From Corynebacterium sp. SCR221107 (GTDB taxonomy: Bacteria; Actinomycetota; Actinomycetes; Mycobacteriales; Mycobacteriaceae): DNA of 64,000 nucleotides. The translations under genes and the position numbers were made by a program. Shown here piece after piece: positions 1-64,000 of this stretch. Location: positions 1,736,001 to 1,800,000 of the forward strand of contig NZ_CP115670.1 in assembly GCF_027886475.1 (NCBI RefSeq), in the 5' to 3' direction. Below the pieces are notes generated by a model. The model searched no databases. It saw only the letters and a program-made list of their open reading frames with translations, and was not told where the DNA came from. Numbering within the stretch: the stretch's first letter is position 1; every line of letters begins with the position of its first letter.

Positions 1-870
1 ATCCACACGCTCGATCTCATCATGCGCTTCGGAGCCGCGGCGGCGCGCCTCCTCGAAACCATCGCCGATCTCGACGCCCTTGATCGCCTGTATTCCCATC
101 AAAGCTGCGGCCAACTGTGCATCCAGGCGGTCATCACCTGATACATGGGAGCCCAAACCAATGGGCAGCCCCTTGACGCTAACCTCAACGATCCCCCCTA
201 GGGTATCGCCTTGCTTTTTCGCAGCCTCGATTTCGGCGATCATGGACTCCTCAGCCGACTTCGAGAATGCGCGCACCGGTGAAGCATCGATTGCCTCGAG
301 GTCGGCAAACTCCGGAGCCGGTCCCTCATAGACCTCGGAACGACCGATGGAGATTACGTGCGAGACAACCTCCACGCCCACAGTCTCCCGGAGGAAGTTG
401 CGGGCAACGGTCGCCGCCGCGACGCGTGCCGCGGTCTCACGTGCGGAGGAACGTTCGAGAACCGGCCGGGCCTCATCGAAATCGTACTTCAGCATTCCGG
501 AGAAGTCCGCGTGCCCTGGGCGCGGACGCGTCAGCTTTGCGCCACGACCCGAGCTCATAGCCGACTCCACCTCAGGATCAGTGAGATCGATGGGGTCAGC
601 CGACATAATGGTGGTCCACTTCGGCCACTCAGTGTTGCCGATCATGATGGCAATGGGGCTGCCCAAAGTGCGACCATGGCGCACGCCTGCGAGCAAGGTG
701 ACCTCATCAGCTTCAAACTTCATTCGAGCCCCTCGGCCATACCCGAGGCGACGCCGTGCCAATTGATAGGAGATCTCCTCACGGGTGATTGGAACACCAG
801 CTGGCATGTGCTCAATCATGCTCACCAGTGCTTGTCCGTGCGATTCTCCAGCAGTAGTCCAACGAAGCAT
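1..870 (-). CDS. aroC: Chorismate synthase, C-terminus cut by window edge
   Basis: This enzyme converts 5-enolpyruvylshikimate 3-phosphate to chorismate using reduced FMN, the last common step of aromatic amino acid synthesis in the cytoplasm. The first 290 codons are visible and the 3' end lies beyond base 1. The protein begins [12 protein letters not shown], the family signature with the conserved His. It is followed by [29 protein letters not shown] and [17 protein letters not shown], the usual FMN and substrate-binding stretches. I start at the ATG at 870; an in-frame ATG at 879 would add MTV, but the known orthologues begin MLRW. The prepilin peptidase and aroE lie upstream on the same strand. 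Identity is very secure. Confidence 0.96.
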
Positions 871-991
871 AACGGTCATTATGTCATGGCCTCGCCCTTC
901 ATTAGGCTTTGCCCCGACCAAGCGCGTGCCCCCTCATACACCCCATGCCCCACACCTGCTCATTGTCTGCTCTCTCGTTCCCCCAAGACGA

Positions 992-1630
992 CTAGAGCCC
1001 GCCGCCAAGGCAAAGAAACATTCCTACAACTGTGGCAATTATCATGTGGGGACCGTGGGCGAAAGCAACCCTCGGTGAATCCGCCTGCGACCACGACTCT
1101 TGCTTGGCATATGCACGATCTACATCATCCGCTCTCGCATCGGCCCGACTCGTGGTTGCATTCAGGGCCACCTCCAGCCTTGGGGGTACTCCCGTGTGTC
1201 TCCCAGTTCCCCAACCTTTGTTGCGCAGGCGAACAAATGCCACTGCTGCCCGGAATGCAAACTCTGCAAGTACTAGGCAATTAGCCCCCACGACGGCAAT
1301 GAGCACCGCTGGAAAACCTGCCATCCCTGCCAAGGTTCCCAACCCTGCCGCCAGCTTGATGTCCCCGCCGCCAATCCCGCCGCACCAGATACCGACGCCG
1401 AGGTAAAGCAAGGCCCACCCAGCCCCGAAAACCAGCGAAATGGGACTGCCGGCAAGCAGGCAAAGCCCCAACGATTGCAGGAACAAAAAGACGGTCAGCT
1501 TGTTGGGCAGCCGCCGTGAGGTGACATCACAATAGATCAATGCCACCAGGGTAGAAACCAAGCACCCGATCAGGCACACTGTCAGGACAGCTGCAATAGA
1601 TATGCCACCGCGAAGCACGTGTTCAGTCAT
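992..1630 (-). CDS. Type IV prepilin peptidase-like A24 protease
   Basis: This is a polytopic membrane aspartyl protease of family A24, which cleaves (and in some members N-methylates) type IV prepilin-like leaders. The 212-residue protein has about five or six hydrophobic segments. It shows both catalytic aspartates in context: D35 in YCDVTSRRLPN and D90 in GGGDIKLAAGLG (the GxGD motif). It lacks the large N-terminal cysteine-rich methyltransferase domain of the long PilD type, so it is a short peptidase-only form. A polar stretch of about 45 residues precedes the last membrane segment. It sits between aroE and aroC, a position I recall from other corynebacteria. No pilin or secretion ATPase gene lies in this window, so the substrate is unknown. 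Confidence 0.85.
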   Translation of the reverse strand: MTEHVLRGGISIAAVLTVCLIGCLVSTLVALIYCDVTSRRLPNKLTVFLFLQSLGLCLLAGSPISLVFGAGWALLYLGVGIWCGGIGGGDIKLAAGLGTLAGMAGFPAVLIAVVGANCLVLAEFAFRAAVAFVRLRNKGWGTGRHTGVPPRLEVALNATTSRADARADDVDRAYAKQESWSQADSPRVAFAHGPHMIIATVVGMFLCLGGGL

Positions 1631-1767
1631 GCCACGAGGCTACTGGCGCCACGCAACAGGGGCTGTCAAGCAAAATTGACAGCTCACAGCTTTGCGTATG
1701 GCCGTGCCCACAGGAGTATTGCATGTGTCGAAGAAACAGACTTTGCTAAGTGACAGGTCGCGTGGAC

Positions 1768-2598
1768 CTAGGCATCAATCGCGATGTGGGAATAGAGTGC
1801 CTTACGCATTGCCTTTTCCGGAGCGTGCTGGCCAGTGAACTGTTCAAATTGCGAAAGTGCCTGATGCAGCAACATAGCGTGCCCTCCGATTGCCGCATAC
1901 CCCTTCGCCTGCGCCGCGGCTACCAACGGGGTTGGCCAAGGGTCATAGATCACGTCAAGGAGCGGAGTCTGGGCGAGCCCGTCTTCCAGGCCGGCAATCG
2001 CAGCAGACGGCACCGTCGAAATCACCACCGCCGCGTTTTCGGCGGCACGAACCCCCGCTGCGTCCAAGGTCCGGTATTCGAAGCGAGCCTCGTTGCGTGT
2101 CGCCAGAGGGCGAAGGTCTGCTGTCTTGTCGGTGCGGTTGATCAAGACAATATGACCCGCGCCGAGCTCGCCAAGCGCCCACAACGCTGGCCGTGCCGTG
2201 CCCCCGCCGCCAACGACCACGGCTGTATCCCCGTTTTTCAATGTATCGATGCCGAGCTCATGCAAGGCCCCCACAACACCGAGGCTGTCCGTGTTGTCCG
2301 CACGCCACCCGTCGGAGGTGCGAACCAATGTGTTCGCCGAGCCAATCAGACGGGCTCTATCACTGACCTCATCCGCGAATTCCAAAGCGGCGAATTTGGC
2401 GGGCATGGTCACAGAAAATCCGTGGTAACTATCGTCTGCGCTACCGACGATGCCGGCGAGGTCATCCGCCTGACAGTCGATGCGACCGTATTCCCAATCG
2501 TCCAACCCGAGGGCTGCATAGCCGGCATTATGGATAAGCGGTGACAGGGAGTGCTCAATCGGATGGCCGAGCACCGCCGCGCGATGGGAAACCTGCAT
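1768..2598 (-). CDS. aroE: Shikimate dehydrogenase
   Basis: This enzyme reduces 3-dehydroshikimate to shikimate with NADPH. The N-terminal substrate domain carries HPIEHSLSPLIHN and the catalytic lysine in FSVTMPAKFAALEF. SANTLV and RADNTDSLG supply the other shikimate contacts. The Rossmann part shows VVVGGGGTARPA, then STVPSAA, and the C-terminus has GGHAMLLHQALSQFEQFTG. I start at the ATG at 2598 because AGGAG lies six bases upstream. An ATG at 2628 would add ten residues with no such site. The 276-residue length is normal. It lies in the same direction as the peptidase and aroC, giving two shikimate genes close together. Confidence 0.94.
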   Translation of the reverse strand: MQVSHRAAVLGHPIEHSLSPLIHNAGYAALGLDDWEYGRIDCQADDLAGIVGSADDSYHGFSVTMPAKFAALEFADEVSDRARLIGSANTLVRTSDGWRADNTDSLGVVGALHELGIDTLKNGDTAVVVGGGGTARPALWALGELGAGHIVLINRTDKTADLRPLATRNEARFEYRTLDAAGVRAAENAAVVISTVPSAAIAGLEDGLAQTPLLDVIYDPWPTPLVAAAQAKGYAAIGGHAMLLHQALSQFEQFTGQHAPEKAMRKALYSHIAIDA

Positions 2599-2815
2599 GT
2601 TGTACTCCTGAGTGGGGGAAACAGTCATGAATGCAACCGCCCCATTCCACGTTGCCAGGCTCGAATAATTGGCGCTGAGCTAAACACATGGATGCCGATG
2701 CACGAGACGATCGGGGCGTACTGCACCTGCTTCTAAAGATAGGTGCTGGGCTTCGCGCCCAGCGTCAAAGGGTGCCGTTGGGTCGCACCAGCCCGCAGGG
2801 TGTGCGTTTTATGCG

Positions 2816-2844
2816 AAAACCCAGACCATGTCGATCTGGGTTTT
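2816..2844 (-). terminator. Stem-loop terminator after mltG
   Basis: A perfect 10-bp stem (AAAACCCAGA / TCTGGGTTTT) has a nine-base loop and lies about 50 bases past the mltG stop. The terminal A/T pairs give a U-run in either direction, so it can act on both strands. It implies that aroE has its own promoter in 2600-2815. Confidence 0.7.
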
Positions 2845-2891
2845 AACTTCCTCGCGCCCTCAACTGCGACGTTAAGCCTGCACAACAGAAT

Positions 2892-4109
2892 TTATTGAAC
2901 AGGTGCAGCTTCTCCGGCCGGCGCTGCTTCGTCGACAGGGGCTACAGGCGCCACGGTTTCACGGTTTGAATCGAGCACGCCGTTGTCAATGGACAGCTGG
3001 GTGGCTGCCTGATGCTCATCGAAGGTGTTACTAAACACGGTGGTGCCCTGCTGATCAATGGTGACAAAGTACAGCCACTCACCCACGGCGGGATTCTCGA
3101 TGGCATCGATTGCTTCCAAGGATGCGCTAGCAATTGGAGTTTGCGGCAGCCCCTCCATCGCATACGTGTTCCAGGCCGTCACCCGCGCGCGGTCTTCGTC
3201 GGTGGTGGCCACTTCCTGTTCGGAAAGGTCATAATTCACTGTGGAGTCAAACTCCAGGCGCTGCGGAACCGCTAGTCGGTTCAAAATAACGCGAGCAACC
3301 TTATCAAAGTCCCCGGCTGGTGCCTCGCGCTCGACAAGGGAGGCTGCGGTCACGAGCTGATAAGGCGTGAGGTTTTGGGCTTGGGCCTTGGCTTCGATGC
3401 CCGTTTCTTCAAACTTCGTTGCCGAACGGGTCAGCAGATCCTTGAGAATAGCCTTGGCGTCAGCGTTGGGGTCAACCACATAGCTACCCGGGACGATGAG
3501 TCCCTCCAGGCGACGCGGGTCCGCGCCACGCGCCGCTACCGCCTCCTGCGCCCATTCCGGGACGCCGAGCTCCGCGGGGTTGGTGTTTGCAGCGACCTCC
3601 TGAAGTTGCTCTGGAGTAACACAGTTGTCATTGGATTCTTGGCAACTGACTGCTGAGATTTGAGAGTAAATTCCGTCCCGGGTACTGCCGCCGACGACAC
3701 TGACGTCCATGAGCGTTGAACCGCCTTGAATGTCGAGCAGATCGACCAAGTTATTTGGGTCGAGCAAGGCCGCGACCGCAGCGTCTGCGCTCATGCGCTC
3801 CTGAAGGCGGTAGAAGCCGGGCTTTACCGCGGCGGCATTTTCGTTGGCAAAGGCTGCCGTTTGGAAGGCGTTATTCGATGCGACGATGCCTCGCTCCGCG
3901 AGCTCAGGTCCTAGCTCTGAAAGGCTGGAACCTTCGGGAATTTCAACGAGTTGAACCACGCCGTTACCGGAACCTTTGTAGTCCTCATTGCCCTTGTTGA
4001 CGACGGAGACGCCAATGTAGACAATCGCGCCGACAAGCAAGATGAGCGTTGCGACTAACACCGCAAGCGCGCGCTGGCGACGCTTGACATACTTCGGTTC
4101 CATTCTCAT
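2892..4109 (-). CDS. mltG: Endolytic murein transglycosylase MltG (YceG family)
   Basis: This is a membrane-anchored lytic transglycosylase that cuts nascent peptidoglycan glycan strands. One N-terminal membrane helix (LAVLVATLILLVGAIVYIGV) follows a basic cytoplasmic stretch. A LysM-like region comes next (VEIPEGSSLSELGPELAERG). The catalytic domain contains the conserved glutamate in ASLVEREAP and the NTYAMEGLPQTPI stretch. The last 25 residues are a low-complexity Pro/Ala/Glu tail. I start at the ATG at 4109, with AAAGG about ten bases upstream. An earlier ATG at 4163 would add an Arg/Lys-rich stretch without a ribosome site. ruvX lies upstream on the same strand, the usual order. Confidence 0.9.
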   Translation of the reverse strand: MRMEPKYVKRRQRALAVLVATLILLVGAIVYIGVSVVNKGNEDYKGSGNGVVQLVEIPEGSSLSELGPELAERGIVASNNAFQTAAFANENAAAVKPGFYRLQERMSADAAVAALLDPNNLVDLLDIQGGSTLMDVSVVGGSTRDGIYSQISAVSCQESNDNCVTPEQLQEVAANTNPAELGVPEWAQEAVAARGADPRRLEGLIVPGSYVVDPNADAKAILKDLLTRSATKFEETGIEAKAQAQNLTPYQLVTAASLVEREAPAGDFDKVARVILNRLAVPQRLEFDSTVNYDLSEQEVATTDEDRARVTAWNTYAMEGLPQTPIASASLEAIDAIENPAVGEWLYFVTIDQQGTTVFSNTFDEHQAATQLSIDNGVLDSNRETVAPVAPVDEAAPAGEAAPVQ

Positions 4110-4238
4110 CGAGGGTTTGCCTTTCCGTTTTCGCCGTCTCTTACACCGGCGCCTACTATGCACACGATCGCGCTGCTGGCAGCCATGTGGACACAGCTCA
4201 CACGGCTTATTCCACGAGCGTACCTTAAGCGCTACCTT

Positions 4239-5087
4239 TTACTTGCTTTTACGAACCATGTCTAAAGGAGAAGGTGAGGTTTTTCTCATTGCCTTCCGCG
4301 CCGGTTCGGCTGCTTCCGCGTGCATATCATCCGACGTCTTGTTCAAAGCCTCAGCAGGCTCATGGAATTCCATGCGATTGTCGCCTGGGGTACTAGTCCT
4401 ATTCAACTCAGCACGCCGCGAATCCTCGCCTGCTACCACCGTTTCTTCCACAGCCTCCGCGCCGCCCATCAGTGCAGTTGTCTTGTTTTCCGCATCGCAG
4501 GAGGTCTCCGCATCATTAGGGTTATCAGTGGCATTGCTTCCTTGTTCCCCCACCGTGGACTCGTCACTAGGTGATATTGCTTGCCGACGTTTAAGGTACG
4601 AGGTTCGCCCATCGAGCCAAGACTGCAGAATCTCCACGGCAGCCACCTGGTCGACGATTGAGCGGGAATGCTTCTCTTTTCTTCCTGACATATGCAACGC
4701 CTGGTGGGCGATGACTGTGCTCAGACGCTCATCCGCCATCCTCACGGGGATGGGCCGCCCTAGCTTGCTCAGCCGACGGTTGATGCGAAATGCGATGTCC
4801 TTGGCATGCTTGACACTTGAGGACCCACTGCCGTCCAGGTTACGTGGCAAGCCGACGACCACCTCCACGACATCGTAGGTATCGATAATCTCTAGGAGCC
4901 GATCGATATCTTGGCTGTCGCGGTCTTTGAGACCCGTCGTACGCTTAACCGTTTCCACGGGGCTGGCCAGCATCGCATCACGATCACTGACTGCGACACC
5001 GATTCGCACAGTACCGACATCGACGCCAAGGCGCCGACCTGCGCCGGGATCATCGACTCCTGGGGAGTCTGGAGTTATGCGAGCCAC
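4239..5087 (-). CDS. ruvX: Putative pre-16S rRNA nuclease RuvX/YqgF with extra C-terminal tail
   Basis: This is an RNase H-fold nuclease of the YqgF family, implicated in 16S rRNA 5' maturation. The first 170 residues hold the whole fold: [15 protein letters not shown] (first Asp), [22 protein letters not shown] (Glu) and [14 protein letters not shown] (last Asp). The normal family protein ends about there. Here a further 110 or so polar, acidic residues follow (Ser, Asp, Glu, Ala, Asn rich, ending in MVRKSK) with no recognisable domain. The tail begins right at a copy of the dispersed GCTTnCCGACG repeat (4579-4589), which encodes part of LKRRQAIS. The core assignment is secure; the tail's role is unknown. 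Confidence 0.88.
4579..4589 (+). repeat. Dispersed repeat GCTTnCCGACG, variant copy in ruvX
   Basis: The sequence is GCTTGCCGACG, one change from the core GCTTTCCGACG, in TTGCTTGCCGACGTTTAAGG context. It marks the junction between the conserved RuvX fold and its extra tail. Confidence 0.5.
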
Positions 5088-5337
5088 ACATCGATCCTTT
5101 CAACGTCTTTGGGCAAGTCACCAAGGGCTTTCCACCGCATGAATAGCGGGTCAGGATGCCGCTTCTCAAATTATCAATTTATATGCCGCCTGCGCCACAA
5201 ATGGCAAGGGTCAAGACTTGAATTTGCTTGCCACTAGCTTGAGACCTTTGACCCGAAGGCCCCACTTGTGGCACGGCTCGTCGGTGGTTCTTGGCTTCGC
5301 TTTCTCATCAGTGGTAGCTTGTGACGCCGGCAAGCAC

Positions 5338-5396
5338 AAAACCCGGGTACCGTGGGCAAGCACCCAATCGAAGGGTTCTTGTCCACGGCACCCGGG
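5338..5396 (-). terminator. Intrinsic terminator of alaS
   Basis: A 14-bp stem with one mismatch (CCCGGGTACCGTGG at 5342-5355 with CCACGGCACCCGGG at 5383-5396) encloses a 27-base loop. On the minus strand it is followed by TTTTGTG. It lies 28 bases past the alaS stop. The rest of 5088-5423 holds no gene. Confidence 0.65.
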
Positions 5397-5423
5397 CTAC
5401 GTGATGAAATTCAGCAATCTAAA

Positions 5424-8096
5424 CTAGGCCAGCTTGCCGAGCTCATCGCGAACGGCTGCGAAACCGGCCTGCAGGCCAGCGGCATTGGCACCAGAGCCCT
5501 GCGCCATATCGGGCTTGCCGCCACCGCGGCCGTCGATATATCCACCGAGGGTCTTAACCAAATCACCAGCCTTGACCCCGCGTGCGACAGCAGCCTTGGT
5601 TGCAGCGGCAACGAACGGAACCTTTCCGGAAGCATCCTCGGCGGCCAAAACCACGACACCAGCCTTATCGCCGAAAGCGTTTTTGACATCTTGAGCGATG
5701 GTACGCAAATCGCCGGCCTCGGTGCCCTTGGAAAGGCCTAAGGTAATTACCTCAAAACCGTTGAGCTGCTCGGCCTTGTTGGCCAGTCCTGCGGACTCCG
5801 CCAGCAGCTGTGCCTTGCGCATATCCTCAATGACCTTCTCTGCTTCCTTTAGCTTGTGTGCCAAGGCAGCGATGCGATCCGGAACGTCGGCCGAAGGCGC
5901 CTTCAATGAGGAGGCAACACCTTCCATGAGCGCGCGCTCTTTGGACAGGTAGCGGAAAGAGTCCAAGCCGGAGTAAGCCTCGATGCGGCGGACACCAGAA
6001 CCAACAGAAGACTCACCCAGGATGGCTACGGGGCCGATCTGGCTGGAGTGGGCAACGTGAGTACCACCGCACAGCTCCATGGAGAAGGGGCCGCCGATCT
6101 CCACGACGCGGACAACATTGCCATAGTTTTCTCCGAAAAGGGCCATCGCGCCCATTGCCTTGGCCTCATCGAGGGAGGTCTCGATCGTATTGACCGCCCA
6201 GTCGGTGTCCACGGCCTCGTTGGTGATGGCCTCGATCTGTGCGAGCTGGCCGGGGGTCAAAGACTCGGTGTAGTTGAAGTCGAAGCGTAGGTAGCCGGGC
6301 TTGTTCATCGAACCGGCCTGCACTGCCGTCGGGCCGAGCACCTGGCGCAGGGCTGCGTGAATGAGGTGGGTCGCAGAATGAGCCTGGCGTGCGGCATGGC
6401 GCCATGCATCATCGACGGTGGCACGCACCTCGTCACCGATGGCGAGCCCACCCTTGGCAACGGTAGCCTTGTGTACCCACAACTTCTTGCCAATCTTCTG
6501 AACGTCGTCGACCTTGAGCAGGGTATCGCCCACGGTGATGACACCGCGATCGCCGAGCTGGCCGCCGGCCTCTGCGTATAGCGGAGTGACGTCGAGGACG
6601 ACCTCGACCTGCTGGCCTTCCGAGACCTCCTCGACCTTGGCACCGTCGGCAAGCAAACCGATGACCTTCGAGGTGGTCTCCAGCTCCTCATAACCCGCGA
6701 ACTCGGTCGGGTTATTATCCACCCACTCACGGTAGATCGACAGGTCCGCATGGCCGTGCTTCTTGGCACGGTTGTCGGCCTTGGCGCGGGCACGCTGCTC
6801 CGCCATGAGGGTGTCGAAGCCCTCGGTGTCCACCTCGAGTCCGGCCTCGGCAGCCATTTCGAGCGTGAGGTCGATGGGGAAACCGTAGGTGTCGTGGAGG
6901 GCGAAAGCATCGGCGCCCTCGATGGTGGTCTTGCCGGACGCCTTGACGGCCTGGGCAGCCTCCTCAAACAGGGTCGTGCCCGACTCCAACGTCTTCAGGA
7001 AGGCATTTTCCTCGGTGACTGCCACGCGCAGGATGCGCTCGCGGTTGTCCTCAATCTCCGGGTAGGACGGGGTCATGGTGTCCATGATGGTGTTCATGAA
7101 CTGCTCCATGGTGTGGCCGGTCGCGCCCAAAAGACGTGCGGAGCGAATGATCCGACGAAGCAGGCGGCGCAGGATGTAGCCACGGCCCTCATTGCCCGGG
7201 GTGACACCGTCGAGGATGAGCATCATGCCGGTGCGGGAGTGGTCGGCGATGACACGGAAGCGAATGTCGTCCTCGTGCTTGGTGCCATAGGTCGTGCCGG
7301 TCAACTGCTGCGCAACGTCGATGACGGGGCGCAAAAGGTCGGTCTCATAGACGTTGTCTACACCCTGGAGGATGCAGGCCACGCGCTCGACGCCGAGGCC
7401 GGTGTCGATGTTCTTCTTCGGCAGGGGGCCGAGGATCTCGAAATTATCCTTGCCAATTCCCTCGCCACGCTCGTTTTGCATGAAGACTAGGTTCCAGATC
7501 TCCATGTAACGATTATCGTCGGCGATCGGGCCGCCCTCAGCACCGTATTCCGGGCCGCGGTCGTAATAAATCTCGGAGCAGGGACCGCATGGTCCAGGGA
7601 TGCCCATGGACCAGTAGTTATCCGCCATGCCCAGGCGTTGGATACGCTCGGTGGGGATCCCGATCTCCTTGTGCCAGATGTCGGCGGCCTCATCATCGTC
7701 GAGGTAGACGGTCACCCACAAGCGCTCGGGATCGAGACCATAGCCACCTTCTTCGAGCGACCCCGTCAGCAAAGACCAGGCATGCTTAATCGCGCCTTCC
7801 TTGAAGTACTGGCCGAAAGAGAAGTTGCCGGCCATCTGGAAGAAGGTGTTGTGGCGGGTGGTAATACCCACCTCCTCGATGTCGAGGGTGCGCACACACT
7901 TCTGAATGGAGGTGGCGGTGCCGTTCGGGAAAGGAGGATTCTGCTGACCCAAGAAGTACGGCTTGAAGGGAACCATGCCCGCGTTGACGAACAGGAGGTT
8001 CGGGTCATCCAGGATGAGTGATGCGCTTGGGACCGGTGTGTGGCCAGCCTTGACGAAATGGTTGGTGAAGCGCTCCCGGATCTCATGGGTCTGCAC
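5424..8096 (-). CDS. alaS: Alanyl-tRNA synthetase
   Basis: This class II synthetase charges tRNA-Ala and edits Ser/Gly mischarging. The catalytic core begins [13 protein letters not shown] and includes [20 protein letters not shown], then [14 protein letters not shown]. The editing domain has the zinc ligands HSATH (about residue 573) and ELCGGTHVA (about 675). The C-terminal dimerisation domain ends with [13 protein letters not shown] use the GTG at 8096, with GAGGA about eight bases upstream, because it matches the known N-terminus. Earlier in-frame starts up to 8252 add about 50 non-conserved residues. The resulting 890 residues are the normal length. ruvX is the next gene downstream, separated by a terminator. 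Confidence 0.97.
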
Positions 8097-8264
8097 GGCG
8101 GTATGTCCTCGTTTCTCGACGATCATAGGTCTAACGAGCGTTAACCTTACCTCATACGGTCCATTCCAAGCGCAACACTTCCACCTATCAGGAGCAACAA
8201 CCCAATTAGACCACCTCAACAACTCGGTCGGAGAAAGATAATCGCAGGTCATTGCCGTTGCGTC

Positions 8265-9626
8265 TCATTGGCCGCGGACGATGCGCCTTAAGCGTCCGAT
8301 GAATTCGCTAATTCGCTTCTCCCCGCCATGCTCGGAAGGTTGATAATATACAGCCTGCTCGAGCCCTTCGGGAATGTACCGCTGCGTTACTACCCCTCGT
8401 AGGTCATCATGCGGATAGACATACCCCACGGCGTTGCCTAAGTCCTTTGCGCCCTGGTAGTGGCCGTCGCGAAGATGCGGTGGCACCGGCGGGGTTTTCC
8501 CCTGGCGCACATCCTGCAGCGCGGCATCAATGGCCATGATCACCGAATTGGATTTCGGTGCAAGTGCAAGATAGATCGCCGCCTCAGCCAACGGGATACG
8601 CGCCTCGGGCATCCCGATGAGCTGGGCCGACTCGGCCGCAGCAACCGCAACCTGAAGTGCCTGTGGGTCAGCGAGGCCAATGTCCTCGGCTGCATGAACG
8701 ATCAGTCTGCGGGCAATGAACCGCGGGTCCTCCCCCGCGTCGATCATGCGGGCAAGGTAGTGCAAGGTGGCATCAACGTCTGAGCCGCGAATGGATTTAA
8801 TAAAAGCAGAGGTAACGTCGTAGTGCTGATCACCGTCCCTGTCGTAGCGCACCACAGCCCGATCAATGCTGTGGGCGACAGTCTCTAACGTGATCTCGCT
8901 GCCCGGTTCAAGCCCCTCGGCTACTGCCTCAAGATAAGTCAACGAGCGCCGCGCGTCGCCACCGGCTAGTTGCACAAGTTGTTCCAGAGCCTCCGGTGCG
9001 ATGCGCAGGGATCCTGCGAAACCGCGTTCATCGGCAAGCGCTCTTAGTATGACTGTCTTGATGTCCTCCGGGCCAAGTGATTCCAATTGGAGGATGAGCG
9101 AACGCGAAAGCAGGGGAGCAACCACAGAAAATGAGGGATTCTCGGTGGTAGCTGCGACAAGGAGCACTGTCCGGTTTTCCACCGCCGCCAAAAGCGCGTC
9201 TTGTTGGGTCTTGGAAAAACGGTGGACCTCGTCGATAAATAAGACCGTGCGCTCGCCGTCGATAAGATCTTGCCGGGCTGCTTCAATCACAGCTCGTACT
9301 TCTTTGACCCCAGAATCTAGTGCCGACAAACCCACGAAACGATGCCCCGTTGCCGAGCTAATGAGCGAAGCGATGGTTGTCTTGCCCGTACCCGGCGGCC
9401 CATACAAGATGACAGATGCCTCGCCCGAGCCTTCGATCAACCGGCGCAGCGGTTTTCCAGGGCCTAGCAGATGCTCTTGCCCCACGATCTCATCGAGGTT
9501 GCGCGGGCGCATGCGAGCCGCCAATGGGGCATGAGCACCGGCTTCAAAAACTGACGAACGGCTCGCGCTGGCCTGTCGTACCTGGCTCGGGACTGCGAAT
9601 AGTCCCGCATCGGGATCGCTGGTCAT
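8265..9626 (-). CDS. rarA: Replication-associated recombination protein A (MgsA/RarA AAA+ ATPase)
   Basis: This clamp-loader-like AAA+ ATPase acts at stalled replication forks. The visible motifs are [15 protein letters not shown] near the N-terminus, Walker [10 protein letters not shown], Walker [10 protein letters not shown], sensor 1 ATTENPSF, and the C-terminal tetramerisation region with [19 protein letters not shown] and [12 protein letters not shown] start at the ATG at 9626, with GGAAGGA six bases upstream, rather than at a TTG seven codons earlier. The 453-residue length is normal. It lies between the kinase-like gene and alaS on the same strand, as in related genomes. Confidence 0.95.
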
Positions 9627-9886
9627 CCTCGTTCCTTCCAGTAACAAGCCTTCTTTATATTGATGTCGCCTACTGCGCCTAATGCAGTGCCCTCTGCCCT
9701 GCTTAACGCTACATCTTTCACCACAGCATCGACTGTCACCAAAGAGTTCTTCTCCCTGTTTTCATGCGCGCAGGGCACCCTAGCTTATCAATCGCAGGCT
9801 TGAGCCACCGGGCATCCCGACGACTGCGCCCGGACAACGAAATGGGTCGCCGAGGAGTCAGGTTATCTCAAGGGCTTATCGACTTC

Positions 9887-11257
9887 TCATACCTGCCCCG
9901 ATGCCCTACTAGGTGAGAAAGAGGCAGTTGTATTGGGAGCCTCCAGCAATTCCACTACCGAACGAGCGAATGCTGCCACCTCGGGGAATCGGGGGTCACG
10001 GCCACGTTCGGCGTAGCGGTACATAGCCTCGAATGTCTCGCGGAGATCTTGGCGAATCATCTGAGCTTCATCGGTGAGGTTCGCTGGGTTCTTCGCAAGC
10101 ACCTGATCGGCGATCGGCGCCATGCGGTCAACCACCATCGCAAGGTCGAGGTCATTGAGATCAAAATCTCCGTGGAAAAACTCAGCGCTCATCTCCGCTT
10201 CGGCACTCAGCAGCATCATCATCAAGCTGGTCAACGCCCAGCCAACCATCGCGGTGACGATGCGCGCAGAAAGCCGGGTGGAATTATTGACGTTGGGCCA
10301 AATCTTGCCAACTTCATGCACCCACGATTCGATGAATACGTCGGCCTCATCATCGGTAACGGGGCGGGCGAACAAGAATTGTGGGAAACCGGCTATGACA
10401 CAAGCTACGTCGAAGGTGGCATCGCGAAACCCCGCCCATTCGTAGTCAAGGAAATGCGTGCGCTCAGAAACGATGATGTTGTCGGGAGAAAGGTCAAAAG
10501 GAGTAAAAGCGCGATGTTGGCCGCTCATGAGTCGGCGACCTGCGTCGTTGGCAAAGTCTTTGACTACATCGGAGATTTCGATACCCGCGCGAACCAGCAA
10601 CTCCTGCCCCACGGCAAGCGAAGCCCACAGCAGACGTTCGCGGTATCCGAACATCGCCTGCACATCCGGGTATTTGGCGAACATTCGCTTTTGCAAGATG
10701 AGGAAGTCTTGCTCTTTGTTGGCGGTGTCGGCGTGCATCTTGCCAATGGCTTCACCCAGATTGCGAAGAATGGACACCCTTAGCTGCTCATCATTGGTGT
10801 CAAGCAATTCCGCGAAGGTATCGCCATCACCTGAGTCACTTAACACAATAAGGCGCTCGTCCACGTCGTAGGCAAGCAAAACGGGACCAGGTCGCACCTC
10901 TTCACTGAGCGAGGTGGTGAACTGATAGGCCACGATCTCCCGGAGCAGGGTCGTCTTATCGTAGAGCAGATCAGTGGCAGGCATGTACTTCAACACGACG
11001 GAGCGCTGTTGCAGAAATGGCGACGGAGCCACTCGGGCGCGCAGGACTACTGCAATTCCGGAGCCACCGAGATCTTTAATGTCGCTGAGCTTCTGGGTGC
11101 CGCCATATCGCTGGCTCAGCAGTTTTTCTGCTGTTTCCACGACAGAATTAACCAGTTTGGGGTCTGTTTCGCCGTATTCCTTGAGATCGTCGAAGGACAA
11201 GCCGACCTGCGGAAGCTGGTCGAACTCCGCAACTTTATCTTCTGGGTGAAGGCTCAC
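9887..11257 (-). CDS. Kinase-like protein with aminoglycoside phosphotransferase fold
   Basis: The 456-residue protein has the layout of the APH/choline kinase family. A likely ATP-binding lysine is in RSVVLKYM (K90) with a paired Glu in LLREIVAYQ (E107). A catalytic loop FTPFDLSPDNII carries D255 and N260, and the metal-binding Asp is in FLDYEWAGFRDA (D271). The family's usual HGD is replaced by TPFD, but the Asp and Asn remain. I do not know the substrate: small-molecule or protein kinase activity are both open, and antibiotic resistance should not be assumed. The GTG start has AAGGAG seven bases upstream. It lies alone between aspS (upstream) and rarA. Confidence 0.7.
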   Translation of the reverse strand: MSLHPEDKVAEFDQLPQVGLSFDDLKEYGETDPKLVNSVVETAEKLLSQRYGGTQKLSDIKDLGGSGIAVVLRARVAPSPFLQQRSVVLKYMPATDLLYDKTTLLREIVAYQFTTSLSEEVRPGPVLLAYDVDERLIVLSDSGDGDTFAELLDTNDEQLRVSILRNLGEAIGKMHADTANKEQDFLILQKRMFAKYPDVQAMFGYRERLLWASLAVGQELLVRAGIEISDVVKDFANDAGRRLMSGQHRAFTPFDLSPDNIIVSERTHFLDYEWAGFRDATFDVACVIAGFPQFLFARPVTDDEADVFIESWVHEVGKIWPNVNNSTRLSARIVTAMVGWALTSLMMMLLSAEAEMSAEFFHGDFDLNDLDLAMVVDRMAPIADQVLAKNPANLTDEAQMIRQDLRETFEAMYRYAERGRDPRFPEVAAFARSVVELLEAPNTTASFSPSRASGQV

Positions 11258-11503
11258 TCAATTACTCCTTGTGGACGTAACACGTCCTGAAACGGGCAGG
11301 CTCGCCCGGGGTTGCCTGAAGTGGATTTCTTTGCAGTTGCAACAGAATTCACGTATCGGCTACCTATTCAACATGTCGAGGTTCATTCTAGGTGCGAATT
11401 GGAGGTATGGGGGAAGTCTTTGCCAATTCCTATAACTCATTGAGGTTTTACTTCGACAGATACCTCAGGACACACGCGCGAGGCGGAGTTTCCACCCCGC
11501 AAG

Positions 11504-11535
11504 AAAGGGGTGCCACGACGATGTGACACCCCTTT
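11504..11535 (-). terminator. Stem-loop terminator of aspS
   Basis: AAAGGGGTG (11504-11512) pairs with CACCCCTTT (11527-11535), with a further CAC/GTG pairing inside. It lies about 100 bases past the aspS stop and is flanked by T-runs on both strands. The remainder of 11258-11630 contains only the kinase gene's leader and no other gene. Confidence 0.65.
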
Positions 11536-11630
11536 TTGTCTCATTACTGTGAGGATACAAGTCCATCATGAGATGGCTTCATCCCCTGGGCTAAGCAACT
11601 CCCAAAAATACAGGGCGCATTGTCCCCGTC

Positions 11631-13436
11631 TTAGGCCTTGTCCGTTGCCTTTGCATTTTCCTTCTTAGGCTTGAAGTCCACGCCAGTCTCCTTGCGCTGG
11701 GAATCCGGGATCGGCGCCGGAGCATCGGTCAGCGGGTCAACGCCGCCACCGGACTTCGGGAAGGCGATGACGTCGCGGATGGAGTCAAAACCACCCAACA
11801 GGGAGACAATGCGGTCCCAACCGAAGGCGATGCCGCCGTGTGGAGGTGCGCCGAAAGCAAAGGCGTCGAGCAAGAAGCCGAACTTCTCGCGCGCTTCTTC
11901 CTCGGTGATGCCCATGACCTTGAAGACACGCTCCTGGACGTCACGACGGTGGATACGAATGGATCCGCCGCCGATCTCGTTGCCGTTGCAGACGATGTCA
12001 TAGGCGTATGCGGTTGCCTCGCCCGGGTTCTCGTCGAAAGAGTCGATCCACTCCGGCTTCGGGGAGGTAAAGGCATGGTGCACAGCTGTCCACTTGGAGT
12101 GTCCCAGGGCCACGTCGCCGGATGCGGTTGCGTCGGCAGACGGCTCGAACAGCGGTGCATCGACGACCCAGGTAAAGGCCCAATCACCTTCCTTGATCAA
12201 ATCGAGCTTGTTTGCGATCTCGCCACGGGCTGCACCCAGCAGCGCGCGCGAGCTCTTGGTATCGCCCGCGGCGAAGAAGATGCAGTCGCCCGGCTTCGCG
12301 CCGACGTGGGCGGCAATACCGGCGCGCTCGGCCTCGGTGATGTTCTTGGCCACCGGACCAGACAACTCGCCGTCCTCACCCACGAGGATGTAGGCCAGGC
12401 CCTTCGCGCCGCGCTGCTTCGCCCATTCCTGCCACGCATCAAGCTGGCGGCGCGGCTGGGAGGCGCCACCGTCCATAACCACGGCACCGACGTACTCATT
12501 CTGGAATACGCGGAAGGTGGTGTCCTTGAAGAACTCGGTGCATTCGACGATCTTGATGTCGAAGCGCAGGTCCGGCTTGTCGGAGCCGTAGTACTTCATG
12601 GCATGGGCATAGGTCATGCGCGGGATCGGAGTGGCGATCTCATAGCCGATCAGCTTCCACAACTCGACCAAAATCTCCTCGGCCAAAGCGATGATGTCGT
12701 CCTGATCAACGAAGCTCATCTCGACGTCGAGCTGCGTGAACTCCGGCTGGCGGTCGGCGCGGAAGTCCTCGTCACGGTAGCAGCGTGCAATCTGGTAGTA
12801 ACGCTCCATACCGGCCACCATGAGCAGCTGCTTGAAAAGCTGCGGCGACTGCGGCAGCGCATACCAGCTTCCTGGCTTCAGACGTGCCGGCACGAGGAAG
12901 TCGCGGGCACCTTCTGGGGTCGAACGAGTCAACGTTGGAGTTTCGATCTCCACGAAGTCATGGCGATCGAGCACCCGGCGGGCTGCCTGGTTCGCTTTGG
13001 AGCGCAGGCGCAAGGCACCACCTTGGGTTGGGCGACGCAGATCCAGGTAGCGGTATTTCAGGCGGGCTTCCTCGCCTACCTCGCCGGACTGGGAGGCGTC
13101 GTCGATTTGGAAAGGAAGCGGTGCAGCCTCGTTGAGCACCTCGAGCGCGGCGACGTTGACTTCAATCTCACCGGAGGCCAAGTTAGGGTTCTCGGAGCCT
13201 TCCGGGCGGGGCTCCACGATACCGGTGACCTTGATGCAGAACTCACTGCGGAGGTGGTGTGCTTGTTCGGCGACTTCGTTTTCGCGGAAAACAACCTGCG
13301 CAAGACCAGAGGAATCACGCATGTCGATGAAAATAACGCCACCGTGATCACGACGACGAGCAACCCAACCGGTCAGGGTCACCTCTTGTCCCGCGAGGTC
13401 CTTGCGAAGCTCGCCAGCTAGATGAGTGCGCAGCAC
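11631..13436 (-). CDS. aspS: Aspartyl-tRNA synthetase
   Basis: This class IIb synthetase charges tRNA-Asp (in Actinobacteria commonly also tRNA-Asn, which GatCAB then amidates). The OB-fold anticodon domain ([19 protein letters not shown]) is followed by motif 2 ([20 protein letters not shown]), the GAD insertion ([20 protein letters not shown]) and motif 3 ([16 protein letters not shown]). I take the GTG at 13436 ([13 protein letters not shown]) because the family N-terminus is MLRTHL and AAGGA lies nine to ten bases upstream. The upstream TTG and GTG codons are too close to that site. The C-terminus ends in a lysine-rich tail. Length is 601 residues. Confidence 0.96.
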
Positions 13437-14236
13437 GTGCACCAATTCCTTTCGCTGTGCTTTAACGTTAATGGCCGCCCTTCAAGGCGCGGCCAAGATT
13501 ATCCTCAACTGCCCCATACTACCCCGACAACGCAAGAGCGCGAGTCTTAGCCCTCTCAAAGTCGCCTCATGTCAATCGCCCTTGCCCAAGGAACGATTAT
13601 TTCGCTTCAGTACGTCGACCGCTTCTTCCCCCACCCCGCCGCTTCATTCTGAGCTGCCACGACAGACGTCCGAAGCAGCACCTAGTCCCTTTGCATAAAC
13701 GGTAGGCACCGGCCACGTTTCATCAGTTTGAGGGGTAGTAAGTGTTGTCGGCTCCATGATTGCCAGTTTTCGTCGTGTTCCTTTTCACGTGTCCACATGG
13801 TGGGAGGTTTGTGCTTTAATTCCCTTCGTGTCAGCCCTAAGCTGCGCTGGGTCGGTTATGTGTTTCATGCGTGCTGAATGCGTGTAGGCTCCGCTTCTGC
13901 TCGAGACGAACAATTTCCTCCCGCTAGGCACCATCCGATACGGGCTTTTCACTCCCCTTGCGCTTTGCATGGAATGGTTTCTTGCTTTCCGACGCCAAGG
14001 TGCGCGCGCCCTACGTTTTGTTCATCGGCCACGAGAAACATCTTTGGTGACTTTCATTAAGCCCTATCGGTGGACGCTTGGCAGTGACGTTTGGCTCGTT
14101 GTTGGCCTGCCCAAGCCTTCGACGAACTTCCCATTACGCATTGCCGAGGCGAACTTGGGTTATGAGCCATGACTGAATATCTTCCCTAGCAGCCTTTTAT
14201 CCGCACCGAGGGCGGTTTTTATGGCATTATCAGCTC
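13437..14236 (+). other. Gene-free stretch upstream of ypfJ-like gene
   Basis: These 800 bases separate aspS (minus) from the zinc metallopeptidase (plus). I see no credible coding frame on either strand. They hold one exact copy of the dispersed repeat (13984-13994) and presumably the promoters of both genes. Confidence 0.5.
13984..13994 (+). repeat. Dispersed repeat GCTTTCCGACG, exact copy
   Basis: The context TTGCTTTCCGACGCCAAGGT shares 18 bases (GCTTTCCGACGCCAAGGT) with the reverse complement of the copy at 52851-52861, so homology extends past the core. Confidence 0.6.
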
Positions 14237-15127
14237 ATGACATTTCGTGGCGACATTCAAAAGACCTCCAATCGCGCCCGAACCGGCGGCGGTGGGCGCC
14301 GGGTGGCAGCCGGCGGTGGCATCGGCACGCTAGTACTGGTCGGACTGTTCCTGCTTATGGGAGGCAACCCCGCTGATATCGGCCAGTTCCTTGGCAGCGA
14401 CCAGGTCACGCAAGGCGATTCCGCAAATGGCACCGATTCCGGCGGACTCGACCACTGCAAGACCGGCGAGGACGCCAATACATATGACGATTGCCGAGTT
14501 GAGTTCACGGCCATGAGCGTGGATCAGATGTGGGAAGAACAGCTCAAGGCACAGGCTGGCATTGACTACATCCAGCCGGGCTTAGTCGTATTCACCGACA
14601 CCACTTCTTCAGGTTGCGGCATGGCAACATCGGCCACCGGCCCCTTCTACTGCCCCGGCGATGAGTCAGCATATTTTGATATCTCCTTCTTCGACCAGCT
14701 GCCGCGATACGGCGGCGCCAATACGCCGTTCGCTGTCGAATACATCGTCGCCCACGAGTTCGGTCACCACATTCAACAACTCGAGGGCACGCTGAGCTTG
14801 TCCAATTACAACGATCCCGGCGCCGATTCCAACGCGGTGAAGATTGAGCTGCAAGCCGACTGCTACGCAGGAATGTGGGCCCATTACGCCGATAAAGGCG
14901 CCAACGCTTACCTTGAGCCCATTACTGAGGAACAGGTCAACGACGCGATCACCGCCGCCCGCGCAGTCGGCGATGACAACATCCAAGCCCGTTCTGGCGG
15001 CGAGGTTCGCCCGGATCTGTTTACCCACGGAACCTCGGAGCAACGCCAGGAGGCGTTTCTGGCTGGATACTACAGCGGCAAGATGAGCGCCTGCGACACC
15101 TTAGGCCGCGGCGTATATTCCAGCTAA
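14237..15127 (+). CDS. Neutral zinc metallopeptidase, YpfJ family
   Basis: This is a membrane-anchored predicted zinc protease. It begins MTFRGDIQKTSNRARTGGGG, typical of the family, followed by one membrane helix at about residues 27-42 and an extracytoplasmic domain. The active-site helix is HEFGHHIQQ (H173, E174, H177), with a downstream ELQADCYAGMWAHYA that supplies a third ligand region. Several cysteines (GCGM, FYCPGD, DHCKTG, DDCRV) suggest disulfides outside the membrane. The 296-residue length is normal. There is no clear ribosome-binding site next to the ATG, so it may be leaderless. The physiological substrate is not known for the family. Confidence 0.85.
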   Translation: MTFRGDIQKTSNRARTGGGGRRVAAGGGIGTLVLVGLFLLMGGNPADIGQFLGSDQVTQGDSANGTDSGGLDHCKTGEDANTYDDCRVEFTAMSVDQMWEEQLKAQAGIDYIQPGLVVFTDTTSSGCGMATSATGPFYCPGDESAYFDISFFDQLPRYGGANTPFAVEYIVAHEFGHHIQQLEGTLSLSNYNDPGADSNAVKIELQADCYAGMWAHYADKGANAYLEPITEEQVNDAITAARAVGDDNIQARSGGEVRPDLFTHGTSEQRQEAFLAGYYSGKMSACDTLGRGVYSS

Positions 15128-15249
15128 AAACCGTGCCGGTCATGGGAATGAAGCCTTTGATGAGAACCCTGGAGAGCTTTCATACCGCAGTGATGTAGTA
15201 GATGTAGTGCTCGCATGTGGCGTTGAATGTTTCCATTCCTGAACCTTTT

Positions 15250-15293
15250 GCCCTGGTCACACTGGGTCTGGCACCCTTTTTCGTGGCCAGGGC
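15250..15293 (+). terminator. Stem-loop between convergent genes
   Basis: GCCCTGGTCAC (15250-15260) pairs with GTGGCCAGGGC (15283-15293), eleven pairs with one G-T, followed by TTTGTGCATTTTATTT. It sits between the ypfJ-like gene (plus) and the SNF2 helicase (minus). Confidence 0.5.
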
Positions 15294-15400
15294 TTTGTGC
15301 ATTTTATTTCGCTACACGCCGTGACGATGCTCTCGTGTTCGCCGGGCATGCCTTGCCCGCAAGGGCTGCTGTCTATTACTCCGCCTCCTGCACCTGTGTC

Positions 15401-18400
15401 TTAGTCCTGTTTCTCCGTTAGGTGTGCCGTGAGGTGTTCGGCAGTCTGGTCAAGCGGTGCCGGGGTTTGTTGCTGTGCCTGGCTAGGGCGTGCATCTGGA
15501 TCTTCGTCCAGTACGACATCGCCGCCGCCTTCGGGCTGGGTATCGTCGGCAAGCCCCAAGCGGGCACGTTCGGCCGCGATGATTTCGCGAGCCAAAGCGG
15601 TCTCGGAAACGTCGACGGCATCGGCCACATCGGCGGCATCGGATTCTCTTGCGAACGCATCGAAGGCCTTGCGTTTGTGGGCAAGTATTTCCAACAAGCG
15701 CTCGTCGACTGTTTCATCGCCGACGATTCGGTGAACGTGGACTACCTGGGTCTGCCCCATTCGATGCGCGCGGGCAATCGCCTGGTCTTCAATCGTAGGC
15801 TTGACCTGAACTTCGGCGATAATAACCACCGACGCCTTTTGGATATTAAGCCCCACGCCACCGGCACCGATCTGCGCCAGTAACACGGGACCGTCCGTTC
15901 CAAGGGCATCCACCAACTGCTGGCGACGAACCGGCGGAACGTCGCCGCTGATAATACCGACGCACTGAGGGCCGAATTCTTGTGCGAGGCGGTCCAACAC
16001 CCGCCGGAAATAGGAAAAGATCAGCACGTTTCGGCCATCTGCGATCGCTTCGGCCACCAGCTCGCGCATACGTTCAACCTTCGCCGAACCTGTACCCGGC
16101 GCGAGATTGAGCGCTTGGCGTAGCTGCATCCAATTACCCGAGGCCACGGCCTCTTGGTAGAGCTGTTGGTCCTGGGCACTGGGTTCAACCCATTCGATGG
16201 TTTCTACTTTCTCCGGCAATTCGTCAAGTACGTCGACCTGGTTGCGCCGTAGATAGTACGGCGCAACGGTGGTGCGAAAGCTGGCTGCGGTGCCGGGGTT
16301 AGCCGGATCCACGAATCCTGGGTGGAGGTAGTTGATGAGGTTGGCAAATTCCGACACCCTGTTTTCCATCGGCGTGCCCGACATCAAGATGGCGCCTTTT
16401 GACTCCTGAATAATTTTCATGGCCGCTTGGGATCGCAGTGCGGCTGGGTTTTTGATCATGTGTGCTTCGTCGATAACCACCAGGTTTACAGGAGCAAGTG
16501 GCTGTTGCCGGATGCCTTCATAGGTCATAATGAGCACGCCACCACTGGAAGTCCAAGCGTCGATGCTGGCTTGGCGGATGTCACCATGACCTATGAAAAT
16601 CTCAAGATCGCTCAACGTTGTAAGCTCGCGTCGCCAATTGACAATGAGGCTTGCGGGGACGACGACGAGGATGCGGGCTCGTTTCGGCACCACCGCCAGG
16701 CGCTGTAGCTCATCTGCATTGTCATGATGATGAGCTTCGTTATCGTGACTATCCGGGACTTCTCGATTTGGCTGGTTTGCTTCCGTGCCCGCCGCTTGTC
16801 GAGGCTTGGCGGGGTCCTCCAGGCGGGAGGTCTCTTGCTTTGACTGATTGGTATTCCCAGCTTGTTGCTTGCGCAGTTGTTCGAGGTGCTCGGCGAAGGC
16901 TTCTGGGTCATAGTTCGCTGCGGTATGCGCGGCCACCGCGATAGCTTGAACCGTTTTGCCAAGACCCATCTCGTCGCCAAGGATGACCTTTTGTTGCACG
17001 ACCGCGAACTTCGCACCGAAGGATTGATAACCACGAAGGTAGAGGTCTTTCAAGTGGCTGTCGTCAAGATGGAGGGAGCGGATCGCCTCGATGGTGTGTT
17101 CGCTTAATCCCTCCAGTGTCGTACCTACTTCATTACCCGAGTCAAGCAAGACGTTGAGCAGCGTTTGATAATGCGCGGGCCGCGACAAATAGTCCTGCCA
17201 CGCATCAGGCGTGGAAGTTGGCATGGGACCGGGCAGGAAGGATTGTGGGGAGGCTTGCGCCCAGGAAATATCCTCGATGAACTGATCGAACATCGCCGAA
17301 CCTTCCTTGACCAAGACAAAGGGCTGGCCGATGGTAGCGAGAGTAGGCGGGAATCCGGTGAAGTACTCAAGCAGCCGATCCCGGCGCGCGGCTTGTTCCT
17401 CGCTGAGCGTATTTGTCTTTTCAAAAGTCTGGAGGACCTCGGTCGCCGCCTGAGCGGCCGGTAATTTTTCTTGGCCAAGGTTGCGATCGGGCTGCGCTTG
17501 GGCCTCGGTGAGTAGCGTCTGGGCGGCGGCTTTCATGCGACGAGCCGTTTGTTCGCCGATACCGGGAATGCGCATCAATGTGGCCTCGGGGCGGTCCAGG
17601 ATGTCCGCGACTGTGCGGATGCCGTGTTCGTCGAGCCCTTTGAATCGGAGGCGCTCGTTAGTGACGTCTTTGAGCGCTTCGAGGTCCATTCCTTCTAGGA
17701 GCCTGCGCGCGCGTACCGCAGCCAGCTGGGATAGATAGGAGCGCAGTTGTCTTTGGAGGTTGTGAGGCGAGTGGGGGTCGGCGTCGATGATGCGGGCAGT
17801 TTCACGCGTGGGCAGAATGTAGGCGCGGTCAAGCGTCTCAAGCTGCGCCCCCGGCATATCCAGCGTTGCGGTGAGCTCGTTGCGGGCGGCGTTGATGTAA
17901 GCATCGGGCAAACCGTGGATTCCTGGGGTAAGGAAAACCCCACGGGATTGGGCAGTATTGGCTTTAGTTGCGCGTTCTATGATGCCGCGGGTGGTCGTGG
18001 TTAGGTGATCGAAGTCTGCTCCGGTGATAATCCCGAGCATTTCCTCAGCTGCTTTTTCGCCTAGGCGTACGCTGCTGTTGCCCGATAGTGACCATCCAAA
18101 GCGCGTGAGCAAGCCTACATCGGCCTTTTTGGCGAGTGCTAAGAGATCCGGAATAGGTTGCGTGGATTGGATGAACTTGTCTAATACATCGCAGGTATCT
18201 CGTACCGTGTCCGCAAATTCGGCACGAACATAAAGACCGCTTGGCCAGGAAACCAGCGCAGGATCGGTGAGCACGAATCGATCGCCTGGCTTGCCGAATT
18301 GCACGGTAGGGCCCGTCCTTACCGCTTGTGGCTCCGCGGTAAGAAGGGTCTTGAGGTCGAATGCCTGACCGCGCATCTCCACCATACGGGTGCCCGTCGC

Positions 18401-18439
18401 GCACGCTTCGCGCAGCAACACTTTGTCCATAGCCTCCAT
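15401..18439 (-). CDS. SNF2-family DEAD/DEAH helicase with helix-hairpin-helix region
   Basis: This is a large Swi2/Snf2-type DNA translocase. The N-terminal half has no catalytic motif but includes a helix-hairpin-helix (LMRIPGIGEQTARRMKAAA). The helicase core then shows Walker A GDEMGLGKTVQAIA, VVVPASLIVNW, DEAH in VVIDEAHMIKNP, SGTPMENR, and motif VI QAIARAHRMGQTQVVHV. About 85 polar, low-complexity residues rich in Gln, Asn, His and Asp are inserted between Walker A and motif Ia. I prefer the ATG at 18439 (MEAMDKVLLREA, 1012 residues); the frame stays open to 18835, but that stretch is basic and unlike a domain. The role is probably DNA repair or chromosome maintenance. It is monocistronic here. 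Confidence 0.85.
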   Translation of the reverse strand: MEAMDKVLLREACATGTRMVEMRGQAFDLKTLLTAEPQAVRTGPTVQFGKPGDRFVLTDPALVSWPSGLYVRAEFADTVRDTCDVLDKFIQSTQPIPDLLALAKKADVGLLTRFGWSLSGNSSVRLGEKAAEEMLGIITGADFDHLTTTTRGIIERATKANTAQSRGVFLTPGIHGLPDAYINAARNELTATLDMPGAQLETLDRAYILPTRETARIIDADPHSPHNLQRQLRSYLSQLAAVRARRLLEGMDLEALKDVTNERLRFKGLDEHGIRTVADILDRPEATLMRIPGIGEQTARRMKAAAQTLLTEAQAQPDRNLGQEKLPAAQAATEVLQTFEKTNTLSEEQAARRDRLLEYFTGFPPTLATIGQPFVLVKEGSAMFDQFIEDISWAQASPQSFLPGPMPTSTPDAWQDYLSRPAHYQTLLNVLLDSGNEVGTTLEGLSEHTIEAIRSLHLDDSHLKDLYLRGYQSFGAKFAVVQQKVILGDEMGLGKTVQAIAVAAHTAANYDPEAFAEHLEQLRKQQAGNTNQSKQETSRLEDPAKPRQAAGTEANQPNREVPDSHDNEAHHHDNADELQRLAVVPKRARILVVVPASLIVNWRRELTTLSDLEIFIGHGDIRQASIDAWTSSGGVLIMTYEGIRQQPLAPVNLVVIDEAHMIKNPAALRSQAAMKIIQESKGAILMSGTPMENRVSEFANLINYLHPGFVDPANPGTAASFRTTVAPYYLRRNQVDVLDELPEKVETIEWVEPSAQDQQLYQEAVASGNWMQLRQALNLAPGTGSAKVERMRELVAEAIADGRNVLIFSYFRRVLDRLAQEFGPQCVGIISGDVPPVRRQQLVDALGTDGPVLLAQIGAGGVGLNIQKASVVIIAEVQVKPTIEDQAIARAHRMGQTQVVHVHRIVGDETVDERLLEILAHKRKAFDAFARESDAADVADAVDVSETALAREIIAAERARLGLADDTQPEGGGDVVLDEDPDARPSQAQQQTPAPLDQTAEHLTAHLTEKQD

Positions 18440-19108
18440 TATGAAGCGGATGAGAAAAAGGGCGCTATCTGCCCCACCGTGCAGGCGAAGGTTCTTGTAA
18501 ACCGCGAATGCTTGGGGTGGTCTGTCCCCATGTTGTCTTTTTGTTTTCGTTCGTGGCAATGCACGCAGTTGGTCAGTTCGTTGCTTTTCGACGTCCACGG
18601 TGGGCAAACAGAATTTCGTTGGTCCAGCATCATCGACCAACTGAGCCTGCCGCAGGTCGACTTTCAGGCGTTTGGTAGTTTTCCCGGTCGGCTTGATGAG
18701 TGAAGAAAGAACTGGCTCCCTCATCGACTCCAGTCGGGGTTTTGTAGTCGGTGTTTTCTTTCTTTTCCCATCATGATTTCCGACACAAAGTATCGGGATG
18801 TGAGCACAGCGCCAAGCCTTCAAGTTAGAAGCCACGCAGCAATTATCCTTGCCGCCTTATCCCTAAACTTGGAATTAATGCCTACACAAAACTCCATATA
18901 AACTTCTAAGATTAATGGCCTTATTTATTCCTTTTAATGAAACTACGTGAGATGATGGGCACCGTAGCCTTGTACATTTCTCAGGAAATGCATTGCCCTC
19001 TCCAGTTCCCTAGCTTTCGGTGCCAGTGATCTTCTCTCATCGGCAATCCACCGGCTTTACTAGGTGCAAAGTTGAAAGCACGAAGAGTCAAGAAAAGAAG
19101 GTTCCCCG
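18440..19108 (+). other. Intergenic region between divergent helicase and TetR genes
   Basis: Bases 18840-19000 are clearly A/T-rich (for example around TTCTAAGATTAATGGCC), fitting divergent promoters for the helicase and the TetR gene. A longer form of the helicase would cover 18440-18835. I see no other gene. Confidence 0.4.
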
Positions 19109-19726
19109 TTGCGATCCGATGCCGTTAGAAGGCGACAACTTATTATTGACGCTGGCTGCGAGCTGCTCATCCGTTGTGGCCAGCACATGACCCTTGAGGC
19201 CGTCGCAGAGCGCGCTGGAGTGGGCATTGCGACACTGTATCGCAATTTCTCCACTCGCAATGACCTCATCTATCACTGCATTATTCAGATCACCCGGCGC
19301 CAAATGGAGATCTTTGCAGAAACGAAGTATTCGTTTAGCGCGCCGGGGATTGACCGCGAAGCTCTCTTGCGCGAAGTCATCCCCAAGACGATTCCTTCGG
19401 GTGTCAATGTCCTCGTGCCAGCCCTACTGACTGCCCCCACGGAAACTATGGATTCCACTCTTTTGGAGGTTCGTCAGCAATTCTTGGATGGCGTACAAGA
19501 AATGGTCACGGCTCTTCGCGAAGCAAAGCTGCTTCACCCTGAGGTCAGCGGACTTGAATTCCTCCAGGGACTCATAGCCTTGTATACCACGCCACAGTTC
19601 GACGTGGGGTTGGATTATGACTATCCATACGACGTCCGTCGCGCTGTGGACTTGTTCCTTACAGGCTGCAAATATGGCCCCTACATCCCCGGTCGGCCAC
19701 CCCAGGTTCCCGAGCCCTCTGAGTAA
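19109..19726 (+). CDS. TetR/AcrR-family transcriptional regulator
   Basis: The 205-residue protein has the classic TetR N-terminal helix-turn-helix at about residues 28-50 (MTLEAVAERAGVGIATLYRN followed by FSTRNDLIY). A less conserved helical ligand and dimer domain follows. I take the TTG at 19109 as start because AAGAAGG lies seven bases upstream and the DNA-binding domain then starts at the usual distance. A strong terminator follows the gene. Neighbours are the helicase (divergent) and serine dehydratase (same strand). TetR proteins often control the divergent neighbour or themselves, but I see no obvious palindromic operator that would settle the target. Confidence 0.85.
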   Translation: MRSDAVRRRQLIIDAGCELLIRCGQHMTLEAVAERAGVGIATLYRNFSTRNDLIYHCIIQITRRQMEIFAETKYSFSAPGIDREALLREVIPKTIPSGVNVLVPALLTAPTETMDSTLLEVRQQFLDGVQEMVTALREAKLLHPEVSGLEFLQGLIALYTTPQFDVGLDYDYPYDVRRAVDLFLTGCKYGPYIPGRPPQVPEPSE

Positions 19727-19834
19727 TGACAACGCAGCGACATATGGGGCGAACTTTTGTCACCTACCTTCGCGACGCATAAATCATTGAAGACGGTTCG
19801 CCGTCCTCATCCACCTGACATCCTCCCGTCCCGG

Positions 19835-19869
19835 CCACCAACGCATTTATTGTTGGTGGTTTTTGTTTC
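19835..19869 (+). terminator. Intrinsic terminator of the TetR gene
   Basis: CCACCAAC (19835-19842) pairs with GTTGGTGG (19852-19859) and is followed by TTTTTGTTT. It separates the regulator from serine dehydratase. The rest of 19727-20058 is leader or promoter DNA with no gene. Confidence 0.85.
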
Positions 19870-20058
19870 TCCCACATACAGACGGATCTCCAAGTTTTTG
19901 AGCTTTCCCGGTAGCTCCAACCCCAAGAATGGAGGGATTTCTCTACCCCCTTCGGGTGTTAGGCTAAAAATTCTATACCGCAATAGGTATCAATGGTTCT
20001 CGGAGACTCTATGATGGTGACTCATACACAGTTCCCGTGTTTCACAGGAGTACCTCCC

Positions 20059-21771
20059 TTGACGATTAGCACCCTTGATCTGTTCAGTATCGGTGTGGGC
20101 CCATCCTCATCCCACACGGTAGGTCCCATGCGCGCCGCTTACGATTTCGCCGAGACGCATCATGTGGAAAGCGGCAATCACGTCCATATCCTGCTTCGAG
20201 GCTCGCTGGCAGCCACGGGTATCGGTCACGGCACCGACCGTGCGGCAATTCTCGGATTGGCTGGCTTTGAACCGGAAAGCACAACAGCCAATGACGGGAT
20301 AGCCTTCGGCCACACCGTGCCGGTACGAGGCACCATTAAGGGACCGCGCCGAAGTATTAGCTATTCGATCGAGTTTGATACGGATCCGCATCCCTTTCAT
20401 CCAAACAGCTTGAGCTTCCAGTGCTTCCAATCCGAGCTATGGTTCGATTTCGGTGCACCGCGCAAATCATTGGCTGCCGGGCAATCACAATCCGACCCTG
20501 CAGAGTCCGATCCGAGCAGTCAAACGTCGGAAAGCATGCTTGGGCAACCCAATCCACACGCAACGGTGAAGGAAACGGTGCCAACGACGATTCCGGGTCC
20601 GCAATCCTTAGCAGTGCCTATTCCACAGCAATCGGAGCTTTCCGACGCTGCCAAAGCCGACTCCCACACCGACCCTTCGCCCGCCCAGCATCGCGCCGGA
20701 AAAGGTTTCGTTGACAAAGAGAATGGAAATGGCGCGGTCACTGACGTCTGCACGTATTTCTCCGTCGGCGGAGGATTCGTCTTAAGCGAAGACGAGCTTC
20801 TCACCCGTGCGGCCGATGGCAAGCAATTGGGCTCCGGCGCCTCCACCCGAGGGCGTGAAGGCGAGCTGCCCTACCCTTTTAGCACCGCCGACGAGCTGTT
20901 AGCCCAATGCACCCAGCATTCGCTGAGTATTGCCGAAATCATGGCAGCCAACGAGCTGAGCCTACACGGCGATATGGACAAGGTTAATAATCATCTCGAC
21001 CGAGTGTGGGAAGTCATGCAGGCCTGCATCGACCGCGGTCTGCGCACCCCCGGAGTACTACCCGGTGGTCTGGAGGTTCACCGCCGCGCGCCGCAGCTGT
21101 ACGCACACCTTAAAGACACAGTCGGCGCACAACGGTCAGATCCCCTTTCAGCGATGGAGTGGATCAACCTCTACGCACTGGCGGTCAACGAGGAAAACGC
21201 TGCTGGCGGACAGGTTGTAACCGCACCGACCAACGGCGCCGCCGGTATCGTTCCCGCCGTCCTCGCCTACGCGCATTCCTTCCTTTACGGTCTAGGCCCG
21301 CACGCCCACCGGGAATTCCTCCTCACAGCTGGAGCTGTAGGCATCATTATTAAGGAAAATGCCTCGATTTCCGGTGCCGAAGTTGGCTGTCAGGGAGAGG
21401 TGGGATCCGCTTCAGCCATGGCCGCTGCCGGTTTGTGCCACCTACTTGGCGGGCTTCCCACTCAAGTCGAGCATGCTGCCGAAGTTGCGCTGGAACACAA
21501 TTTGGGCCTCACCTGCGACCCCGTCGGTGGGCTAGTGCAAATTCCCTGCATCGAACGCAACGCTATCGGCGCGGTCAAGTCCATTAACGCCGCCCGCCTG
21601 GCACTGCTGAGCACCGGAAACCATCGCGTGACTCTCGATGATGCGGTCAAGACGATGGCATCGACAGGACGAGATATGCTCTCCAAATACAAGGAAACCG
21701 CAACCGGAGGACTCGCGGTGCAGCTTGGCACCCCACGCGTTGGGCTCCCGGTAAACATCACCGAATGCTAA
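20059..21771 (+). CDS. sdaA: L-serine dehydratase (iron-sulfur) with a ~100-residue insertion
   Basis: This enzyme deaminates L-serine to pyruvate with a [4Fe-4S] cluster. It begins [20 protein letters not shown], the family N-terminus. The TTG at 20059 has AGGAG eight bases upstream, so I reject the earlier ATGs. Three cluster cysteines are present: C444 ([11 protein letters not shown]), C486 (TCDPVGG) and C497 (IPCIERNA). [11 protein letters not shown] and [10 protein letters not shown] are also typical. The length is 570 against about 450 usual. The excess lies at about residues 128-228, between [10 protein letters not shown] and [10 protein letters not shown], and is a Ser/Pro/Gln/Ala-rich stretch with no domain. 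It contains two inverted copies of the dispersed repeat. The frame and active site are intact, so the enzyme may still work. Confidence 0.92.
20525..20535 (-). repeat. Dispersed repeat GCTTTCCGACG, exact copy in sdaA insertion
   Basis: It reads CGTCGGAAAGC on the plus strand and encodes part of QTSESM. It lies 101 bases from, and is inverted relative to, the copy at 20637-20647. Confidence 0.6.
20637..20647 (+). repeat. Dispersed repeat GCTTTCCGACG, exact copy in sdaA insertion
   Basis: It encodes part of SELSDAA. Together with 20525-20535 it forms an inverted pair lying wholly inside the extra segment of the gene. Confidence 0.6.
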
Positions 21772-22002
21772 AAGTCGCACGCCGAAGGCGTGAGGCTTCC
21801 GTGGTAACGAAGAGCTTCTTCGGCAAGGCGCTTCATAACCATGATGTTCGCCGGTTCAACCCACGATGGAACTCGTAGTTATTTTGGAGGCAAATGTAAT
21901 AAAGCAAGGTTGGAAGCGAATACAATTACGGAAACTCAATCTATAAGGTTTCAACCTTGAATACCGAACCCGTGGAGCACCTTGATTCCAACCTCACCCA
22001 CC

Positions 22003-22383
22003 ATGAATAAGCGTGCCATCATCGCAGCGGTTGCCTTGCTGATAGCTGCATCATCAACGACCGCTACGGCACACGCCACTTCCCACGCCGGCACTCACGC
22101 AGCAGTAGCCGAAATCATAAGCGAAAACGCACCCGTTGAGGAGGTCGAAGGACCGGTTCATATTCTGGCTGGCCCTGCAACCAAATTAGACACGCTGGGA
22201 ACAGCCATCATCAACGGCTCCGCCGCCCATGCGCAAGGCCCACTGGACGTCATCACCACGGTTTTTAGTTTGCCCATGTGGATAATCCTTACCCTCGCCT
22301 TTACCATCCAGTCCTTTTTCACCCAAGGGTGCAACTGGATTGATTCTCGAGGCTGCGCGCCAAGCTGGGAGTGGAAGCAGTAG
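22003..22383 (+). CDS. Small exported protein of unknown function
   Basis: I do not recognise this 126-residue protein. It starts with a clear signal peptide (MNKRAIIAAVALLIAASSTT, ending near ATAHA). A polar region with several His and Glu residues follows, then one long hydrophobic segment (MWIILTLAFTIQSFF). It ends in a short tail with two cysteines (GCNWIDSRGC). This suggests an envelope protein anchored by its C-terminal helix, possibly with a disulfide loop. A TTG at 21982 with GGAG four bases upstream is an alternative start. It stands alone between sdaA and hisS and converges on hisS across a perfect inverted repeat. Confidence 0.6.
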   Translation: MNKRAIIAAVALLIAASSTTATAHATSHAGTHAAVAEIISENAPVEEVEGPVHILAGPATKLDTLGTAIINGSAAHAQGPLDVITTVFSLPMWIILTLAFTIQSFFTQGCNWIDSRGCAPSWEWKQ

Positions 22384-22420
22384 CTACGACCGTATTGTGG
22401 TATCCCTTTCATAGACGAAT

Positions 22421-22458
22421 CCCCCTTTCCCACGTCCTTGATGACGTGGGAAAGGGGG
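22421..22458. terminator. Perfect 16-bp inverted repeat between convergent genes
   Basis: CCCCCTTTCCCACGTC (22421-22436) and GACGTGGGAAAGGGGG (22443-22458) form a perfect stem with a six-base loop, between the small exported protein (plus) and hisS (minus). Neither side has a proper T-run, so it may act as an RNA-stabilising or bidirectional structure rather than a classic terminator. Confidence 0.6.
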
Positions 22459-22512
22459 ATAAAATGCCAAAACCCACTCTCACCTTGAGGCAGGATTCTC
22501 AGGGCTTTTGTC

Positions 22513-23793
22513 TTATAGTCGTCCTGCAAGGTAGGTAACAACCTCGTTGAGGGCGATCTCAGTTTGCTCGTGAGCTCCAAGATCCTTCACCGCTACGGTG
22601 CCGTCTTCAAGCTCTCGATCGCCAAGCACGAGGGCGAAGCGCGCGCCAGCCTTGTCGGCGCCCTTCATCGCGCCTTTGAGGCCACGGTCTCCGAAGGCCA
22701 TGTCTGCCTTGATACCGGCGGCACGCAAGGAGTCAACGATCTTGACCATTTCACGCTTGGCATCGCCGCCAATCGGAACGCCGTAGACGTGGACGCGGGC
22801 ACCGTCGGTAACCGCCTTCTTCTCCGCCTCCAGCGCCAAGAGGCAGCGATCCACGCCTAGGGCGTAGCCGATGCCAGAAAGGTCTTGTCCACCCAATTGT
22901 GCCATCAGCCCGTCGTAGCGCCCGCCACCACCGATGCCGGACTGAGCGCCGAGCCCGTCGTGGACGAACTCAAATGTGGTCTTGGTGTAGTAGTCCAAGC
23001 CACGCACCATACGCGGATTTACCTCGTAGGCCACGCCCAAATCATCCAAAAGGCCGAGGACCGTGTCAAAGTGTTCGCGTGAGGCATCATTGAGGTGATC
23101 CATCATCAATGGCGCATCAGCGGTCATTTCTTTGACCTCTGGCCGTTTGTCATCAAGCACACGCAAGGGATTAATCTCGGCGCGGTGACGAGTTTCCTCA
23201 TCCAGGGGAAGCTTGAACAAAAACTCCTGCAGCTTTTCGCGGTAGGCCGGGCGGCACTCATTGTCGCCCAGACTGGTCAGCTCCAATCGGTAACCAGTCA
23301 AGCCGATGGCCTTGAGGCTGCGATCTGCAAGTGCAATGACCTCGGCGTCTAGCGCAGGATCATCAACGCCGATGGCTTCCACGCCAACTTGCTGAAGCTG
23401 GCGATAGCGGCCTGCCTGAGGGCGTTCGTATCGGAAGAATGGTCCATAGTAATTGAGCTTGACCGGAAGTTGGCCGCGGTCGAGGTTGTGCTCGATCACT
23501 GCACGCATCACGCCCGCTGTTCCCTCTGGACGAAGAGTCACCGAACGGCCACCGCGGTCGGCAAAGGTGTACATCTCCTTGGTCACCACGTCGGTGGACT
23601 CACCGACGCCACGGGCGAATAAGCTGGTGTCCTCGAAAATCGGAAGCTCAATGTGCTCGTACCCAGCAAGGTGAGCCTGGTGGGCAAACATGTCGCGTAC
23701 AGCGAGGAATTCTGGCGATGCTGGTGGCAGGTACTCCGGCACGCCCTTGGGTGCCGTAATCGTTGAAAGCTTCTTCTTCTCAGTCACGGTCAT
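22513..23793 (-). CDS. hisS: Histidyl-tRNA synthetase
   Basis: This class II synthetase charges tRNA-His. The sequence shows the N-terminal [11 protein letters not shown], motif 2 ([15 protein letters not shown], then [19 protein letters not shown]), the His-specific [14 protein letters not shown] with [11 protein letters not shown], and a C-terminal anticodon-binding domain ([10 protein letters not shown] to the end). The 426-residue length is normal. The start lies five bases after the stop of the metallo-hydrolase gene, so the two are almost certainly co-transcribed. Confidence 0.96.
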
Positions 23794-23798
23794 ATAGC

Positions 23799-24449
23799 TT
23801 AGCTCTTTAAGTTGAGCAGAAACGGATTAGTCATGCGTTCAGCACGAATCGTGGTGATTTCTCCGTGTCCGGGCAGAACCTGAAGGCTGTCATCGAGCTG
23901 AAGGATTACCTCACGCAAGGATCGCACCATATCCGATGGATTAGATTGGGGCAGGTCCGTGCGCCCAATGGACCCTTTGAAGAGTACGTCGCCGCTGAAG
24001 CAGATTCCCTCGCCGTAGAAGACGACCGAACCTGGCGAATGCCCTGGCGTGTGTCGAACCAGGAATTCACTGCCGGCGATAGCGATGCTTTCCCCATCGT
24101 TGAGATAGCGCACATCCTTGATCGGGGTCATATGGGCTGCGTCGAAAAGACGCTTCGCTTCCTCTGAGACCCCATCGCCGTTGTCCAACATGAATTCGTC
24201 CGCAGTGTGGATGTAGACCGGTACACGGAAACGCGCGGCAAGCGTTCCTGCATCACGGGTGTGGTCGATGTGACCATGGGTGAGAATGATCTGTTCAAGC
24301 ACCTGGCCATGTTCTTCCAGATACGCCACCAATTTATCGGCCGTATGCATTCCTGGGTCGATGACTGTGACCTGCGTAGCCTCCACAGCATCGTAGGCGA
24401 TATAGCAATTTGTTTGATAAGGGCCGCTAGCGAAGCCACGTACTTCCAT
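23799..24449 (-). CDS. Metallo-beta-lactamase-fold hydrolase (glyoxalase II-like)
   Basis: The 216-residue protein has the binuclear metal motif THGHIDH (H58, H60, D62, H63). Further ligands lie in [18 protein letters not shown] (bridging Asp) and LPGHGEIT. It matches the short, hydroxyacylglutathione hydrolase-like group. Corynebacteria lack glutathione and use mycothiol, so the true thioester substrate is uncertain. It begins [17 protein letters not shown], typical for the family. It precedes hisS by five bases, an arrangement I recall from other corynebacteria. Confidence 0.88.
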
Positions 24450-24912
24450 ATTTAGTCTTTCTTCCAGACATTTCTGCTAGGTCAATTCACGTGCACGAAA
24501 TAAGGCGGGCGCCACGTCGTGTTCGGAGTCGCACCTTTGCGGGCAAGCAATGAAAGCGCCGGACTCCACGACGAACGCTACCCCGTTATCACCTGTCATC
24601 ATGAACGGAACTTGGAGACAATGGTGCGCTGTAGACGTCGGCAAGCGCAAAGAAGGCACAGTTGTGAATTTTTTTGGGATCTACGATCTGGCACGAAGCG
24701 TGACATTGACGGCTCCCGTCACGACCGACCCCAGATCCACCCGACATCAAACTCAACACCCGAGCGGCACATGAGCATACTCTGCCATCCACCAAGCTGT
24801 GGTCATTCCGAGCTACAAGCAGCGGCATTTACACCCGCCCCACCGACAGCCGGCAATGTTGTACAAGCGGGCAATCGGCCATCTCATGCGCCAAGTATAT
24901 GGAATGACTTTT
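24450..24912 (-). other. Gene-free region between tpx and the metallo-hydrolase
   Basis: I find no credible coding frame in these 463 bases. They contain a variant copy of the dispersed repeat at 24636-24646 and must hold the promoter of the metallo-hydrolase-hisS operon. Confidence 0.4.
24636..24646 (-). repeat. Dispersed repeat GCTTnCCGACG, variant copy
   Basis: It reads CGTCGGCAAGC on the plus strand, one change from the core, in GACGTCGGCAAGCGCAAAG context, 187 bases upstream of the metallo-hydrolase start. Confidence 0.45.
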
Positions 24913-25407
24913 TTAAAGCGCAGCTAATGCGGATGCGTAATCAGGTTCAGTGGTAATTTCGTCGACCAGCTGGACGTGGGTAATAACGCCATTTTCATCA
25001 GCAACGATCACTGCTCGGGCCAACAGCCCCTTCAACGGAGAACCTTCCAAAGTCAGTCCACAATCCGCCCCGAAGGAGGAACGGAAGGCCGAAGCGGTGA
25101 CCACGTTCTCTAGCCCCTCAGCACCGCAGAATCGCGCCTGCGCGAAGGGAAGATCGTTGGACACGCACAAAACTGTGGTGTTCTCGAGACCGGCGGCATC
25201 CTCATTGAAATGGCGCACCGAGGCAGCACAAACGCCAGTGTCGATGGACGGGAAAATATTGATCACCAGCTTCTTGCCCGCGAAAGAGGCATTGTTTAAC
25301 ACGCCAAGATCTGCACCGACGAGATCGAACTCCGGCAGCCTATCGCCGACTGCGGGCAACGTGCCAGAAGTAGAAACGGATTCACCTTTGAAATGAGTTG
25401 TAGCCAT
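24913..25407 (-). CDS. tpx: Thiol peroxidase Tpx (atypical 2-Cys peroxiredoxin)
   Basis: This enzyme reduces peroxides at a reactive cysteine and is recycled by thioredoxin. The peroxidatic cysteine is C60 in [17 protein letters not shown] and the resolving cysteine is C94 in [12 protein letters not shown], the exact family spacing. The 164-residue length is normal, and the N-terminus [19 protein letters not shown] is typical. It is a single gene with no obvious partners. The cyclophilin gene is divergent on the other side. Confidence 0.95.
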
Positions 25408-25784
25408 GCCTCACAGCATAAAGACATTGACGTCTCCGCGCTAGGATTTTTCCGCTCAGTGCTCTAATCGTAAATTTCCTCGCCCCATTGCAAGACCTCA
25501 TATTGATGCTCGAACCGTCGAAAATTTCCGTTGCGGAAGCACCTCACACCAGCCCTCAGCGGTCAGAAAAGTATCCTCTGTTGCCTTGGCCGAGAGAAAC
25601 AAGCCCACACATTTGCCAACGTCCACAGCGGTACCGCTTTTCCCTTACCCTAACCCCACTCGATTCATCAAATTCCTACAAAGCTGAGGTGCGCGGGTAA
25701 ACTCTTGGAACGAGTCTGCCAAGGAAGCAGAATTCGACTTCTGGGTATCGAACGCAAACTACGAGCTATGAGGAATAAATCAAG
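25408..25784. other. Intergenic region between divergent tpx and cyclophilin genes
   Basis: These 377 bases lie between two outward-facing genes and should contain both promoters. I see no further gene, no strong hairpin and no exact copy of the dispersed repeat. Confidence 0.35.
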
Positions 25785-26621
25785 GTGAGCACCAACAAGG
25801 AACGGCGTCAACAGTCCATGCGCGCGCTGGAAAAGGAAATCAAGGCCCGCGACCGTGCGGAAAAGACGAAGCCGCTCGGCGTCGCCGCCTCCGCTGCACT
25901 GGTCATAGCATTGATCGTCGGTGGCATCTTCTACCTCAATAAGCAAGATGACTCGGCAGTAGAGAACACCGCCTCCTCCTCCACTACAGCTGCAGCGGAC
26001 TACCAACCGCTGAGCAAGACCCGAGCCACGGCGCTGGCAGACACCGTGACCTGTGAATACACTGCAACCGGCGAGGCCTCCAAGCAGGTCGATACACCGC
26101 CGACTGAAAATATCTCCACCAAGGGCACCGTGAAGGTCACTCTTGAGACCAACAAGGGTGACATCGCCATGGACCTTGACCGCTCCGTAGCGCCTTGCAC
26201 GGTTAACGCAATCGAATCGATGGCCAAGGCTGGCTACTACGACGACACTGTATGCCATCGCCTGACCACCCAGGGTATTTACGTCCTTCAGTGTGGCGAT
26301 CCTTCCGGAACCGGTTCTGGTGGCCCTGGCTTCCAATTCGCAAACGAATACCCAACCGATGAGGCAACTGATACCTCCACCCCTGTGATCTATGAGCGCG
26401 GCACGATTGCCATGGCAAATGCCGGCGCCGACACCAACGGTTCTCAGTTCTTCCTCAACTACGAAGACTCGCCACTGCCCCCTTCCTACACCTACTTCGG
26501 CACCATTGAAGACTCCGGTCTGGAAGTTCTCGACGCAATTGCAGCCACCGGCGTCGAGGGCGGCGCAAGCGATGGCACACCGGCGGAAGAGGTACGCATC
26601 ACCAAGGCGGTCGTTGCCTAG
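25785..26621 (+). CDS. Membrane-anchored cyclophilin-type peptidyl-prolyl isomerase
   Basis: This is a prolyl cis-trans isomerase for exported proteins. A basic N-terminal region (residues 1-30) is followed by one membrane helix (GVAASAALVIALIVGGIFYL) and a Ser/Thr/Ala linker. The cyclophilin domain (about residue 105 onwards) contains YYDDTVCHRL, NEYPTDEA, GTIAMANAGADTNGSQFFLN and YTYFGTIEDSGLEVLDAI. The family FHR arginine position appears as CHRL. The GTG start at 25785 has AGGA about ten bases upstream. A strong terminator follows. It is probably a single-gene unit. Confidence 0.92.
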   Translation: MSTNKERRQQSMRALEKEIKARDRAEKTKPLGVAASAALVIALIVGGIFYLNKQDDSAVENTASSSTTAAADYQPLSKTRATALADTVTCEYTATGEASKQVDTPPTENISTKGTVKVTLETNKGDIAMDLDRSVAPCTVNAIESMAKAGYYDDTVCHRLTTQGIYVLQCGDPSGTGSGGPGFQFANEYPTDEATDTSTPVIYERGTIAMANAGADTNGSQFFLNYEDSPLPPSYTYFGTIEDSGLEVLDAIAATGVEGGASDGTPAEEVRITKAVVA

Positions 26622-26643
26622 GTCAAGTTAGCCACATCGACGG

Positions 26644-26682
26644 CTGGGTCTCCACGGAAACTCACGTGGGGACCCAGTTTTT
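26644..26682 (+). terminator. Intrinsic terminator of the cyclophilin gene
   Basis: CTGGGTCTCCACG (26644-26656) pairs with CGTGGGGACCCAG (26665-26677), with one mismatch, and is followed by TTTTTATT. Bases 26683-26950 beyond it hold nothing I recognise. Confidence 0.9.
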
Positions 26683-26952
26683 ATTCGCAACGGTATTCCT
26701 ATCGCATTTCTTGATCTGCGTGTCAAACTCCAAGAAAAGCATTGAGCACGACGACATCCACCTGGCCCCCGCGACCACAATGCTGTTCCGTTCTCCGTGG
26801 CTAGAGAGTCGATGAACTGCACGAAGCGAGCACCGCTTGGCAATCACGGCCACGATACCTCATAACAGGTCCCCGGATTGGGGCGAAGGTCAACCACTTG
26901 CATCACTCTAGTAAACATCCGTTCCTAAGAATTGGCTTTATTTTTAATATGC

Positions 26953-26981
26953 TTGCCCGAGTGTGGACGGTAGGTTAGTAT
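26953..26981 (+). promoter_or_regulatory. Sigma70-type promoter of the small secreted protein gene
   Basis: TTGCCC (26953-26958) and TAGTAT (26976-26981) are 17 bases apart, upstream of the gene at 27025. The -10 box overlaps a sequence (26970-26988) that agrees with about 13 of 19 positions of the DtxR/IdeR consensus, mostly in its left half (TAGGTTAG). Iron control is therefore possible but weakly supported. Confidence 0.45.
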
Positions 26982-27024
26982 GACGGAAGACCTCACATCC
27001 TTTTATTTCCGAAGGGCTAATTTC

Positions 27025-27360
27025 ATGAAGATGTTTTCTCGTAAGTCTCTCGTCGCTGTCGCTACCGCTGTGGCCGTAGCCACCGGCTCCATGGCTGCTC
27101 CGGCGATGGCAGAAGACACCGCCTCGGCTATCACCACCCATGATGACACCGACCAGAATGACACCGACCAGAATTCGGGCTCCGAGGATCCCGCAAAGTC
27201 CAACTCTATCGTCTCCAAGATTTTTTCCGGTTCCTCCGATGAAAATGGCAAGCTCGACACCGAGCAAATCACCGCTTGGATCGGAGTGATCACCACCGTT
27301 GTAACCACCCTGTCTGCACTTATTACTCTGGTGACCAAGTTCCAGAACCTCGCCAAGTAA
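27025..27360 (+). CDS. Small secreted protein with C-terminal hydrophobic helix
   Basis: I do not recognise this 111-residue protein. A signal peptide (MKMFSRKSLVAVATAVAVAT, cleavage probably after PAMA) leads to a very acidic, flexible stretch with a tandem DTDQN repeat. A C-terminal 30-residue hydrophobic or amphipathic helix (TAWIGVITTVVTTLSALITL) follows and ends in FQNLAK. The ATG at 27025 has AAGGG eight bases upstream. An earlier ATG at 26980 overlaps the proposed -10 box and can be excluded. The gene has its own promoter and a very strong terminator, so it is likely well expressed. Size and shape recall small corynebacterial envelope or channel-forming proteins, but that is only analogy. 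Confidence 0.65.
   Translation: MKMFSRKSLVAVATAVAVATGSMAAPAMAEDTASAITTHDDTDQNDTDQNSGSEDPAKSNSIVSKIFSGSSDENGKLDTEQITAWIGVITTVVTTLSALITLVTKFQNLAK
27145..27174 (+). repeat. Two tandem copies of a 15-bp unit
   Basis: GACACCGACCAGAAT occurs twice in tandem inside the small secreted protein gene and encodes the repeated DTDQN of the acidic linker. A slip here would change linker length in five-residue steps. Confidence 0.8.
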
Positions 27361-27379
27361 GTAATTTTTCAATAAGTCA

Positions 27380-27425
27380 ATCATCAGGCCCGCGAGCGTT
27401 GACGCTTGCGGGCCTGATGATTTTT
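27380..27425 (+). terminator. Strong intrinsic terminator
   Basis: ATCATCAGGCCCGC (27380-27393) pairs perfectly with GCGGGCCTGATGAT (27408-27421), with an extra AGCG/CGCT pairing inside and a T-run after it. It ends the small secreted protein transcript and faces the rel gene. Confidence 0.92.
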
Positions 27426-27606
27426 GGGAGTGAGGATTCAGGAGTCAAGGTGGCGGTCTCAGCAGACCCCGTGGAAAGGCCGCATCCACTACTAAGCTGT
27501 GCCGGCTATTGACACTACGTAGGCCCCTTTCGCCTGCGATGCACATAGGCAACCAGCTAGAAACTGGTCTCCAACCCACCCGGTGGGCTCGAGACGCAGC
27601 CATTTC

Positions 27607-29883
27607 TTAACCGCCAGCCGTTACTCGGTAGACATCGAACACGCCCTCGGTGTTTCGAAGCTGGGTCATCAACGAACCAAGCTGCTTTGTATCGGAGACG
27701 CTAAAGGTAAATCGGACGATGGCCACATGATCCTCAGCCGCATGGGAGCTCATCGATACAACGGAAACCTTTTGCTCATTGATCACACGGGTAAGCTCCA
27801 TGAGCAAACCATTGCGATCAAGGGCCTCAAGCTGCAAGGTGGCAGCGAATACCGAGCCACCCTCGGCGGCCCACGAGACCTGGATCAATCGCTCCGGTTC
27901 GTCGCGTAGTTTTTCGGCGTTGGTGCAGTCAGTGCGGTGCACCGAAACGCCACCGCCACGGGTGACAAAGCCAAAGATCTCATCCCCGGGCACTGGCATG
28001 CAGCATTTGGCCAGCTTCGCCATGACATCGGGGCTACCTTCGACGAGGATGCCATTTTCGTCAGACACCGCCTGCTTGGAGCTGACCAGCTCGGAAAATG
28101 GCGTGCGAGAGACTAGGGTATCTTCGGCTTCGTCGGCATCACCGAAGCGGGCCATGAGCCTGTTGGCCACGTGCGCGGCAGAGACGTTGCCCGATCCGAT
28201 GGCCGTGTACAGCGCGTCCACGTCAGGGTAATGCAGCTCGGTCGCTACCTGTTTCATGGACTGTGCGGTAAACAGCCGGTGCATGGGAAGGCCACCGCGT
28301 TGAACTTCAGCGGCCAAAGCGTCACGCCCAGCTTCAAGGTATTCTTCGCGACGCTCTTTCGCGAACCACTGGCGAATCTTCGCCTTGGCGCGAGGAGAGA
28401 CTACGAACTCTTGCCAGTCTCTACTGGGACCTGAGTTCGGGTCCTTGCTGGTGAAAATCTCAACGCGATCACCGGACTTCAGCTTGGATTCCAACGCGAC
28501 CAATTTGCCGTTGATTTTCGCACCGATGCATCGGTGACCGACTTCCGTGTGCACCGCGTAGGCAAAATCGACAGGGGTCGAATCTACCGGCAGGTTGACC
28601 ACGTCGCCCTTGGGAGTGAAGACGAAGATTTGCTTGCTGGTGAGGTCATATCGCAGGCTGTCGAGGAATTCGTTGGGGTCGGCTGCTTCCTTTTGCCAGT
28701 CGAGCAATTGCCGCATCCACGCCATCTGGTCAATCTCGGCCTGCTCACCGGAATGACTACCCTTGGACTCCTTGTAGCGCCAGTGTGCAGCGATACCAAA
28801 CTCGGCGTTGTAATGCATCTCGTGGGTGCGGACCTGCACTTCCAGCGGTTTTCCACCGTCGGCCATGACGGTGGTGTGTAGGGATTGGTACACACCAAAC
28901 TTTGGACTAGAAATATAGTCTTTAAATCGGCCAGGCATGGCGGCGAACAAAGAGTGTACGACACCGATTGCCGCGTAGCAATTGTTCACCGAGTCGACGA
29001 GAACGCGGATGCCCACGAGATCAAAGATCTCTTCGAAGTCTTTGCCCCGCACGATCATCTTCTGATAGATCGACCAATAGTGCTTCGGCCGCCCCATGAC
29101 TTCTGCCTCGATATGGTTTTCCTTCAGCGCGGCCTGAAGCTGACCGATGATCTCTTTAAGGTAGCGGTCGCGGGATGGGGCTCGATCGGCGACCAGGCGA
29201 ACGACCTCCTGGTACTTTTTGGGATAAAGAATGGCAAATGAGAGGTCCTCCAGCTCCCATTTGATGCTCGCCATTCCAAGGCGGTGAGCCAATGGCGCAA
29301 TGACTTCCAAAGTTTGGCGCGCCTTCTTCGCTTGCTTTTCCGGGGGAAGGAATCGCATGGTGCGCATGTTGTGCAGGCGGTCGGCCACCTTGATAACTAG
29401 CACGCGGGGATCCTGGCTCATCGCCACGATCATCTTGCGGATGGTTTCGGCTTCCGCTGCGGCACCCAAGGCAACCTTGTCCAGCTTGGTCACGCCGTCG
29501 ACGAGCCTGGCAACCTCCTCGCCGAAATCACGGCTGAGGTCTTCTAGGGAGTAGTCGGTGTCTTCGACGGTGTCATGAAGGAGAGCCGCTACGAGAGTGG
29601 TGGTATCCATACCAATCTCAGCGGCAATCGTGGCCACGGCGAGCGGATGGGTGATGTAAGGGTCGCCGGACTTGCGATAGACCCCTTCGTGGAGTCGTTC
29701 GGCCGTACTATAAGCACGTTCCAAAAGTGCCGCGTCGGCCTTCGGGTGGAATTCTTTGTGGATACTCAGCAGCGGCTCAAGGACGGGGTTGACCTTGACT
29801 CGATTTCCCGTCAGACTGCGAGCGAGGCGGGCGGACATACTGCGCATTGAGCTTTGTTGCTTGACGGGTTTGTTTGTCGTCAT
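27607..29883 (-). CDS. rel: Bifunctional (p)ppGpp synthetase/hydrolase Rel
   Basis: This enzyme makes and degrades (p)ppGpp in the stringent response and binds ribosomes. The N-terminal HD hydrolase domain shows [11 protein letters not shown] and [11 protein letters not shown] (about residues 79-110). The synthetase domain shows [21 protein letters not shown] and [15 protein letters not shown] domain ([11 protein letters not shown]), a helical region and a C-terminal ACT domain follow. About 758 residues is the normal bifunctional length. I use the second ATG (29883), which sits six bases after GGGAG. The order rel-apt-dciAE-like-secF-secD matches what is described for C. glutamicum. Confidence 0.96.
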
Positions 29884-30203
29884 CATGTGCTCCCTCGGTG
29901 GCAGAAGTTGCCTGCGTAATTAAAGCAATTGTGGTGGCTTTGCTCCCCCAGCTTTCACCTCCGCGGCTGGGAAAGTCACGGCACGGGCTTAGGCTAAACG
30001 GGTCGGTTGCAGCGCCACCACACATTGGTTGAAATCTGTATTCTCATTTTAGCCATGGCACCACGTTCATTTGCGTATTCGGCCTAAAGGTCTGTGGGTA
30101 GCACTCTACTTGCGCTTTTGTGCTAGCCGACGTCCACGGTCGCCACAGCGCTCACGCTATGTGCTTATCCAGAATCCATTTCTTGGACGTTGGAGGGAAA
30201 TGA
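29884..30203 (-). other. Intergenic region between apt and rel
   Basis: These 320 bases hold no gene. They contain a degenerate copy of the dispersed repeat (30122-30132) and probably a rel promoter. Confidence 0.35.
30122..30132 (+). repeat. Dispersed repeat, degenerate copy
   Basis: GCTAGCCGACG differs from the core at two positions, but the flanks (TTGTG before, TCCACGG after) resemble those of the copies at 5331 and 44659. It is less certain than the exact copies. Confidence 0.3.
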
Positions 30204-30803
30204 CTACTGGTCGTTGACAACAAATACCGGCTTGTCCGAAAGGGCTTGGCGTCCACCCAGCCCGTCGACCTCTAAAACCACACCGAATCCGGCAATCTCC
30301 CCACCGCAGTGTTCGATGAGTTTGCGGGCGGCCACGAGGGTGCCACCGGTGGCGAGAACGTCATCAATAAGCGCGACCCGCTGCCCCGCTAAGTCGAGGG
30401 AATCGGCCGGAAGCTCGAGAGCTGCAGTGCCGTATTCCAGCGAGTACTCCTGAGAAACGACCGGTGGGGGCAGCTTCCCTTTCTTCCGGATAGCGAGGAT
30501 TCCGGTGCCCGTTGAGTAGGCGACGGCTGACCCCAACAAGAATCCTCGTGCATCGAGTCCACCGATGAGCGTAGCATCGATGCTGCGTGCCCAATCGGCT
30601 AATTCGTCGACGATCAAAGCAAAAGCTTTCGGATTAGCCAGCACAGGTGTCAGGTCCTCGAATAGCACACCCTCAACAGGGAAATCTTTAACGAACCGGG
30701 TCTTAGCCGCGAGTGCTTCGCGGGCGGTGGAAAATCCCGTTTCGGCGAAATGGACGATGGCGTTTTCAGCATCTGCTGTTTTGTTCACTGGTGTTAGGCT
30801 CAT
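30204..30803 (-). CDS. apt: Adenine phosphoribosyltransferase
   Basis: This enzyme salvages adenine to AMP using PRPP. The type I PRTase PRPP motif is [14 protein letters not shown], the flexible-loop region is [20 protein letters not shown], and [15 protein letters not shown] is the adenine-side signature. The protein is 199 residues, slightly longer than usual because of an N-terminal stretch of about 15 residues. GAGGA lies nine bases upstream of the ATG. It sits upstream of rel on the same strand, a link between purine metabolism and (p)ppGpp seen across Actinobacteria. Confidence 0.94.
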
Positions 30804-30961
30804 AGGAACTAGTCCTCAAGTTATTCGGTGGGATTGTCTGTCTTTAAAGTTTAATGGTCGTTCGGCAGGCGATCGCATTGACCCTCACGCTGAATTAGCT
30901 CCGCAGTGAACTGCTCGGTGATTCTCTGTGGTTGTGGATTTCACTGTAAATCCTTGAGGAG

Positions 30962-30982
30962 AAAACGCCGGGTTCGGCGTTT
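30962..30982 (-). terminator. Intrinsic terminator after the solute-binding lipoprotein gene
   Basis: AAACGCCG (30963-30970) and CGGCGTTT (30975-30982) form a perfect stem with a GGTT loop. On the minus strand the T-run follows (GTTTTCTCC). It lies 80 bases past the stop of the upstream gene. Confidence 0.75.
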
Positions 30983-31062
30983 ATGGAGGAGTCGCGAACT
31001 CCGACGTGGAGCCTCCCAAACCTTCACGGATTGTATTACTGCTTTCTAGCCGAACAACGAGT

Positions 31063-32694
31063 TTAGGAATCTTGATCCGTAGTGGGTGGAGTGAATTTCC
31101 ACTTGTTCATATTCCAACCAATTCCTGAAGCGTCGGTGTTGGACACCTCGTTTTCAACTCCACGGTGAGTAATGAATACTCTTGGCTGCGAAGCCAGCGG
31201 GATGGTGGATACCTCATCCCAAGAGGCAGCTTCGGCCGCGCGTATCGCCTGAAGATCTGTGCTTGTCTGGGCAATTGAAGCGAACTCCGACATCGGATCA
31301 ACTGCTTGGATAAATGCGTCGGCGGTACCCGCCGTGTAGATCACTTCGCCCCACTGTCCGTAGCTGAGCTTCGAAAGATTGCCCAAGGAACCGGCTTCGG
31401 ACGAGACGTCCACGACGGTAATTCCCGCAGGTTGACATGACTCATTCATCGCCTGAACCATTGCGGCCAAGCGATCATTGGGACCTGCATAGCCAACCCG
31501 GATAGTAGAGCCAGTAATCAATTGAGCAGCCTCGATGTTCACAGCCAAATGAGGGTCGGTGATGTCACGCATTTGGCTGGCTGCCGGGTCACTTGCCCGA
31601 ACTGTCCGCGAAGCTACGGGATCGACCGGAACGCCCGAGTACTCCGAGGAAACCGATGCGATCTTGGCTTGGTCGACGCATGCTGCGAAGGCCGCACGGG
31701 CGGATTTATCGGCGAATACGTCAGCGTTGCTGAGGAACAACTGCTCTGTTAACACACCCGCCTGTGAACTAATTTCGAACTGATTGTCGGTGGCGTTGCG
31801 GTCAAACCAGTCATTTCCATTCACGCTCGTGGCTTCCACCACTTGGATCGAGTTCCCGGCCGCCAAGGCAGCAAGATCCGCACCTTTCGGCCATACGACG
31901 ATCTTTTCCAGCTCAGCGGGTTCACCAACATAATTCTCATTTCGGGCCAGCACTACTTCGCCGGAATCGCCCACCTTTTCAATCTTGTAGGGCCCAGTCG
32001 ACACTTGTAGCAGAGGGTCAAAATTGTCGAGGCTAAAGCCGTTCTTCCACAGGTCTGCAATGGGGGCGATCGCCTCAGCGTCGCGCGATTGGAGCGCCGC
32101 GTTGAAGTCTTCCAGTGTCATTCCTAGCTTGTCGGCGATTGCATGCGCCGGCATTAAGACACCAGGGCCGAAAAGCTGACGCCAGCGCGCACCGAAACCT
32201 TCCTTGAAGACGACGGTTGCCTGCTTGGAGCCCGGGGAGCACTCGACACGATCCACTTGCTCCATCAAAGGAAGATGCGAATCGAAGAGATCCGGCATCG
32301 CTCCGGCTGTAAACGCTAGCAGGTAAGAATCACAAGTTACTTGTTTTCCATCTGAGTATTTCGCATCGTTGGAAATGTTATAAATGACGCGCTGACTCGT
32401 GCCCGGGAGCACTTGGGTGTTCACGAAGTCCGAGTTGGGAATGAGCTGGCCCTTTGGTCCAGGCACGTGCGCCGATGGATACAAACGTCCAGCGAGCGCC
32501 TGGGCATTCACGCTCACGCCCAGGTTTGTACCCGCGTTCGTCGTCAGCAGGGGTTCATCAAGTGCATAACCGAAATAGATTTCCTTTACTTCTTCGGTGT
32601 TGCTATCCGCACCGCAGGCACTGAGCCCCAGCGCGATAGCACAAATGGTAGCCACTACACTTCTTCGTGACGCGGTAGCAAGGGAAGAGAACAT
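31063..32694 (-). CDS. Peptide/nickel-type ABC transporter solute-binding lipoprotein (dciAE-like)
   Basis: This is a family 5 extracellular solute-binding protein. A signal peptide with lipobox LGLSAC precedes a mature domain with ALAGRLYPSAHVPG and YNISNDAKYSDGKQVTC, the usual entry region of oligopeptide-binding proteins. I start at the ATG at 32694 (MFSSLATASRRSVV), which places the signal peptide at the N-terminus. In-frame codons up to 32772 add a stretch unlike a leader. No permease or ATPase genes are adjacent, so it is an orphan binding protein, as is known for dciAE at this locus in C. glutamicum. Its ligand, or a role in lipoprotein biology instead of uptake, is unknown. Confidence 0.82.
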   Translation of the reverse strand: MFSSLATASRRSVVATICAIALGLSACGADSNTEEVKEIYFGYALDEPLLTTNAGTNLGVSVNAQALAGRLYPSAHVPGPKGQLIPNSDFVNTQVLPGTSQRVIYNISNDAKYSDGKQVTCDSYLLAFTAGAMPDLFDSHLPLMEQVDRVECSPGSKQATVVFKEGFGARWRQLFGPGVLMPAHAIADKLGMTLEDFNAALQSRDAEAIAPIADLWKNGFSLDNFDPLLQVSTGPYKIEKVGDSGEVVLARNENYVGEPAELEKIVVWPKGADLAALAAGNSIQVVEATSVNGNDWFDRNATDNQFEISSQAGVLTEQLFLSNADVFADKSARAAFAACVDQAKIASVSSEYSGVPVDPVASRTVRASDPAASQMRDITDPHLAVNIEAAQLITGSTIRVGYAGPNDRLAAMVQAMNESCQPAGITVVDVSSEAGSLGNLSKLSYGQWGEVIYTAGTADAFIQAVDPMSEFASIAQTSTDLQAIRAAEAASWDEVSTIPLASQPRVFITHRGVENEVSNTDASGIGWNMNKWKFTPPTTDQDS

Positions 32695-33110
32695 TTTCAC
32701 CGATACTTTTCTAGGCACTTGAGAAACACGCACGCTCCTCAACGGGTACACTGCGCTCCTTGGAACATGCATGGGTTGCTCTCAGTTTTTGTGCTTTAGG
32801 GCCTCATTCGCGATACTCACAGCCGCCATTCCACTTGAACGTGACCAAGCGCTACCCAGGCAGAATGAAATCTCCTAAGTTTTACTTTAGGATTGCGGCA
32901 GCACTGAAGGCTGTGAGCATCCTAGTTAAAGTTAGCCGAAACTGCCGGTAGAAACTAATAGTTCCACCCATCGGCCGAAATGGCTGATGCAATCGGCAGC
33001 CTCAAACACGCTTTCAACCTGAATAATTATGACCGGAGCGAAGTAAAATAGGTGACTTGAATGGGCTACCTTATGCAAGAGTCTTCAACACGAACGAGCA
33101 TGCCTTTCGG

Positions 33111-33121
33111 CGTCGGAAAGC
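33111..33121 (-). repeat. Dispersed repeat GCTTTCCGACG, exact copy
   Basis: It reads CGTCGGAAAGC on the plus strand, in TTTCGGCGTCGGAAAGCGAA context, in the non-coding stretch upstream of the solute-binding lipoprotein. Confidence 0.55.
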
Positions 33122-33234
33122 GAAATAACGCCTAACAAGGTTGCAGACCTACGCGACGTATTTGGCAGTTGCAAACTTCTTTGCACATGTTTGCCAAAGA
33201 CCTAGCGTGTTTTCGCTTGATGCCCCAAGACACG

Positions 33235-33309
33235 TTCACCCCGCAAGGTGTACACACCGTATCTCTTCGAAAAAAGTAGAAATACAGGTGCGATCACTTG
33301 CGGGGTGAA
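33235..33309 (-). repeat. 13-bp inverted repeat downstream of secF
   Basis: TTCACCCCGCAAG (33235-33247) and CTTGCGGGGTGAA (33297-33309) are perfect inverted repeats 49 bases apart, about 90 bases past the secF stop. They could form a large stem-loop at the end of the secDF transcript. There is no adjacent T-run. Confidence 0.6.
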
Positions 33310-33396
33310 GGCGAAATTGTCTTCGTAGCTAGTCCACTACAAAGGAATGCAACCCAAGGATGGGTGCTAGGCGTAAGCGCAAACCTTTTGCCTGCA

Positions 33397-34515
33397 TCAG
33401 CGGTTGGGACGCCACGAGGCGCCTGTCGACTTCAGTGCGGTGGTATCAACCTTGCGAGTACGTTCGTCAGAGATCTCTTCGAGTGCTTCTTCGAGATCCT
33501 CCTCGGCCTCGACCTTCGCCTCACCGGCGCGGCGACGTTCGACCGCAGCATTATGCGCCTTGGTTTCTTTCGTTCGGTTTTTCAGGCTTACCAGGAATGG
33601 GGTGGCCAGGAATACCGAGGAGAATGTGCCCTCGATAACGCCAATGAGCTGGACGAGCGCGAGGTCTTTCAGCGTACCGACGCCCATCAGCCAAACGGCA
33701 ACAACCATCAGTGACACAATCGGCAACGCGGAGATCACGGTGGTGGAAATCGAACGCATGACCGTCTGATTGATAGCTAGGTTGGCATGTTCGCCGTACG
33801 TCCGCGATGTGCTTCCCAAGTAACCGGCGGTATTTTCACGAACCTTATCAAACACGATGACGGTGTCATACAAGGAGAAGGCAAGCACAGTCAGCAGACC
33901 AATGACGGTGGCCGGGGTGACTTCAAAGCCAACCAAGGCGTAAAAGCCGGCGATGACAATGAGGTCAACGAGCAACGCCGCGATCGCAGCGATGGCCATT
34001 TCGCGCTGGAAGCGGATGGTGATGTAAACGAAAACGGCACCGAGGAATACTAGCATGGAGATCAACATGCGGGAGGTGATGGTCGACCCCCAGGATTCAG
34101 ACACCGTTGAATCGCCGATCGCGTCCGGGGTTTCTTGGCCAGCGCCATCTTTCGGCTTGTACTCCGCGTATAAAGCCGAGCGTGCGCTGTCAATTTGCTC
34201 CTGGCTAAGGCGCTCAGAATTGATCTCCAGCACACGAGAGTCTCCCGAGCCGACAATTTGCACTGTCTCAGGGGTGACACCGGTTGCTTCGGTGAAGGTT
34301 TGTTCCACCTGCGAAGTCTCAAGATTCGCAGCTGGCATATTCATTTTGGTGCCACCGACAAAGTCAATGCCCAAGCTAAAGCCGCGAATCACGATAGCCA
34401 GAAGACAAACAACGATGATCCCGCCGGCAATCATGTACCACTTGCGGCGATGATTGACGAAGTCGAGGCCACCTTCACCTGTGTAGAGCTTGTTTAGCAC
34501 TCCATTTGAGCTCAT
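33397..34515 (-). CDS. secF: Protein translocase subunit SecF
   Basis: This is an integral membrane partner of SecD that uses the proton gradient to help pull preproteins through SecYEG. The first membrane helix is followed by the family motif GIDFVGGTKMNM, a periplasmic-side loop, and five more helices including ATVIGLLTVLAFSLYDTVIVFD. The C-terminal 50 residues are charged and cytoplasmic. The 372-residue length is normal for Actinobacteria. The start lies six bases after the secD stop. Confidence 0.96.
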   Translation of the reverse strand: MSSNGVLNKLYTGEGGLDFVNHRRKWYMIAGGIIVVCLLAIVIRGFSLGIDFVGGTKMNMPAANLETSQVEQTFTEATGVTPETVQIVGSGDSRVLEINSERLSQEQIDSARSALYAEYKPKDGAGQETPDAIGDSTVSESWGSTITSRMLISMLVFLGAVFVYITIRFQREMAIAAIAALLVDLIVIAGFYALVGFEVTPATVIGLLTVLAFSLYDTVIVFDKVRENTAGYLGSTSRTYGEHANLAINQTVMRSISTTVISALPIVSLMVVAVWLMGVGTLKDLALVQLIGVIEGTFSSVFLATPFLVSLKNRTKETKAHNAAVERRRAGEAKVEAEEDLEEALEEISDERTRKVDTTALKSTGASWRPNR

Positions 34516-34521
34516 GGTGTT

Positions 34522-36408
34522 TTAAGCCCCCTTCCCTTTTTCGTCAGCGTTACCGGTAGGTGCGCCGATACTCTGTGAGCTTTCTTCGGGGCTAATCGTA
34601 GCCACGGCGGCGTCAGCTTCGCTTTGGTGAGATTGTGCCTTGTGCTCCTTGCCGATCTCCATCATCTTGCCAAGTCCGTTGAAGGCAGGCTTCGACGTGA
34701 ACGGCTTTCGCGAGGCGAGAACAACGAGCGGTGCGGTTACCAAGAAGGTCACGACAATATCGAAAATCGTCGTGAGGCCTAGGGTAAAGGCGAAGCCCTT
34801 CACCTCACCCACGGCGAGGATGTAGATGACCACTGCAGCTATCAAGGTCACGGCATTACCCGTGACAATGGTTTGCTTGGCACGATCCCAACCACGTGGC
34901 ACCGCCGATCGGAAGGTACGACCGTCGCGAACCTCGTCCTTGATGCGCTCATACAAGACCACGAAAGAGTCCGCCGTGGTGCCGATGCCGATGATCAGAC
35001 CCGCGACACCGGCTAGGTCGAGAGAGTACCCGATCCAACGACCCAGCAATACAAGCGACCCATACACCAGGGTGAAGGAAGCCACCAATGAGAACATCGA
35101 GATGATTCCGAAGAATCGGTAGAAGTACAAGGAGAACAATGTAACTGCGGCAAGCCCGACAAGGCCAGCAATCAGGCCAGCCTTCAACGAAGCGATACCC
35201 AAGGAAGCTGGCACAGTGATCGCCGTACCGCCGGACTCGCCATTCTCGCCAGCGAAGCTCAGGGGCAATGCACCATACTTCAGGTTATTGGCCAGTTCTT
35301 GGGCTTCGGCCTGGGTGAAGTCACCGGTAATCGAGGTAGCCGACCCCACCGGGGTAGCGGACTGAATCACCGGTGCGGAAATGATCTGGGAGTCCAGTGT
35401 GATCGCCACCTGCTGCTGCAAGTAATCAGTGGTCAGCTTTGCCCACGTAGCTGAGCCTTGATCACCGTTGGCAGACTTGAAGGAGAAGGAGATCTCCATC
35501 TGCCCGGTTTGAGTATTCAAACCACCTGTGATGGGCGCGCTGGTGTCGATTTCATTGCCTGTCAGGCGCTTGCCGTTTTCTTCATCAGTTTCACCAACGA
35601 GCAATGGAGCCGGCGCAAGGATGTACGGGGTAGACGTCGATGGATCACATGTCACCAACGGCAGCTTCGGGTCATCGGTACCCTGGAGCGGATCTTGACG
35701 ATCCGGGGAGCACTGAAGCAAGGCGGCCGCGGCGATCTGCGTGTTTGCATCGGTGGACTGACGATCGGCCTTTAGAACCTCCAGTTCTTTCGTACGCGCC
35801 TGCTCCGCTTCAATGGAGTTCTTCGGCTCCTCGGGTGCATTCGTCTCAACCGTCGGAGCAGTGATATCTGTAGCATTCGGATCAGTTTGCTTATTGGAAG
35901 CATTCACCGAGTCGGTAAAAGAGGAAATGGCCGCATTGGCATCGTCCACGCTAATTGCACCGACTTCGACCCAGCGATCGGCGACGGTCTTTACCGAATC
36001 GACCATCGTCGTCATGTCAGGATTTGAAGGGGTGGTCACCGGGCGGAAAAGAAGTTGGGAAGTCTGCCCGAGAGCGCGTGCCTGAGAACTATCCTCGCCG
36101 GGCACGGTGATAACGAGCGTATTGCCGTCAACCACGACGCTGGCGCCGGAAACGCCCATACCGTTGACGCGGTTTTCCAAAATCGTGCGTGCCTGGTTGA
36201 GCTGGTCCTGCGTTGGCTGTTCGCCTTGTGGGACCAGCGTGACGCGGGTACCACCCTGGAGATCTATTCCCAACTTCGGTGTCGAAGACTTATCCCCTGT
36301 GAAGAAGATCAAAGCGTAGATGCCGATGATGACCAAGCAGAAAAGCGCCAATGCTTTCTTCGGCCAGGTCTGCCACCGGGAAGTCGCTCTTCGTGGTTGC
36401 GAAGACAA
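34522..36408 (-). CDS. secD: Protein translocase subunit SecD
   Basis: This is the larger SecDF subunit. The first helix (ALALFCLVIIGIYALIFF) leads to LGIDLQGGTRVTLVP, the SecD signature. A long extracytoplasmic domain follows, including an Asn/Glu/Gln/Thr-rich segment, then GDFTQAEAQELANNLKYGALP and five helices with GTTADSFVVLYERIKDE. I start at the TTG at 36408 because AAGGAG lies nine bases upstream. The longer reading (to 36489) adds non-conserved residues, and its codons include that ribosome site. Length is 628 residues. secF follows directly. Confidence 0.95.
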   Translation of the reverse strand: MSSQPRRATSRWQTWPKKALALFCLVIIGIYALIFFTGDKSSTPKLGIDLQGGTRVTLVPQGEQPTQDQLNQARTILENRVNGMGVSGASVVVDGNTLVITVPGEDSSQARALGQTSQLLFRPVTTPSNPDMTTMVDSVKTVADRWVEVGAISVDDANAAISSFTDSVNASNKQTDPNATDITAPTVETNAPEEPKNSIEAEQARTKELEVLKADRQSTDANTQIAAAALLQCSPDRQDPLQGTDDPKLPLVTCDPSTSTPYILAPAPLLVGETDEENGKRLTGNEIDTSAPITGGLNTQTGQMEISFSFKSANGDQGSATWAKLTTDYLQQQVAITLDSQIISAPVIQSATPVGSATSITGDFTQAEAQELANNLKYGALPLSFAGENGESGGTAITVPASLGIASLKAGLIAGLVGLAAVTLFSLYFYRFFGIISMFSLVASFTLVYGSLVLLGRWIGYSLDLAGVAGLIIGIGTTADSFVVLYERIKDEVRDGRTFRSAVPRGWDRAKQTIVTGNAVTLIAAVVIYILAVGEVKGFAFTLGLTTIFDIVVTFLVTAPLVVLASRKPFTSKPAFNGLGKMMEIGKEHKAQSHQSEADAAVATISPEESSQSIGAPTGNADEKGKGA

Positions 36409-36786
36409 TTCGAATAACTCCTTGTTAATTACAAGACAAAACGGCACGCCCAATCTCCGACTGCCAGTGGCTGCAGAGATTGTGTGCACCGTTCAAAAGT
36501 GCCCCTACTCTGAGGGAACCATAAGTGCTTTAGGCTCGAAAGCTCAGCGGAATCTGTAGCTATTTCGTTCGGTAGTGGATTCTACGCCATCAAAATGGGT
36601 AAACGTAGACCAGCTACACTTTTGACAATTGTTTGCCCTTCGCCTGCTGTCCTTTTCGGGGCCACGCCAACGGCTAAAAACAAAAATGATAGATAAGCGG
36701 TTGATCGACATGTCACCCGATTGCACATCAATTACCTCGAGGAATACCGACCACAACGCGGTTCGGGTCTGCCTTGGCGCAAAGAC
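36409..36786 (-). other. Intergenic region between yajC and secD
   Basis: The gap is 378 bases, unusually long for yajC-secD, and could hold a separate secD promoter. I find no gene. Confidence 0.35.
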
Positions 36787-37101
36787 TTAGTGTTCAGAAT
36801 CTGGATGCGATTCGTCTACGTCTGTCCCGTCGCGATCGTCGGTTTCTGAGAGCTTTTTGAGAATGGCAGATTTCTCATATGTGATTTCCACACTTGGCGC
36901 AACGAGAAGTACCACTGTGGTGTCACCTATGGCCACTACCTCGCCATGCATGCCAGCCGTAGTTACTACTTTGTCACCAACGACAAGGCTTCCTTGCATG
37001 GCATGAATTTTGTCCAAGTGTTGCTTTTGCTTGCGCTGCATGGACAACATCGGAACGACCATCACCAAAAGAATGAGGATTAGCAAAATGACGTTACTCA
37101 T
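36787..37101 (-). CDS. yajC: Preprotein translocase subunit YajC
   Basis: This is a small single-span accessory of SecDF. The membrane helix (VILLILILLVMVVPML) is followed by the family stretch QRKQKQHLDKIHAMQGSLV, then GDKVVTTAGMHGEVVAI and an acidic C-terminal tail. I start at the ATG at 37101, which places the helix at the N-terminus as in the family (104 residues). The frame stays open to 37185, and the GG at -5 is only a weak ribosome site, so the exact start is less certain. Confidence 0.92.
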   Translation of the reverse strand: MSNVILLILILLVMVVPMLSMQRKQKQHLDKIHAMQGSLVVGDKVVTTAGMHGEVVAIGDTTVVLLVAPSVEITYEKSAILKKLSETDDRDGTDVDESHPDSEH

Positions 37102-37328
37102 AACCTTGAAGTTTGCCAGATTATTAAGCCACGGTGTCCCTCTAACCCTAACCTTCTGGGGAAATGCCACCCCCATTATTGCCACCTGGAGGACGGTGAG
37201 CCTGAAAAAACTCGCGCAACCATGCGAGCTGCCGGATGCCTAGCCCCTACCGATCCGTCTTTCTCACCGTCGAGAATCGATGCATGCGCATACTCGACGC
37301 AGGTGCGCCGCGTATGCAGTCGATGACC

Positions 37329-38432
37329 TTAGTACAGTGTTCCCATCGTTCCCTCGGGAGGCTCCAGTCCGAGATGATGCCATGCAGCCGCGGTTGCTAC
37401 GCGCCCCCGGCCAGTGCGAGTGATCATGCCCGCGCGGACGAGGTAAGGTTCACAGACTTCCTCCACAGTGGAAGGCTCCTCCCCGACCGCCACTGCCAGC
37501 GTGTTGAGCCCCACTGGGCCTCCGCCGTGGCCCTTGATAAGGGCTTCTAAAACCGCACGGTCAAGGCGATCAAGCCCCATCTCGTCGACGTCGAACACTA
37601 AGAGAGCCGCCCTAGCACTCGCGAGGTCAACGTGCCCGTTCGAATGAACCTCAGCGAAATCTCGCACACGCCGCAGCAAGCGGTTGGCAATGCGTGGTGT
37701 CCCCCGGGAGCGAGAGGCAATCTCCTTCGCCGCATCAGGATCGATGGGAACCCCCAGGATTTTTGCCGCACGTGTGACCACCTTCGTCAAATCTTCGACC
37801 CCATAAAACTCCATTTGTGCAGTAAAGCCGAAGCGGTCACGCAAAGGACCTGTCAGCATACCAGAACGGGTCGTTGCCCCGACCAGAGTAAAAGGTGCCA
37901 GCTCAAGTGGGATTGAGGTGGCGCCGGGTCCTTTGCCCACGATTACATCGATGCGGAAGTCTTCCATCGCCATGTAGAGCATTTCTTCCGCCGGGCGCGC
38001 CATGCGGTGAATTTCGTCGATGAAGAGAACATCACCCTCCATCAGATTAGACAACATCGCAGCAAGATCACCGGCGCGTTCCAACGCTGGGCCGGACGTC
38101 ATGCGTAGGCTCGTTCCTAGTTCATAAGCGATAATCATCGCCATCGTCGTTTTGCCCAAGCCAGGGGGACCCGAAAGCAACACATGATCCGGGGTCACGC
38201 CGCGGTTTTTTGCACCCGTAAGCACGAGATCGAGCTGGTCGCGAACCTTGGGCTGGCCGATGAACTCGCTGAGGGAACGCGGGCGCAGCGAAACCTCGGA
38301 ATCGGCCTCGTCTACTTGCAAGTTCGCGTCCACATCTGACGAGCGAGGACGTTGCTGTTGATTCGACTGAGTCGACTGCGCAGCGGGATATCCCGCTGGC
38401 AAGCGAAACTCCGTCTTCTCGACGTTGCTCAT
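37329..38432 (-). CDS. ruvB: Holliday junction branch migration ATPase RuvB
   Basis: This is the AAA+ motor of the RuvABC complex. [19 protein letters not shown] begins the core. Walker A is GPPGLGKTT, Walker B is LFIDEIHRM, sensor 1 is GATTRSG, and the arginine finger region is [10 protein letters not shown] winged-helix C-terminal domain contains [13 protein letters not shown]. About 45 extra polar residues precede the core, which is common in corynebacteria. It lies directly downstream of ruvA and upstream of yajC, the standard order. Confidence 0.97.
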
Positions 38433-38503
38433 GTGCGCTCCTTTAATTCAGACATTCACCATCGTATCTTTATCGAGTGCGTTAGCCTCGTCTATACAGA
38501 CTC

Positions 38504-39112
38504 TTAACGCGATCCCATTAAGTTCAATGCCTTGCGCAATACCGCACCTGTGGAAAGCGACGGATCCTCTGCGACAACCGCAGCCACCGTGGCCGCGGCT
38601 TCTTTTTCCCGGAAGCCCAGGCCGACGAGCGCTTCGATGACTTGTGCTTCATTGGCAGAAGTTGCCACCGGCGTTACTCCCCGCGCCGGCGTTGCTGTTT
38701 CTGGGACCGCGTCGACTTTATCTTTGAGATCCACAATGAGGCGTTCGGCCATTCGCTTGCCCACACCCGGAATCTTTTGAAGTGCCTGTGCATCACCATT
38801 ATGGATAAATGTCGATAAGTCTTGTGAGGAATACACCGCCTGCGCGGCCATGGCCAAGCGGGGACCGAGCCCAGAGACTGTCTGCAACAACATGAACATA
38901 GCCCGCGCCTCAACTGAATCAAACCCGTATAACGTGTTCGAATCTTCGCGAATGACCTGTTGCGTCAGCATGAACGCTTCTTCACCGCGATGCAGCTGGG
39001 CAAGCGTTGCCGGGGTTGCAAGAACCTCATAGCCGACGCCATTGCATTCGATGACAGCGCTTCCAAGTCCAATTTCAATGACGACTCCGCGAAGAGAAAC
39101 GATCATGGGCAT
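38504..39112 (-). CDS. ruvA: Holliday junction DNA-binding subunit RuvA
   Basis: RuvA binds four-way junctions and loads RuvB. The N-terminal OB fold begins MIVSLRGVVIEIGLGSAVIE. Two helix-hairpin-helix motifs follow (SGLGPRLAMAAQAV and PGVGKRMAERLIVDL), and the C-terminal domain III that contacts RuvB contains VIEALVGLGF. The ATG at 39112 is followed by MP before the family start MIVSLRG; the second Met (39106) would also fit. The length is normal. Confidence 0.96.
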   Translation of the reverse strand: MPMIVSLRGVVIEIGLGSAVIECNGVGYEVLATPATLAQLHRGEEAFMLTQQVIREDSNTLYGFDSVEARAMFMLLQTVSGLGPRLAMAAQAVYSSQDLSTFIHNGDAQALQKIPGVGKRMAERLIVDLKDKVDAVPETATPARGVTPVATSANEAQVIEALVGLGFREKEAAATVAAVVAEDPSLSTGAVLRKALNLMGSR

Positions 39113-39218
39113 TCCTTATGAATTCTAGTGATGGAAATCTACACATCGAGTGTTCTCGAATTGTGCGAAAACAAATGTAGGGCGGTGACAATAGCATTAG
39201 TGAAATTATCGATCACTA

Positions 39219-39881
39219 CTAGGGTGTGAACTTTCCTTGCCATTCTGCCGAAGTATGCAATGCACTGGACGGCTGCCCCACGCGCCGCTGCTGTTCCGCA
39301 CGGATGGACTGGGCTTTTGCCTGACCAAGCAAACCTTGCTGACGTCTTCGGGCGGTCTCAGTCTCTTTCTCAATCGCCCCTTGGCGTTCGATGAGGGGTG
39401 CCCGCCAGCAATGGCATACCGCAAGCGCCAGTGCGTCGGCCGCATCGGCAGGCTTGGGAGGTTCAGCCAAGCCAAGGATACGGGTAATCATCGACGTCAT
39501 TTGTTTCTTGTCTGCGCGCCCATTGCCGGAGATAGCCTTTTTTACCTCACTCGGTGTGTACATAAACACCTCAAGTTCACGCTGCGCGGCCGCGAGCATG
39601 AGTACGCCCACGCCATGCGCGGTTTGCATCACTGTGGAGACATTTCCGCGCTCAAAAACTCTTTCGATGGCAACGACATCGGGTTGATATTGATCCATCC
39701 ACTCATTGACAGCGTCCGACAGTTCAAGTAAACGTCGGGGAAGATCCGCGTTGACAGGCGTGCGCACCACTCCCACAGCTATGGGCAGGACCTGCCGACC
39801 TCGACCAGCTTGAACCACGGAAAGGCCACATCGGGTCAATCCTGGATCAATTCCCATGACCCGCAAGCCTGCGATCGACAT
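39219..39881 (-). CDS. ruvC: Crossover junction endodeoxyribonuclease RuvC
   Basis: RuvC resolves Holliday junctions by symmetric cleavage. Catalytic carboxylates are visible in GIDPGLTRCG (first Asp), VVAIERVFERGN (Glu) and PADAADALALAVCH (last Asps). The basic loop GNGRADKKQMTSMI is intact. About 50 charged residues extend past the core, which is common in corynebacterial RuvC. ruvC, ruvA and ruvB follow in that order on one strand. Confidence 0.96.
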   Translation of the reverse strand: MSIAGLRVMGIDPGLTRCGLSVVQAGRGRQVLPIAVGVVRTPVNADLPRRLLELSDAVNEWMDQYQPDVVAIERVFERGNVSTVMQTAHGVGVLMLAAAQRELEVFMYTPSEVKKAISGNGRADKKQMTSMITRILGLAEPPKPADAADALALAVCHCWRAPLIERQGAIEKETETARRRQQGLLGQAKAQSIRAEQQRRVGQPSSALHTSAEWQGKFTP

Positions 39882-40103
39882 CAGCCGGATCTCCTTTCCT
39901 TAAGAGGTTTATCTCAAGCAACATCAGCAATTCCGAAAAACCCCGGTGAGATTCTCCCAAAAAAACAATCTGGACTTCATTAAACGCTGAGCCAGGTCAA
40001 TCGACTGGCATCGTTTGCGCCGTTAACCACTGCGCATTCAGGGTTTTACTCGCACATTGCCGCCAACACCGCAAATTTAGCACATTTTTTCGAAATGGCT
40101 AGA

Positions 40104-40145
40104 AAAGCAAAAGGCACACCATCCGATGTGATCGGTGTGTGCCTT
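40104..40145 (-). terminator. Intrinsic terminator of yebC
   Basis: On the minus strand AAGGCACAC pairs with GTGTGCCTT (the outer ends of 40111-40145), with an inner CCGAT/ATCGG stem. The T-rich TTGCTTTT follows. It lies about 45 bases past the yebC stop; 39882-40103 beyond it holds only the ruvC leader. Confidence 0.75.
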
Positions 40146-40187
40146 GCTGCATTGGTGGCAGCATTGGTGCAGCCCGCGGCGAGTTTT

Positions 40188-40943
40188 TTACTCAGCCTCG
40201 AGTTCAGCAAGTACCTCGTCGCTGAGATCCATGTTGGTGTAAACGTTTTGAACGTCATCCGATTCCTCGAGTGCATCGACCAGACGGAGGATGCGCTTGG
40301 CCTCGGCAGCACCGAGCGGAACCTCGACGGATGCGCGGAAGTCGGTCTCAGAGTCATCCACCTCGATGCCTGCTTCCTCCAGCGCGTCACGTACGGCCGG
40401 AGTATCTCCCGGCGCGCAGACGATCTCAAAACGATCGCCTAGGTCATTGACTTCCTCAGCGCCTGCATCCAGCACTGCCATCAAGACGTCATCTTCGGTC
40501 AATTCGCCCTTGGCAACAAACACGAGACCCGTGCGGGAGAACAGGTAGGACACGGCACCAGACTCTGCCATGTTACCGCCGTTCTTGGACATAGCAGTAC
40601 GTACTTCGGAAGCCGCGCGGTTACGGTTGTCAGTCAAACACTCAATGAGCACTGCCACACCGTTTGGGCCATATCCCTCATACATAATGGTCTGCCAGTC
40701 AGCGCCACCCGCCTCTTCACCGGAACCGCGCTTGCGAGCGCGCTCGATGTTGTCGTTAGGTACGGAGGCCTTTTTGGCCTTCTTGATCATGTCATCGAGG
40801 GTAGGGTTCGCCGCCGGATCGCCACCACCGGTGCGCGCCGCAACTTCGATGTTCTTAATCAGCTTTGCAAATTCCTTGCCACGCTTGGCATCATTTGCAG
40901 CCTTCTTGTGCTTGGTTGTTGCCCATTTAGAGTGCCCGGACAT
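40188..40943 (-). CDS. yebC: YebC/PmpR-family protein
   Basis: This is a conserved YebC-family protein, variously reported as a transcriptional regulator and as a translation factor that helps ribosomes at proline stretches. It begins [20 protein letters not shown], the family hallmark, then has [14 protein letters not shown] and [19 protein letters not shown], and ends in an acidic domain. The start is the ATG at 40943, with AAAGG six bases upstream. In-frame codons further up are rejected. It sits just upstream of ruvC, the usual place. The 251-residue length is normal. Confidence 0.95.
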
Positions 40944-41826
40944 CCTAAACCTTTCTATCAAACTTCGTGAAAACCCAACGTGGCTGGCTAAAGCCTTGCT
41001 GTGCAAAAGCACGTGCCTTTCGCCACGTGTCCTCGTTGCGCGAGCAGAAGTGGCGTGCCCACATCACGTTGCCTTAACGCCTCTGTGATCCATGCCCGAC
41101 CTAGTGAGGTTTTCTTTTCTCACGATCGACGTAGGCTGCATCCGCGTGTTGCCTACCGGTTCATATTCGCCTACAGACTCATGCCCCTCATGCACGCATC
41201 AAGGTCCAAAATCGGTAGCGGTTTGCGGCGGCAACTGCCCATTTCTACCAATCGTTACATCGACAGAAATGCGACGCTGCAGTACAACGTGGCCATTATA
41301 CTGCATTGTTCCCGGAAACCTCCGAACGACCACCGCTGCTCTACTCGCGGATTTCATTCCTACCGATTCCTTCCGAGCCACCAGCGTCCACCGCACTAAC
41401 TGCGCCTTGAATGCCTACCCGGCAAAGTGCGCAGGTGGCGGGGACAGCTAAAGCGATGCTGTGGCGAGGATAGCAACTGAAGCTTCCCTGCTTCCGTCAC
41501 ACAGAAGCTGCGGACGCTGCCAGCGTCGCCAAGCATGCGAAATAAACGGAAATTTCTTTGACAACGCGGAGACTGTGATTGCGACAAACGGCTTTCCTAC
41601 CGATGTTCGCCACCCCATGTTCGCCAGCCCAGGTGGCTTTTGACATCGTCGCCTTCTTAGCCCCTACAAGGTGGGTGGTACCCCAGCGCGTTGAGCGTGC
41701 CGACGGGCGAAGCTCGTCGTTGTTCCGGTCACAGAGCCAGTGAGGACAGATCACGCACGAGGCGTAGCATGGATCACCACCATTTCGGACGGGATGCCGA
41801 AAAATCGCTGATGGTGCTCCACATTC
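40944..41826. other. Long gene-free region between yebC and tesB
   Basis: These 883 bases lie between two minus-strand genes. I see only short, unconvincing frames on both strands and no strong hairpin. They may be a decayed gene or a lineage-specific insertion, but no fragment is recognisable to me. Confidence 0.4.
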
Positions 41827-42681
41827 CTAGTGCTTCGGATTCTCGATCGGAATGGATTTGACTCCTTTTCGAAGGGTTCGCGTCAAACCTTCCTGCGTGA
41901 CCACGGCAACCAAGTCGCCCTGCTGGTTGAAGATGCGGCCTTGAGTTAGTGCGCGCCCGGCATGCGCAGATGGCGAGATTTGATCATAAAGCAGCCATTC
42001 ATCAGCACGGAATGGACGCAGGAACCACATGGCGTGATCGAGCGAAGCCATCTGCACCTTATGGTTAGGATGCGGCACGAGGGAAGAATGCAGCAGCGTC
42101 ATGTCGGACATGTAGGCCAGGGTGCAGATGTGGAAAGTCTCATCGTCGGGCAGCTGCCGCTTGGATTTGATCCACACCACCTGCTGGCTTGCGGTGTACT
42201 TATTGTGTTCAAAATCCTCCGAGGGTACGACTCTGATGTCCCAGTCACCCCATTCCTCCAACAGGGCCCGTCGGCTGGCATCGAGCGGGGTGTTGAGCTC
42301 AATTTCATCGGGCATGGGAACGGCCCTCATCGCATCGGAGTGCTCGGGTCCCTCATCGTCGCGTCGATGAAAGCTTGCCTGCATGATAAAAAGCGGGTGC
42401 CCATCTTGGACCGCCGTGACCTGCCTGGAGACGAAGCTGCGACCGTCGCGAATGCGGTCGACAAGGAAGGCGGTTGGCTTGTGCGAATTGCCAGGACCGA
42501 CGAAATAACCGTGGAGGGAGTGAACCCGGAATATAGGATCGACCGTCTTCGTCGCCGCGACGAGGGTTTGCGCGGCGACCTGGCCGCCGAAGGTGCGGCT
42601 GAGCATCGACTCAATAGCAGCACCGCGGTAGATGTCGGTGTCGATATATTCAAGATTGAGGATATCTTCGATAACTGGCAC
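41827..42681 (-). CDS. tesB: Acyl-CoA thioesterase II (TesB family)
   Basis: This double hot-dog thioesterase hydrolyses acyl-CoAs. The sequence has the family pattern FGGQVAAQTLVAATKT with LHGYFVGPGNSHKPT, then RDGRSFVSRQVTAVQDGHPLF and SFHRRDD. The C-terminal hot-dog carries SLDHAMWFLRPFRADEWLLY. The conserved catalytic Asp (in SLDHAMWF), Thr and Gln region is intact. The 284-residue length is normal. It follows the yebC-ruv group in other corynebacteria too. The in vivo acyl-CoA substrate is unknown. Confidence 0.93.
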   Translation of the reverse strand: MPVIEDILNLEYIDTDIYRGAAIESMLSRTFGGQVAAQTLVAATKTVDPIFRVHSLHGYFVGPGNSHKPTAFLVDRIRDGRSFVSRQVTAVQDGHPLFIMQASFHRRDDEGPEHSDAMRAVPMPDEIELNTPLDASRRALLEEWGDWDIRVVPSEDFEHNKYTASQQVVWIKSKRQLPDDETFHICTLAYMSDMTLLHSSLVPHPNHKVQMASLDHAMWFLRPFRADEWLLYDQISPSAHAGRALTQGRIFNQQGDLVAVVTQEGLTRTLRKGVKSIPIENPKH

Positions 42682-43294
42682 TTGTCATTCACTCCGCGCT
42701 GATTGGAAAGTCCCCTTTTGCTTACGTCACCGCAGTGCTGCCTCGATCCCCTTGTTTTGAGCATAAGACTCTCACGAGGACACGAGACTCTTGCATGTCA
42801 GCGCTGGGGCCGCGACCGCGTGGCCCAACGAAGACAGGGGGCAAAAGAGACACTCTGAAACTAATTCATTAACCGTGCTTCTCAACCTTACCGCCGGTTA
42901 TAGGTTTTCGCTGCAACCTGCCCATAAAATCTTCGGCCTACGTAAATAATGCCCGCATCCCCAGCTTCACCGGCACGCATTCAAGTGGCAGGTAGCATCG
43001 CTTTTCTTGCTTTCCGACGACCATAGGACCCGACTCTTCCAGCCGATGCAACAACGACTGGCACGAAAAAGATATTGCACAGACACCGTTGCATTGCAGT
43101 GCTTGACCCAATTGAAAAACCAACGTGAAACCCCACTAAAGCGAACACTTCGGTGTGACTATGCCAAGCACCAGCCGCCGGGGAATGCCGAGAGCAGCAG
43201 ATAGCGAATTAATAGGGGTCACGGATCACCTTCGGACTCATTGCCGCACACCCTTGGCCTGTCGTGATAGCGTCTTTTTAAACCCGCCCCCTCA
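42682..43294. other. Intergenic region between divergent tesB and glycosyltransferase genes
   Basis: These 613 bases lie between outward-facing genes. They hold an exact copy of the dispersed repeat (43009-43019). I see no credible gene. Confidence 0.4.
43009..43019 (+). repeat. Dispersed repeat GCTTTCCGACG, exact copy
   Basis: The context TTTTCTTGCTTTCCGACGAC matches the copy at 52234 over TTGCTTTCCGACGA. It lies 286 bases upstream of the GT-C gene; another copy lies just after that gene. Confidence 0.6.
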
Positions 43295-44650
43295 GTGGGT
43301 AAAAAAAGAATTTCGACGAAAAAGATCCCTGCATTGAATACTCCCCCGCCCCAAGGCTCTTCCAGCAATGCCGCCGCCGCTCCTTCGGATTTCGACGAAC
43401 CGGATGTGGCGATCCACGCATTGACTTCACAACCATCGGCATCAGTTTCGAGTAGGACGATCACGCACAAGGACTGGTGGATCTGGGCATTCTGGGCACT
43501 CACACACTGCGTGGCGCTGAAAATCATGCAGCTCAACACCATCCCCGAGGGTGATGTTCAATACTATTTCAAGGCAGCATCCGGTATCGACCCGCAGGCG
43601 ATGCAGGAATACCCAGCTGTCGGAGTGTGGCCAGTTAAGGCTCTCCACTGGCTCATCGGGCACGGCATGTGGGAATTCGTAATCGCGTTCGTATTCCTGA
43701 CCTTCCTTGTGGACGCCGCATTCCTGGGCGTGATCATGGCTTCGAAGACCCCCCTTAGAATTCCCGCCGCTTATGTCTGGTCTTTGTTTGCAGTATTGGC
43801 CCCACACACGCAATTCTTACGCTTAGATATTTTCACCGGCGTCCTCGTCGGCATCGCCGGTTTCGCTCTGTTTACCCGCACCACTGTTGCAGCACAGCTT
43901 CTTGCGTGGGCAACTGCCATGAAGCTTTGGCCGGGGGTATTGGCGGTTGTATTGGTCAACCGCAAGCGCATGCAGGCCGTGTGGGTTTTTATAGGTACGC
44001 TCATCGGATTGTGTGTGCTAGTCGCCCTTTTTTCTGGTTTTGACAGGCTCATCTCTCCCCTGACCTACCAAGGCGAGCGTGGACTTCAAATCGAGTCGGT
44101 TGCTGCCACCCCGTTCATGTGGCTGGCTTTCACAAAGCCGGAAGACTACCACGTCTCCTATGCCGCGTCGAAAAGTTTCGAAGTAACCGGACCCGGCGTT
44201 GCTACCGCAGCGCAGGTTTCCTCCATCGCGCTGTTGGCGGCGGTGGCCCTGTGCGCGGCGTGGGGCATTGTTTACTTGGTCTCTCACCGCCGGTGGTCAC
44301 CAAAGTCCTCCTTGGCTGCAAGCATCCTGATCGTGTGCCTGATGCTCGTAACCAACAAGGTGTTTTCCCCGCAGTATGTCCTGTGGTTGGCACCGTTATG
44401 CATCGTTGCTGTGGCATATTACGGCCGCGAACGTATAGTTCAAGCAATTATGGCTCTGACAGCCGCGATGTCGTTGGTGACCTCGCAGCTTTATCCTTTC
44501 CATTACGATCCCATCATCGCCCAGCCGATTAGCGACCCGACCGGAATCTACCTGCTGATAATCCGCAACACCTTGCTGCTCATCATCACGGGGCTTTCCC
44601 TAGCCTGGCTGGTTGGCATCTGGAAACAAGAAACCGCACGTGGAAACTAA
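43295..44650 (+). CDS. GT-C-fold membrane glycosyltransferase (GT87/DUF2029 type)
   Basis: The 451-residue protein has a polar N-terminal 60 residues, then about nine or ten membrane helices. The acidic residue of the first extracytoplasmic loop is D87 in PEGDVQYYF, the position of the catalytic Asp in GT-C enzymes that use polyprenyl-phosphate sugars. Other family-like stretches are YPAVGVWPVKAL and MKLWPGVLAVVLVNRKR. It is likely an arabinosyl- or mannosyltransferase for envelope glycans, and its place next to the PIM genes agrees with that. The exact linkage cannot be read from sequence. The GTG start at 43295 lacks a clear ribosome site; a TTG at 43334 is possible. Confidence 0.8.
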   Translation: MGKKRISTKKIPALNTPPPQGSSSNAAAAPSDFDEPDVAIHALTSQPSASVSSRTITHKDWWIWAFWALTHCVALKIMQLNTIPEGDVQYYFKAASGIDPQAMQEYPAVGVWPVKALHWLIGHGMWEFVIAFVFLTFLVDAAFLGVIMASKTPLRIPAAYVWSLFAVLAPHTQFLRLDIFTGVLVGIAGFALFTRTTVAAQLLAWATAMKLWPGVLAVVLVNRKRMQAVWVFIGTLIGLCVLVALFSGFDRLISPLTYQGERGLQIESVAATPFMWLAFTKPEDYHVSYAASKSFEVTGPGVATAAQVSSIALLAAVALCAAWGIVYLVSHRRWSPKSSLAASILIVCLMLVTNKVFSPQYVLWLAPLCIVAVAYYGRERIVQAIMALTAAMSLVTSQLYPFHYDPIIAQPISDPTGIYLLIIRNTLLLIITGLSLAWLVGIWKQETARGN

Positions 44651-44658
44651 CCTGTGGA

Positions 44659-44669
44659 CGTCGGAAAGC
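44659..44669 (-). repeat. Dispersed repeat GCTTTCCGACG, exact copy
   Basis: It reads CGTCGGAAAGC on the plus strand in GTGGACGTCGGAAAGCAATG context, only nine bases after the stop codon of the GT-C gene. Confidence 0.6.
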
Positions 44670-44810
44670 AATGAATACCAACGCGGTCCCAGGCAATCAA
44701 GTGTCAGAAATTGGCACCGGTGCCGGCAAAAATTCCACGGTCGAGCAACCACCATGTTTGCCAACACTGCGAAACTAGTGCATGAATCTCGCTAGCAAAA
44801 ACGAACCGCC

Positions 44811-45275
44811 CTAGAAATCGTTAAATTCGAAATACTCCGGAAGTTTGGCCGTGCCGCCGAGGCGGCATACGCGCACTCCGGTTCGGGTGCGCAATGCTCG
44901 GGTGTCAGATACGGCGTCGTTATAAAAGCGGTGCGCCAGCTGCAGGCGCGCCTGCGCATCGACAATTCGAGCCGGAGTGTTTTCTCCCATGTCAGCGATG
45001 ACCCGAGACACTTCTCGCTCAGCATTCGCTCGGGCTTCAAAGGTGTCATAAGCTAGCTTTATCGACTCCGCAGCCTCAGCGATTGGCTGCGACGACGGCT
45101 CCAGAGCCGCCACCAAGGCGGCACGCTTGTCCAGTGCGGCCTGAAGAGCTTGAAGCGCGGAATCGGTACGAATATGCAACCGATTAAGCCTTTGAGCCGT
45201 GGAGAATGCCCAATAAACAATTACCGTGAGGATGACGGCAAGCAGGACAAACCACAAGGTAGACACGTCTAGCAT
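44811..45275 (-). CDS. Small membrane protein following pimA (LemA-like / Rv2609c N-terminal-like)
   Basis: The 154-residue protein has one N-terminal membrane helix (LWFVLLAVILTVIVYWAF). A cytoplasmic helical domain follows (LNRLHIRTDSALQALQAALD, then ARIVDAQARLQLAHRFYNDA), resembling the N-terminal part of LemA-like proteins. In mycobacteria the gene after pimA encodes a similar membrane segment joined to a NUDIX domain; the NUDIX part is absent here. Its start overlaps the pimA stop by seven bases, which argues for translational coupling and a role linked to PIM or lipid synthesis. No function is proven to my knowledge. Confidence 0.75.
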   Translation of the reverse strand: MLDVSTLWFVLLAVILTVIVYWAFSTAQRLNRLHIRTDSALQALQAALDKRAALVAALEPSSQPIAEAAESIKLAYDTFEARANAEREVSRVIADMGENTPARIVDAQARLQLAHRFYNDAVSDTRALRTRTGVRVCRLGGTAKLPEYFEFNDF

Positions 45276-46357
45276 TCCACCTTCGTCCCATCGGCTACCG
45301 TCTCATACACCCGCATGATATCGGAAACCACCACGTCCCAATCATAGATCTGCGCGCGCTGCACTCCTCTCTGAGCAAGCTCGACGCGGGCTCCGGGGTT
45401 ATCAATCAGCGTGCGCAGCTTCGATGCTAAATCCGAGACGTCGCCGTTGCGGAACAACAGCCCGGCCGGATGCGGCGAGTCGGCCGCACACACAGCGGAA
45501 AAGGCCTCCAAATCGGAAGCAACCACGGCACATCCAGCGGCCATCGCTTCAACGAGAACGATGCCGAAACTTTCCCCACCGGTGTTCGGGGCGACATAAA
45601 TGTCCGAAGAGCCAAGGATCTCCGCCTTTTCTTCATCGCTGACGCGGCCCGCGAAGGTAACGCCTGCCACCTCGCGAGGCTTTCCGCCACCCATCACCAC
45701 AAACTCGGCAGGACGATCTAGCTGTTCCTTTGCCCGTAGCAAGATATCCAGCCCCTTGCGCGGTTCATCCAACCGTCCCAAAAAAGCGATGCGAACCGTG
45801 TCCGGATCCGACCTAATCTGCTGAAACTTCGATAGCGCTGCGACCTCCACACCGTTGGGGATAAGCACTGGATCGCCACCAAGTTGCTCGACCTGCCAGC
45901 GACGTGCCATCTCACTGACCGCGATGCCCCCGCGGATCTTCTCCAAAGAACCGCGCAGGATGGGAAGCGCCAGCTTAAGCAGTAGCGAACCAGAGCTGGA
46001 GGCGTGGTACGTGGCAACAATCGGTCCATGAGCCAGCCGAAGGCTGGCGAATGAGAAGCTAGGCGAATTCGGCTCGTGAATGTGCAAAACGTCGAACTGC
46101 CCTTCGCGGATAAATTCGCGGGCCACAGCAAAGGTGTGCGGGCTAAAGGACAAATTGGCAACCGAACCGTTGTAGGGAATTGGGATGCTTCCCCCGCCGT
46201 GTACCACAAATTCAGGAAGGTCCGTGGAGTCTGCCGCCGGGCCGAGAACTTTGACCTCGTGTCCCAAAGCTATAAGTTTCGTTGCCAGATCAAGGATGTG
46301 AGATTGTACTCCACCTGGTTGGTCGAAGGAATACGGGCACACGATTCCAATTTTCAC
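45269..46357 (-). CDS. pimA: Phosphatidylinositol alpha-mannosyltransferase PimA
   Basis: PimA adds the first mannose from GDP-mannose to phosphatidylinositol on the inner face of the membrane. This is a GT4 (GT-B) enzyme with N-terminal MKIGIVCPYSFDQPGGVQSH, then VLHIHEPNSPS and ATYHASSSG. The C-terminal nucleotide-sugar site shows FLGRLDEPRKGLDILL and APNTGGESFGIVLVEAMAAG (the EX7E motif). The 362-residue length is normal. It belongs to the thrS-HIT-pgsA-patA-pimA run conserved in mycolate-containing Actinobacteria, and is separated from patA by 234 bases here. Confidence 0.95.
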   Translation of the reverse strand: MKIGIVCPYSFDQPGGVQSHILDLATKLIALGHEVKVLGPAADSTDLPEFVVHGGGSIPIPYNGSVANLSFSPHTFAVAREFIREGQFDVLHIHEPNSPSFSFASLRLAHGPIVATYHASSSGSLLLKLALPILRGSLEKIRGGIAVSEMARRWQVEQLGGDPVLIPNGVEVAALSKFQQIRSDPDTVRIAFLGRLDEPRKGLDILLRAKEQLDRPAEFVVMGGGKPREVAGVTFAGRVSDEEKAEILGSSDIYVAPNTGGESFGIVLVEAMAAGCAVVASDLEAFSAVCAADSPHPAGLLFRNGDVSDLASKLRTLIDNPGARVELAQRGVQRAQIYDWDVVVSDIMRVYETVADGTKVEC

Positions 46358-46591
46358 CCTTCACATCCTCCACTTTCTACAGTTTCCCTTTCGACACGCT
46401 CGCAGCTGACCGCAGCCATGTGTGCGCAAACGCCCTTGCCGTCTGATTACCGGCATAGCCGACACATTGGCTAAGGATTATACCGAAGCCATCCCGCATG
46501 CCGTTTTTTTACAAGTACCACCTCCGGCAAGATTCGGAGCTTGACCAACTCGCGCTGAGCTGGGAGTGCCTGATTCAAACCGATAATTTTG

Positions 46592-47575
46592 TTAGGAAAT
46601 GCCTTTTTCATAGCGTTTTTGATCGAGATCCGCCAGCCACAGTGGCTGCAGCATGTGCCAGTCCACCGGGTGCTGGCGAATGTTTTCTTCGAAATGACCC
46701 GCCATCTCCTGGATGAGACCACTTAAGGTTGTCGACTCTAAAGGCTTCGAAATAGAAGTGCCCCAGCCATCGCCTTCAAACCACGTGTGGACCACGTGCA
46801 GCGGAGCTCCTGTATCGAGGGCTAGGCGTGCCGCACCAGCGGGCATGCGGGTGGTTTCGCCAAAAAACTCCACCTCCACGCCGGATTTCTTCAGATCCCG
46901 CTCCCCTAGCAAGCATACGATGCCGCCTGCTGAGACGTCCATGCGAAGTTCCTCATAAGGACCCGTGGCACCTTCATGTGCAAGCACCTTAAAGCCCAGA
47001 GACTGCCGGTATTCCACGAATGCATCAAATAAACGCTCCGGCTTCAGGCGTTCAGCAACCGTAGTAAATTTCGAGTATCGCGAGGTCAGGAACATCCCCG
47101 CCATATCCCAGTTCCCGGTATGAGGAAGTACAAGCACCACGCCTTTACCAGAATTGATGGAGGCTTCGAGTTGATCCTTTCCGATAATGGCATCACCAAA
47201 CCGTTGCACGGTCGTTGGATCGCCCGCCAGGCTGGGCAAGCGGAAAGCCTCCAGCCAATAGCGGGTATAGGAACGCATGGAGTCTCGGATCAATGCGTCG
47301 GTGACGTTGTTCTCACCTACCACGCGAGCCAAATTCTTACGCAGCTGGGGCATACCCTTGCCCTTTTTGGAGGCAATATCTGCTCCCACTCTAAATAGGG
47401 GCGCGGTGATGCCCAATGGCAAATGCGCTATCAGTTTCCACCCGGCGATGTATCCGTTAGCCGCAAGTTCTTCGCCCCAGCGCTCGGGATGTGCCAGCAC
47501 CGATGCACGAAGGCCCCGGGTAACCGATGTGAAAAGGCGGGATGCCGTCTCTTGAAGTTTTTTTGCGGCGTTCAT
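46592..47575 (-). CDS. patA: Phosphatidylinositol mannoside acyltransferase (PatA/HtrB family)
   Basis: This membrane-associated acyltransferase transfers a fatty acyl chain to the mannose of PIM. It belongs to the LpxL/HtrB superfamily. The catalytic H(x4)D motif appears as LPHTGNWDMAG, followed by VVAERLKPERL-like text (TVAERLKPERLFDAF) and a later GGIVCLLGERDLKKSG. The 327 residues include a hydrophobic N-terminal part. Its start codon directly abuts the pgsA stop, so the two are one transcription unit. The symbol is given by homology to the mycobacterial enzyme. Confidence 0.9.
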   Translation of the reverse strand: MNAAKKLQETASRLFTSVTRGLRASVLAHPERWGEELAANGYIAGWKLIAHLPLGITAPLFRVGADIASKKGKGMPQLRKNLARVVGENNVTDALIRDSMRSYTRYWLEAFRLPSLAGDPTTVQRFGDAIIGKDQLEASINSGKGVVLVLPHTGNWDMAGMFLTSRYSKFTTVAERLKPERLFDAFVEYRQSLGFKVLAHEGATGPYEELRMDVSAGGIVCLLGERDLKKSGVEVEFFGETTRMPAGAARLALDTGAPLHVVHTWFEGDGWGTSISKPLESTTLSGLIQEMAGHFEENIRQHPVDWHMLQPLWLADLDQKRYEKGIS

Positions 47576-48226
47576 TTATTCACTAAAGTCCTTCGCCCCG
47601 GCCGGCGCCGCAATCTTTTGTTGCCCCTCAGGGGCCTGGGAGGCCATGTAGAGTCGCTGCCCCACGGTAAACACGCTGCCCACCGCGAGGACCCAGAGGC
47701 ATACCTCGAGCGCATAGGGGACTCCGACGCCAGCAAGTCCGATGCCGCCAAGACCTAAGATGAGCCGCTCCGGGCGCTCGATAAGGCCACCGACCATCTT
47801 GAATCCGCTGGCCTCACCGCGAGCCTTGACATAAGAAATGATCTGCGAGGACACGATCACACTCAAGGAGGCAGCGACGAGCGCCTGGCTTGCGTTCATG
47901 GAGTAGACCAACCACCAGGTAATCGCGGCAAAGAGTGCGCCGTCTGTGATTCGGTCGCAGGTGGCATCAAGGGTGGCACCGAATTTTGTTCCGCCCCCGC
48001 GCATGCGCGCCATCGTTCCATCGACCATGTCGAAAGCCGCGAAAACACCCGACAACACCGCGGCAGCAAACAGATGACCGGTGGGAATCAAGACAACAGC
48101 CACCGCGATGGTGGCAACGGTTCCGATCAGGGTAACCGCATTCGGGCTAAACCCCACCTTTATCAATCCACGTGCAACGGGCTCAACAACCACAGCTGCG
48201 GGCTTTCTTCCGTGAACACTAAGCAT
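47576..48226 (-). CDS. pgsA: Phosphatidylinositol phosphate synthase (CDP-alcohol phosphotransferase)
   Basis: This enzyme makes phosphatidylinositol phosphate from CDP-diacylglycerol and inositol phosphate, the precursor of PI and PIMs. The full CDP-alcohol phosphotransferase motif is visible: DMVDGTMARMRGGGTKFGAT then LDATCDR, with all metal-binding Asps. About six membrane helices surround it. The 216-residue length is normal. It overlaps the HIT gene stop by eight bases and abuts patA, so HIT-pgsA-patA are tightly coupled. The neighbouring pimA supports PI-phosphate rather than PG-phosphate synthase. Confidence 0.93.
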   Translation of the reverse strand: MLSVHGRKPAAVVVEPVARGLIKVGFSPNAVTLIGTVATIAVAVVLIPTGHLFAAAVLSGVFAAFDMVDGTMARMRGGGTKFGATLDATCDRITDGALFAAITWWLVYSMNASQALVAASLSVIVSSQIISYVKARGEASGFKMVGGLIERPERLILGLGGIGLAGVGVPYALEVCLWVLAVGSVFTVGQRLYMASQAPEGQQKIAAPAGAKDFSE

Positions 48227-48803
48227 GGCATTCTCCTGGGGCGTCCGGCATGTTCATCCACGTTTCCGCGAGCAGACGGCGCGTGTCGCGCAGCAGCTGC
48301 GGCAAGACCTTGGTGCCGTCGACGATTGTCATGAAGTTGGAGTCACCATTCCACCGTGGCACGATGTGCATGTGTAAATGGTCACTGACCGACCCGCCGG
48401 AGGACTTACCTAGGTTAAATCCAGCGTTAACCGCGTCAGGGTTGGAGGCAGACTTTAAAACCTTGATGGCCGTTTGCGCATAGAGCATCAATTCACTTGA
48501 CTCCTCAAGGGTCAGGTCCTCAAGGTTGGCGACTTGACGGTAGGGAACAACCATCATGTGCCCGGAGTTATAGGGGAAGAGATTCAGCAGCACGTATACC
48601 AATTCACCACGTGCGACGACGAGACCCTCCTCATCGCTTAACTTCGGGATCGCGGTAAAGGGATTTTCCTTCTTTTTTGGCTTCGAGGCGTCACCGTCCT
48701 GACTCCCAACCCTGTTGGTGATGTAGCTCATTCGATATGGCGCCCACAAGCGTTCAAGGCGATCCGGAATTCCTACTCCGGTATCGATGTATTGATCACT
48801 CAA
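48219..48803 (-). CDS. HIT-family nucleotide hydrolase/transferase
   Basis: This is a histidine triad protein of the branch found next to pgsA in Actinobacteria; the mycobacterial orthologue has been reported to act as an Ap4A phosphorylase. The catalytic triad is DHLHMHIVPRW, with NAGFNLGKSSGGSV upstream and NLFPYNSGHMMVVPYR before it. I start at the TTG at 48803 (MSDQYIDTGVGIPD), with AAGGGG eight bases upstream. Upstream codons to 48899 are unconserved. Length is 194 residues. Confidence 0.88.
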   Translation of the reverse strand: MSDQYIDTGVGIPDRLERLWAPYRMSYITNRVGSQDGDASKPKKKENPFTAIPKLSDEEGLVVARGELVYVLLNLFPYNSGHMMVVPYRQVANLEDLTLEESSELMLYAQTAIKVLKSASNPDAVNAGFNLGKSSGGSVSDHLHMHIVPRWNGDSNFMTIVDGTKVLPQLLRDTRRLLAETWMNMPDAPGECHA

Positions 48804-49049
48804 CTGCTTTACCCCTTGCTGAAGAATAAGAAATTTTACGGTCAACCCCAGGTTCAATTCGCCTCGTGCGGCGAAGAATCGGAATACCCGAATACTCACT
48901 TCTTCTGGTCATCGCTTACTTCTTCGCATCTGGATCCTTTCCACGCAGCAATGCTTCCAATCTCGGGCCAGCAGCAACTCGACAACTGCGAACTCGCACG
49001 CCACGCCGTGGAACTCTTGCTCGTGCATGAGGAATCAATGTGCCACATG

Positions 49050-49092
49050 AAAAAGGGCGGGAAGAAACGTGGGTCCTTGCTTCTTCCCGCCC
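49050..49092 (-). terminator. Intrinsic terminator of thrS
   Basis: GGGCGGGAAGAA (49055-49066) pairs perfectly with TTCTTCCCGCCC (49081-49092), and on the minus strand TTTTTC follows. It lies 28 bases past the thrS stop, so the HIT-pgsA-patA unit needs its own promoter in 48804-49049, where I see no gene. Confidence 0.9.
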
Positions 49093-49119
49093 TCATAGCT
49101 TCAAGCAGCCTTTAAAGTC

Positions 49120-51186
49120 CTAGTCCAGCTTAGCGGAAACGTTGGCTTCTGTCGGCTGATCATTGACTCGGTTGCTAATCCAATCAGCGATTATTTCGAC
49201 CGCCTTATCAACGTCAACTCCATTGATCTGCGTTCCGTCAAGGAAACGGAAACTCACCGCGTTGGCCTCCACATCGCGTGCACCGGCAAGCAGCATGAAG
49301 GGCACCTTTGCGGTGGTGTGGTTGCGGATCTTCTTCTGCATACGATCATCGGAGGTATCCACATCGGCACGAATGCCACGAGTCCGTAGCTTCGCGGCCA
49401 CCTGCTCTAGGTGCTCGGAGAAGGTCTCCGCAACCGGGATGCCGATGACCTGGTGCGGTGCCAACCACGCGGGGAAGGCGCCGGCATAGTGTTCTAGAAG
49501 CACGCCAAAGAAACGCTCGATGGATCCGAACAATGCGCGGTGAATCATGATAGGACGCTTCTTTGTTCCATCAGAAGCGGTGTACTCCAACTCGAAGAGC
49601 TCAGGCAGGTTGAAGTCCAACTGGACAGTAGACATCTGCCACGTACGACCAATCGCATCGCGGGCCTGGACGGAAATCTTCGGACCATAGAATGCAGCAC
49701 CTGCCGGGTCTGGAACCAGTTCCAGACCGGACTTCTCGGCCACAGACTCCAAGATGCCAGTCGCCTTCTCCCAGATCTCATCTGATCCGACGTATTTGTT
49801 CGGATCCTTGGTGGAAAGCTCAAGGTAGAAATCATCAAGACCATAATCTTTCAGCAAGGAGATGATGAATTCCAGAACCGAGGTCAACTCAGCTTCAAGC
49901 TGATCCTCCGTGCAATAGATGTGGGAATCGTCCTGTGTGAAGCCGCGAGCTCGGGTCAGGCCATGCACCACGCCGGATTTCTCGTAGCGATACACGGTGC
50001 CAAACTCAAACAAGCGAAGTGGCAGTTCGCGGTAGGAGCGACCGCGGGAGGCGAAGATGAGGTTGTGCATCGGGCAGTTCATCGGCTTGGCATAGTAATC
50101 CTGAGGCTGCTTGATGCAGTGGCCATCCTCGTCGTACTCGCCGTCGAGCTGCATGGCCGGGAACATTCCATCCTTGTACCAGTCCAGGTGACCGGATTTC
50201 TTGAACAAATCACCTTTTGTGATATGTGGGGTGTTCACGAAGGAATAGCCAGCCTCCAAGTGGCGGCGACGGGAGTGCTGCTCCATCTCCATGCGCACGA
50301 TTCCGCCGTTGGGGTGGAACACGGGGAAGCCGGATCCAATCTCGTCGGGGAAGCTGAAAAGGTCGAGTTCGTTGCCGAGACGACGGTGGTCACGCTTCTC
50401 GGCCTCCTCCAGCATGTGCTGGTATTCCTCGAGCGCTTCCTTGGACTCCCATGCAGTGCCGTAGATGCGCTGCAGCCCTGCTTTGGACTGATCCCCTCGC
50501 CAATACGCAGCGGATGAACGCATGAGTGCAAAGGCTGGGATGTACTTGGTGGTCGGTACATGCGGTCCGCGACACAAGTCATACCACTCGACTTCACCGG
50601 TGCGCGGGTTGACGTTGTAGTAGCCGGTCAGCTCGCCAGCGCCAACTTCGGTCGCCTCATCGGAGTCTGGATCGACCGAACCCTTGTCCTGGATGAGCTC
50701 CAACTTGTATGGCTCATTCGCCAGCGCCTCGGCAGCCTCTTCCTGGCTGGCGTAGACGCGTCGCTCGAACTTCTGTCCCGACTTGATGATCTTCTTCATT
50801 CGCTTCTCCAGCGTCTGAAGATCCTCAGGCGTAAAAGGCTGTGCCGCGTCGAAGTCGTAATAGAAGCCGTTCTCAATGGCTGGACCGATACCGAGCTTTG
50901 TGCCTGGGAATTCCGCCTGCACAGCTTGCGCAAGCACATGTGTACAGGAGTGACGAATGACGCTGCGGCCTTCCTCGGTGTTGGCCGGGACAGGCTGGAA
51001 CGAAGCCTCGGTGTCCGGGACGAAGGACAGATCCTTGAGCTCACCGTTCGTGTCCTTAACACAAACAATGGCCTCCGGGCCCTTGTTGGGAAGTTCCAAA
51101 TCCCGCATCGCCTCGCCGACCGCAGTTCCGGCAGGAACCGAGAAGAAGGCGTGCGGGTTGGCCTGCGCCTGAGCAACATGTGCCAT
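49120..51186 (-). CDS. thrS: Threonyl-tRNA synthetase
   Basis: This class II synthetase charges tRNA-Thr and edits Ser-tRNA-Thr. An N-terminal TGS domain ([19 protein letters not shown]) is followed by the editing domain with [12 protein letters not shown]. The zinc-binding catalytic core shows [12 protein letters not shown] (Cys ligand), [15 protein letters not shown] and [20 protein letters not shown] (His ligands). An anticodon-binding domain comes last ([12 protein letters not shown] onwards). I start at the ATG at 51186, with AAAGGAG nine bases upstream, giving 688 residues. The frame upstream to 51321 is unconserved. Confidence 0.97.
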
Positions 51187-51403
51187 GAATTCGTGCTCCT
51201 TTATGCACTTTGTGCCCGCGTCATACCTGGACGCAAGGCAGCTCAACGTAAATGAGGGCTGTTTGGCCTTAAGTGATGCGACCGACATTCGAAACCTGAG
51301 CACGCATATCCGCGCACTCAAGCCTTGGGCAAGCCCCGCGACGGCTTTGTTCGAGGCCGGCGTATTGTACGAAAGACGTAAACGCTGACCAGTCTACAGG
51401 CTC

Positions 51404-52717
51404 TTACTCAGCCTTCAGTAGTGAGCCACCCCAATATCCTTCGGATGAATGAGTGCCTGGCATGATGGCGTAGATCGCAGAACCGATGTGCGTGATCCAT
51501 TCGTTGAGGCGGTCGGAGGCATCCAGCCGCTGTTGGATAGGGATGAACTGCTTGCGCGGATCTTTTTGATAGCAACAAAATACCAATCCCGCGTTGCTAA
51601 GCTGCTCGCTTCCCGGCTCCGGGGGCAGGTTGTAGTTATAGGAACGCCGTAGAATTCGATCTTCCTTATTCTCATCGTGAGCCGTGGCCAGAGCCATGTG
51701 GGAATTGACATCAATGACGGGAATACCGTAACTATCAAGCGCGTCGTAGTCCGGATCATCAAACTCATCACTGCCAGTCAAGGGGGCACCATTGTCTAGC
51801 TTGCGGCCCATGACGTTTTCGCGTGAGGTTCGATCGAGCATTTCCCAGGTATCGAGGTTCATGTTTATACGGCGTACGACGAGACAAGAGCCTCCCCGCA
51901 ACCATTCTGGAGAGTCATCCTTGTCATCAATCCACACCTGGGCAGAAAACTGCTCATCGTTTCGAGGGTTGACGGTGCCATCGATTTGGCCGAAGAGGTT
52001 ACGCGGAGTTGCCCCTTCCTCACGCACGCCAGGCGCATTAAGGAAACCTTGCTGGAACCATTTCGTAGACACATACGTCGCGGCCGACCGTGTCATATGC
52101 CGAGCAACGAACGCATTTTGCAAGGGGTCGTCGCTGCATATCTGCAGGACTATATCGCTTTGCCCCCATTGTTCCTCTAGCTTGTCCTTGCTAAAAACCG
52201 GGAGTGGTTCCAGCCAGCTTGGTCTTTGATCTTGCTTTCCGACGATGTCGAAAAAGCGCGGCCCTACTCCGAGTGTGACGGTGAGGTTAGCTGGAAGTAC
52301 GCTCAGCTCTGGCTCTAGGGAACCTGGTGGATTCTTCCCCTGGGTGAGACTGCGTGCATCTTCCGTCCACAACCTCATGAGACGCTCGACCGCCGCGAGA
52401 TCAGCACCCGCCCGCAGATCGAACCCGATCAATGTAAGAAAACCCGGAGCCGGGGTAGCAATACCAGCCTGGTGCTCCCCATCAAATTCGACCGTCTTCA
52501 ACCCTGCCGCCACAGCAGTATCTGTTGCTGCGCCGCTTGCTTCGGTTGCAGCATCATCTTCTGAGGCACACGCGCCAAGCGCGCCAGCGCCGAGGAAGGC
52601 TGCCCCGCCGAGCACAAAGTTGCGCCGAGAAAGCTTCCATTTGTTGCCAAGGCCATTCACCGAACTCGGCTTCAATTCGCCTGGATCTGCCGGTGGTTGA
52701 AACTGATCACCCGTCAC
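51404..52717 (-). CDS. Tat-exported DyP-type heme peroxidase lipoprotein
   Basis: This is a dye-decolorizing peroxidase of the EfeB-like group. The leader has a twin-arginine motif (KLSRRNFVLGG) followed by a lipobox (LGACASE), so the folded protein is exported by Tat and anchored as a lipoprotein. The catalytic Asp lies in the family motif GQIDGTVNPRN. The likely proximal His is in VNSHMALATAH, followed by RILRRSYNYN. I prefer the GTG at 52717, with GGAG nine bases upstream; ATGs at 52732 and 52726 are poorly spaced. It follows the copper-protein genes. One exact dispersed repeat (52234-52244) is within the coding sequence. Confidence 0.9.
   Translation of the reverse strand: MTGDQFQPPADPGELKPSSVNGLGNKWKLSRRNFVLGGAAFLGAGALGACASEDDAATEASGAATDTAVAAGLKTVEFDGEHQAGIATPAPGFLTLIGFDLRAGADLAAVERLMRLWTEDARSLTQGKNPPGSLEPELSVLPANLTVTLGVGPRFFDIVGKQDQRPSWLEPLPVFSKDKLEEQWGQSDIVLQICSDDPLQNAFVARHMTRSAATYVSTKWFQQGFLNAPGVREEGATPRNLFGQIDGTVNPRNDEQFSAQVWIDDKDDSPEWLRGGSCLVVRRINMNLDTWEMLDRTSRENVMGRKLDNGAPLTGSDEFDDPDYDALDSYGIPVIDVNSHMALATAHDENKEDRILRRSYNYNLPPEPGSEQLSNAGLVFCCYQKDPRKQFIPIQQRLDASDRLNEWITHIGSAIYAIMPGTHSSEGYWGGSLLKAE
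52234..52244 (+). repeat. Dispersed repeat GCTTTCCGACG inside the DyP gene
   Basis: On the coding (minus) strand it encodes part of FDIVGKQDQ. It matches the copy at 43009 over 14 bases (TTGCTTTCCGACGA). It does not disturb the reading frame. Confidence 0.45.
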
Positions 52718-52850
52718 GAAAATCATCTCCATCCTTGCCCTTTATTCGGGCCTTTTATCACCATGTGACAGCACCGTTGTGTCAATGTTGCTGCCATTGA
52801 CGTCTAACCGAGAAGTTCGGACCACACCCGCATCAAGAGGACAACCTTGG

Positions 52851-52861
52851 CGTCGGAAAGC
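52851..52861 (-). repeat. Dispersed repeat GCTTTCCGACG, exact copy
   Basis: It reads ACCTTGGCGTCGGAAAGC on the plus strand, the exact reverse complement of 18 bases at 13984. It lies about 135 bases upstream of the DyP start. Confidence 0.6.
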
Positions 52862-52887
52862 ACGACGCTAAACAACTATGAATACAG

Positions 52888-52913
52888 TGACCACCATGAC
52901 CACCATGACCACA
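52888..52913 (+). repeat. 9-bp tandem repeat (TGACCACCA)
   Basis: There are nearly three copies of TGACCACCA in tandem, about 170 bases upstream of the DyP start. The function is unknown; it may be a slippage tract. Confidence 0.7.
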
Positions 52914-53159
52914 GGCAGCCACTGTAAGTCTTTGTTACCTACGGCATCAATGTGTTAGATCATAGGAAAAAGGAAGCGAGGCAATCTTAAACTTTTTAAT
53001 ACTTCTCGAAGCACCTTGTATGTCTAGGCTCTACATAAGGATGAGGCTCGGCCACAGTGTATGAACAACCGAAAGAATAACGTTCTTCGGCTATGTCTAC
53101 CTCACACCATCGCAAGACACCCTCGCCTGCCGTCCCTAGAGCCCAGACTATCGCTTTTA

Positions 53160-53190
53160 CCCGGCAGGTTTGAACCAAACACCTGCCGGG
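53160..53190 (-). terminator. GC-rich stem-loop downstream of the PCu(A)C gene
   Basis: CCCGGCAGGT (53160-53169) pairs perfectly with ACCTGCCGGG (53181-53190), 50 bases past the stop of the copper lipoprotein gene. No T-run follows on the minus strand, so termination would be weak or the hairpin stabilises the mRNA end. Confidence 0.5.
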
Positions 53191-53238
53191 CTGGCATCGC
53201 AGCGGCATATTCTGCTGGATACCCCACCAAGTGGGCTC

Positions 53239-53859
53239 TTAGTGAGCCATCTCCGACATTTCAGCCATGCCGGACTCGGTGGTAGACATGTCCATACCAC
53301 CGCCATAGTTTTCCTCACCGGCTGCGAGGTCTCTCACTGGAAGGTCAGCTACCTCAATCGTTTCACCATTCGACAGGGTCACAGTGATGTCCACGGTGTC
53401 GCCGGCCAAAATCGGGGTGGGAACATCGAGAAGCATCATGTGCTCGTGACCCGGCTGCAAAACCATCGACTGCCCTGGCGGGATGTCAAAGCCGCCTTCT
53501 TTCATCTGCATGACACCGTCAACGACCTCATGCAGCTCATATGCACCGGCATCAACAGAAGCCGTGAAAGAAGCGACGTTGACGTTTTCATCCGTATTAT
53601 TAGTGAACACACCGAAAATACCCGTCATGGTCTTGCCTTCCGGCATTGCCTTGACGTAGCCGTCCGTGAAGGTCACACCTTCCTCAGCATTCGAAGCAGA
53701 TGCAGTAGTGGTTGCAGGAGCCTTCGTGGTCACTGCGGCGGAAGTTGCGGTTTCCACCTTGGCGTCTGAGTCATTCTGAGAGTTGGAACAACCAGCCAGA
53801 AGCAAGGAAGCGACAGCGATGGTGCCTAGAGCGTACTTAGTGCGACGGGACGTGAACAA
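53239..53859 (-). CDS. PCu(A)C-type copper chaperone lipoprotein with Met-rich tail
   Basis: This is an extracytoplasmic Cu(I) chaperone, a family that delivers copper to cytochrome oxidase. A lipoprotein signal peptide (LASLL-like text ending LLLAGCSNS) is followed by a Ser/Ala/Thr linker and the PCu(A)C domain. Metal ligands appear in YELHEVVDGVMQMKEGG and GHEHMML, the H(x)n M ... HxM pattern. The last 20 residues are rich in Met and His (GGGMDMSTTESGMAEMSEMAH in part), a likely second copper-binding site. The copC gene lies upstream on the same strand and the DyP gene downstream. Confidence 0.9.
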   Translation of the reverse strand: MFTSRRTKYALGTIAVASLLLAGCSNSQNDSDAKVETATSAAVTTKAPATTTASASNAEEGVTFTDGYVKAMPEGKTMTGIFGVFTNNTDENVNVASFTASVDAGAYELHEVVDGVMQMKEGGFDIPPGQSMVLQPGHEHMMLLDVPTPILAGDTVDITVTLSNGETIEVADLPVRDLAAGEENYGGGMDMSTTESGMAEMSEMAH

Positions 53860-54111
53860 AACAAACTCCTTGATATGAAATACGATTGAATACGTTGGGA
53901 AGAAAATGAAATGCGACTTCCATGGAAGTGGCGTAGCTTTTCAGCATCCGCTTCGGTTTTAGCTCATACTGCTGTGCGAATCAGCCATTCCGAGAAAAGG
54001 TGCGCATACAACGGGGCAAAGTCTCGACCTGGTGGGCATTCCCAAAGCCACGCAGCATGTAAGCGTAACGCCAGCTGAAGGCCTGGGCAGAAACATGTGA
54101 ATTCACTGGAA

Positions 54112-54732
54112 TCAGCCCTGCTTCTTACGGCTGACAGCCACCACGATGGCACCGATGACTACCACCGCTGCAATCACTCCACCCCACAAGCCGATCTTTG
54201 AGCTCGACTCCTCTGCATCCGCTTGCACAACAGATGCGGCAGATTCCGTGCTCGATTGTTCCGCAGACACCGAGGACGATCCTTCCGAGGCAGTGCCTGA
54301 CGTGGCACCACCACTTCCTTCGACGGTAAACGAAATCTTGCCGCGCGTGGCGTGACCGTCGGACGAAGTGATTTGGAAACCAACGTTGTATTGGCCATCC
54401 CCAGCATGAACACCACTGGGCACCGCCAACGACAGCTGCGTACCGCTGAGGGTTGGTTCCCCAGAGAACAGCACCTCACCATCTTGGTTAGTCACCGCCA
54501 TGGTGTTGAAACCCTCCTTGGGATAAGAGGAAAAGTCGAGGGTGATCGTCTCTGGAAAAACAGCCAGCACCTCACCGTCGGTGGGCGAGCCGCCAACAAC
54601 AGCGTCGTGAGCGAATGCCTGCGGCTCGGCGCCAAGCCCCACACATCCAAGACCGAGCGTGCCCGCTGCCACAGTGGCTGCGGCTAGGACGCGTGCTGGG
54701 CGCAGGTTGTGTGGGCGCATCTGGTGATCCAT
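54112..54732 (-). CDS. CopC-type periplasmic copper-binding protein, membrane-anchored
   Basis: The protein has a signal peptide ending QAFA, so the mature form begins with His (HDAVVGGSPTDGEV), as required for the Cu(II) site of CopC. The other ligands fit SSDGHATRG (Asp and His). A Ser/Ala/Glu-rich linker and one C-terminal membrane helix (GLWGGVIAAVVVIGAIVVAV) with a basic end anchor it to the membrane. I start at the ATG at 54732, with GAGGAG just upstream; an ATG at 54759 is possible. It is 206 residues. With the PCu(A)C lipoprotein it forms a copper handling pair. No CopD fusion is present. Confidence 0.9.
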   Translation of the reverse strand: MDHQMRPHNLRPARVLAAATVAAGTLGLGCVGLGAEPQAFAHDAVVGGSPTDGEVLAVFPETITLDFSSYPKEGFNTMAVTNQDGEVLFSGEPTLSGTQLSLAVPSGVHAGDGQYNVGFQITSSDGHATRGKISFTVEGSGGATSGTASEGSSSVSAEQSSTESAASVVQADAEESSSKIGLWGGVIAAVVVIGAIVVAVSRKKQG

Positions 54733-55451
54733 CGTTCTCCTCGTGTTCTTTGAAACCATACTTTACAGCGAGATGTTATAACCAACTTTCGTTGACCATG
54801 ACATCGCACCAAAAGTTGCTTCGCCAAACAACATGGGCAGCGGTTGCCGCTCTCCCGGTTTGCATTTCTTCCCCATCACGCGGGGACCGACAGTTGAATA
54901 TAACCCCTGTGAAAGGGTCAAGGATTAGTCGCAGCGGCAACGGAGAAAGTTCCCTCCATTTCGTTTGCACTACCCCCGCCACCGTGCCTGCTCACTCGTC
55001 CCGAAGCCACAATCTGAAGTCATTGGTGTCGAATGTTGCCAAAACAGCTAAATGGAAATTTAACGCAACAACCACCCGAAAGCTTTCATCACATCCAGCC
55101 ACCACACCACCGAGCGCCGACATTCGTACCGCTTTGCTTGAGCAAAAACCCAGCCAATAAATGAACAAGTTCCAATACCCCCGAAGGCAGGGAAATACCC
55201 GGTACCGGTGACACTTTTTAGGCAATGCTACCCACAATCGGCACAAGGATTCATGCACGAAATTTGTCGAGATTCTCGTCCCATTTGGCTTCTTATTCAC
55301 CGCGCCGTACCGGGCACCCAGTGCGAGGTCACCAGCTTCCCCCACTTCTTATGGCGGGGTTGTCGAAGCCAGCTCTCACTTCAATGACAACCACCGTCTC
55401 AGCCCGCGAGAAACCCGATCCTTCTACCCAAGGACCTCATGCCCCATCATT

Positions 55452-55462
55452 GCTTCCCGACG
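55452..55462 (+). repeat. Dispersed repeat GCTTnCCGACG, variant copy
   Basis: GCTTCCCGACG, one change from the core, in CATTGCTTCCCGACGTTTCC context. Confidence 0.45.
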
Positions 55463-55547
55463 TTTCCTCGCACGTACCCGGCTCCCGTTTTTGCCACCGT
55501 ACTTTGGTGACGTCAACGTGGGACGTTTCCCTACATACCCGGCTCCC
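55459..55547 (+). repeat. Imperfect direct repeat with TACCCGGCTCCC
   Basis: GACGTTTCC followed by TACCCGGCTCCC occurs at 55459-55486 and again at 55522-55547, 63 bases apart, with a slightly different spacer. The first unit begins at the end of the dispersed repeat copy. Confidence 0.6.
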
Positions 55548-55587
55548 ATCCTTGGAAGCCCCACCCCACAACAAGCCCTGTCGACAC

Positions 55588-55617
55588 AAAAAGGCGCCGG
55601 TTTCCCGGCGCCTTTTT
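55588..55617 (-). terminator. Terminator of the tRNA cluster
   Basis: AAAAAGGCGCCGG (55588-55600) pairs perfectly with CCGGCGCCTTTTT (55605-55617) around a TTTC loop, seven bases past the last tRNA. It can work in both directions. Confidence 0.93.
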
Positions 55618-55623
55618 ACCTTG

Positions 55624-55696
55624 AGCGGATGACGAGACTCGAACTCGCGACCCTCACCTTGGCAAGGTGATGCGCTACCAACTGCGCTACATCCGC
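55624..55696 (-). tRNA. tRNA-Gly (anticodon GCC)
   Basis: 73 bases fold into a full cloverleaf: acceptor GCGGATG/CATCCGC, anticodon loop TTGCCAA, and T-loop GTTCGAGTC. CCA is not encoded. It is the last gene of the minus-strand cluster. Confidence 0.97.
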
Positions 55697-55735
55697 ATAA
55701 TCCATTTTTCGAAGAGTCCGGATTAGAAGACTCTG

Positions 55736-55807
55736 TGCGCGATACTGGGATTGAACCAGTGACCTCTTCCGTGTCAGGGAAGCGCTCTCCCGCTGAGCTA
55801 AACGCGC
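55736..55807 (-). tRNA. tRNA-Val (anticodon GAC), copy 1
   Basis: 72 bases with anticodon loop CTGACAC and T-loop TTCAATC. The acceptor stem GCGCGTT/ATCGCGC has a U6-U67 mismatch, present in both copies. Confidence 0.95.
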
Positions 55808-55815
55808 TTGCTGCG

Positions 55816-55886
55816 AGGTGGAAACGGGAATCGAACCCGTGTGCACGGTTTTGCAGACCGTTGCCTCACCACTCGGCCATTCCACC
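55816..55886 (-). tRNA. tRNA-Cys (anticodon GCA)
   Basis: 71 bases, acceptor GGTGGAA/TTCCACC, anticodon stem-loop ACGGTCTGCAAAACCGT and discriminator U, as expected for tRNA-Cys. Confidence 0.97.
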
Positions 55887-55921
55887 GCGGCGTTACCGCC
55901 TCCAGTATGAAAACATACCTG

Positions 55922-55994
55922 AGCGGATGACGAGACTCGAACTCGCGACCCTCACCTTGGCAAGGTGATGCGCTACCAACTGCGCTACATCCGC
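55922..55994 (-). tRNA. tRNA-Gly (anticodon GCC), second copy
   Basis: Identical in sequence to the copy at 55624-55696, as part of the duplicated block. Confidence 0.97.
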
Positions 55995-56033
55995 ATAATC
56001 CATTTTTCGAAGAGTCCGGATTAGAAGACTCTG

Positions 56034-56105
56034 TGCGCGATACTGGGATTGAACCAGTGACCTCTTCCGTGTCAGGGAAGCGCTCTCCCGCTGAGCTAAA
56101 CGCGC
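56034..56105 (-). tRNA. tRNA-Val (anticodon GAC), copy 2
   Basis: Identical to the copy at 55736-55807, including the U6-U67 acceptor mismatch. Confidence 0.95.
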
Positions 56106-56122
56106 AAAACGCTTTCGCGTTG

Positions 56123-56195
56123 AGCGGATGACGAGACTCGAACTCGCGACCCTCACCTTGGCAAGGTGATGCGCTACCAACTGCGCTACATCCGC
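56123..56195 (-). tRNA. tRNA-Gly (anticodon GCC), third copy
   Basis: Same 73-base gene as the other two, but outside the duplicated block and first in the cluster. The promoter is expected just upstream (higher coordinates). Confidence 0.97.
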
Positions 56196-56845
56196 ACGCA
56201 CACTAACTGGTGCGAGACAAAACATTAGCCGGTTGCCACCATGTTGCACAAATCCCCAGTTCACACATGTATTAAACAGAGATAATCACATTGCTGTCAT
56301 TGCCAGGTTTGCTGATGCCCTGCCGCAGCACCCAACTCAAGGGTTTGCAATATTCCAACCCTGACATACGCAGCCAGTGAAGGTTTCGGAGCCCAGCTCC
56401 TTTCGTTTCCGCTATTTCCAAAGAAATGGGCAGCCCTTAGAGTTAGTCCTACATCAAAATGGCATGCAGACTGAGGTTTGGTTTGCAGCCAATCCCGTTG
56501 GATCTGATCACCCTCGTTTCTTTTCGGGACGTGGCGTAGTCGACTCACCTCTGCGCCCCTTCGACGGCTTCGTGCACGAAAAATTGCACCAGAGGGCTCC
56601 ATTTCGCCTCCACCGCCCCACCCGGAACGGCCTTCGCTCAGCTTGTTGAAAAGTAATGGATTCCATCACGAAAAGGCACTTCCTACTCCCCCCGCTTCTT
56701 GCAGCTGCGTCGATCTTCCATCCCAGCATTCGCTGAACCCTGTTCCTTAATCCCTTCAAAATGCGCTCCAAGCTGCGGATTGCTAGTTTTACACAGATTC
56801 GTGCTAGATTCATTCGTGCTGAGAGGATGACTGATTCTTTCCTTT
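56196..56845. other. Gene-free region between the minus tRNA cluster and tRNA-Val(CAC)
   Basis: These 650 bases separate two divergent tRNA units and should carry both promoters. Short frames on both strands have no recognisable product. Confidence 0.4.
56222..56251 (-). promoter_or_regulatory. Possible promoter of the tRNA cluster
   Basis: On the minus strand TTGTGC (56251-56246) and TAATGT (56227-56222) are 18 bases apart, with the first tRNA starting 26 bases past the -10 box. The -35 match is moderate. Confidence 0.4.
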
Positions 56846-56917
56846 GGTTCTATGGCTCAGTGGAAGAGCGTTCCGTTCACACCGGAAAGGTCGCTGGTTC
56901 GATCCCAGCTAGAACCA
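56846..56917 (+). tRNA. tRNA-Val (anticodon CAC)
   Basis: 72 bases, acceptor GGTTCTA/TAGAACC, anticodon stem TTCCG/CGGAA with loop TTCACAC (anticodon CAC), T-loop TTCGATC. It is a single gene with its own terminator, at the boundary of the accessory segment. Confidence 0.95.
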
Positions 56918-56925
56918 CAACCAGG

Positions 56926-56956
56926 CCCCGCCACCACCCCCGGTGAGCGGGGTTTT
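56926..56956 (+). terminator. Terminator of tRNA-Val(CAC)
   Basis: CCCCGC (56926-56931) pairs with GCGGGG (56947-56952), with an inner CACC/GGTG, followed by TTTT. Confidence 0.85.
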
Positions 56957-57007
56957 CGCATGTCAAAGCCCAGATTGCCTAAACTTGCGGCTTAAGTAGC
57001 AAAATGT

Positions 57008-57038
57008 GTGTCCGGTCGGCGTGTCGTCGGCCGGACAC
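57008..57038 (-). terminator. Stem-loop between tRNA-Val(CAC) and the IS region
   Basis: GTGTCCGG (57008-57015) pairs with CCGGACAC (57031-57038), with T-runs on either side (TTTTG on plus, ATTTTG on minus). It directly follows the stop of the minus-strand fragment at 57047. Confidence 0.7.
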
Positions 57039-57046
57039 TTTTGCGT

Positions 57047-57322
57047 TTATCTGATGGTGCCCTTTTGTATGCCGATGTTGTGTTGGTAGTCGGTTGGGAT
57101 AGCGTTGTCGTAGAGAGCTGGTCGGCCTGTTTCCTGGTTTGCTTGGTTCTCGTTTGGTTGGGTCAAGACTGTGACTTTGGCGAGTGCGTCTTGGCCGAAG
57201 CGTTGCTGCCTGGCGATTTCTAGTGGATCGTCGGTGACGTCTGTTAGCGTGGTGTATCTGTAACTGCCGGTGACGACCCCCATGAACACATGAGGCGACC
57301 ACCGCAGTACCTTTCGACTCAA
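57047..57322 (-). pseudogene. Possible truncated 3' gene fragment at the IS left end
   Basis: A minus-strand frame of about 91 codons ends in NIGIQKGTIR and is followed at once by a terminator-like hairpin, as a real gene end would be. Its first 24 codons lie inside the IS left end, so the true 5' part would be missing. I cannot assign a family. It could also be a chance frame. Confidence 0.25.
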
Positions 57323-58685
57323 CTCCTACATATCCTCGAAAGGACAACCCACGATGGCCGCTGGACCCTATTCTATCGACCCGACAACCTACCTTGACGA
57401 ATTGCTCGCCCAAGCATCCCCGGATCTGATGCGCGAGATGCTTCAAGGCTTCATCAACCAGATCCTGTCCACCCAGGCTGACCAGGTGTGCGGCGCCGAC
57501 TACGCCACCGTGTCTCAGGACCGGGTTAACACCCGCAACGGATACCGCCACCGCGACTTCGACACACGCGTGGGCACCATCGACGTTGCCGTGCCCAAAC
57601 TCAGAACCGGGTCGTTTTTCCCCGACTGGCTGTTGGAACGTCGCACCCGGGCCGAAGGAGCCTTGACCACCGTGATCGCCACCTGCTACCTCAAAGGCGT
57701 GTCGACCCGCAGGATGAACGACCTGGTTGCCACCTTAGGGATCAACAATCTCTCAAAGTCCCAGGTATCAGAGATGGCCAAGGATCTTGATGTCATGGTC
57801 GAAGACTTCCGCACCAGACCCCTTGATACCGGCCCCTACCTCTACGTTTCCTGTGATGCACTCACGATGAAGGTCCGCGAAGGCGGGCGAGTGGTCAAGA
57901 CTTCTGTCCTGTTGGCCACCGGTGTCAACGCCGAAGGCTACCGGGAATTACTCGGCATGCAGGTCGCCACGAGTGAGTCTGTGGCGTCGTGGACGGGTTT
58001 CTTCCGGGATTTGAAGGCCCGAGGGCTCAACGAGGTCTATTTGGTGACCAGTGATGCTCACTTAGGCATCCAGCACGCGATTGGTGAGGTGTTGCCGAAT
58101 GCCTCCTGGCAACGGTGTCGCACGCACTTTTCCAACAACCTGTACGGGATGGTGTCGAAAACGCAATGGCCAACATCGTCGGCGATGTTCCACACGATTT
58201 TCCAGCAGCCGGATGCGGAATCTGTGTGGGCTCAGGCCAAGGATGTGGTGGAGTTCTGTCAACAGAAGTTCCCGGATGTGGCTGATTACCTGGAAGAAGC
58301 CCTGGATAAGCTGCTGGCGTTCACGCAGTGCCCGAAGGCGGTGTGGACCAAGGTCTGGTCGAATAACCCGACCGAGAGGCTCAATCGTGAGATCCGCCGG
58401 CGCACTGATGTTGTTGGGATCTTCCCGAACCGGGATGCGGTGATCCGTCTGGTCGGGGCTGTCCTGGCGGAGCAGCATGATGATTGGATCCAGCAGAAGC
58501 GGTACATGTCGTTGACGAGCTTGGAGCAGACCAGGGTGATGATGACTGCGAACATCATCGATTCGGACGATATTAATTCTGAGATCATCCGGAAAGATGT
58601 GGCATGAGCCAGAGTCAGTATTTAGCTCGTGATAGTCCGTGAGGGCGTTACGCTACTTGTTTTATCGAAAGAGCAGATACACCAC
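57249..58685 (+). mobile_element. IS256-family insertion sequence
   Basis: One intact transposase gene is bracketed by terminal inverted repeats: GTGGTGTATCTG at 57249-57260 and CAGATACACCAC at 58674-58685. Similarity fades inward, as is usual for this family. The element would be about 1.44 kb. I see no 8-9 bp target duplication at these ends. A second, outer pair (TTGGGTCAAG 57158-57167, CTTGACCCAA 58693-58702) leaves the exact boundary open. Confidence 0.7.
57354..58607 (+). CDS. IS256-family (mutator-type) transposase
   Basis: This is a DDE transposase of the IS256/mutator group. Catalytic residues are D168 (VSCDALTM), D234 (VTSDAHLG) and E341 (NNPTERLNREIRRR). The family CxxH is C255-H258 in QRCRTHFSNNL. 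An N-terminal DNA-binding region (RNGYRHRDFDTRVGTIDVAV, VPKLRTGSFFP) precedes it. The 417 residues are full length with no frameshift, so the element may be active. AAAGGA lies ten bases before the ATG. Confidence 0.95.
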   Translation: MAAGPYSIDPTTYLDELLAQASPDLMREMLQGFINQILSTQADQVCGADYATVSQDRVNTRNGYRHRDFDTRVGTIDVAVPKLRTGSFFPDWLLERRTRAEGALTTVIATCYLKGVSTRRMNDLVATLGINNLSKSQVSEMAKDLDVMVEDFRTRPLDTGPYLYVSCDALTMKVREGGRVVKTSVLLATGVNAEGYRELLGMQVATSESVASWTGFFRDLKARGLNEVYLVTSDAHLGIQHAIGEVLPNASWQRCRTHFSNNLYGMVSKTQWPTSSAMFHTIFQQPDAESVWAQAKDVVEFCQQKFPDVADYLEEALDKLLAFTQCPKAVWTKVWSNNPTERLNREIRRRTDVVGIFPNRDAVIRLVGAVLAEQHDDWIQQKRYMSLTSLEQTRVMMTANIIDSDDINSEIIRKDVA

Positions 58686-58706
58686 TCCCGCGGACTTGAC
58701 CCAAAA

Positions 58707-58747
58707 CAAGGGTCTGACTCCGATGTTAAATCAGAGTCAGACCCTTG
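58707..58747 (-). terminator. Terminator of the adhesin/small protein unit
   Basis: CAAGGGTCTGACTC (58707-58720) and GAGTCAGACCCTTG (58734-58747) form a perfect 14-bp stem with an inner GAT/ATC. On the minus strand TTTTGGG follows. It lies 41 bases past the stop of the 59-residue protein. A smaller AAGCTAC/GTAGCTT hairpin lies between them (58765-58782). Confidence 0.85.
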
Positions 58748-58787
58748 AGTTGTCTTTACCTAGAAGCTACCAAAGTAGCTTGCAGGT

Positions 58788-58967
58788 TTAGATTGGCTTT
58801 GGGATGTCAATTCCACCAGCTGGATCGCTACTGCCGAAAGTTGCGCTTCCGACTGGACCCAGTGCTTCGTAAAGCCAGATAGCGAGGTCTACCCCCCAGT
58901 CGACGACCGAAGAGCCGACGTACTGGATGTCTTCGATGTTAATTCCGATTGGAATCATACTTAACAT
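58788..58967 (-). CDS. 59-residue small protein downstream of the adhesin
   Basis: This small gene would be lost with a 60-codon cut-off. It starts ATG at 58967 with a near-perfect ribosome site (AAAGGAGG, six bases before) and ends TAA at 58788. The protein begins MLSMIPIGINIEDIQYVGSS, continues VVDWGVDLAIWLYEALGPVG, and ends in a Gly/Ser/Pro-rich tail IDIPKPI. The middle part forms an acidic amphipathic helix with Trp and Tyr; there is no signal peptide. It lies 52 bases after the adhesin stop and just before a strong terminator, so it is the last gene of that unit. Small acidic helical proteins without signal peptides form corynebacterial outer-membrane channels (PorA, PorH), a possible but unproven analogy. 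Confidence 0.7.
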   Translation of the reverse strand: MLSMIPIGINIEDIQYVGSSVVDWGVDLAIWLYEALGPVGSATFGSSDPAGGIDIPKPI

Positions 58968-59019
58968 AGTTTCCCTCCTTTCCTACTTAATAGTTGTTTC
59001 TTAATTGTTGGGGCCTGGT

Positions 59020-62000
59020 TTAGGCTTCTTTGTTTCCGCGACCGCGAAGTGCCAACCATGCACCACCGACTAGCAGCAGCAGACCTGCGCCTGCAACGCC
59101 GAGTACGGATGCACCGGTGTTAGCCAAGCCGCCGCCCTTTGAACCGGAAGGTCCGTCAGATGGCTGGCTTGGGCCAGAACCTGGAGACTTCGGAGTGTCA
59201 CCTGGCTCACCTGGCTTGGAAGGCTCACCTGGAGTTGGCGTATCTGGGGTTGGAGGTGTTGGGGTGTGGTCACCTGGGAAGATAGGAATTGGGATGATGA
59301 TCAGACCGTTAGCGCTGGTCTTGTTTTCCAAGGACAGCTTAACTGGGTCGTTTGCTTCACCGGTCAATTCAACAACTACGCCGGTCTCAGAGCCTTCCAG
59401 CTCAGAGATGTTGGCGGAGCCGCCCACAACCGTCCAGAGAACCTCTGCCCACTTGACGTTGGAAACGTCGGTGGTTGCACCGGTTTCTTCGAAGGTGATC
59501 TCCGTGTTCAGTGGGAACGAAGGCTTACCGTCGATAATAGATGCATCGCAGTTTGCTGGTTCTGGGTGTACTTCTGCCTGCTGGCCAGGAACTACATTCA
59601 GGATGCAGTGGCGGTCATTGCCGTCTACATCGGTCCACGAAGCAGTGACCTGAAACAGTGCGTTCTCATCCTTGGTTACAGCGTTGCCCTTTGTACCGGT
59701 GACAATCTTGTCAACGTCAACGGTCGTGGTTGGGATAACGCGGTTGTGGATTTCAACCTCGGTGACTTCATTAGCTTCGATGTCAGCTGCTGGTGCGTCG
59801 GCGGATTCACCATTGACGATGTAGTCAATCTGGGTGCTCCAGTCGATACCTGGCAGTGGCTTCGGGGTCAATTCGCTGAAGGTGACCGTGGTGCCCTTAG
59901 GCAGAACCTTGTCAGATTCCCACTTGAAACCGTTAGCAGCGTTTAAGGTGATGATGTCACCAACAGCGATGCCTGCATCTGCTGAAAGTTCCTTGCCGGC
60001 TGGCAGTTCGATGTTCTTGATGGAGACCTCAAACTCAGCGCCTTCTGGCAGGTTAGCTTCTGCAGCTGGGATACCGGCACCAGATTCATCAGTGATGATG
60101 TACTTCTCGTAAGAGATAGCACCTGGTGCCCACAGGGCTTCGTTGCTTACTGTAACGAGGCGACCCTCTTCTGGGTTATCGGAAATGATTCCGGTGTAGC
60201 TTCCATCCGGGTTCGCCTTCAACCAGGACTCACCAGTTGGGTCAGTGCCCCAGGTGATGTTGCCCCACTCGACGCCTTCAACTTCTGGCAGTTCGAGTTC
60301 GGTAAAGGTGATTTCAGTGCCTACTGGCAGCTTCTCCGAGAGCGCGGTTGCCTCGTTCTGATTAATAGTCAGGGTCTCTGACTTGTACTCAGTACCAGAC
60401 TTCCAGGTTGCCTTGACGGTGAACTCAACGTCTTCTGGCACAGCTTCAGCAGCTTCGCCTTCGACAGACTTGATAACACGCATGGTGCCATCGTTCTTAT
60501 CGACGTAGTTCTTCAGCTTAACGTTCTTCACGTCCTTGCCGATGGTTACTTCGCCAAGGTTGTTTTCGCCGACAGTGACGTCACCAGACCAAGCTGGAAC
60601 GCCCCATGCCAGACCGTTACCGTTTTCCGGAAGGATTTCTTCCAAGGTTACAACGGTGCCGTTCTTCAGGTCTTCGCCGAAGTCGACGGAGCCGTTCTTT
60701 GGAACCTGAAGTTCCTTGCTCTGGGACGCACCGTTTTCATCAGTCCACGTTGCGCGGACAAGGAAGGTGTCAGGAACATTGCTGTTGTACTGCTCAGGCC
60801 CCTCTAGCTTCTTCTCAATCTTGAAGGTGCCGTAGGTGTCGTTAGCCTTGTTCATCAGCTGAACCGTAACATTCGGGCTTTCCTGGGTGATAGTGATTTC
60901 ATCACCTGGTACAAACTCTGGGTCGCCCCAGGTTACCTGGTCGTTGTCAGCAGGACGAGCCTCGCTGAACTTAACGATGGTTCCGACCTTGAGGTTAGGG
61001 ATGGTAGCTTTTTCGCTATTTCCAAGCACAAGAGTCTGCTGAGTCTTGGTGCCGTCTGGGTTGGTGATGCGAGCTAGAACCTCGAAGGATTGGTTACCAA
61101 CTGCATCAGCTGCCTTGCCTACTACTTCCTTAGAGATGGTTGCGCTGCCCAGGTTAGCCCGGTTGCGCAGTTCCACCTCAATGTTTTCACGTGGCTTAAT
61201 AGCGATGATAGCTTCAGAGCCATCTTCACTAACGGTCACGCCGTCCTTCTTGGAGTCAACGAAACGGCCTGGTTCGAAAATGAAGCCAGAGTCCTCTGGG
61301 AATCCAACCTCGGTCAGACGGATCTGCCAGTTGTTACCACGAGCGTAGTGTCCGGAGACTGGAGTGCCGTCTGCCTTCACCTTGATTTCGTAGCGCTGAA
61401 CCGGAGTTACCGATGCATCGGTCAGATCAGCTGGAACCAGCTTGCCGTCTTCATCACGGACAGGTGCGAATTCCTCAACGAGAACGGTGAATTCAGCGTC
61501 TTCACCGAAGTCTGCGGAGCCACCTGCTTGAGCCTTGAGCAAGCTGAAGGAACCGCGGGATACGCCGTTTCCATCAGCGCCGCCGTTCCAGTCTTGCTTA
61601 ACGCTATGGCTCAGGGTCTCACTAGTTGCGCGTGCAGAGTTAGAGTACTCAGTGCCCTGCGCATCCAGCCCTCCACTGGAAGTACACAGCGTGTAGCTGA
61701 TGTAGTAGGAGAAGTCGCGGCTGAAGTGTGCTTCGCCGAACGCGTCTGCATCCAAGGTAAAGGTCAGCTGGTTGCCATCAAGTTCAACGGCAGTTGCACC
61801 AGTGAGGTCTTGCGTAGCGATGCCACCGCCGCTGACGAAGTCACGTGCTTCCAGCTTGAAGTTCAGACGCTCTTTCAGGTCCTTGCCGTCTGCTTCGCAG
61901 ACCGCCTGGGTATCGGAGAACTCGTCGGTGACTTCGAGGGTTTTTGCATCCTCAAACTTCTGTCCATCAACGCGGATGGTCCAATCAATGGTGGTACCAG

Positions 62001-64000
62001 CTGGCTGGGTCTCTCCGCCTACTTCCTTAGCTTCCTTGTTCAAGTGACCAGACTTGTTTTCGGTCACTCCTGGGGACTTGGTAGTAGCGGACAGGTCTGC
62101 ACCATTAAATTTTGCCGAGTTACTAAACTCTGTATCTGGATCTGGGATGCCACCAGTGGTCAGGCAGTTGGAGTAGGTGAAACGGTAGTTCTTTTCCGGA
62201 TTGAATTCGAAGCCGTTCCACGTAATCGTGGTATCGAATCCTTCCGCACCTACAGCAGCAACGTCCTTAACACCGGTAAAGTTGCTCGTGATCTGAGACC
62301 AGCCCTGCTCAAAGCGATTTTCATCTTCGTTCCATACTGGACGCTGACTCTGCTCCCACACAGTGATGTTCAGGCCGCCTTCGCAGACTTCCTGGTTAGC
62401 GCCAAAAACATCCTTCAAGGTGATTTTATCAATGTTTTGCAGCTTCGCACCGTGCTGGAAGATATTCCAGGTTGCCTTCTGGAAACGCTCAGTTCCGCCA
62501 AGGAGGCTTCCCTGCTTGCGCAGTTCAATAGGCTTCCAGTCGGTGTACCCACCGATGATGCCGTTGTAGTGCTGGCCGTCAATAATGATGGAGTTAGAGA
62601 AATCGCCGCCTTCAAGGCCGTCTTTGGTGATCAAGAGATCATTAACGGTACAGGTGACGTACTCCAAGGTGTATAGGTAATCCGAACGGAATTCCTCACC
62701 CGGGTTAAGCGTCACGGTCAGCGCGTTGCCACTTATGGTCAGCTTACCGATTTCGCTCTGGCTTCCTGGACGACCGCCAAGAAGCTTGTTCTGGCCAGGA
62801 CGGCAGAATTCCAGGTACTCCGAAAGTTCATCATTCAAAACTACGGTTCCGGTTTCGTCCTCATCGAGGGCGACCAGCAGTGGACCTGCGATATCAACAG
62901 ACCACTTAATCGAGGTGCGGTCTTCAAGAACCGAGCCGGACTTCCCGGTCTCCAGCGGTCCAGAGCCGTCATCGATGCCGCCGCCATCACCAGGAAGTTG
63001 GACCTTTACGGTATCTCCGGGGATCGAAAATTCTAAGGACTCAGCATCGGTGTATGTAGTAGCAGTTGCTTCAATCCACCAGGTACCGCCAACGTTTTCC
63101 TTACCGGCAACAGAATCATCGAGAGTACACGTAAAGGTGTTGTCATTATTGACTACGCAATTACCGATAACTTCGCCCTCTTCGACATCACCAGAGCCAT
63201 CGGCTACAACGTCAAAGGAAAAACCCGCTGGGATCGAAAGCTCTTGTGGGAAACCAACGCTAAAGGTTTCCCCACCCGCAAGAGTCGAGGTAGCTTTCCA
63301 CGAACCCTCGACGCGAGCTTTCTGGCCGACCTGCAACTGCGTTTCTGGATCAGTGATCGGGCTATTGGTAATTCGGTCTACGAAAACCTCAATTGGGCTA
63401 TCCGCAGCAGCCTGAAGGTTCATACGCATAGCCTTCGGTGCCGACTTTGCAGGAGTCAAAGCTTCTGGCACGTCTACAGCAACGTCTGCGTCTCCGTCCT
63501 CGGAGGTACGGAAATTAACAGTCTTGGTGTTAATTTCTTCAGCCAGTTCAGCTTCTACTTCCCACTCGCCGGTCGGCTGATCCGTGGTGTCGTAGGAGAA
63601 ACCATTGACATCGCCATCAAGTGCTTCAAAGTCAGGCTCCAGAGAACTTTCGTCCAGCTGCAATGCCTGTGGCAAGGTTACCCAAAAAGAGGCGCCCTCA
63701 GATGCATCGCTTGTCGATGCATTCCAAGTACCACTAATGGTCACCTTCTCGCCGACCTCAACTTTTTTAGCATCCCCAGAAGCTTGAATCTCTTCGATCT
63801 CAACTACAATATCGGAGTTGTAACCCTTGTTGACTTCTAAGGGTTCTGGAGCTGCTGAAGTACCGTCACCAGTGTTTCCTGTGTCCGCAGCCGGAGCTTC
63901 AGGCTGCTCTACATCAATTTTCTCGACGGAGGTATCTGCGGTCTCCGAAGCGCCAGGTGCGTCCTCCTCCTGCGCTGTCGCCTGTGAAGGAGTGAACGTC
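59020..64000 (-). CDS. Giant cell-wall-anchored multidomain adhesin, 5' end cut by window edge
   Basis: About 1660 residues are visible and the frame is open at base 64000. The visible start (TFTPSQATAQEED) looks like the end of a signal peptide. An acidic Pro/Thr region leads to two Ig-like adhesin domains, then three repeats of about 120 residues, each with a cysteine pair (for example FCRPG with YVTCT, VCEGG with SNCLT, VCEAD with TLCTS). A prealbumin-like module follows, then five DUF5979/Cna-B-like repeats with recurring TWG/WG motifs, and a Pro/Thr/Gly wall-spanning stretch. It ends in the sorting signal LANTG, a membrane helix and RGRGNKEA. It is likely a sortase-anchored surface protein for host or cell contact. 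The IS element lies just downstream. Confidence 0.88.
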   Translation of the reverse strand, partial: TFTPSQATAQEEDAPGASETADTSVEKIDVEQPEAPAADTGNTGDGTSAAPEPLEVNKGYNSDIVVEIEEIQASGDAKKVEVGEKVTISGTWNASTSDASEGASFWVTLPQALQLDESSLEPDFEALDGDVNGFSYDTTDQPTGEWEVEAELAEEINTKTVNFRTSEDGDADVAVDVPEALTPAKSAPKAMRMNLQAAADSPIEVFVDRITNSPITDPETQLQVGQKARVEGSWKATSTLAGGETFSVGFPQELSIPAGFSFDVVADGSGDVEEGEVIGNCVVNNDNTFTCTLDDSVAGKENVGGTWWIEATATTYTDAESLEFSIPGDTVKVQLPGDGGGIDDGSGPLETGKSGSVLEDRTSIKWSVDIAGPLLVALDEDETGTVVLNDELSEYLEFCRPGQNKLLGGRPGSQSEIGKLTISGNALTVTLNPGEEFRSDYLYTLEYVTCTVNDLLITKDGLEGGDFSNSIIIDGQHYNGIIGGYTDWKPIELRKQGSLLGGTERFQKATWNIFQHGAKLQNIDKITLKDVFGANQEVCEGGLNITVWEQSQRPVWNEDENRFEQGWSQITSNFTGVKDVAAVGAEGFDTTITWNGFEFNPEKNYRFTYSNCLTTGGIPDPDTEFSNSAKFNGADLSATTKSPGVTENKSGHLNKEAKEVGGETQPAGTTIDWTIRVDGQKFEDAKTLEVTDEFSDTQAVCEADGKDLKERLNFKLEARDFVSGGGIATQDLTGATAVELDGNQLTFTLDADAFGEAHFSRDFSYYISYTLCTSSGGLDAQGTEYSNSARATSETLSHSVKQDWNGGADGNGVSRGSFSLLKAQAGGSADFGEDAEFTVLVEEFAPVRDEDGKLVPADLTDASVTPVQRYEIKVKADGTPVSGHYARGNNWQIRLTEVGFPEDSGFIFEPGRFVDSKKDGVTVSEDGSEAIIAIKPRENIEVELRNRANLGSATISKEVVGKAADAVGNQSFEVLARITNPDGTKTQQTLVLGNSEKATIPNLKVGTIVKFSEARPADNDQVTWGDPEFVPGDEITITQESPNVTVQLMNKANDTYGTFKIEKKLEGPEQYNSNVPDTFLVRATWTDENGASQSKELQVPKNGSVDFGEDLKNGTVVTLEEILPENGNGLAWGVPAWSGDVTVGENNLGEVTIGKDVKNVKLKNYVDKNDGTMRVIKSVEGEAAEAVPEDVEFTVKATWKSGTEYKSETLTINQNEATALSEKLPVGTEITFTELELPEVEGVEWGNITWGTDPTGESWLKANPDGSYTGIISDNPEEGRLVTVSNEALWAPGAISYEKYIITDESGAGIPAAEANLPEGAEFEVSIKNIELPAGKELSADAGIAVGDIITLNAANGFKWESDKVLPKGTTVTFSELTPKPLPGIDWSTQIDYIVNGESADAPAADIEANEVTEVEIHNRVIPTTTVDVDKIVTGTKGNAVTKDENALFQVTASWTDVDGNDRHCILNVVPGQQAEVHPEPANCDASIIDGKPSFPLNTEITFEETGATTDVSNVKWAEVLWTVVGGSANISELEGSETGVVVELTGEANDPVKLSLENKTSANGLIIIPIPIFPGDHTPTPPTPDTPTPGEPSKPGEPGDTPKSPGSGPSQPSDGPSGSKGGGLANTGASVLGVAGAGLLLLVGGAWLALRGRGNKEA

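Follow-up and report, generated by a model that had tools for sequence, protein, structure and literature searches.

The dispersed GCTT-NN-CGACG repeat of Corynebacterium, a putative DNA uptake sequence with one-base dialects

The genome of Corynebacterium sp. SCR221107 carries, about once per 2.1 kb, a repeat whose core, GCTT-NN-CGACG (GCTTnnCGACG), consists of nine fixed bases flanking a free dinucleotide. The repeat is abundant, sharply defined and neutral with respect to strand, it constrains genes at the DNA level, it exists in dialects that are switched in place at orthologous sites, it is scarce in the mobile DNA examined, and the genome also has comEC, dprA and Tad genes. We regard it as a putative DNA uptake sequence, i.e. 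a watermark of self-DNA, quite probably kept by biased natural transformation.

The starting point was the window, i.e. the whole 64-kb stretch of DNA analysed, in which the first-pass annotation had listed eight exact copies of an 11-mer, GCTTTCCGACG. All eight lie at the positions and on the strands given there, against an expectation of 0.07, and none of 100 shuffles attained that number. This 11-mer is one form of the core, which, written as GCTTNNCGACG, occurs 15 times in the window (0.72 expected; table 1). The one-base variants reported at 4579, 24636(-) and 55452 are present; the two-base variant at 30122 (GCTAGCCGACG), in which a fixed base is altered, falls outside the motif, and the list was incomplete, the copies at 6644(-), 15544(-), 18583(+) and 41524(-) having been overlooked. 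The repeat is thus confirmed as real, and is much larger than first reported.

Table 1. Copies of the motif in the 64-kb window, with strand and gene context.
Form	Position	Strand	Context
GCTTGCCGACG	4579..4589	+	within predicted gene 4239-5087(-)
GCTTGCCGACG	6644..6654	-	within predicted gene 5424-8126(-)
GCTTTCCGACG	13984..13994	+	intergenic; between aspS-type tRNA synthetase gene (-) and zinc-metallopeptidase gene (+)
GCTTGCCGACG	15544..15554	-	within predicted gene 15401-18439(-)
GCTTTTCGACG	18583..18593	+	intergenic by own gene caller, yet within longer open frame 15401-18835(-)
GCTTTCCGACG	20525..20535	-	within serine dehydratase gene 20059-21771(+)
GCTTTCCGACG	20637..20647	+	within serine dehydratase gene 20059-21771(+)
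GCTTGCCGACG	24636..24646	-	intergenic
GCTTTCCGACG	33111..33121	-	intergenic; downstream of SecD/SecF-type gene 33397-34515(-), upstream of gene 31063-32655(-)
GCTTGGCGACG	41524..41534	-	intergenic
GCTTTCCGACG	43009..43019	+	intergenic
GCTTTCCGACG	44659..44669	-	intergenic; 8 bases beyond gene end at 44650
GCTTTCCGACG	52234..52244	+	within DyP-type peroxidase gene 51404-52732(-)
GCTTTCCGACG	52851..52861	-	intergenic
GCTTCCCGACG	55452..55462	+	intergenic

Genome-wide, 1,432 copies of the core (726 forward, 706 reverse) stand against 82 of the reversed pattern (41 and 41), and the exact 11-mer alone occurs 351 times versus 6 for its reversed control, a count far from chance. The two most frequent 11-mers of a 464-kb genome sample are GCTTGCCGACG and GCTTTCCGACG; the sample holds 229 copies of the motif, and each single-base neighbour of the fixed positions at most 42. 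With base 7 altered, 4-77 copies are found across 201 Corynebacterium genomes, at most about fourfold the reversed control (37 in this genome, control 39). Descent of the copies from a mobile REP/MITE-like element, of which they would be remnants, agrees with their number, their dispersal and their occurrence in both orientations. However, the flank similarity noticed at first is real but weak, consisting of preferences alone (T-rich on the 5′ side, CC..C.GG-like on the 3′ side), with no extended homology and no longer unit inserted as a block; at the orthologous loci compared, sites mostly come and go by base substitution without gaps, and leucine codon choice, described below, reveals a DNA-level constraint within genes. 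Such an origin is largely refuted and, in our estimate, scarcely credible.

As to placement, 143 of the 229 sampled copies lie inside genes and 86 between them, so that the initial impression of a mostly intergenic repeat holds loosely in the window (9 of 15 by our own gene caller) but not in 464 kb of the genome, although intergenic DNA is indeed 2.6-fold denser in copies per base. Divergent, convergent and tandem gaps hold them alike. Orientation is free: leading and lagging strands share the 229 copies 114:115, with none of the replication-strand bias for which a test had been proposed, and in tandem gaps the same and the opposite orientation to the genes occur 22:24. A strand-polar signal was rejected for the lack of polarity in both ratios, and a transcription-factor operator for the lack of promoter-related placement. 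A global regulator site, which the first-pass annotation had also considered, is unlikely for a repeat of about 1,400 copies with no gene-directed orientation and with so many of the sampled copies in genes.

Inside genes, motif copies dictate codon choice: leucine before xxC-GAC is spelled CTT in 100 of 144 cases where G flanks it at both ends, as against 18 of 167 elsewhere. This rules out a mere codon string and points to selection at the level of the DNA. Chi sites are over-represented short self-markers of bacterial chromosomes, and a Chi-like recombination signal, recognized by a nuclease of the RecBCD or AddAB type, would share with the motif its over-representation, its scarcity in mobile DNA and its variation by species. 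Chi sites are usually strand-biased, however, while the motif is evenly distributed over the two strands and enriched between genes, exceeds with its nine fixed bases the length of the Chi sites known to us, and changes dialect fast, by one base among close species; we hold this reading to be quite improbable.

The count in related species that had been proposed as a check splits the genus: 139 of the 201 Corynebacterium genomes hold 280-1,964 copies of the CGACG form and 62 hold 8-134, forming two classes with no genome at 135-279. In 11 genomes a one-base dialect, GCTT-NN-CGATG, exceeds 600 copies and replaces CGACG or predominates over it; ten of these retain merely 26-97 CGACG copies, and one (G143) is mixed, with 352 CGACG and 1,337 CGATG copies. 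Some CGACG species additionally hold 120-159 CGATG copies, which counts against the uptake reading. C. ulceribovis shows GCTT-NN-TGACG, as judged from nine copies in one locus. C. halotolerans is a further motif bearer, with 12 copies in a sample of 20.7 kb. Apart from the 139 CGACG-rich genomes, the mixed G143 included, ten more are strong in CGATG and three are weak; neither CGACG nor CGATG occurs in number in 49 of the 201 genomes, and samples of 40-107 kb from each of eight motif-free ones (G152, G171, G133, G062, G014, G010, G194 and G030) yielded no comparable further dialect, the best spaced word reaching a z of 9.0 and the best 10-mer 10.1, as compared with 21.6-36.8 for the three large samples from motif-bearing genomes and 9.4 for the small one from C. 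ulceribovis. Outside the genus, a search of 140 genomes (30 genera of the same family), made with the CGACG spelling, gave none that stands out.

One-base dialects separate even close species, and a 64-taxon tree requires a minimum of 10 switches or losses. At orthologous sites the spelling changes along with the dialect: site L120:7914 reads GCTTACCGACG in six C-type relatives and GCTTACCGATG in MSK130, ACRPS, C. macginleyi and C. phoceense. The CGATG spelling that L118 shows at the site orthologous to L120:18106 was counted against the uptake reading. These data bear on the possibility that an abundant protein of the chromosome (nucleoid-associated, chromosome-organizing or global regulatory) binds the sites, which would then be selected for chromosome-wide spread. 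A DNA-binding protein fits a sharp nine-base, dispersed site enriched between genes, horizontally acquired DNA would lack such sites too, and a comEA that is broken or not seen despite the motif (see below) would be easier to understand; but orientation preference is absent, it is difficult to see how at least 10 switches or losses, affecting hundreds to about a thousand sites, could come about without a process that drives them, and the 49 genomes without either form in number, with nothing comparable in the eight sampled, speak against it as well, making this explanation rather unlikely. Taken together, the proposals of the first-pass annotation survive as a DNA-uptake or chromosome-organizing signal, and not as an element remnant or a global regulator site.

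The motif is scarce in the recently acquired mobile DNA examined, comprising one island and three plasmids, two of the latter compared with their host chromosome. A motif-free gap of 54,134 bp covers a conjugative island (0 copies, 25.5 expected), and the plasmids of C. kefirresidentii and C. striatum carry 1 and 2 copies in 50 kb, about 14 being expected from one chromosomal locus per species. This scarcity would suit an intracellular label by which a defence or plasmid-exclusion system tells self from non-self; the recent arrival of the mobile DNA accounts for it equally well, however, and we consider such a label very improbable.

Three points of the uptake reading are inferred: recognition of the site during uptake, its maintenance by uptake bias, and the identity of the protein involved. 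On this model the 11-bp site, one helical turn long and read through nine bases, would be recognized by a surface DNA receptor of the transformation machinery, which in this genus comprises a Tad-type pilus, ComEA and ComEC; tagged fragments would enter preferentially and then recombine, and repeated uptake would spread the tagged alleles and hold their density at about one tag per 2.1 kb. A shift in receptor specificity would cause the tags of a genome to be rewritten, giving rise to the dialects CGACG, CGATG and TGACG, and, upon loss of selectivity or competence, the tags would decay to chance level.

The genome encodes comEA, comEC, dprA and a Tad cluster. Across the genus, comEC is found in 200 of 201 genomes, dprA in all 80 tried and the Tad ATPase family, above cut-off, in 195 of 201; in a set of 39 loci comEC was matched in all and comEA in 37. 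However, comEC, dprA and Tad genes also occur in motif-free genomes. These genes do not appear to follow the presence of the motif, and within the genomes and loci searched no motif-free species was seen to have lost comEC, dprA or the Tad cluster. Gene gaps in 21 Tad loci (seven each from CGACG, CGATG and motif-free genomes) show no pattern with the motif: at the cut-off applied, a TadE-like gene went unmatched in G171 and G174, as did an Rv3654c-like gene in G006 and G014. The Tad pilins of G004 (CGACG) and G006 (CGATG) are much alike. No comEA adjoins comEC in G089 (1,692 copies), that of G043 (840 copies) is split over two frames by a frameshift or a sequencing error, and that of G138 (625 CGATG copies) is truncated, the first two being judged beside comEC and G138 from the rest of the genome as well. 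That the gene looks broken or is not seen in these three motif-bearing genomes counts against an uptake sequence. It is also eroded in motif-free G171, and the findings in G089, G043 and G171 slightly lowered confidence in the uptake reading.

A scan for columns specific to CGATG picked out, before any statistical correction, 7 columns of ComEA and 17 of ComEC. A Ser after the first ComEA hairpin, predicted beforehand to mark CGATG, failed in both readable new strong CGATG genomes (G143 and G053) and is found likewise in CGACG genomes G009, G036 and G029; G138 gave no HhH match in the prediction test. A Val in the same hairpin, also predicted beforehand, held in all three genomes for which it was predicted and was seen in 2 of 11 readable low-CGATG ones, but it follows shared ancestry. 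Where the domain is readable (i.e. leaving aside G089, G043, G166 and G058, with G138, G171 and G200 not entered), the Val+Ser pair, considered afterwards, occurs in 10 of 12 CGATG-dominant genomes, in all eight with raised CGATG, a class cut at 120 copies after inspection of the data, and in none of 53 other motif-bearing genomes; because its carriers fall in one clade, the pair may reflect ancestry alone. Long versus short ComEC frames, noticed among the matches listed, were set aside as a correlate of the motif; in 24 loci inspected by eye, the long ones looked like N-terminal extensions. Among the matches listed from open-licence PMC text, none reports natural transformation in Corynebacterium, nor this motif or a Corynebacterium uptake sequence.

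Comparison with known repeats helps to place the motif. HIP1 of cyanobacteria, a palindrome, is a hugely over-represented short word that is patchy within its clade; the Corynebacterium motif shares both traits but is asymmetric, with largely exclusive dialects. Neisseria DUS show an excess of close pairs, unlike the motif, for which 15 pairs within 100 bp were observed versus 15.9 expected, and no excess of close inverted pairs was found. To our knowledge, uptake sequences are known from two proteobacterial families only, and we know of none in Micrococcus luteus. Two papers on Neisseria describe DUS dialects that differ between species and conjugative elements found through their atypical DUS distribution (PMC3630211, PMC7371117). 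A short high-copy tag, species dialects and a conjugative element marked out by its tag content recur here, in an unrelated sequence and phylum and with a free dinucleotide in the core. Naturally competent Pasteurellaceae likewise carry a short repeated uptake tag, the USS, in their genomes, from which the Corynebacterium motif differs in sequence and phylum. According to one study (PMC6370729), the Neisseria DUS receptor is the minor pilin ComP, and M. luteus, another actinobacterium, transforms by means of comEA/comEC and Flp/Tad pili; genes of these kinds also occur in Corynebacterium. For the USS, the receptor is described as unproven (PMC12616744).

It appears likely, in the light of the above, that most sampled members of Corynebacterium, which belong to the mycolate-enveloped (functionally diderm) Actinomycetota, possess an uptake sequence whose core is bipartite and whose dialects, three or more, were repeatedly switched or lost within the genus, of an origin independent of Neisseriaceae and Pasteurellaceae, and read by the Tad-pilus/ComEA machine or another receptor. 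Should uptake be confirmed, a self-recognition tag of the kind that serves Neisseria and Haemophilus in DNA uptake would be new for this bacterial group, and a third, unrelated uptake sequence, with dense sampling and dialect changes, would make the origin of such sequences and the co-evolution of receptor and tag testable. If true, this reading would also predict which Corynebacterium species exchange DNA, hint at laboratory transformation of harmless members of the genus, and turn motif deserts into a quick detector of acquired islands.

The dispersed 11-mer GCTTTCCGACG, of which eight exact copies in the window had been claimed by the first-pass annotation and all eight are found, is one member of a word family, as indicated by word counts in 464 kb of the own genome (20 stretches of 20 kb across the contig, plus the window), where the two most frequent 11-mers are GCTTGCCGACG (86 copies) and GCTTTCCGACG (63). 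The family is described by GCTT-NN-CGACG, with nine fixed bases and a variable central dinucleotide, which occurs 229 times in this sample, as compared with at most 42 times for each single-base neighbour of the fixed positions. The window contains 15 copies versus 0.72 expected, and the own genome 1,432 versus 82 for the reversed pattern used as control. The central dinucleotide is mostly GC or TC in this genome, and AT, or GT and GA, predominate in four other genomes sampled at 100 kb. On its 5′ side the motif is preceded by a T-rich flank: among 370 copies examined in 844 kb, 67 have five or more T in the eight bases before the motif, and none has as many in the eight bases after it. The 3′ flank shows a weak CC..C.GG-like preference.

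Forward and reverse copies are equally represented in the whole genome (726:706), as are tandem intergenic copies oriented with and against gene direction (22:24) and, summed over the stretches, those on the leading and lagging strands (114 and 115; the division follows GC skew, which switches sign from the 1.50-Mb to the 1.65-Mb stretch, and the contig's first genes, which by eye resemble recF and gyrB). The motif is 2.6 times denser between genes than within them, the fractions being approximate, as genes were called with a simple custom script. Within genes, a single coding-strand frame, xxG-CTT-NNC-GAC-Gxx, accounts for 100 of 143 copies. Of all leucine codons in the sample, 14% are CTT; the leucine preceding xxC-GAC is encoded by CTT in 100 of 144 cases when G is present on both sides, versus 18 of 167 otherwise, so that bases beyond the triplets being read influence which codon is used. 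An origin of the motif as a codon artefact was therefore rejected, the preference for CTT hinging on the flanking G's.

Across 201 genomes of the genus, identified as Corynebacterium by the nearest named loci, 139 contain 280-1,964 copies and 62 contain 8-134, with none between. In the same family, 140 genomes representing 30 further genera show the motif, counted in its CGACG spelling only, at no more than approximately 2.6 times the reversed control; the own genome reaches 17 times. When low genomes were sampled at 100 kb for word counts, G144, G053 and G111 revealed a second dialect, GCTT-NN-CGATG, which exceeds 600 copies in 11 of the 201 genomes; ten of these have 26-97 CGACG copies, and one (G143) is mixed, with 1,337 CGATG and 352 CGACG copies. 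The dialect is weak in three further genomes (159-213 copies) and present 12-159 times in the other 187. A third spelling, GCTT-NN-TGACG, is found at a single locus of C. ulceribovis (nine copies in 20.9 kb versus 0.3 expected); in the 201 sampled genomes it stays near control (4-77 copies, at most approximately fourfold) and, thus, serves as a one-base negative control. In 40-107 kb from each of eight low genomes, no comparable motif was found. As to other over-represented words, GCACGTGCAT-like palindromic 10-mers, possibly an operator, occur eight times in 80 kb of the motif-free G133 (L254-L256, L178, L082), versus 0.1 expected, and TTTGGGTGCG-like 10-mers accompany the motif in G008 (L208-L212; 13 copies in 100 kb).

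Motif states, taken from approximately 20 kb per species, change at least 10 times on a tree of 64 taxa built with three proteins from named loci, on which low-density species are possibly misassigned. On this tree, a CGATG group (MSK130, ACRPS, KPL1814 and C. macginleyi) and the CGACG group that includes C. tuberculostearicum are sisters, with a separate occurrence of CGATG in C. phoceense. At orthologous sites (see the table), differences consist of substitutions, and other compared sites are absent from relatives owing to substitutions, mostly without gaps; sites thus originate and change by point substitution, and insertion of a unit as their source was rejected on the same evidence. A chromosome-binding protein could also be imagined to read the sites, but with every change of dialect selection, unaided, would then have to rewrite the motif at hundreds of positions.

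Coordinates of the regions and sites discussed
Feature	Position	Loci	Content
Motif-free region, ~54 kb	G000 (own genome), C1, 746-800 kb	L190, L036, L191, L192	
Motif-free gap, 13 kb	G000, C1, 883-896 kb		Few called genes; possibly an rRNA operon
Two-gene insertion-sequence-like element	Within the 883-896 kb gap; recurs near 1,001 kb		
Orthologous site	L120, 7914	L120	GCTTACCGACG in C. tuberculostearicum and six C-type relatives; GCTTACCGATG in MSK130, ACRPS, C. macginleyi and C. phoceense; GCTAACCGATG in KPL1814; missing in six more distant C-type species
Orthologous site	L120, 18106	L120	GCTTGCCGACG; GCTTGCCGATG in three CGATG strains; CGATG form likewise in C. kefirresidentii, a CGACG species
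comEA-comEC junction of G138	~1,450-1,660	L324	

The longest gap between copies in a contiguous 380 kb of the own genome spans 54,134 bp, where 25.5 copies are expected. It encodes a TraG/TraD-type coupling protein, whose closest plasmid matches are in Corynebacterium, an M23/SLT peptidase, a cutinase-domain protein, an N6-methylase (DNA methylase), a resolvase and integrase-core transposases, and is apparently an integrated conjugative element. On conjugation-gene-bearing plasmids from C. kefirresidentii and C. striatum, one and two copies, respectively, are found in 50 kb, versus approximately 14 expected from one chromosomal locus per species. For C. mustelae, 39.9 kb of plasmid contained no copy, which would indicate scarcity only if the chromosome of this species carries the motif.

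DNA uptake in another actinobacterium, Micrococcus luteus, is described as relying on comEA/comEC and Flp/Tad pili (PMC6370729). In Corynebacterium, comEC is present in 200 of 201 genomes and dprA in all 80 tried; among 39 fetched loci, comEC is matched in every one and comEA in 37. Within the locus searched in G089 (L287; 1,692 copies), comEA was not found adjoining comEC; it is reduced to a recognizable 18-residue C-terminal trace in the motif-free G171 (L080) and split over two reading frames in G043 (L062; 840 copies). In G138, with 625 CGATG copies, similarity to comEA ends after residue 58, and only approximately 40 bases separate this point from where similarity to comEC begins, at residue 119, a pattern suggestive of a deletion that took out most of comEA together with the beginning of comEC. 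In G112, G114 and G001, comEC is matched by its family in two separate parts, for which a frameshift, a misassembly or a splitting of the match may be responsible. A TadZ-TadA-TadB-TadC cluster with DUF4244-type pilin and TadE-like genes, named by family resemblance, is found in 21 loci (seven CGACG, seven CGATG and seven motif-free), one small gene of the cluster being without a match in four of them. Since the machinery is also found in motif-free genomes, it permits a reading of the motif in terms of uptake and does not discriminate it; attempts to identify a receptor failed or were confounded.

Among the explanations considered, we infer that biased uptake in natural transformation explains most with one process. 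It would lead to approximately one tag per 2.1 kb with a sharp core, to neutrality towards strand and gene, with tags inside genes tolerated where the code permits, to scarcity in mobile DNA and to wholesale one-base changes of dialect. Indeed, the DNA uptake sequences (DUS) of Neisseriaceae are described as having dialects (PMC3630211), and conjugative elements have been found there through their atypical DUS distribution (PMC7371117); in these respects, as those sources present them, the Corynebacterium motif is similar. By this analysis, it is uptake-sequence-like, preferential uptake through a specific receptor being what functional membership would entail, and probably represents a new variant among uptake sequences.
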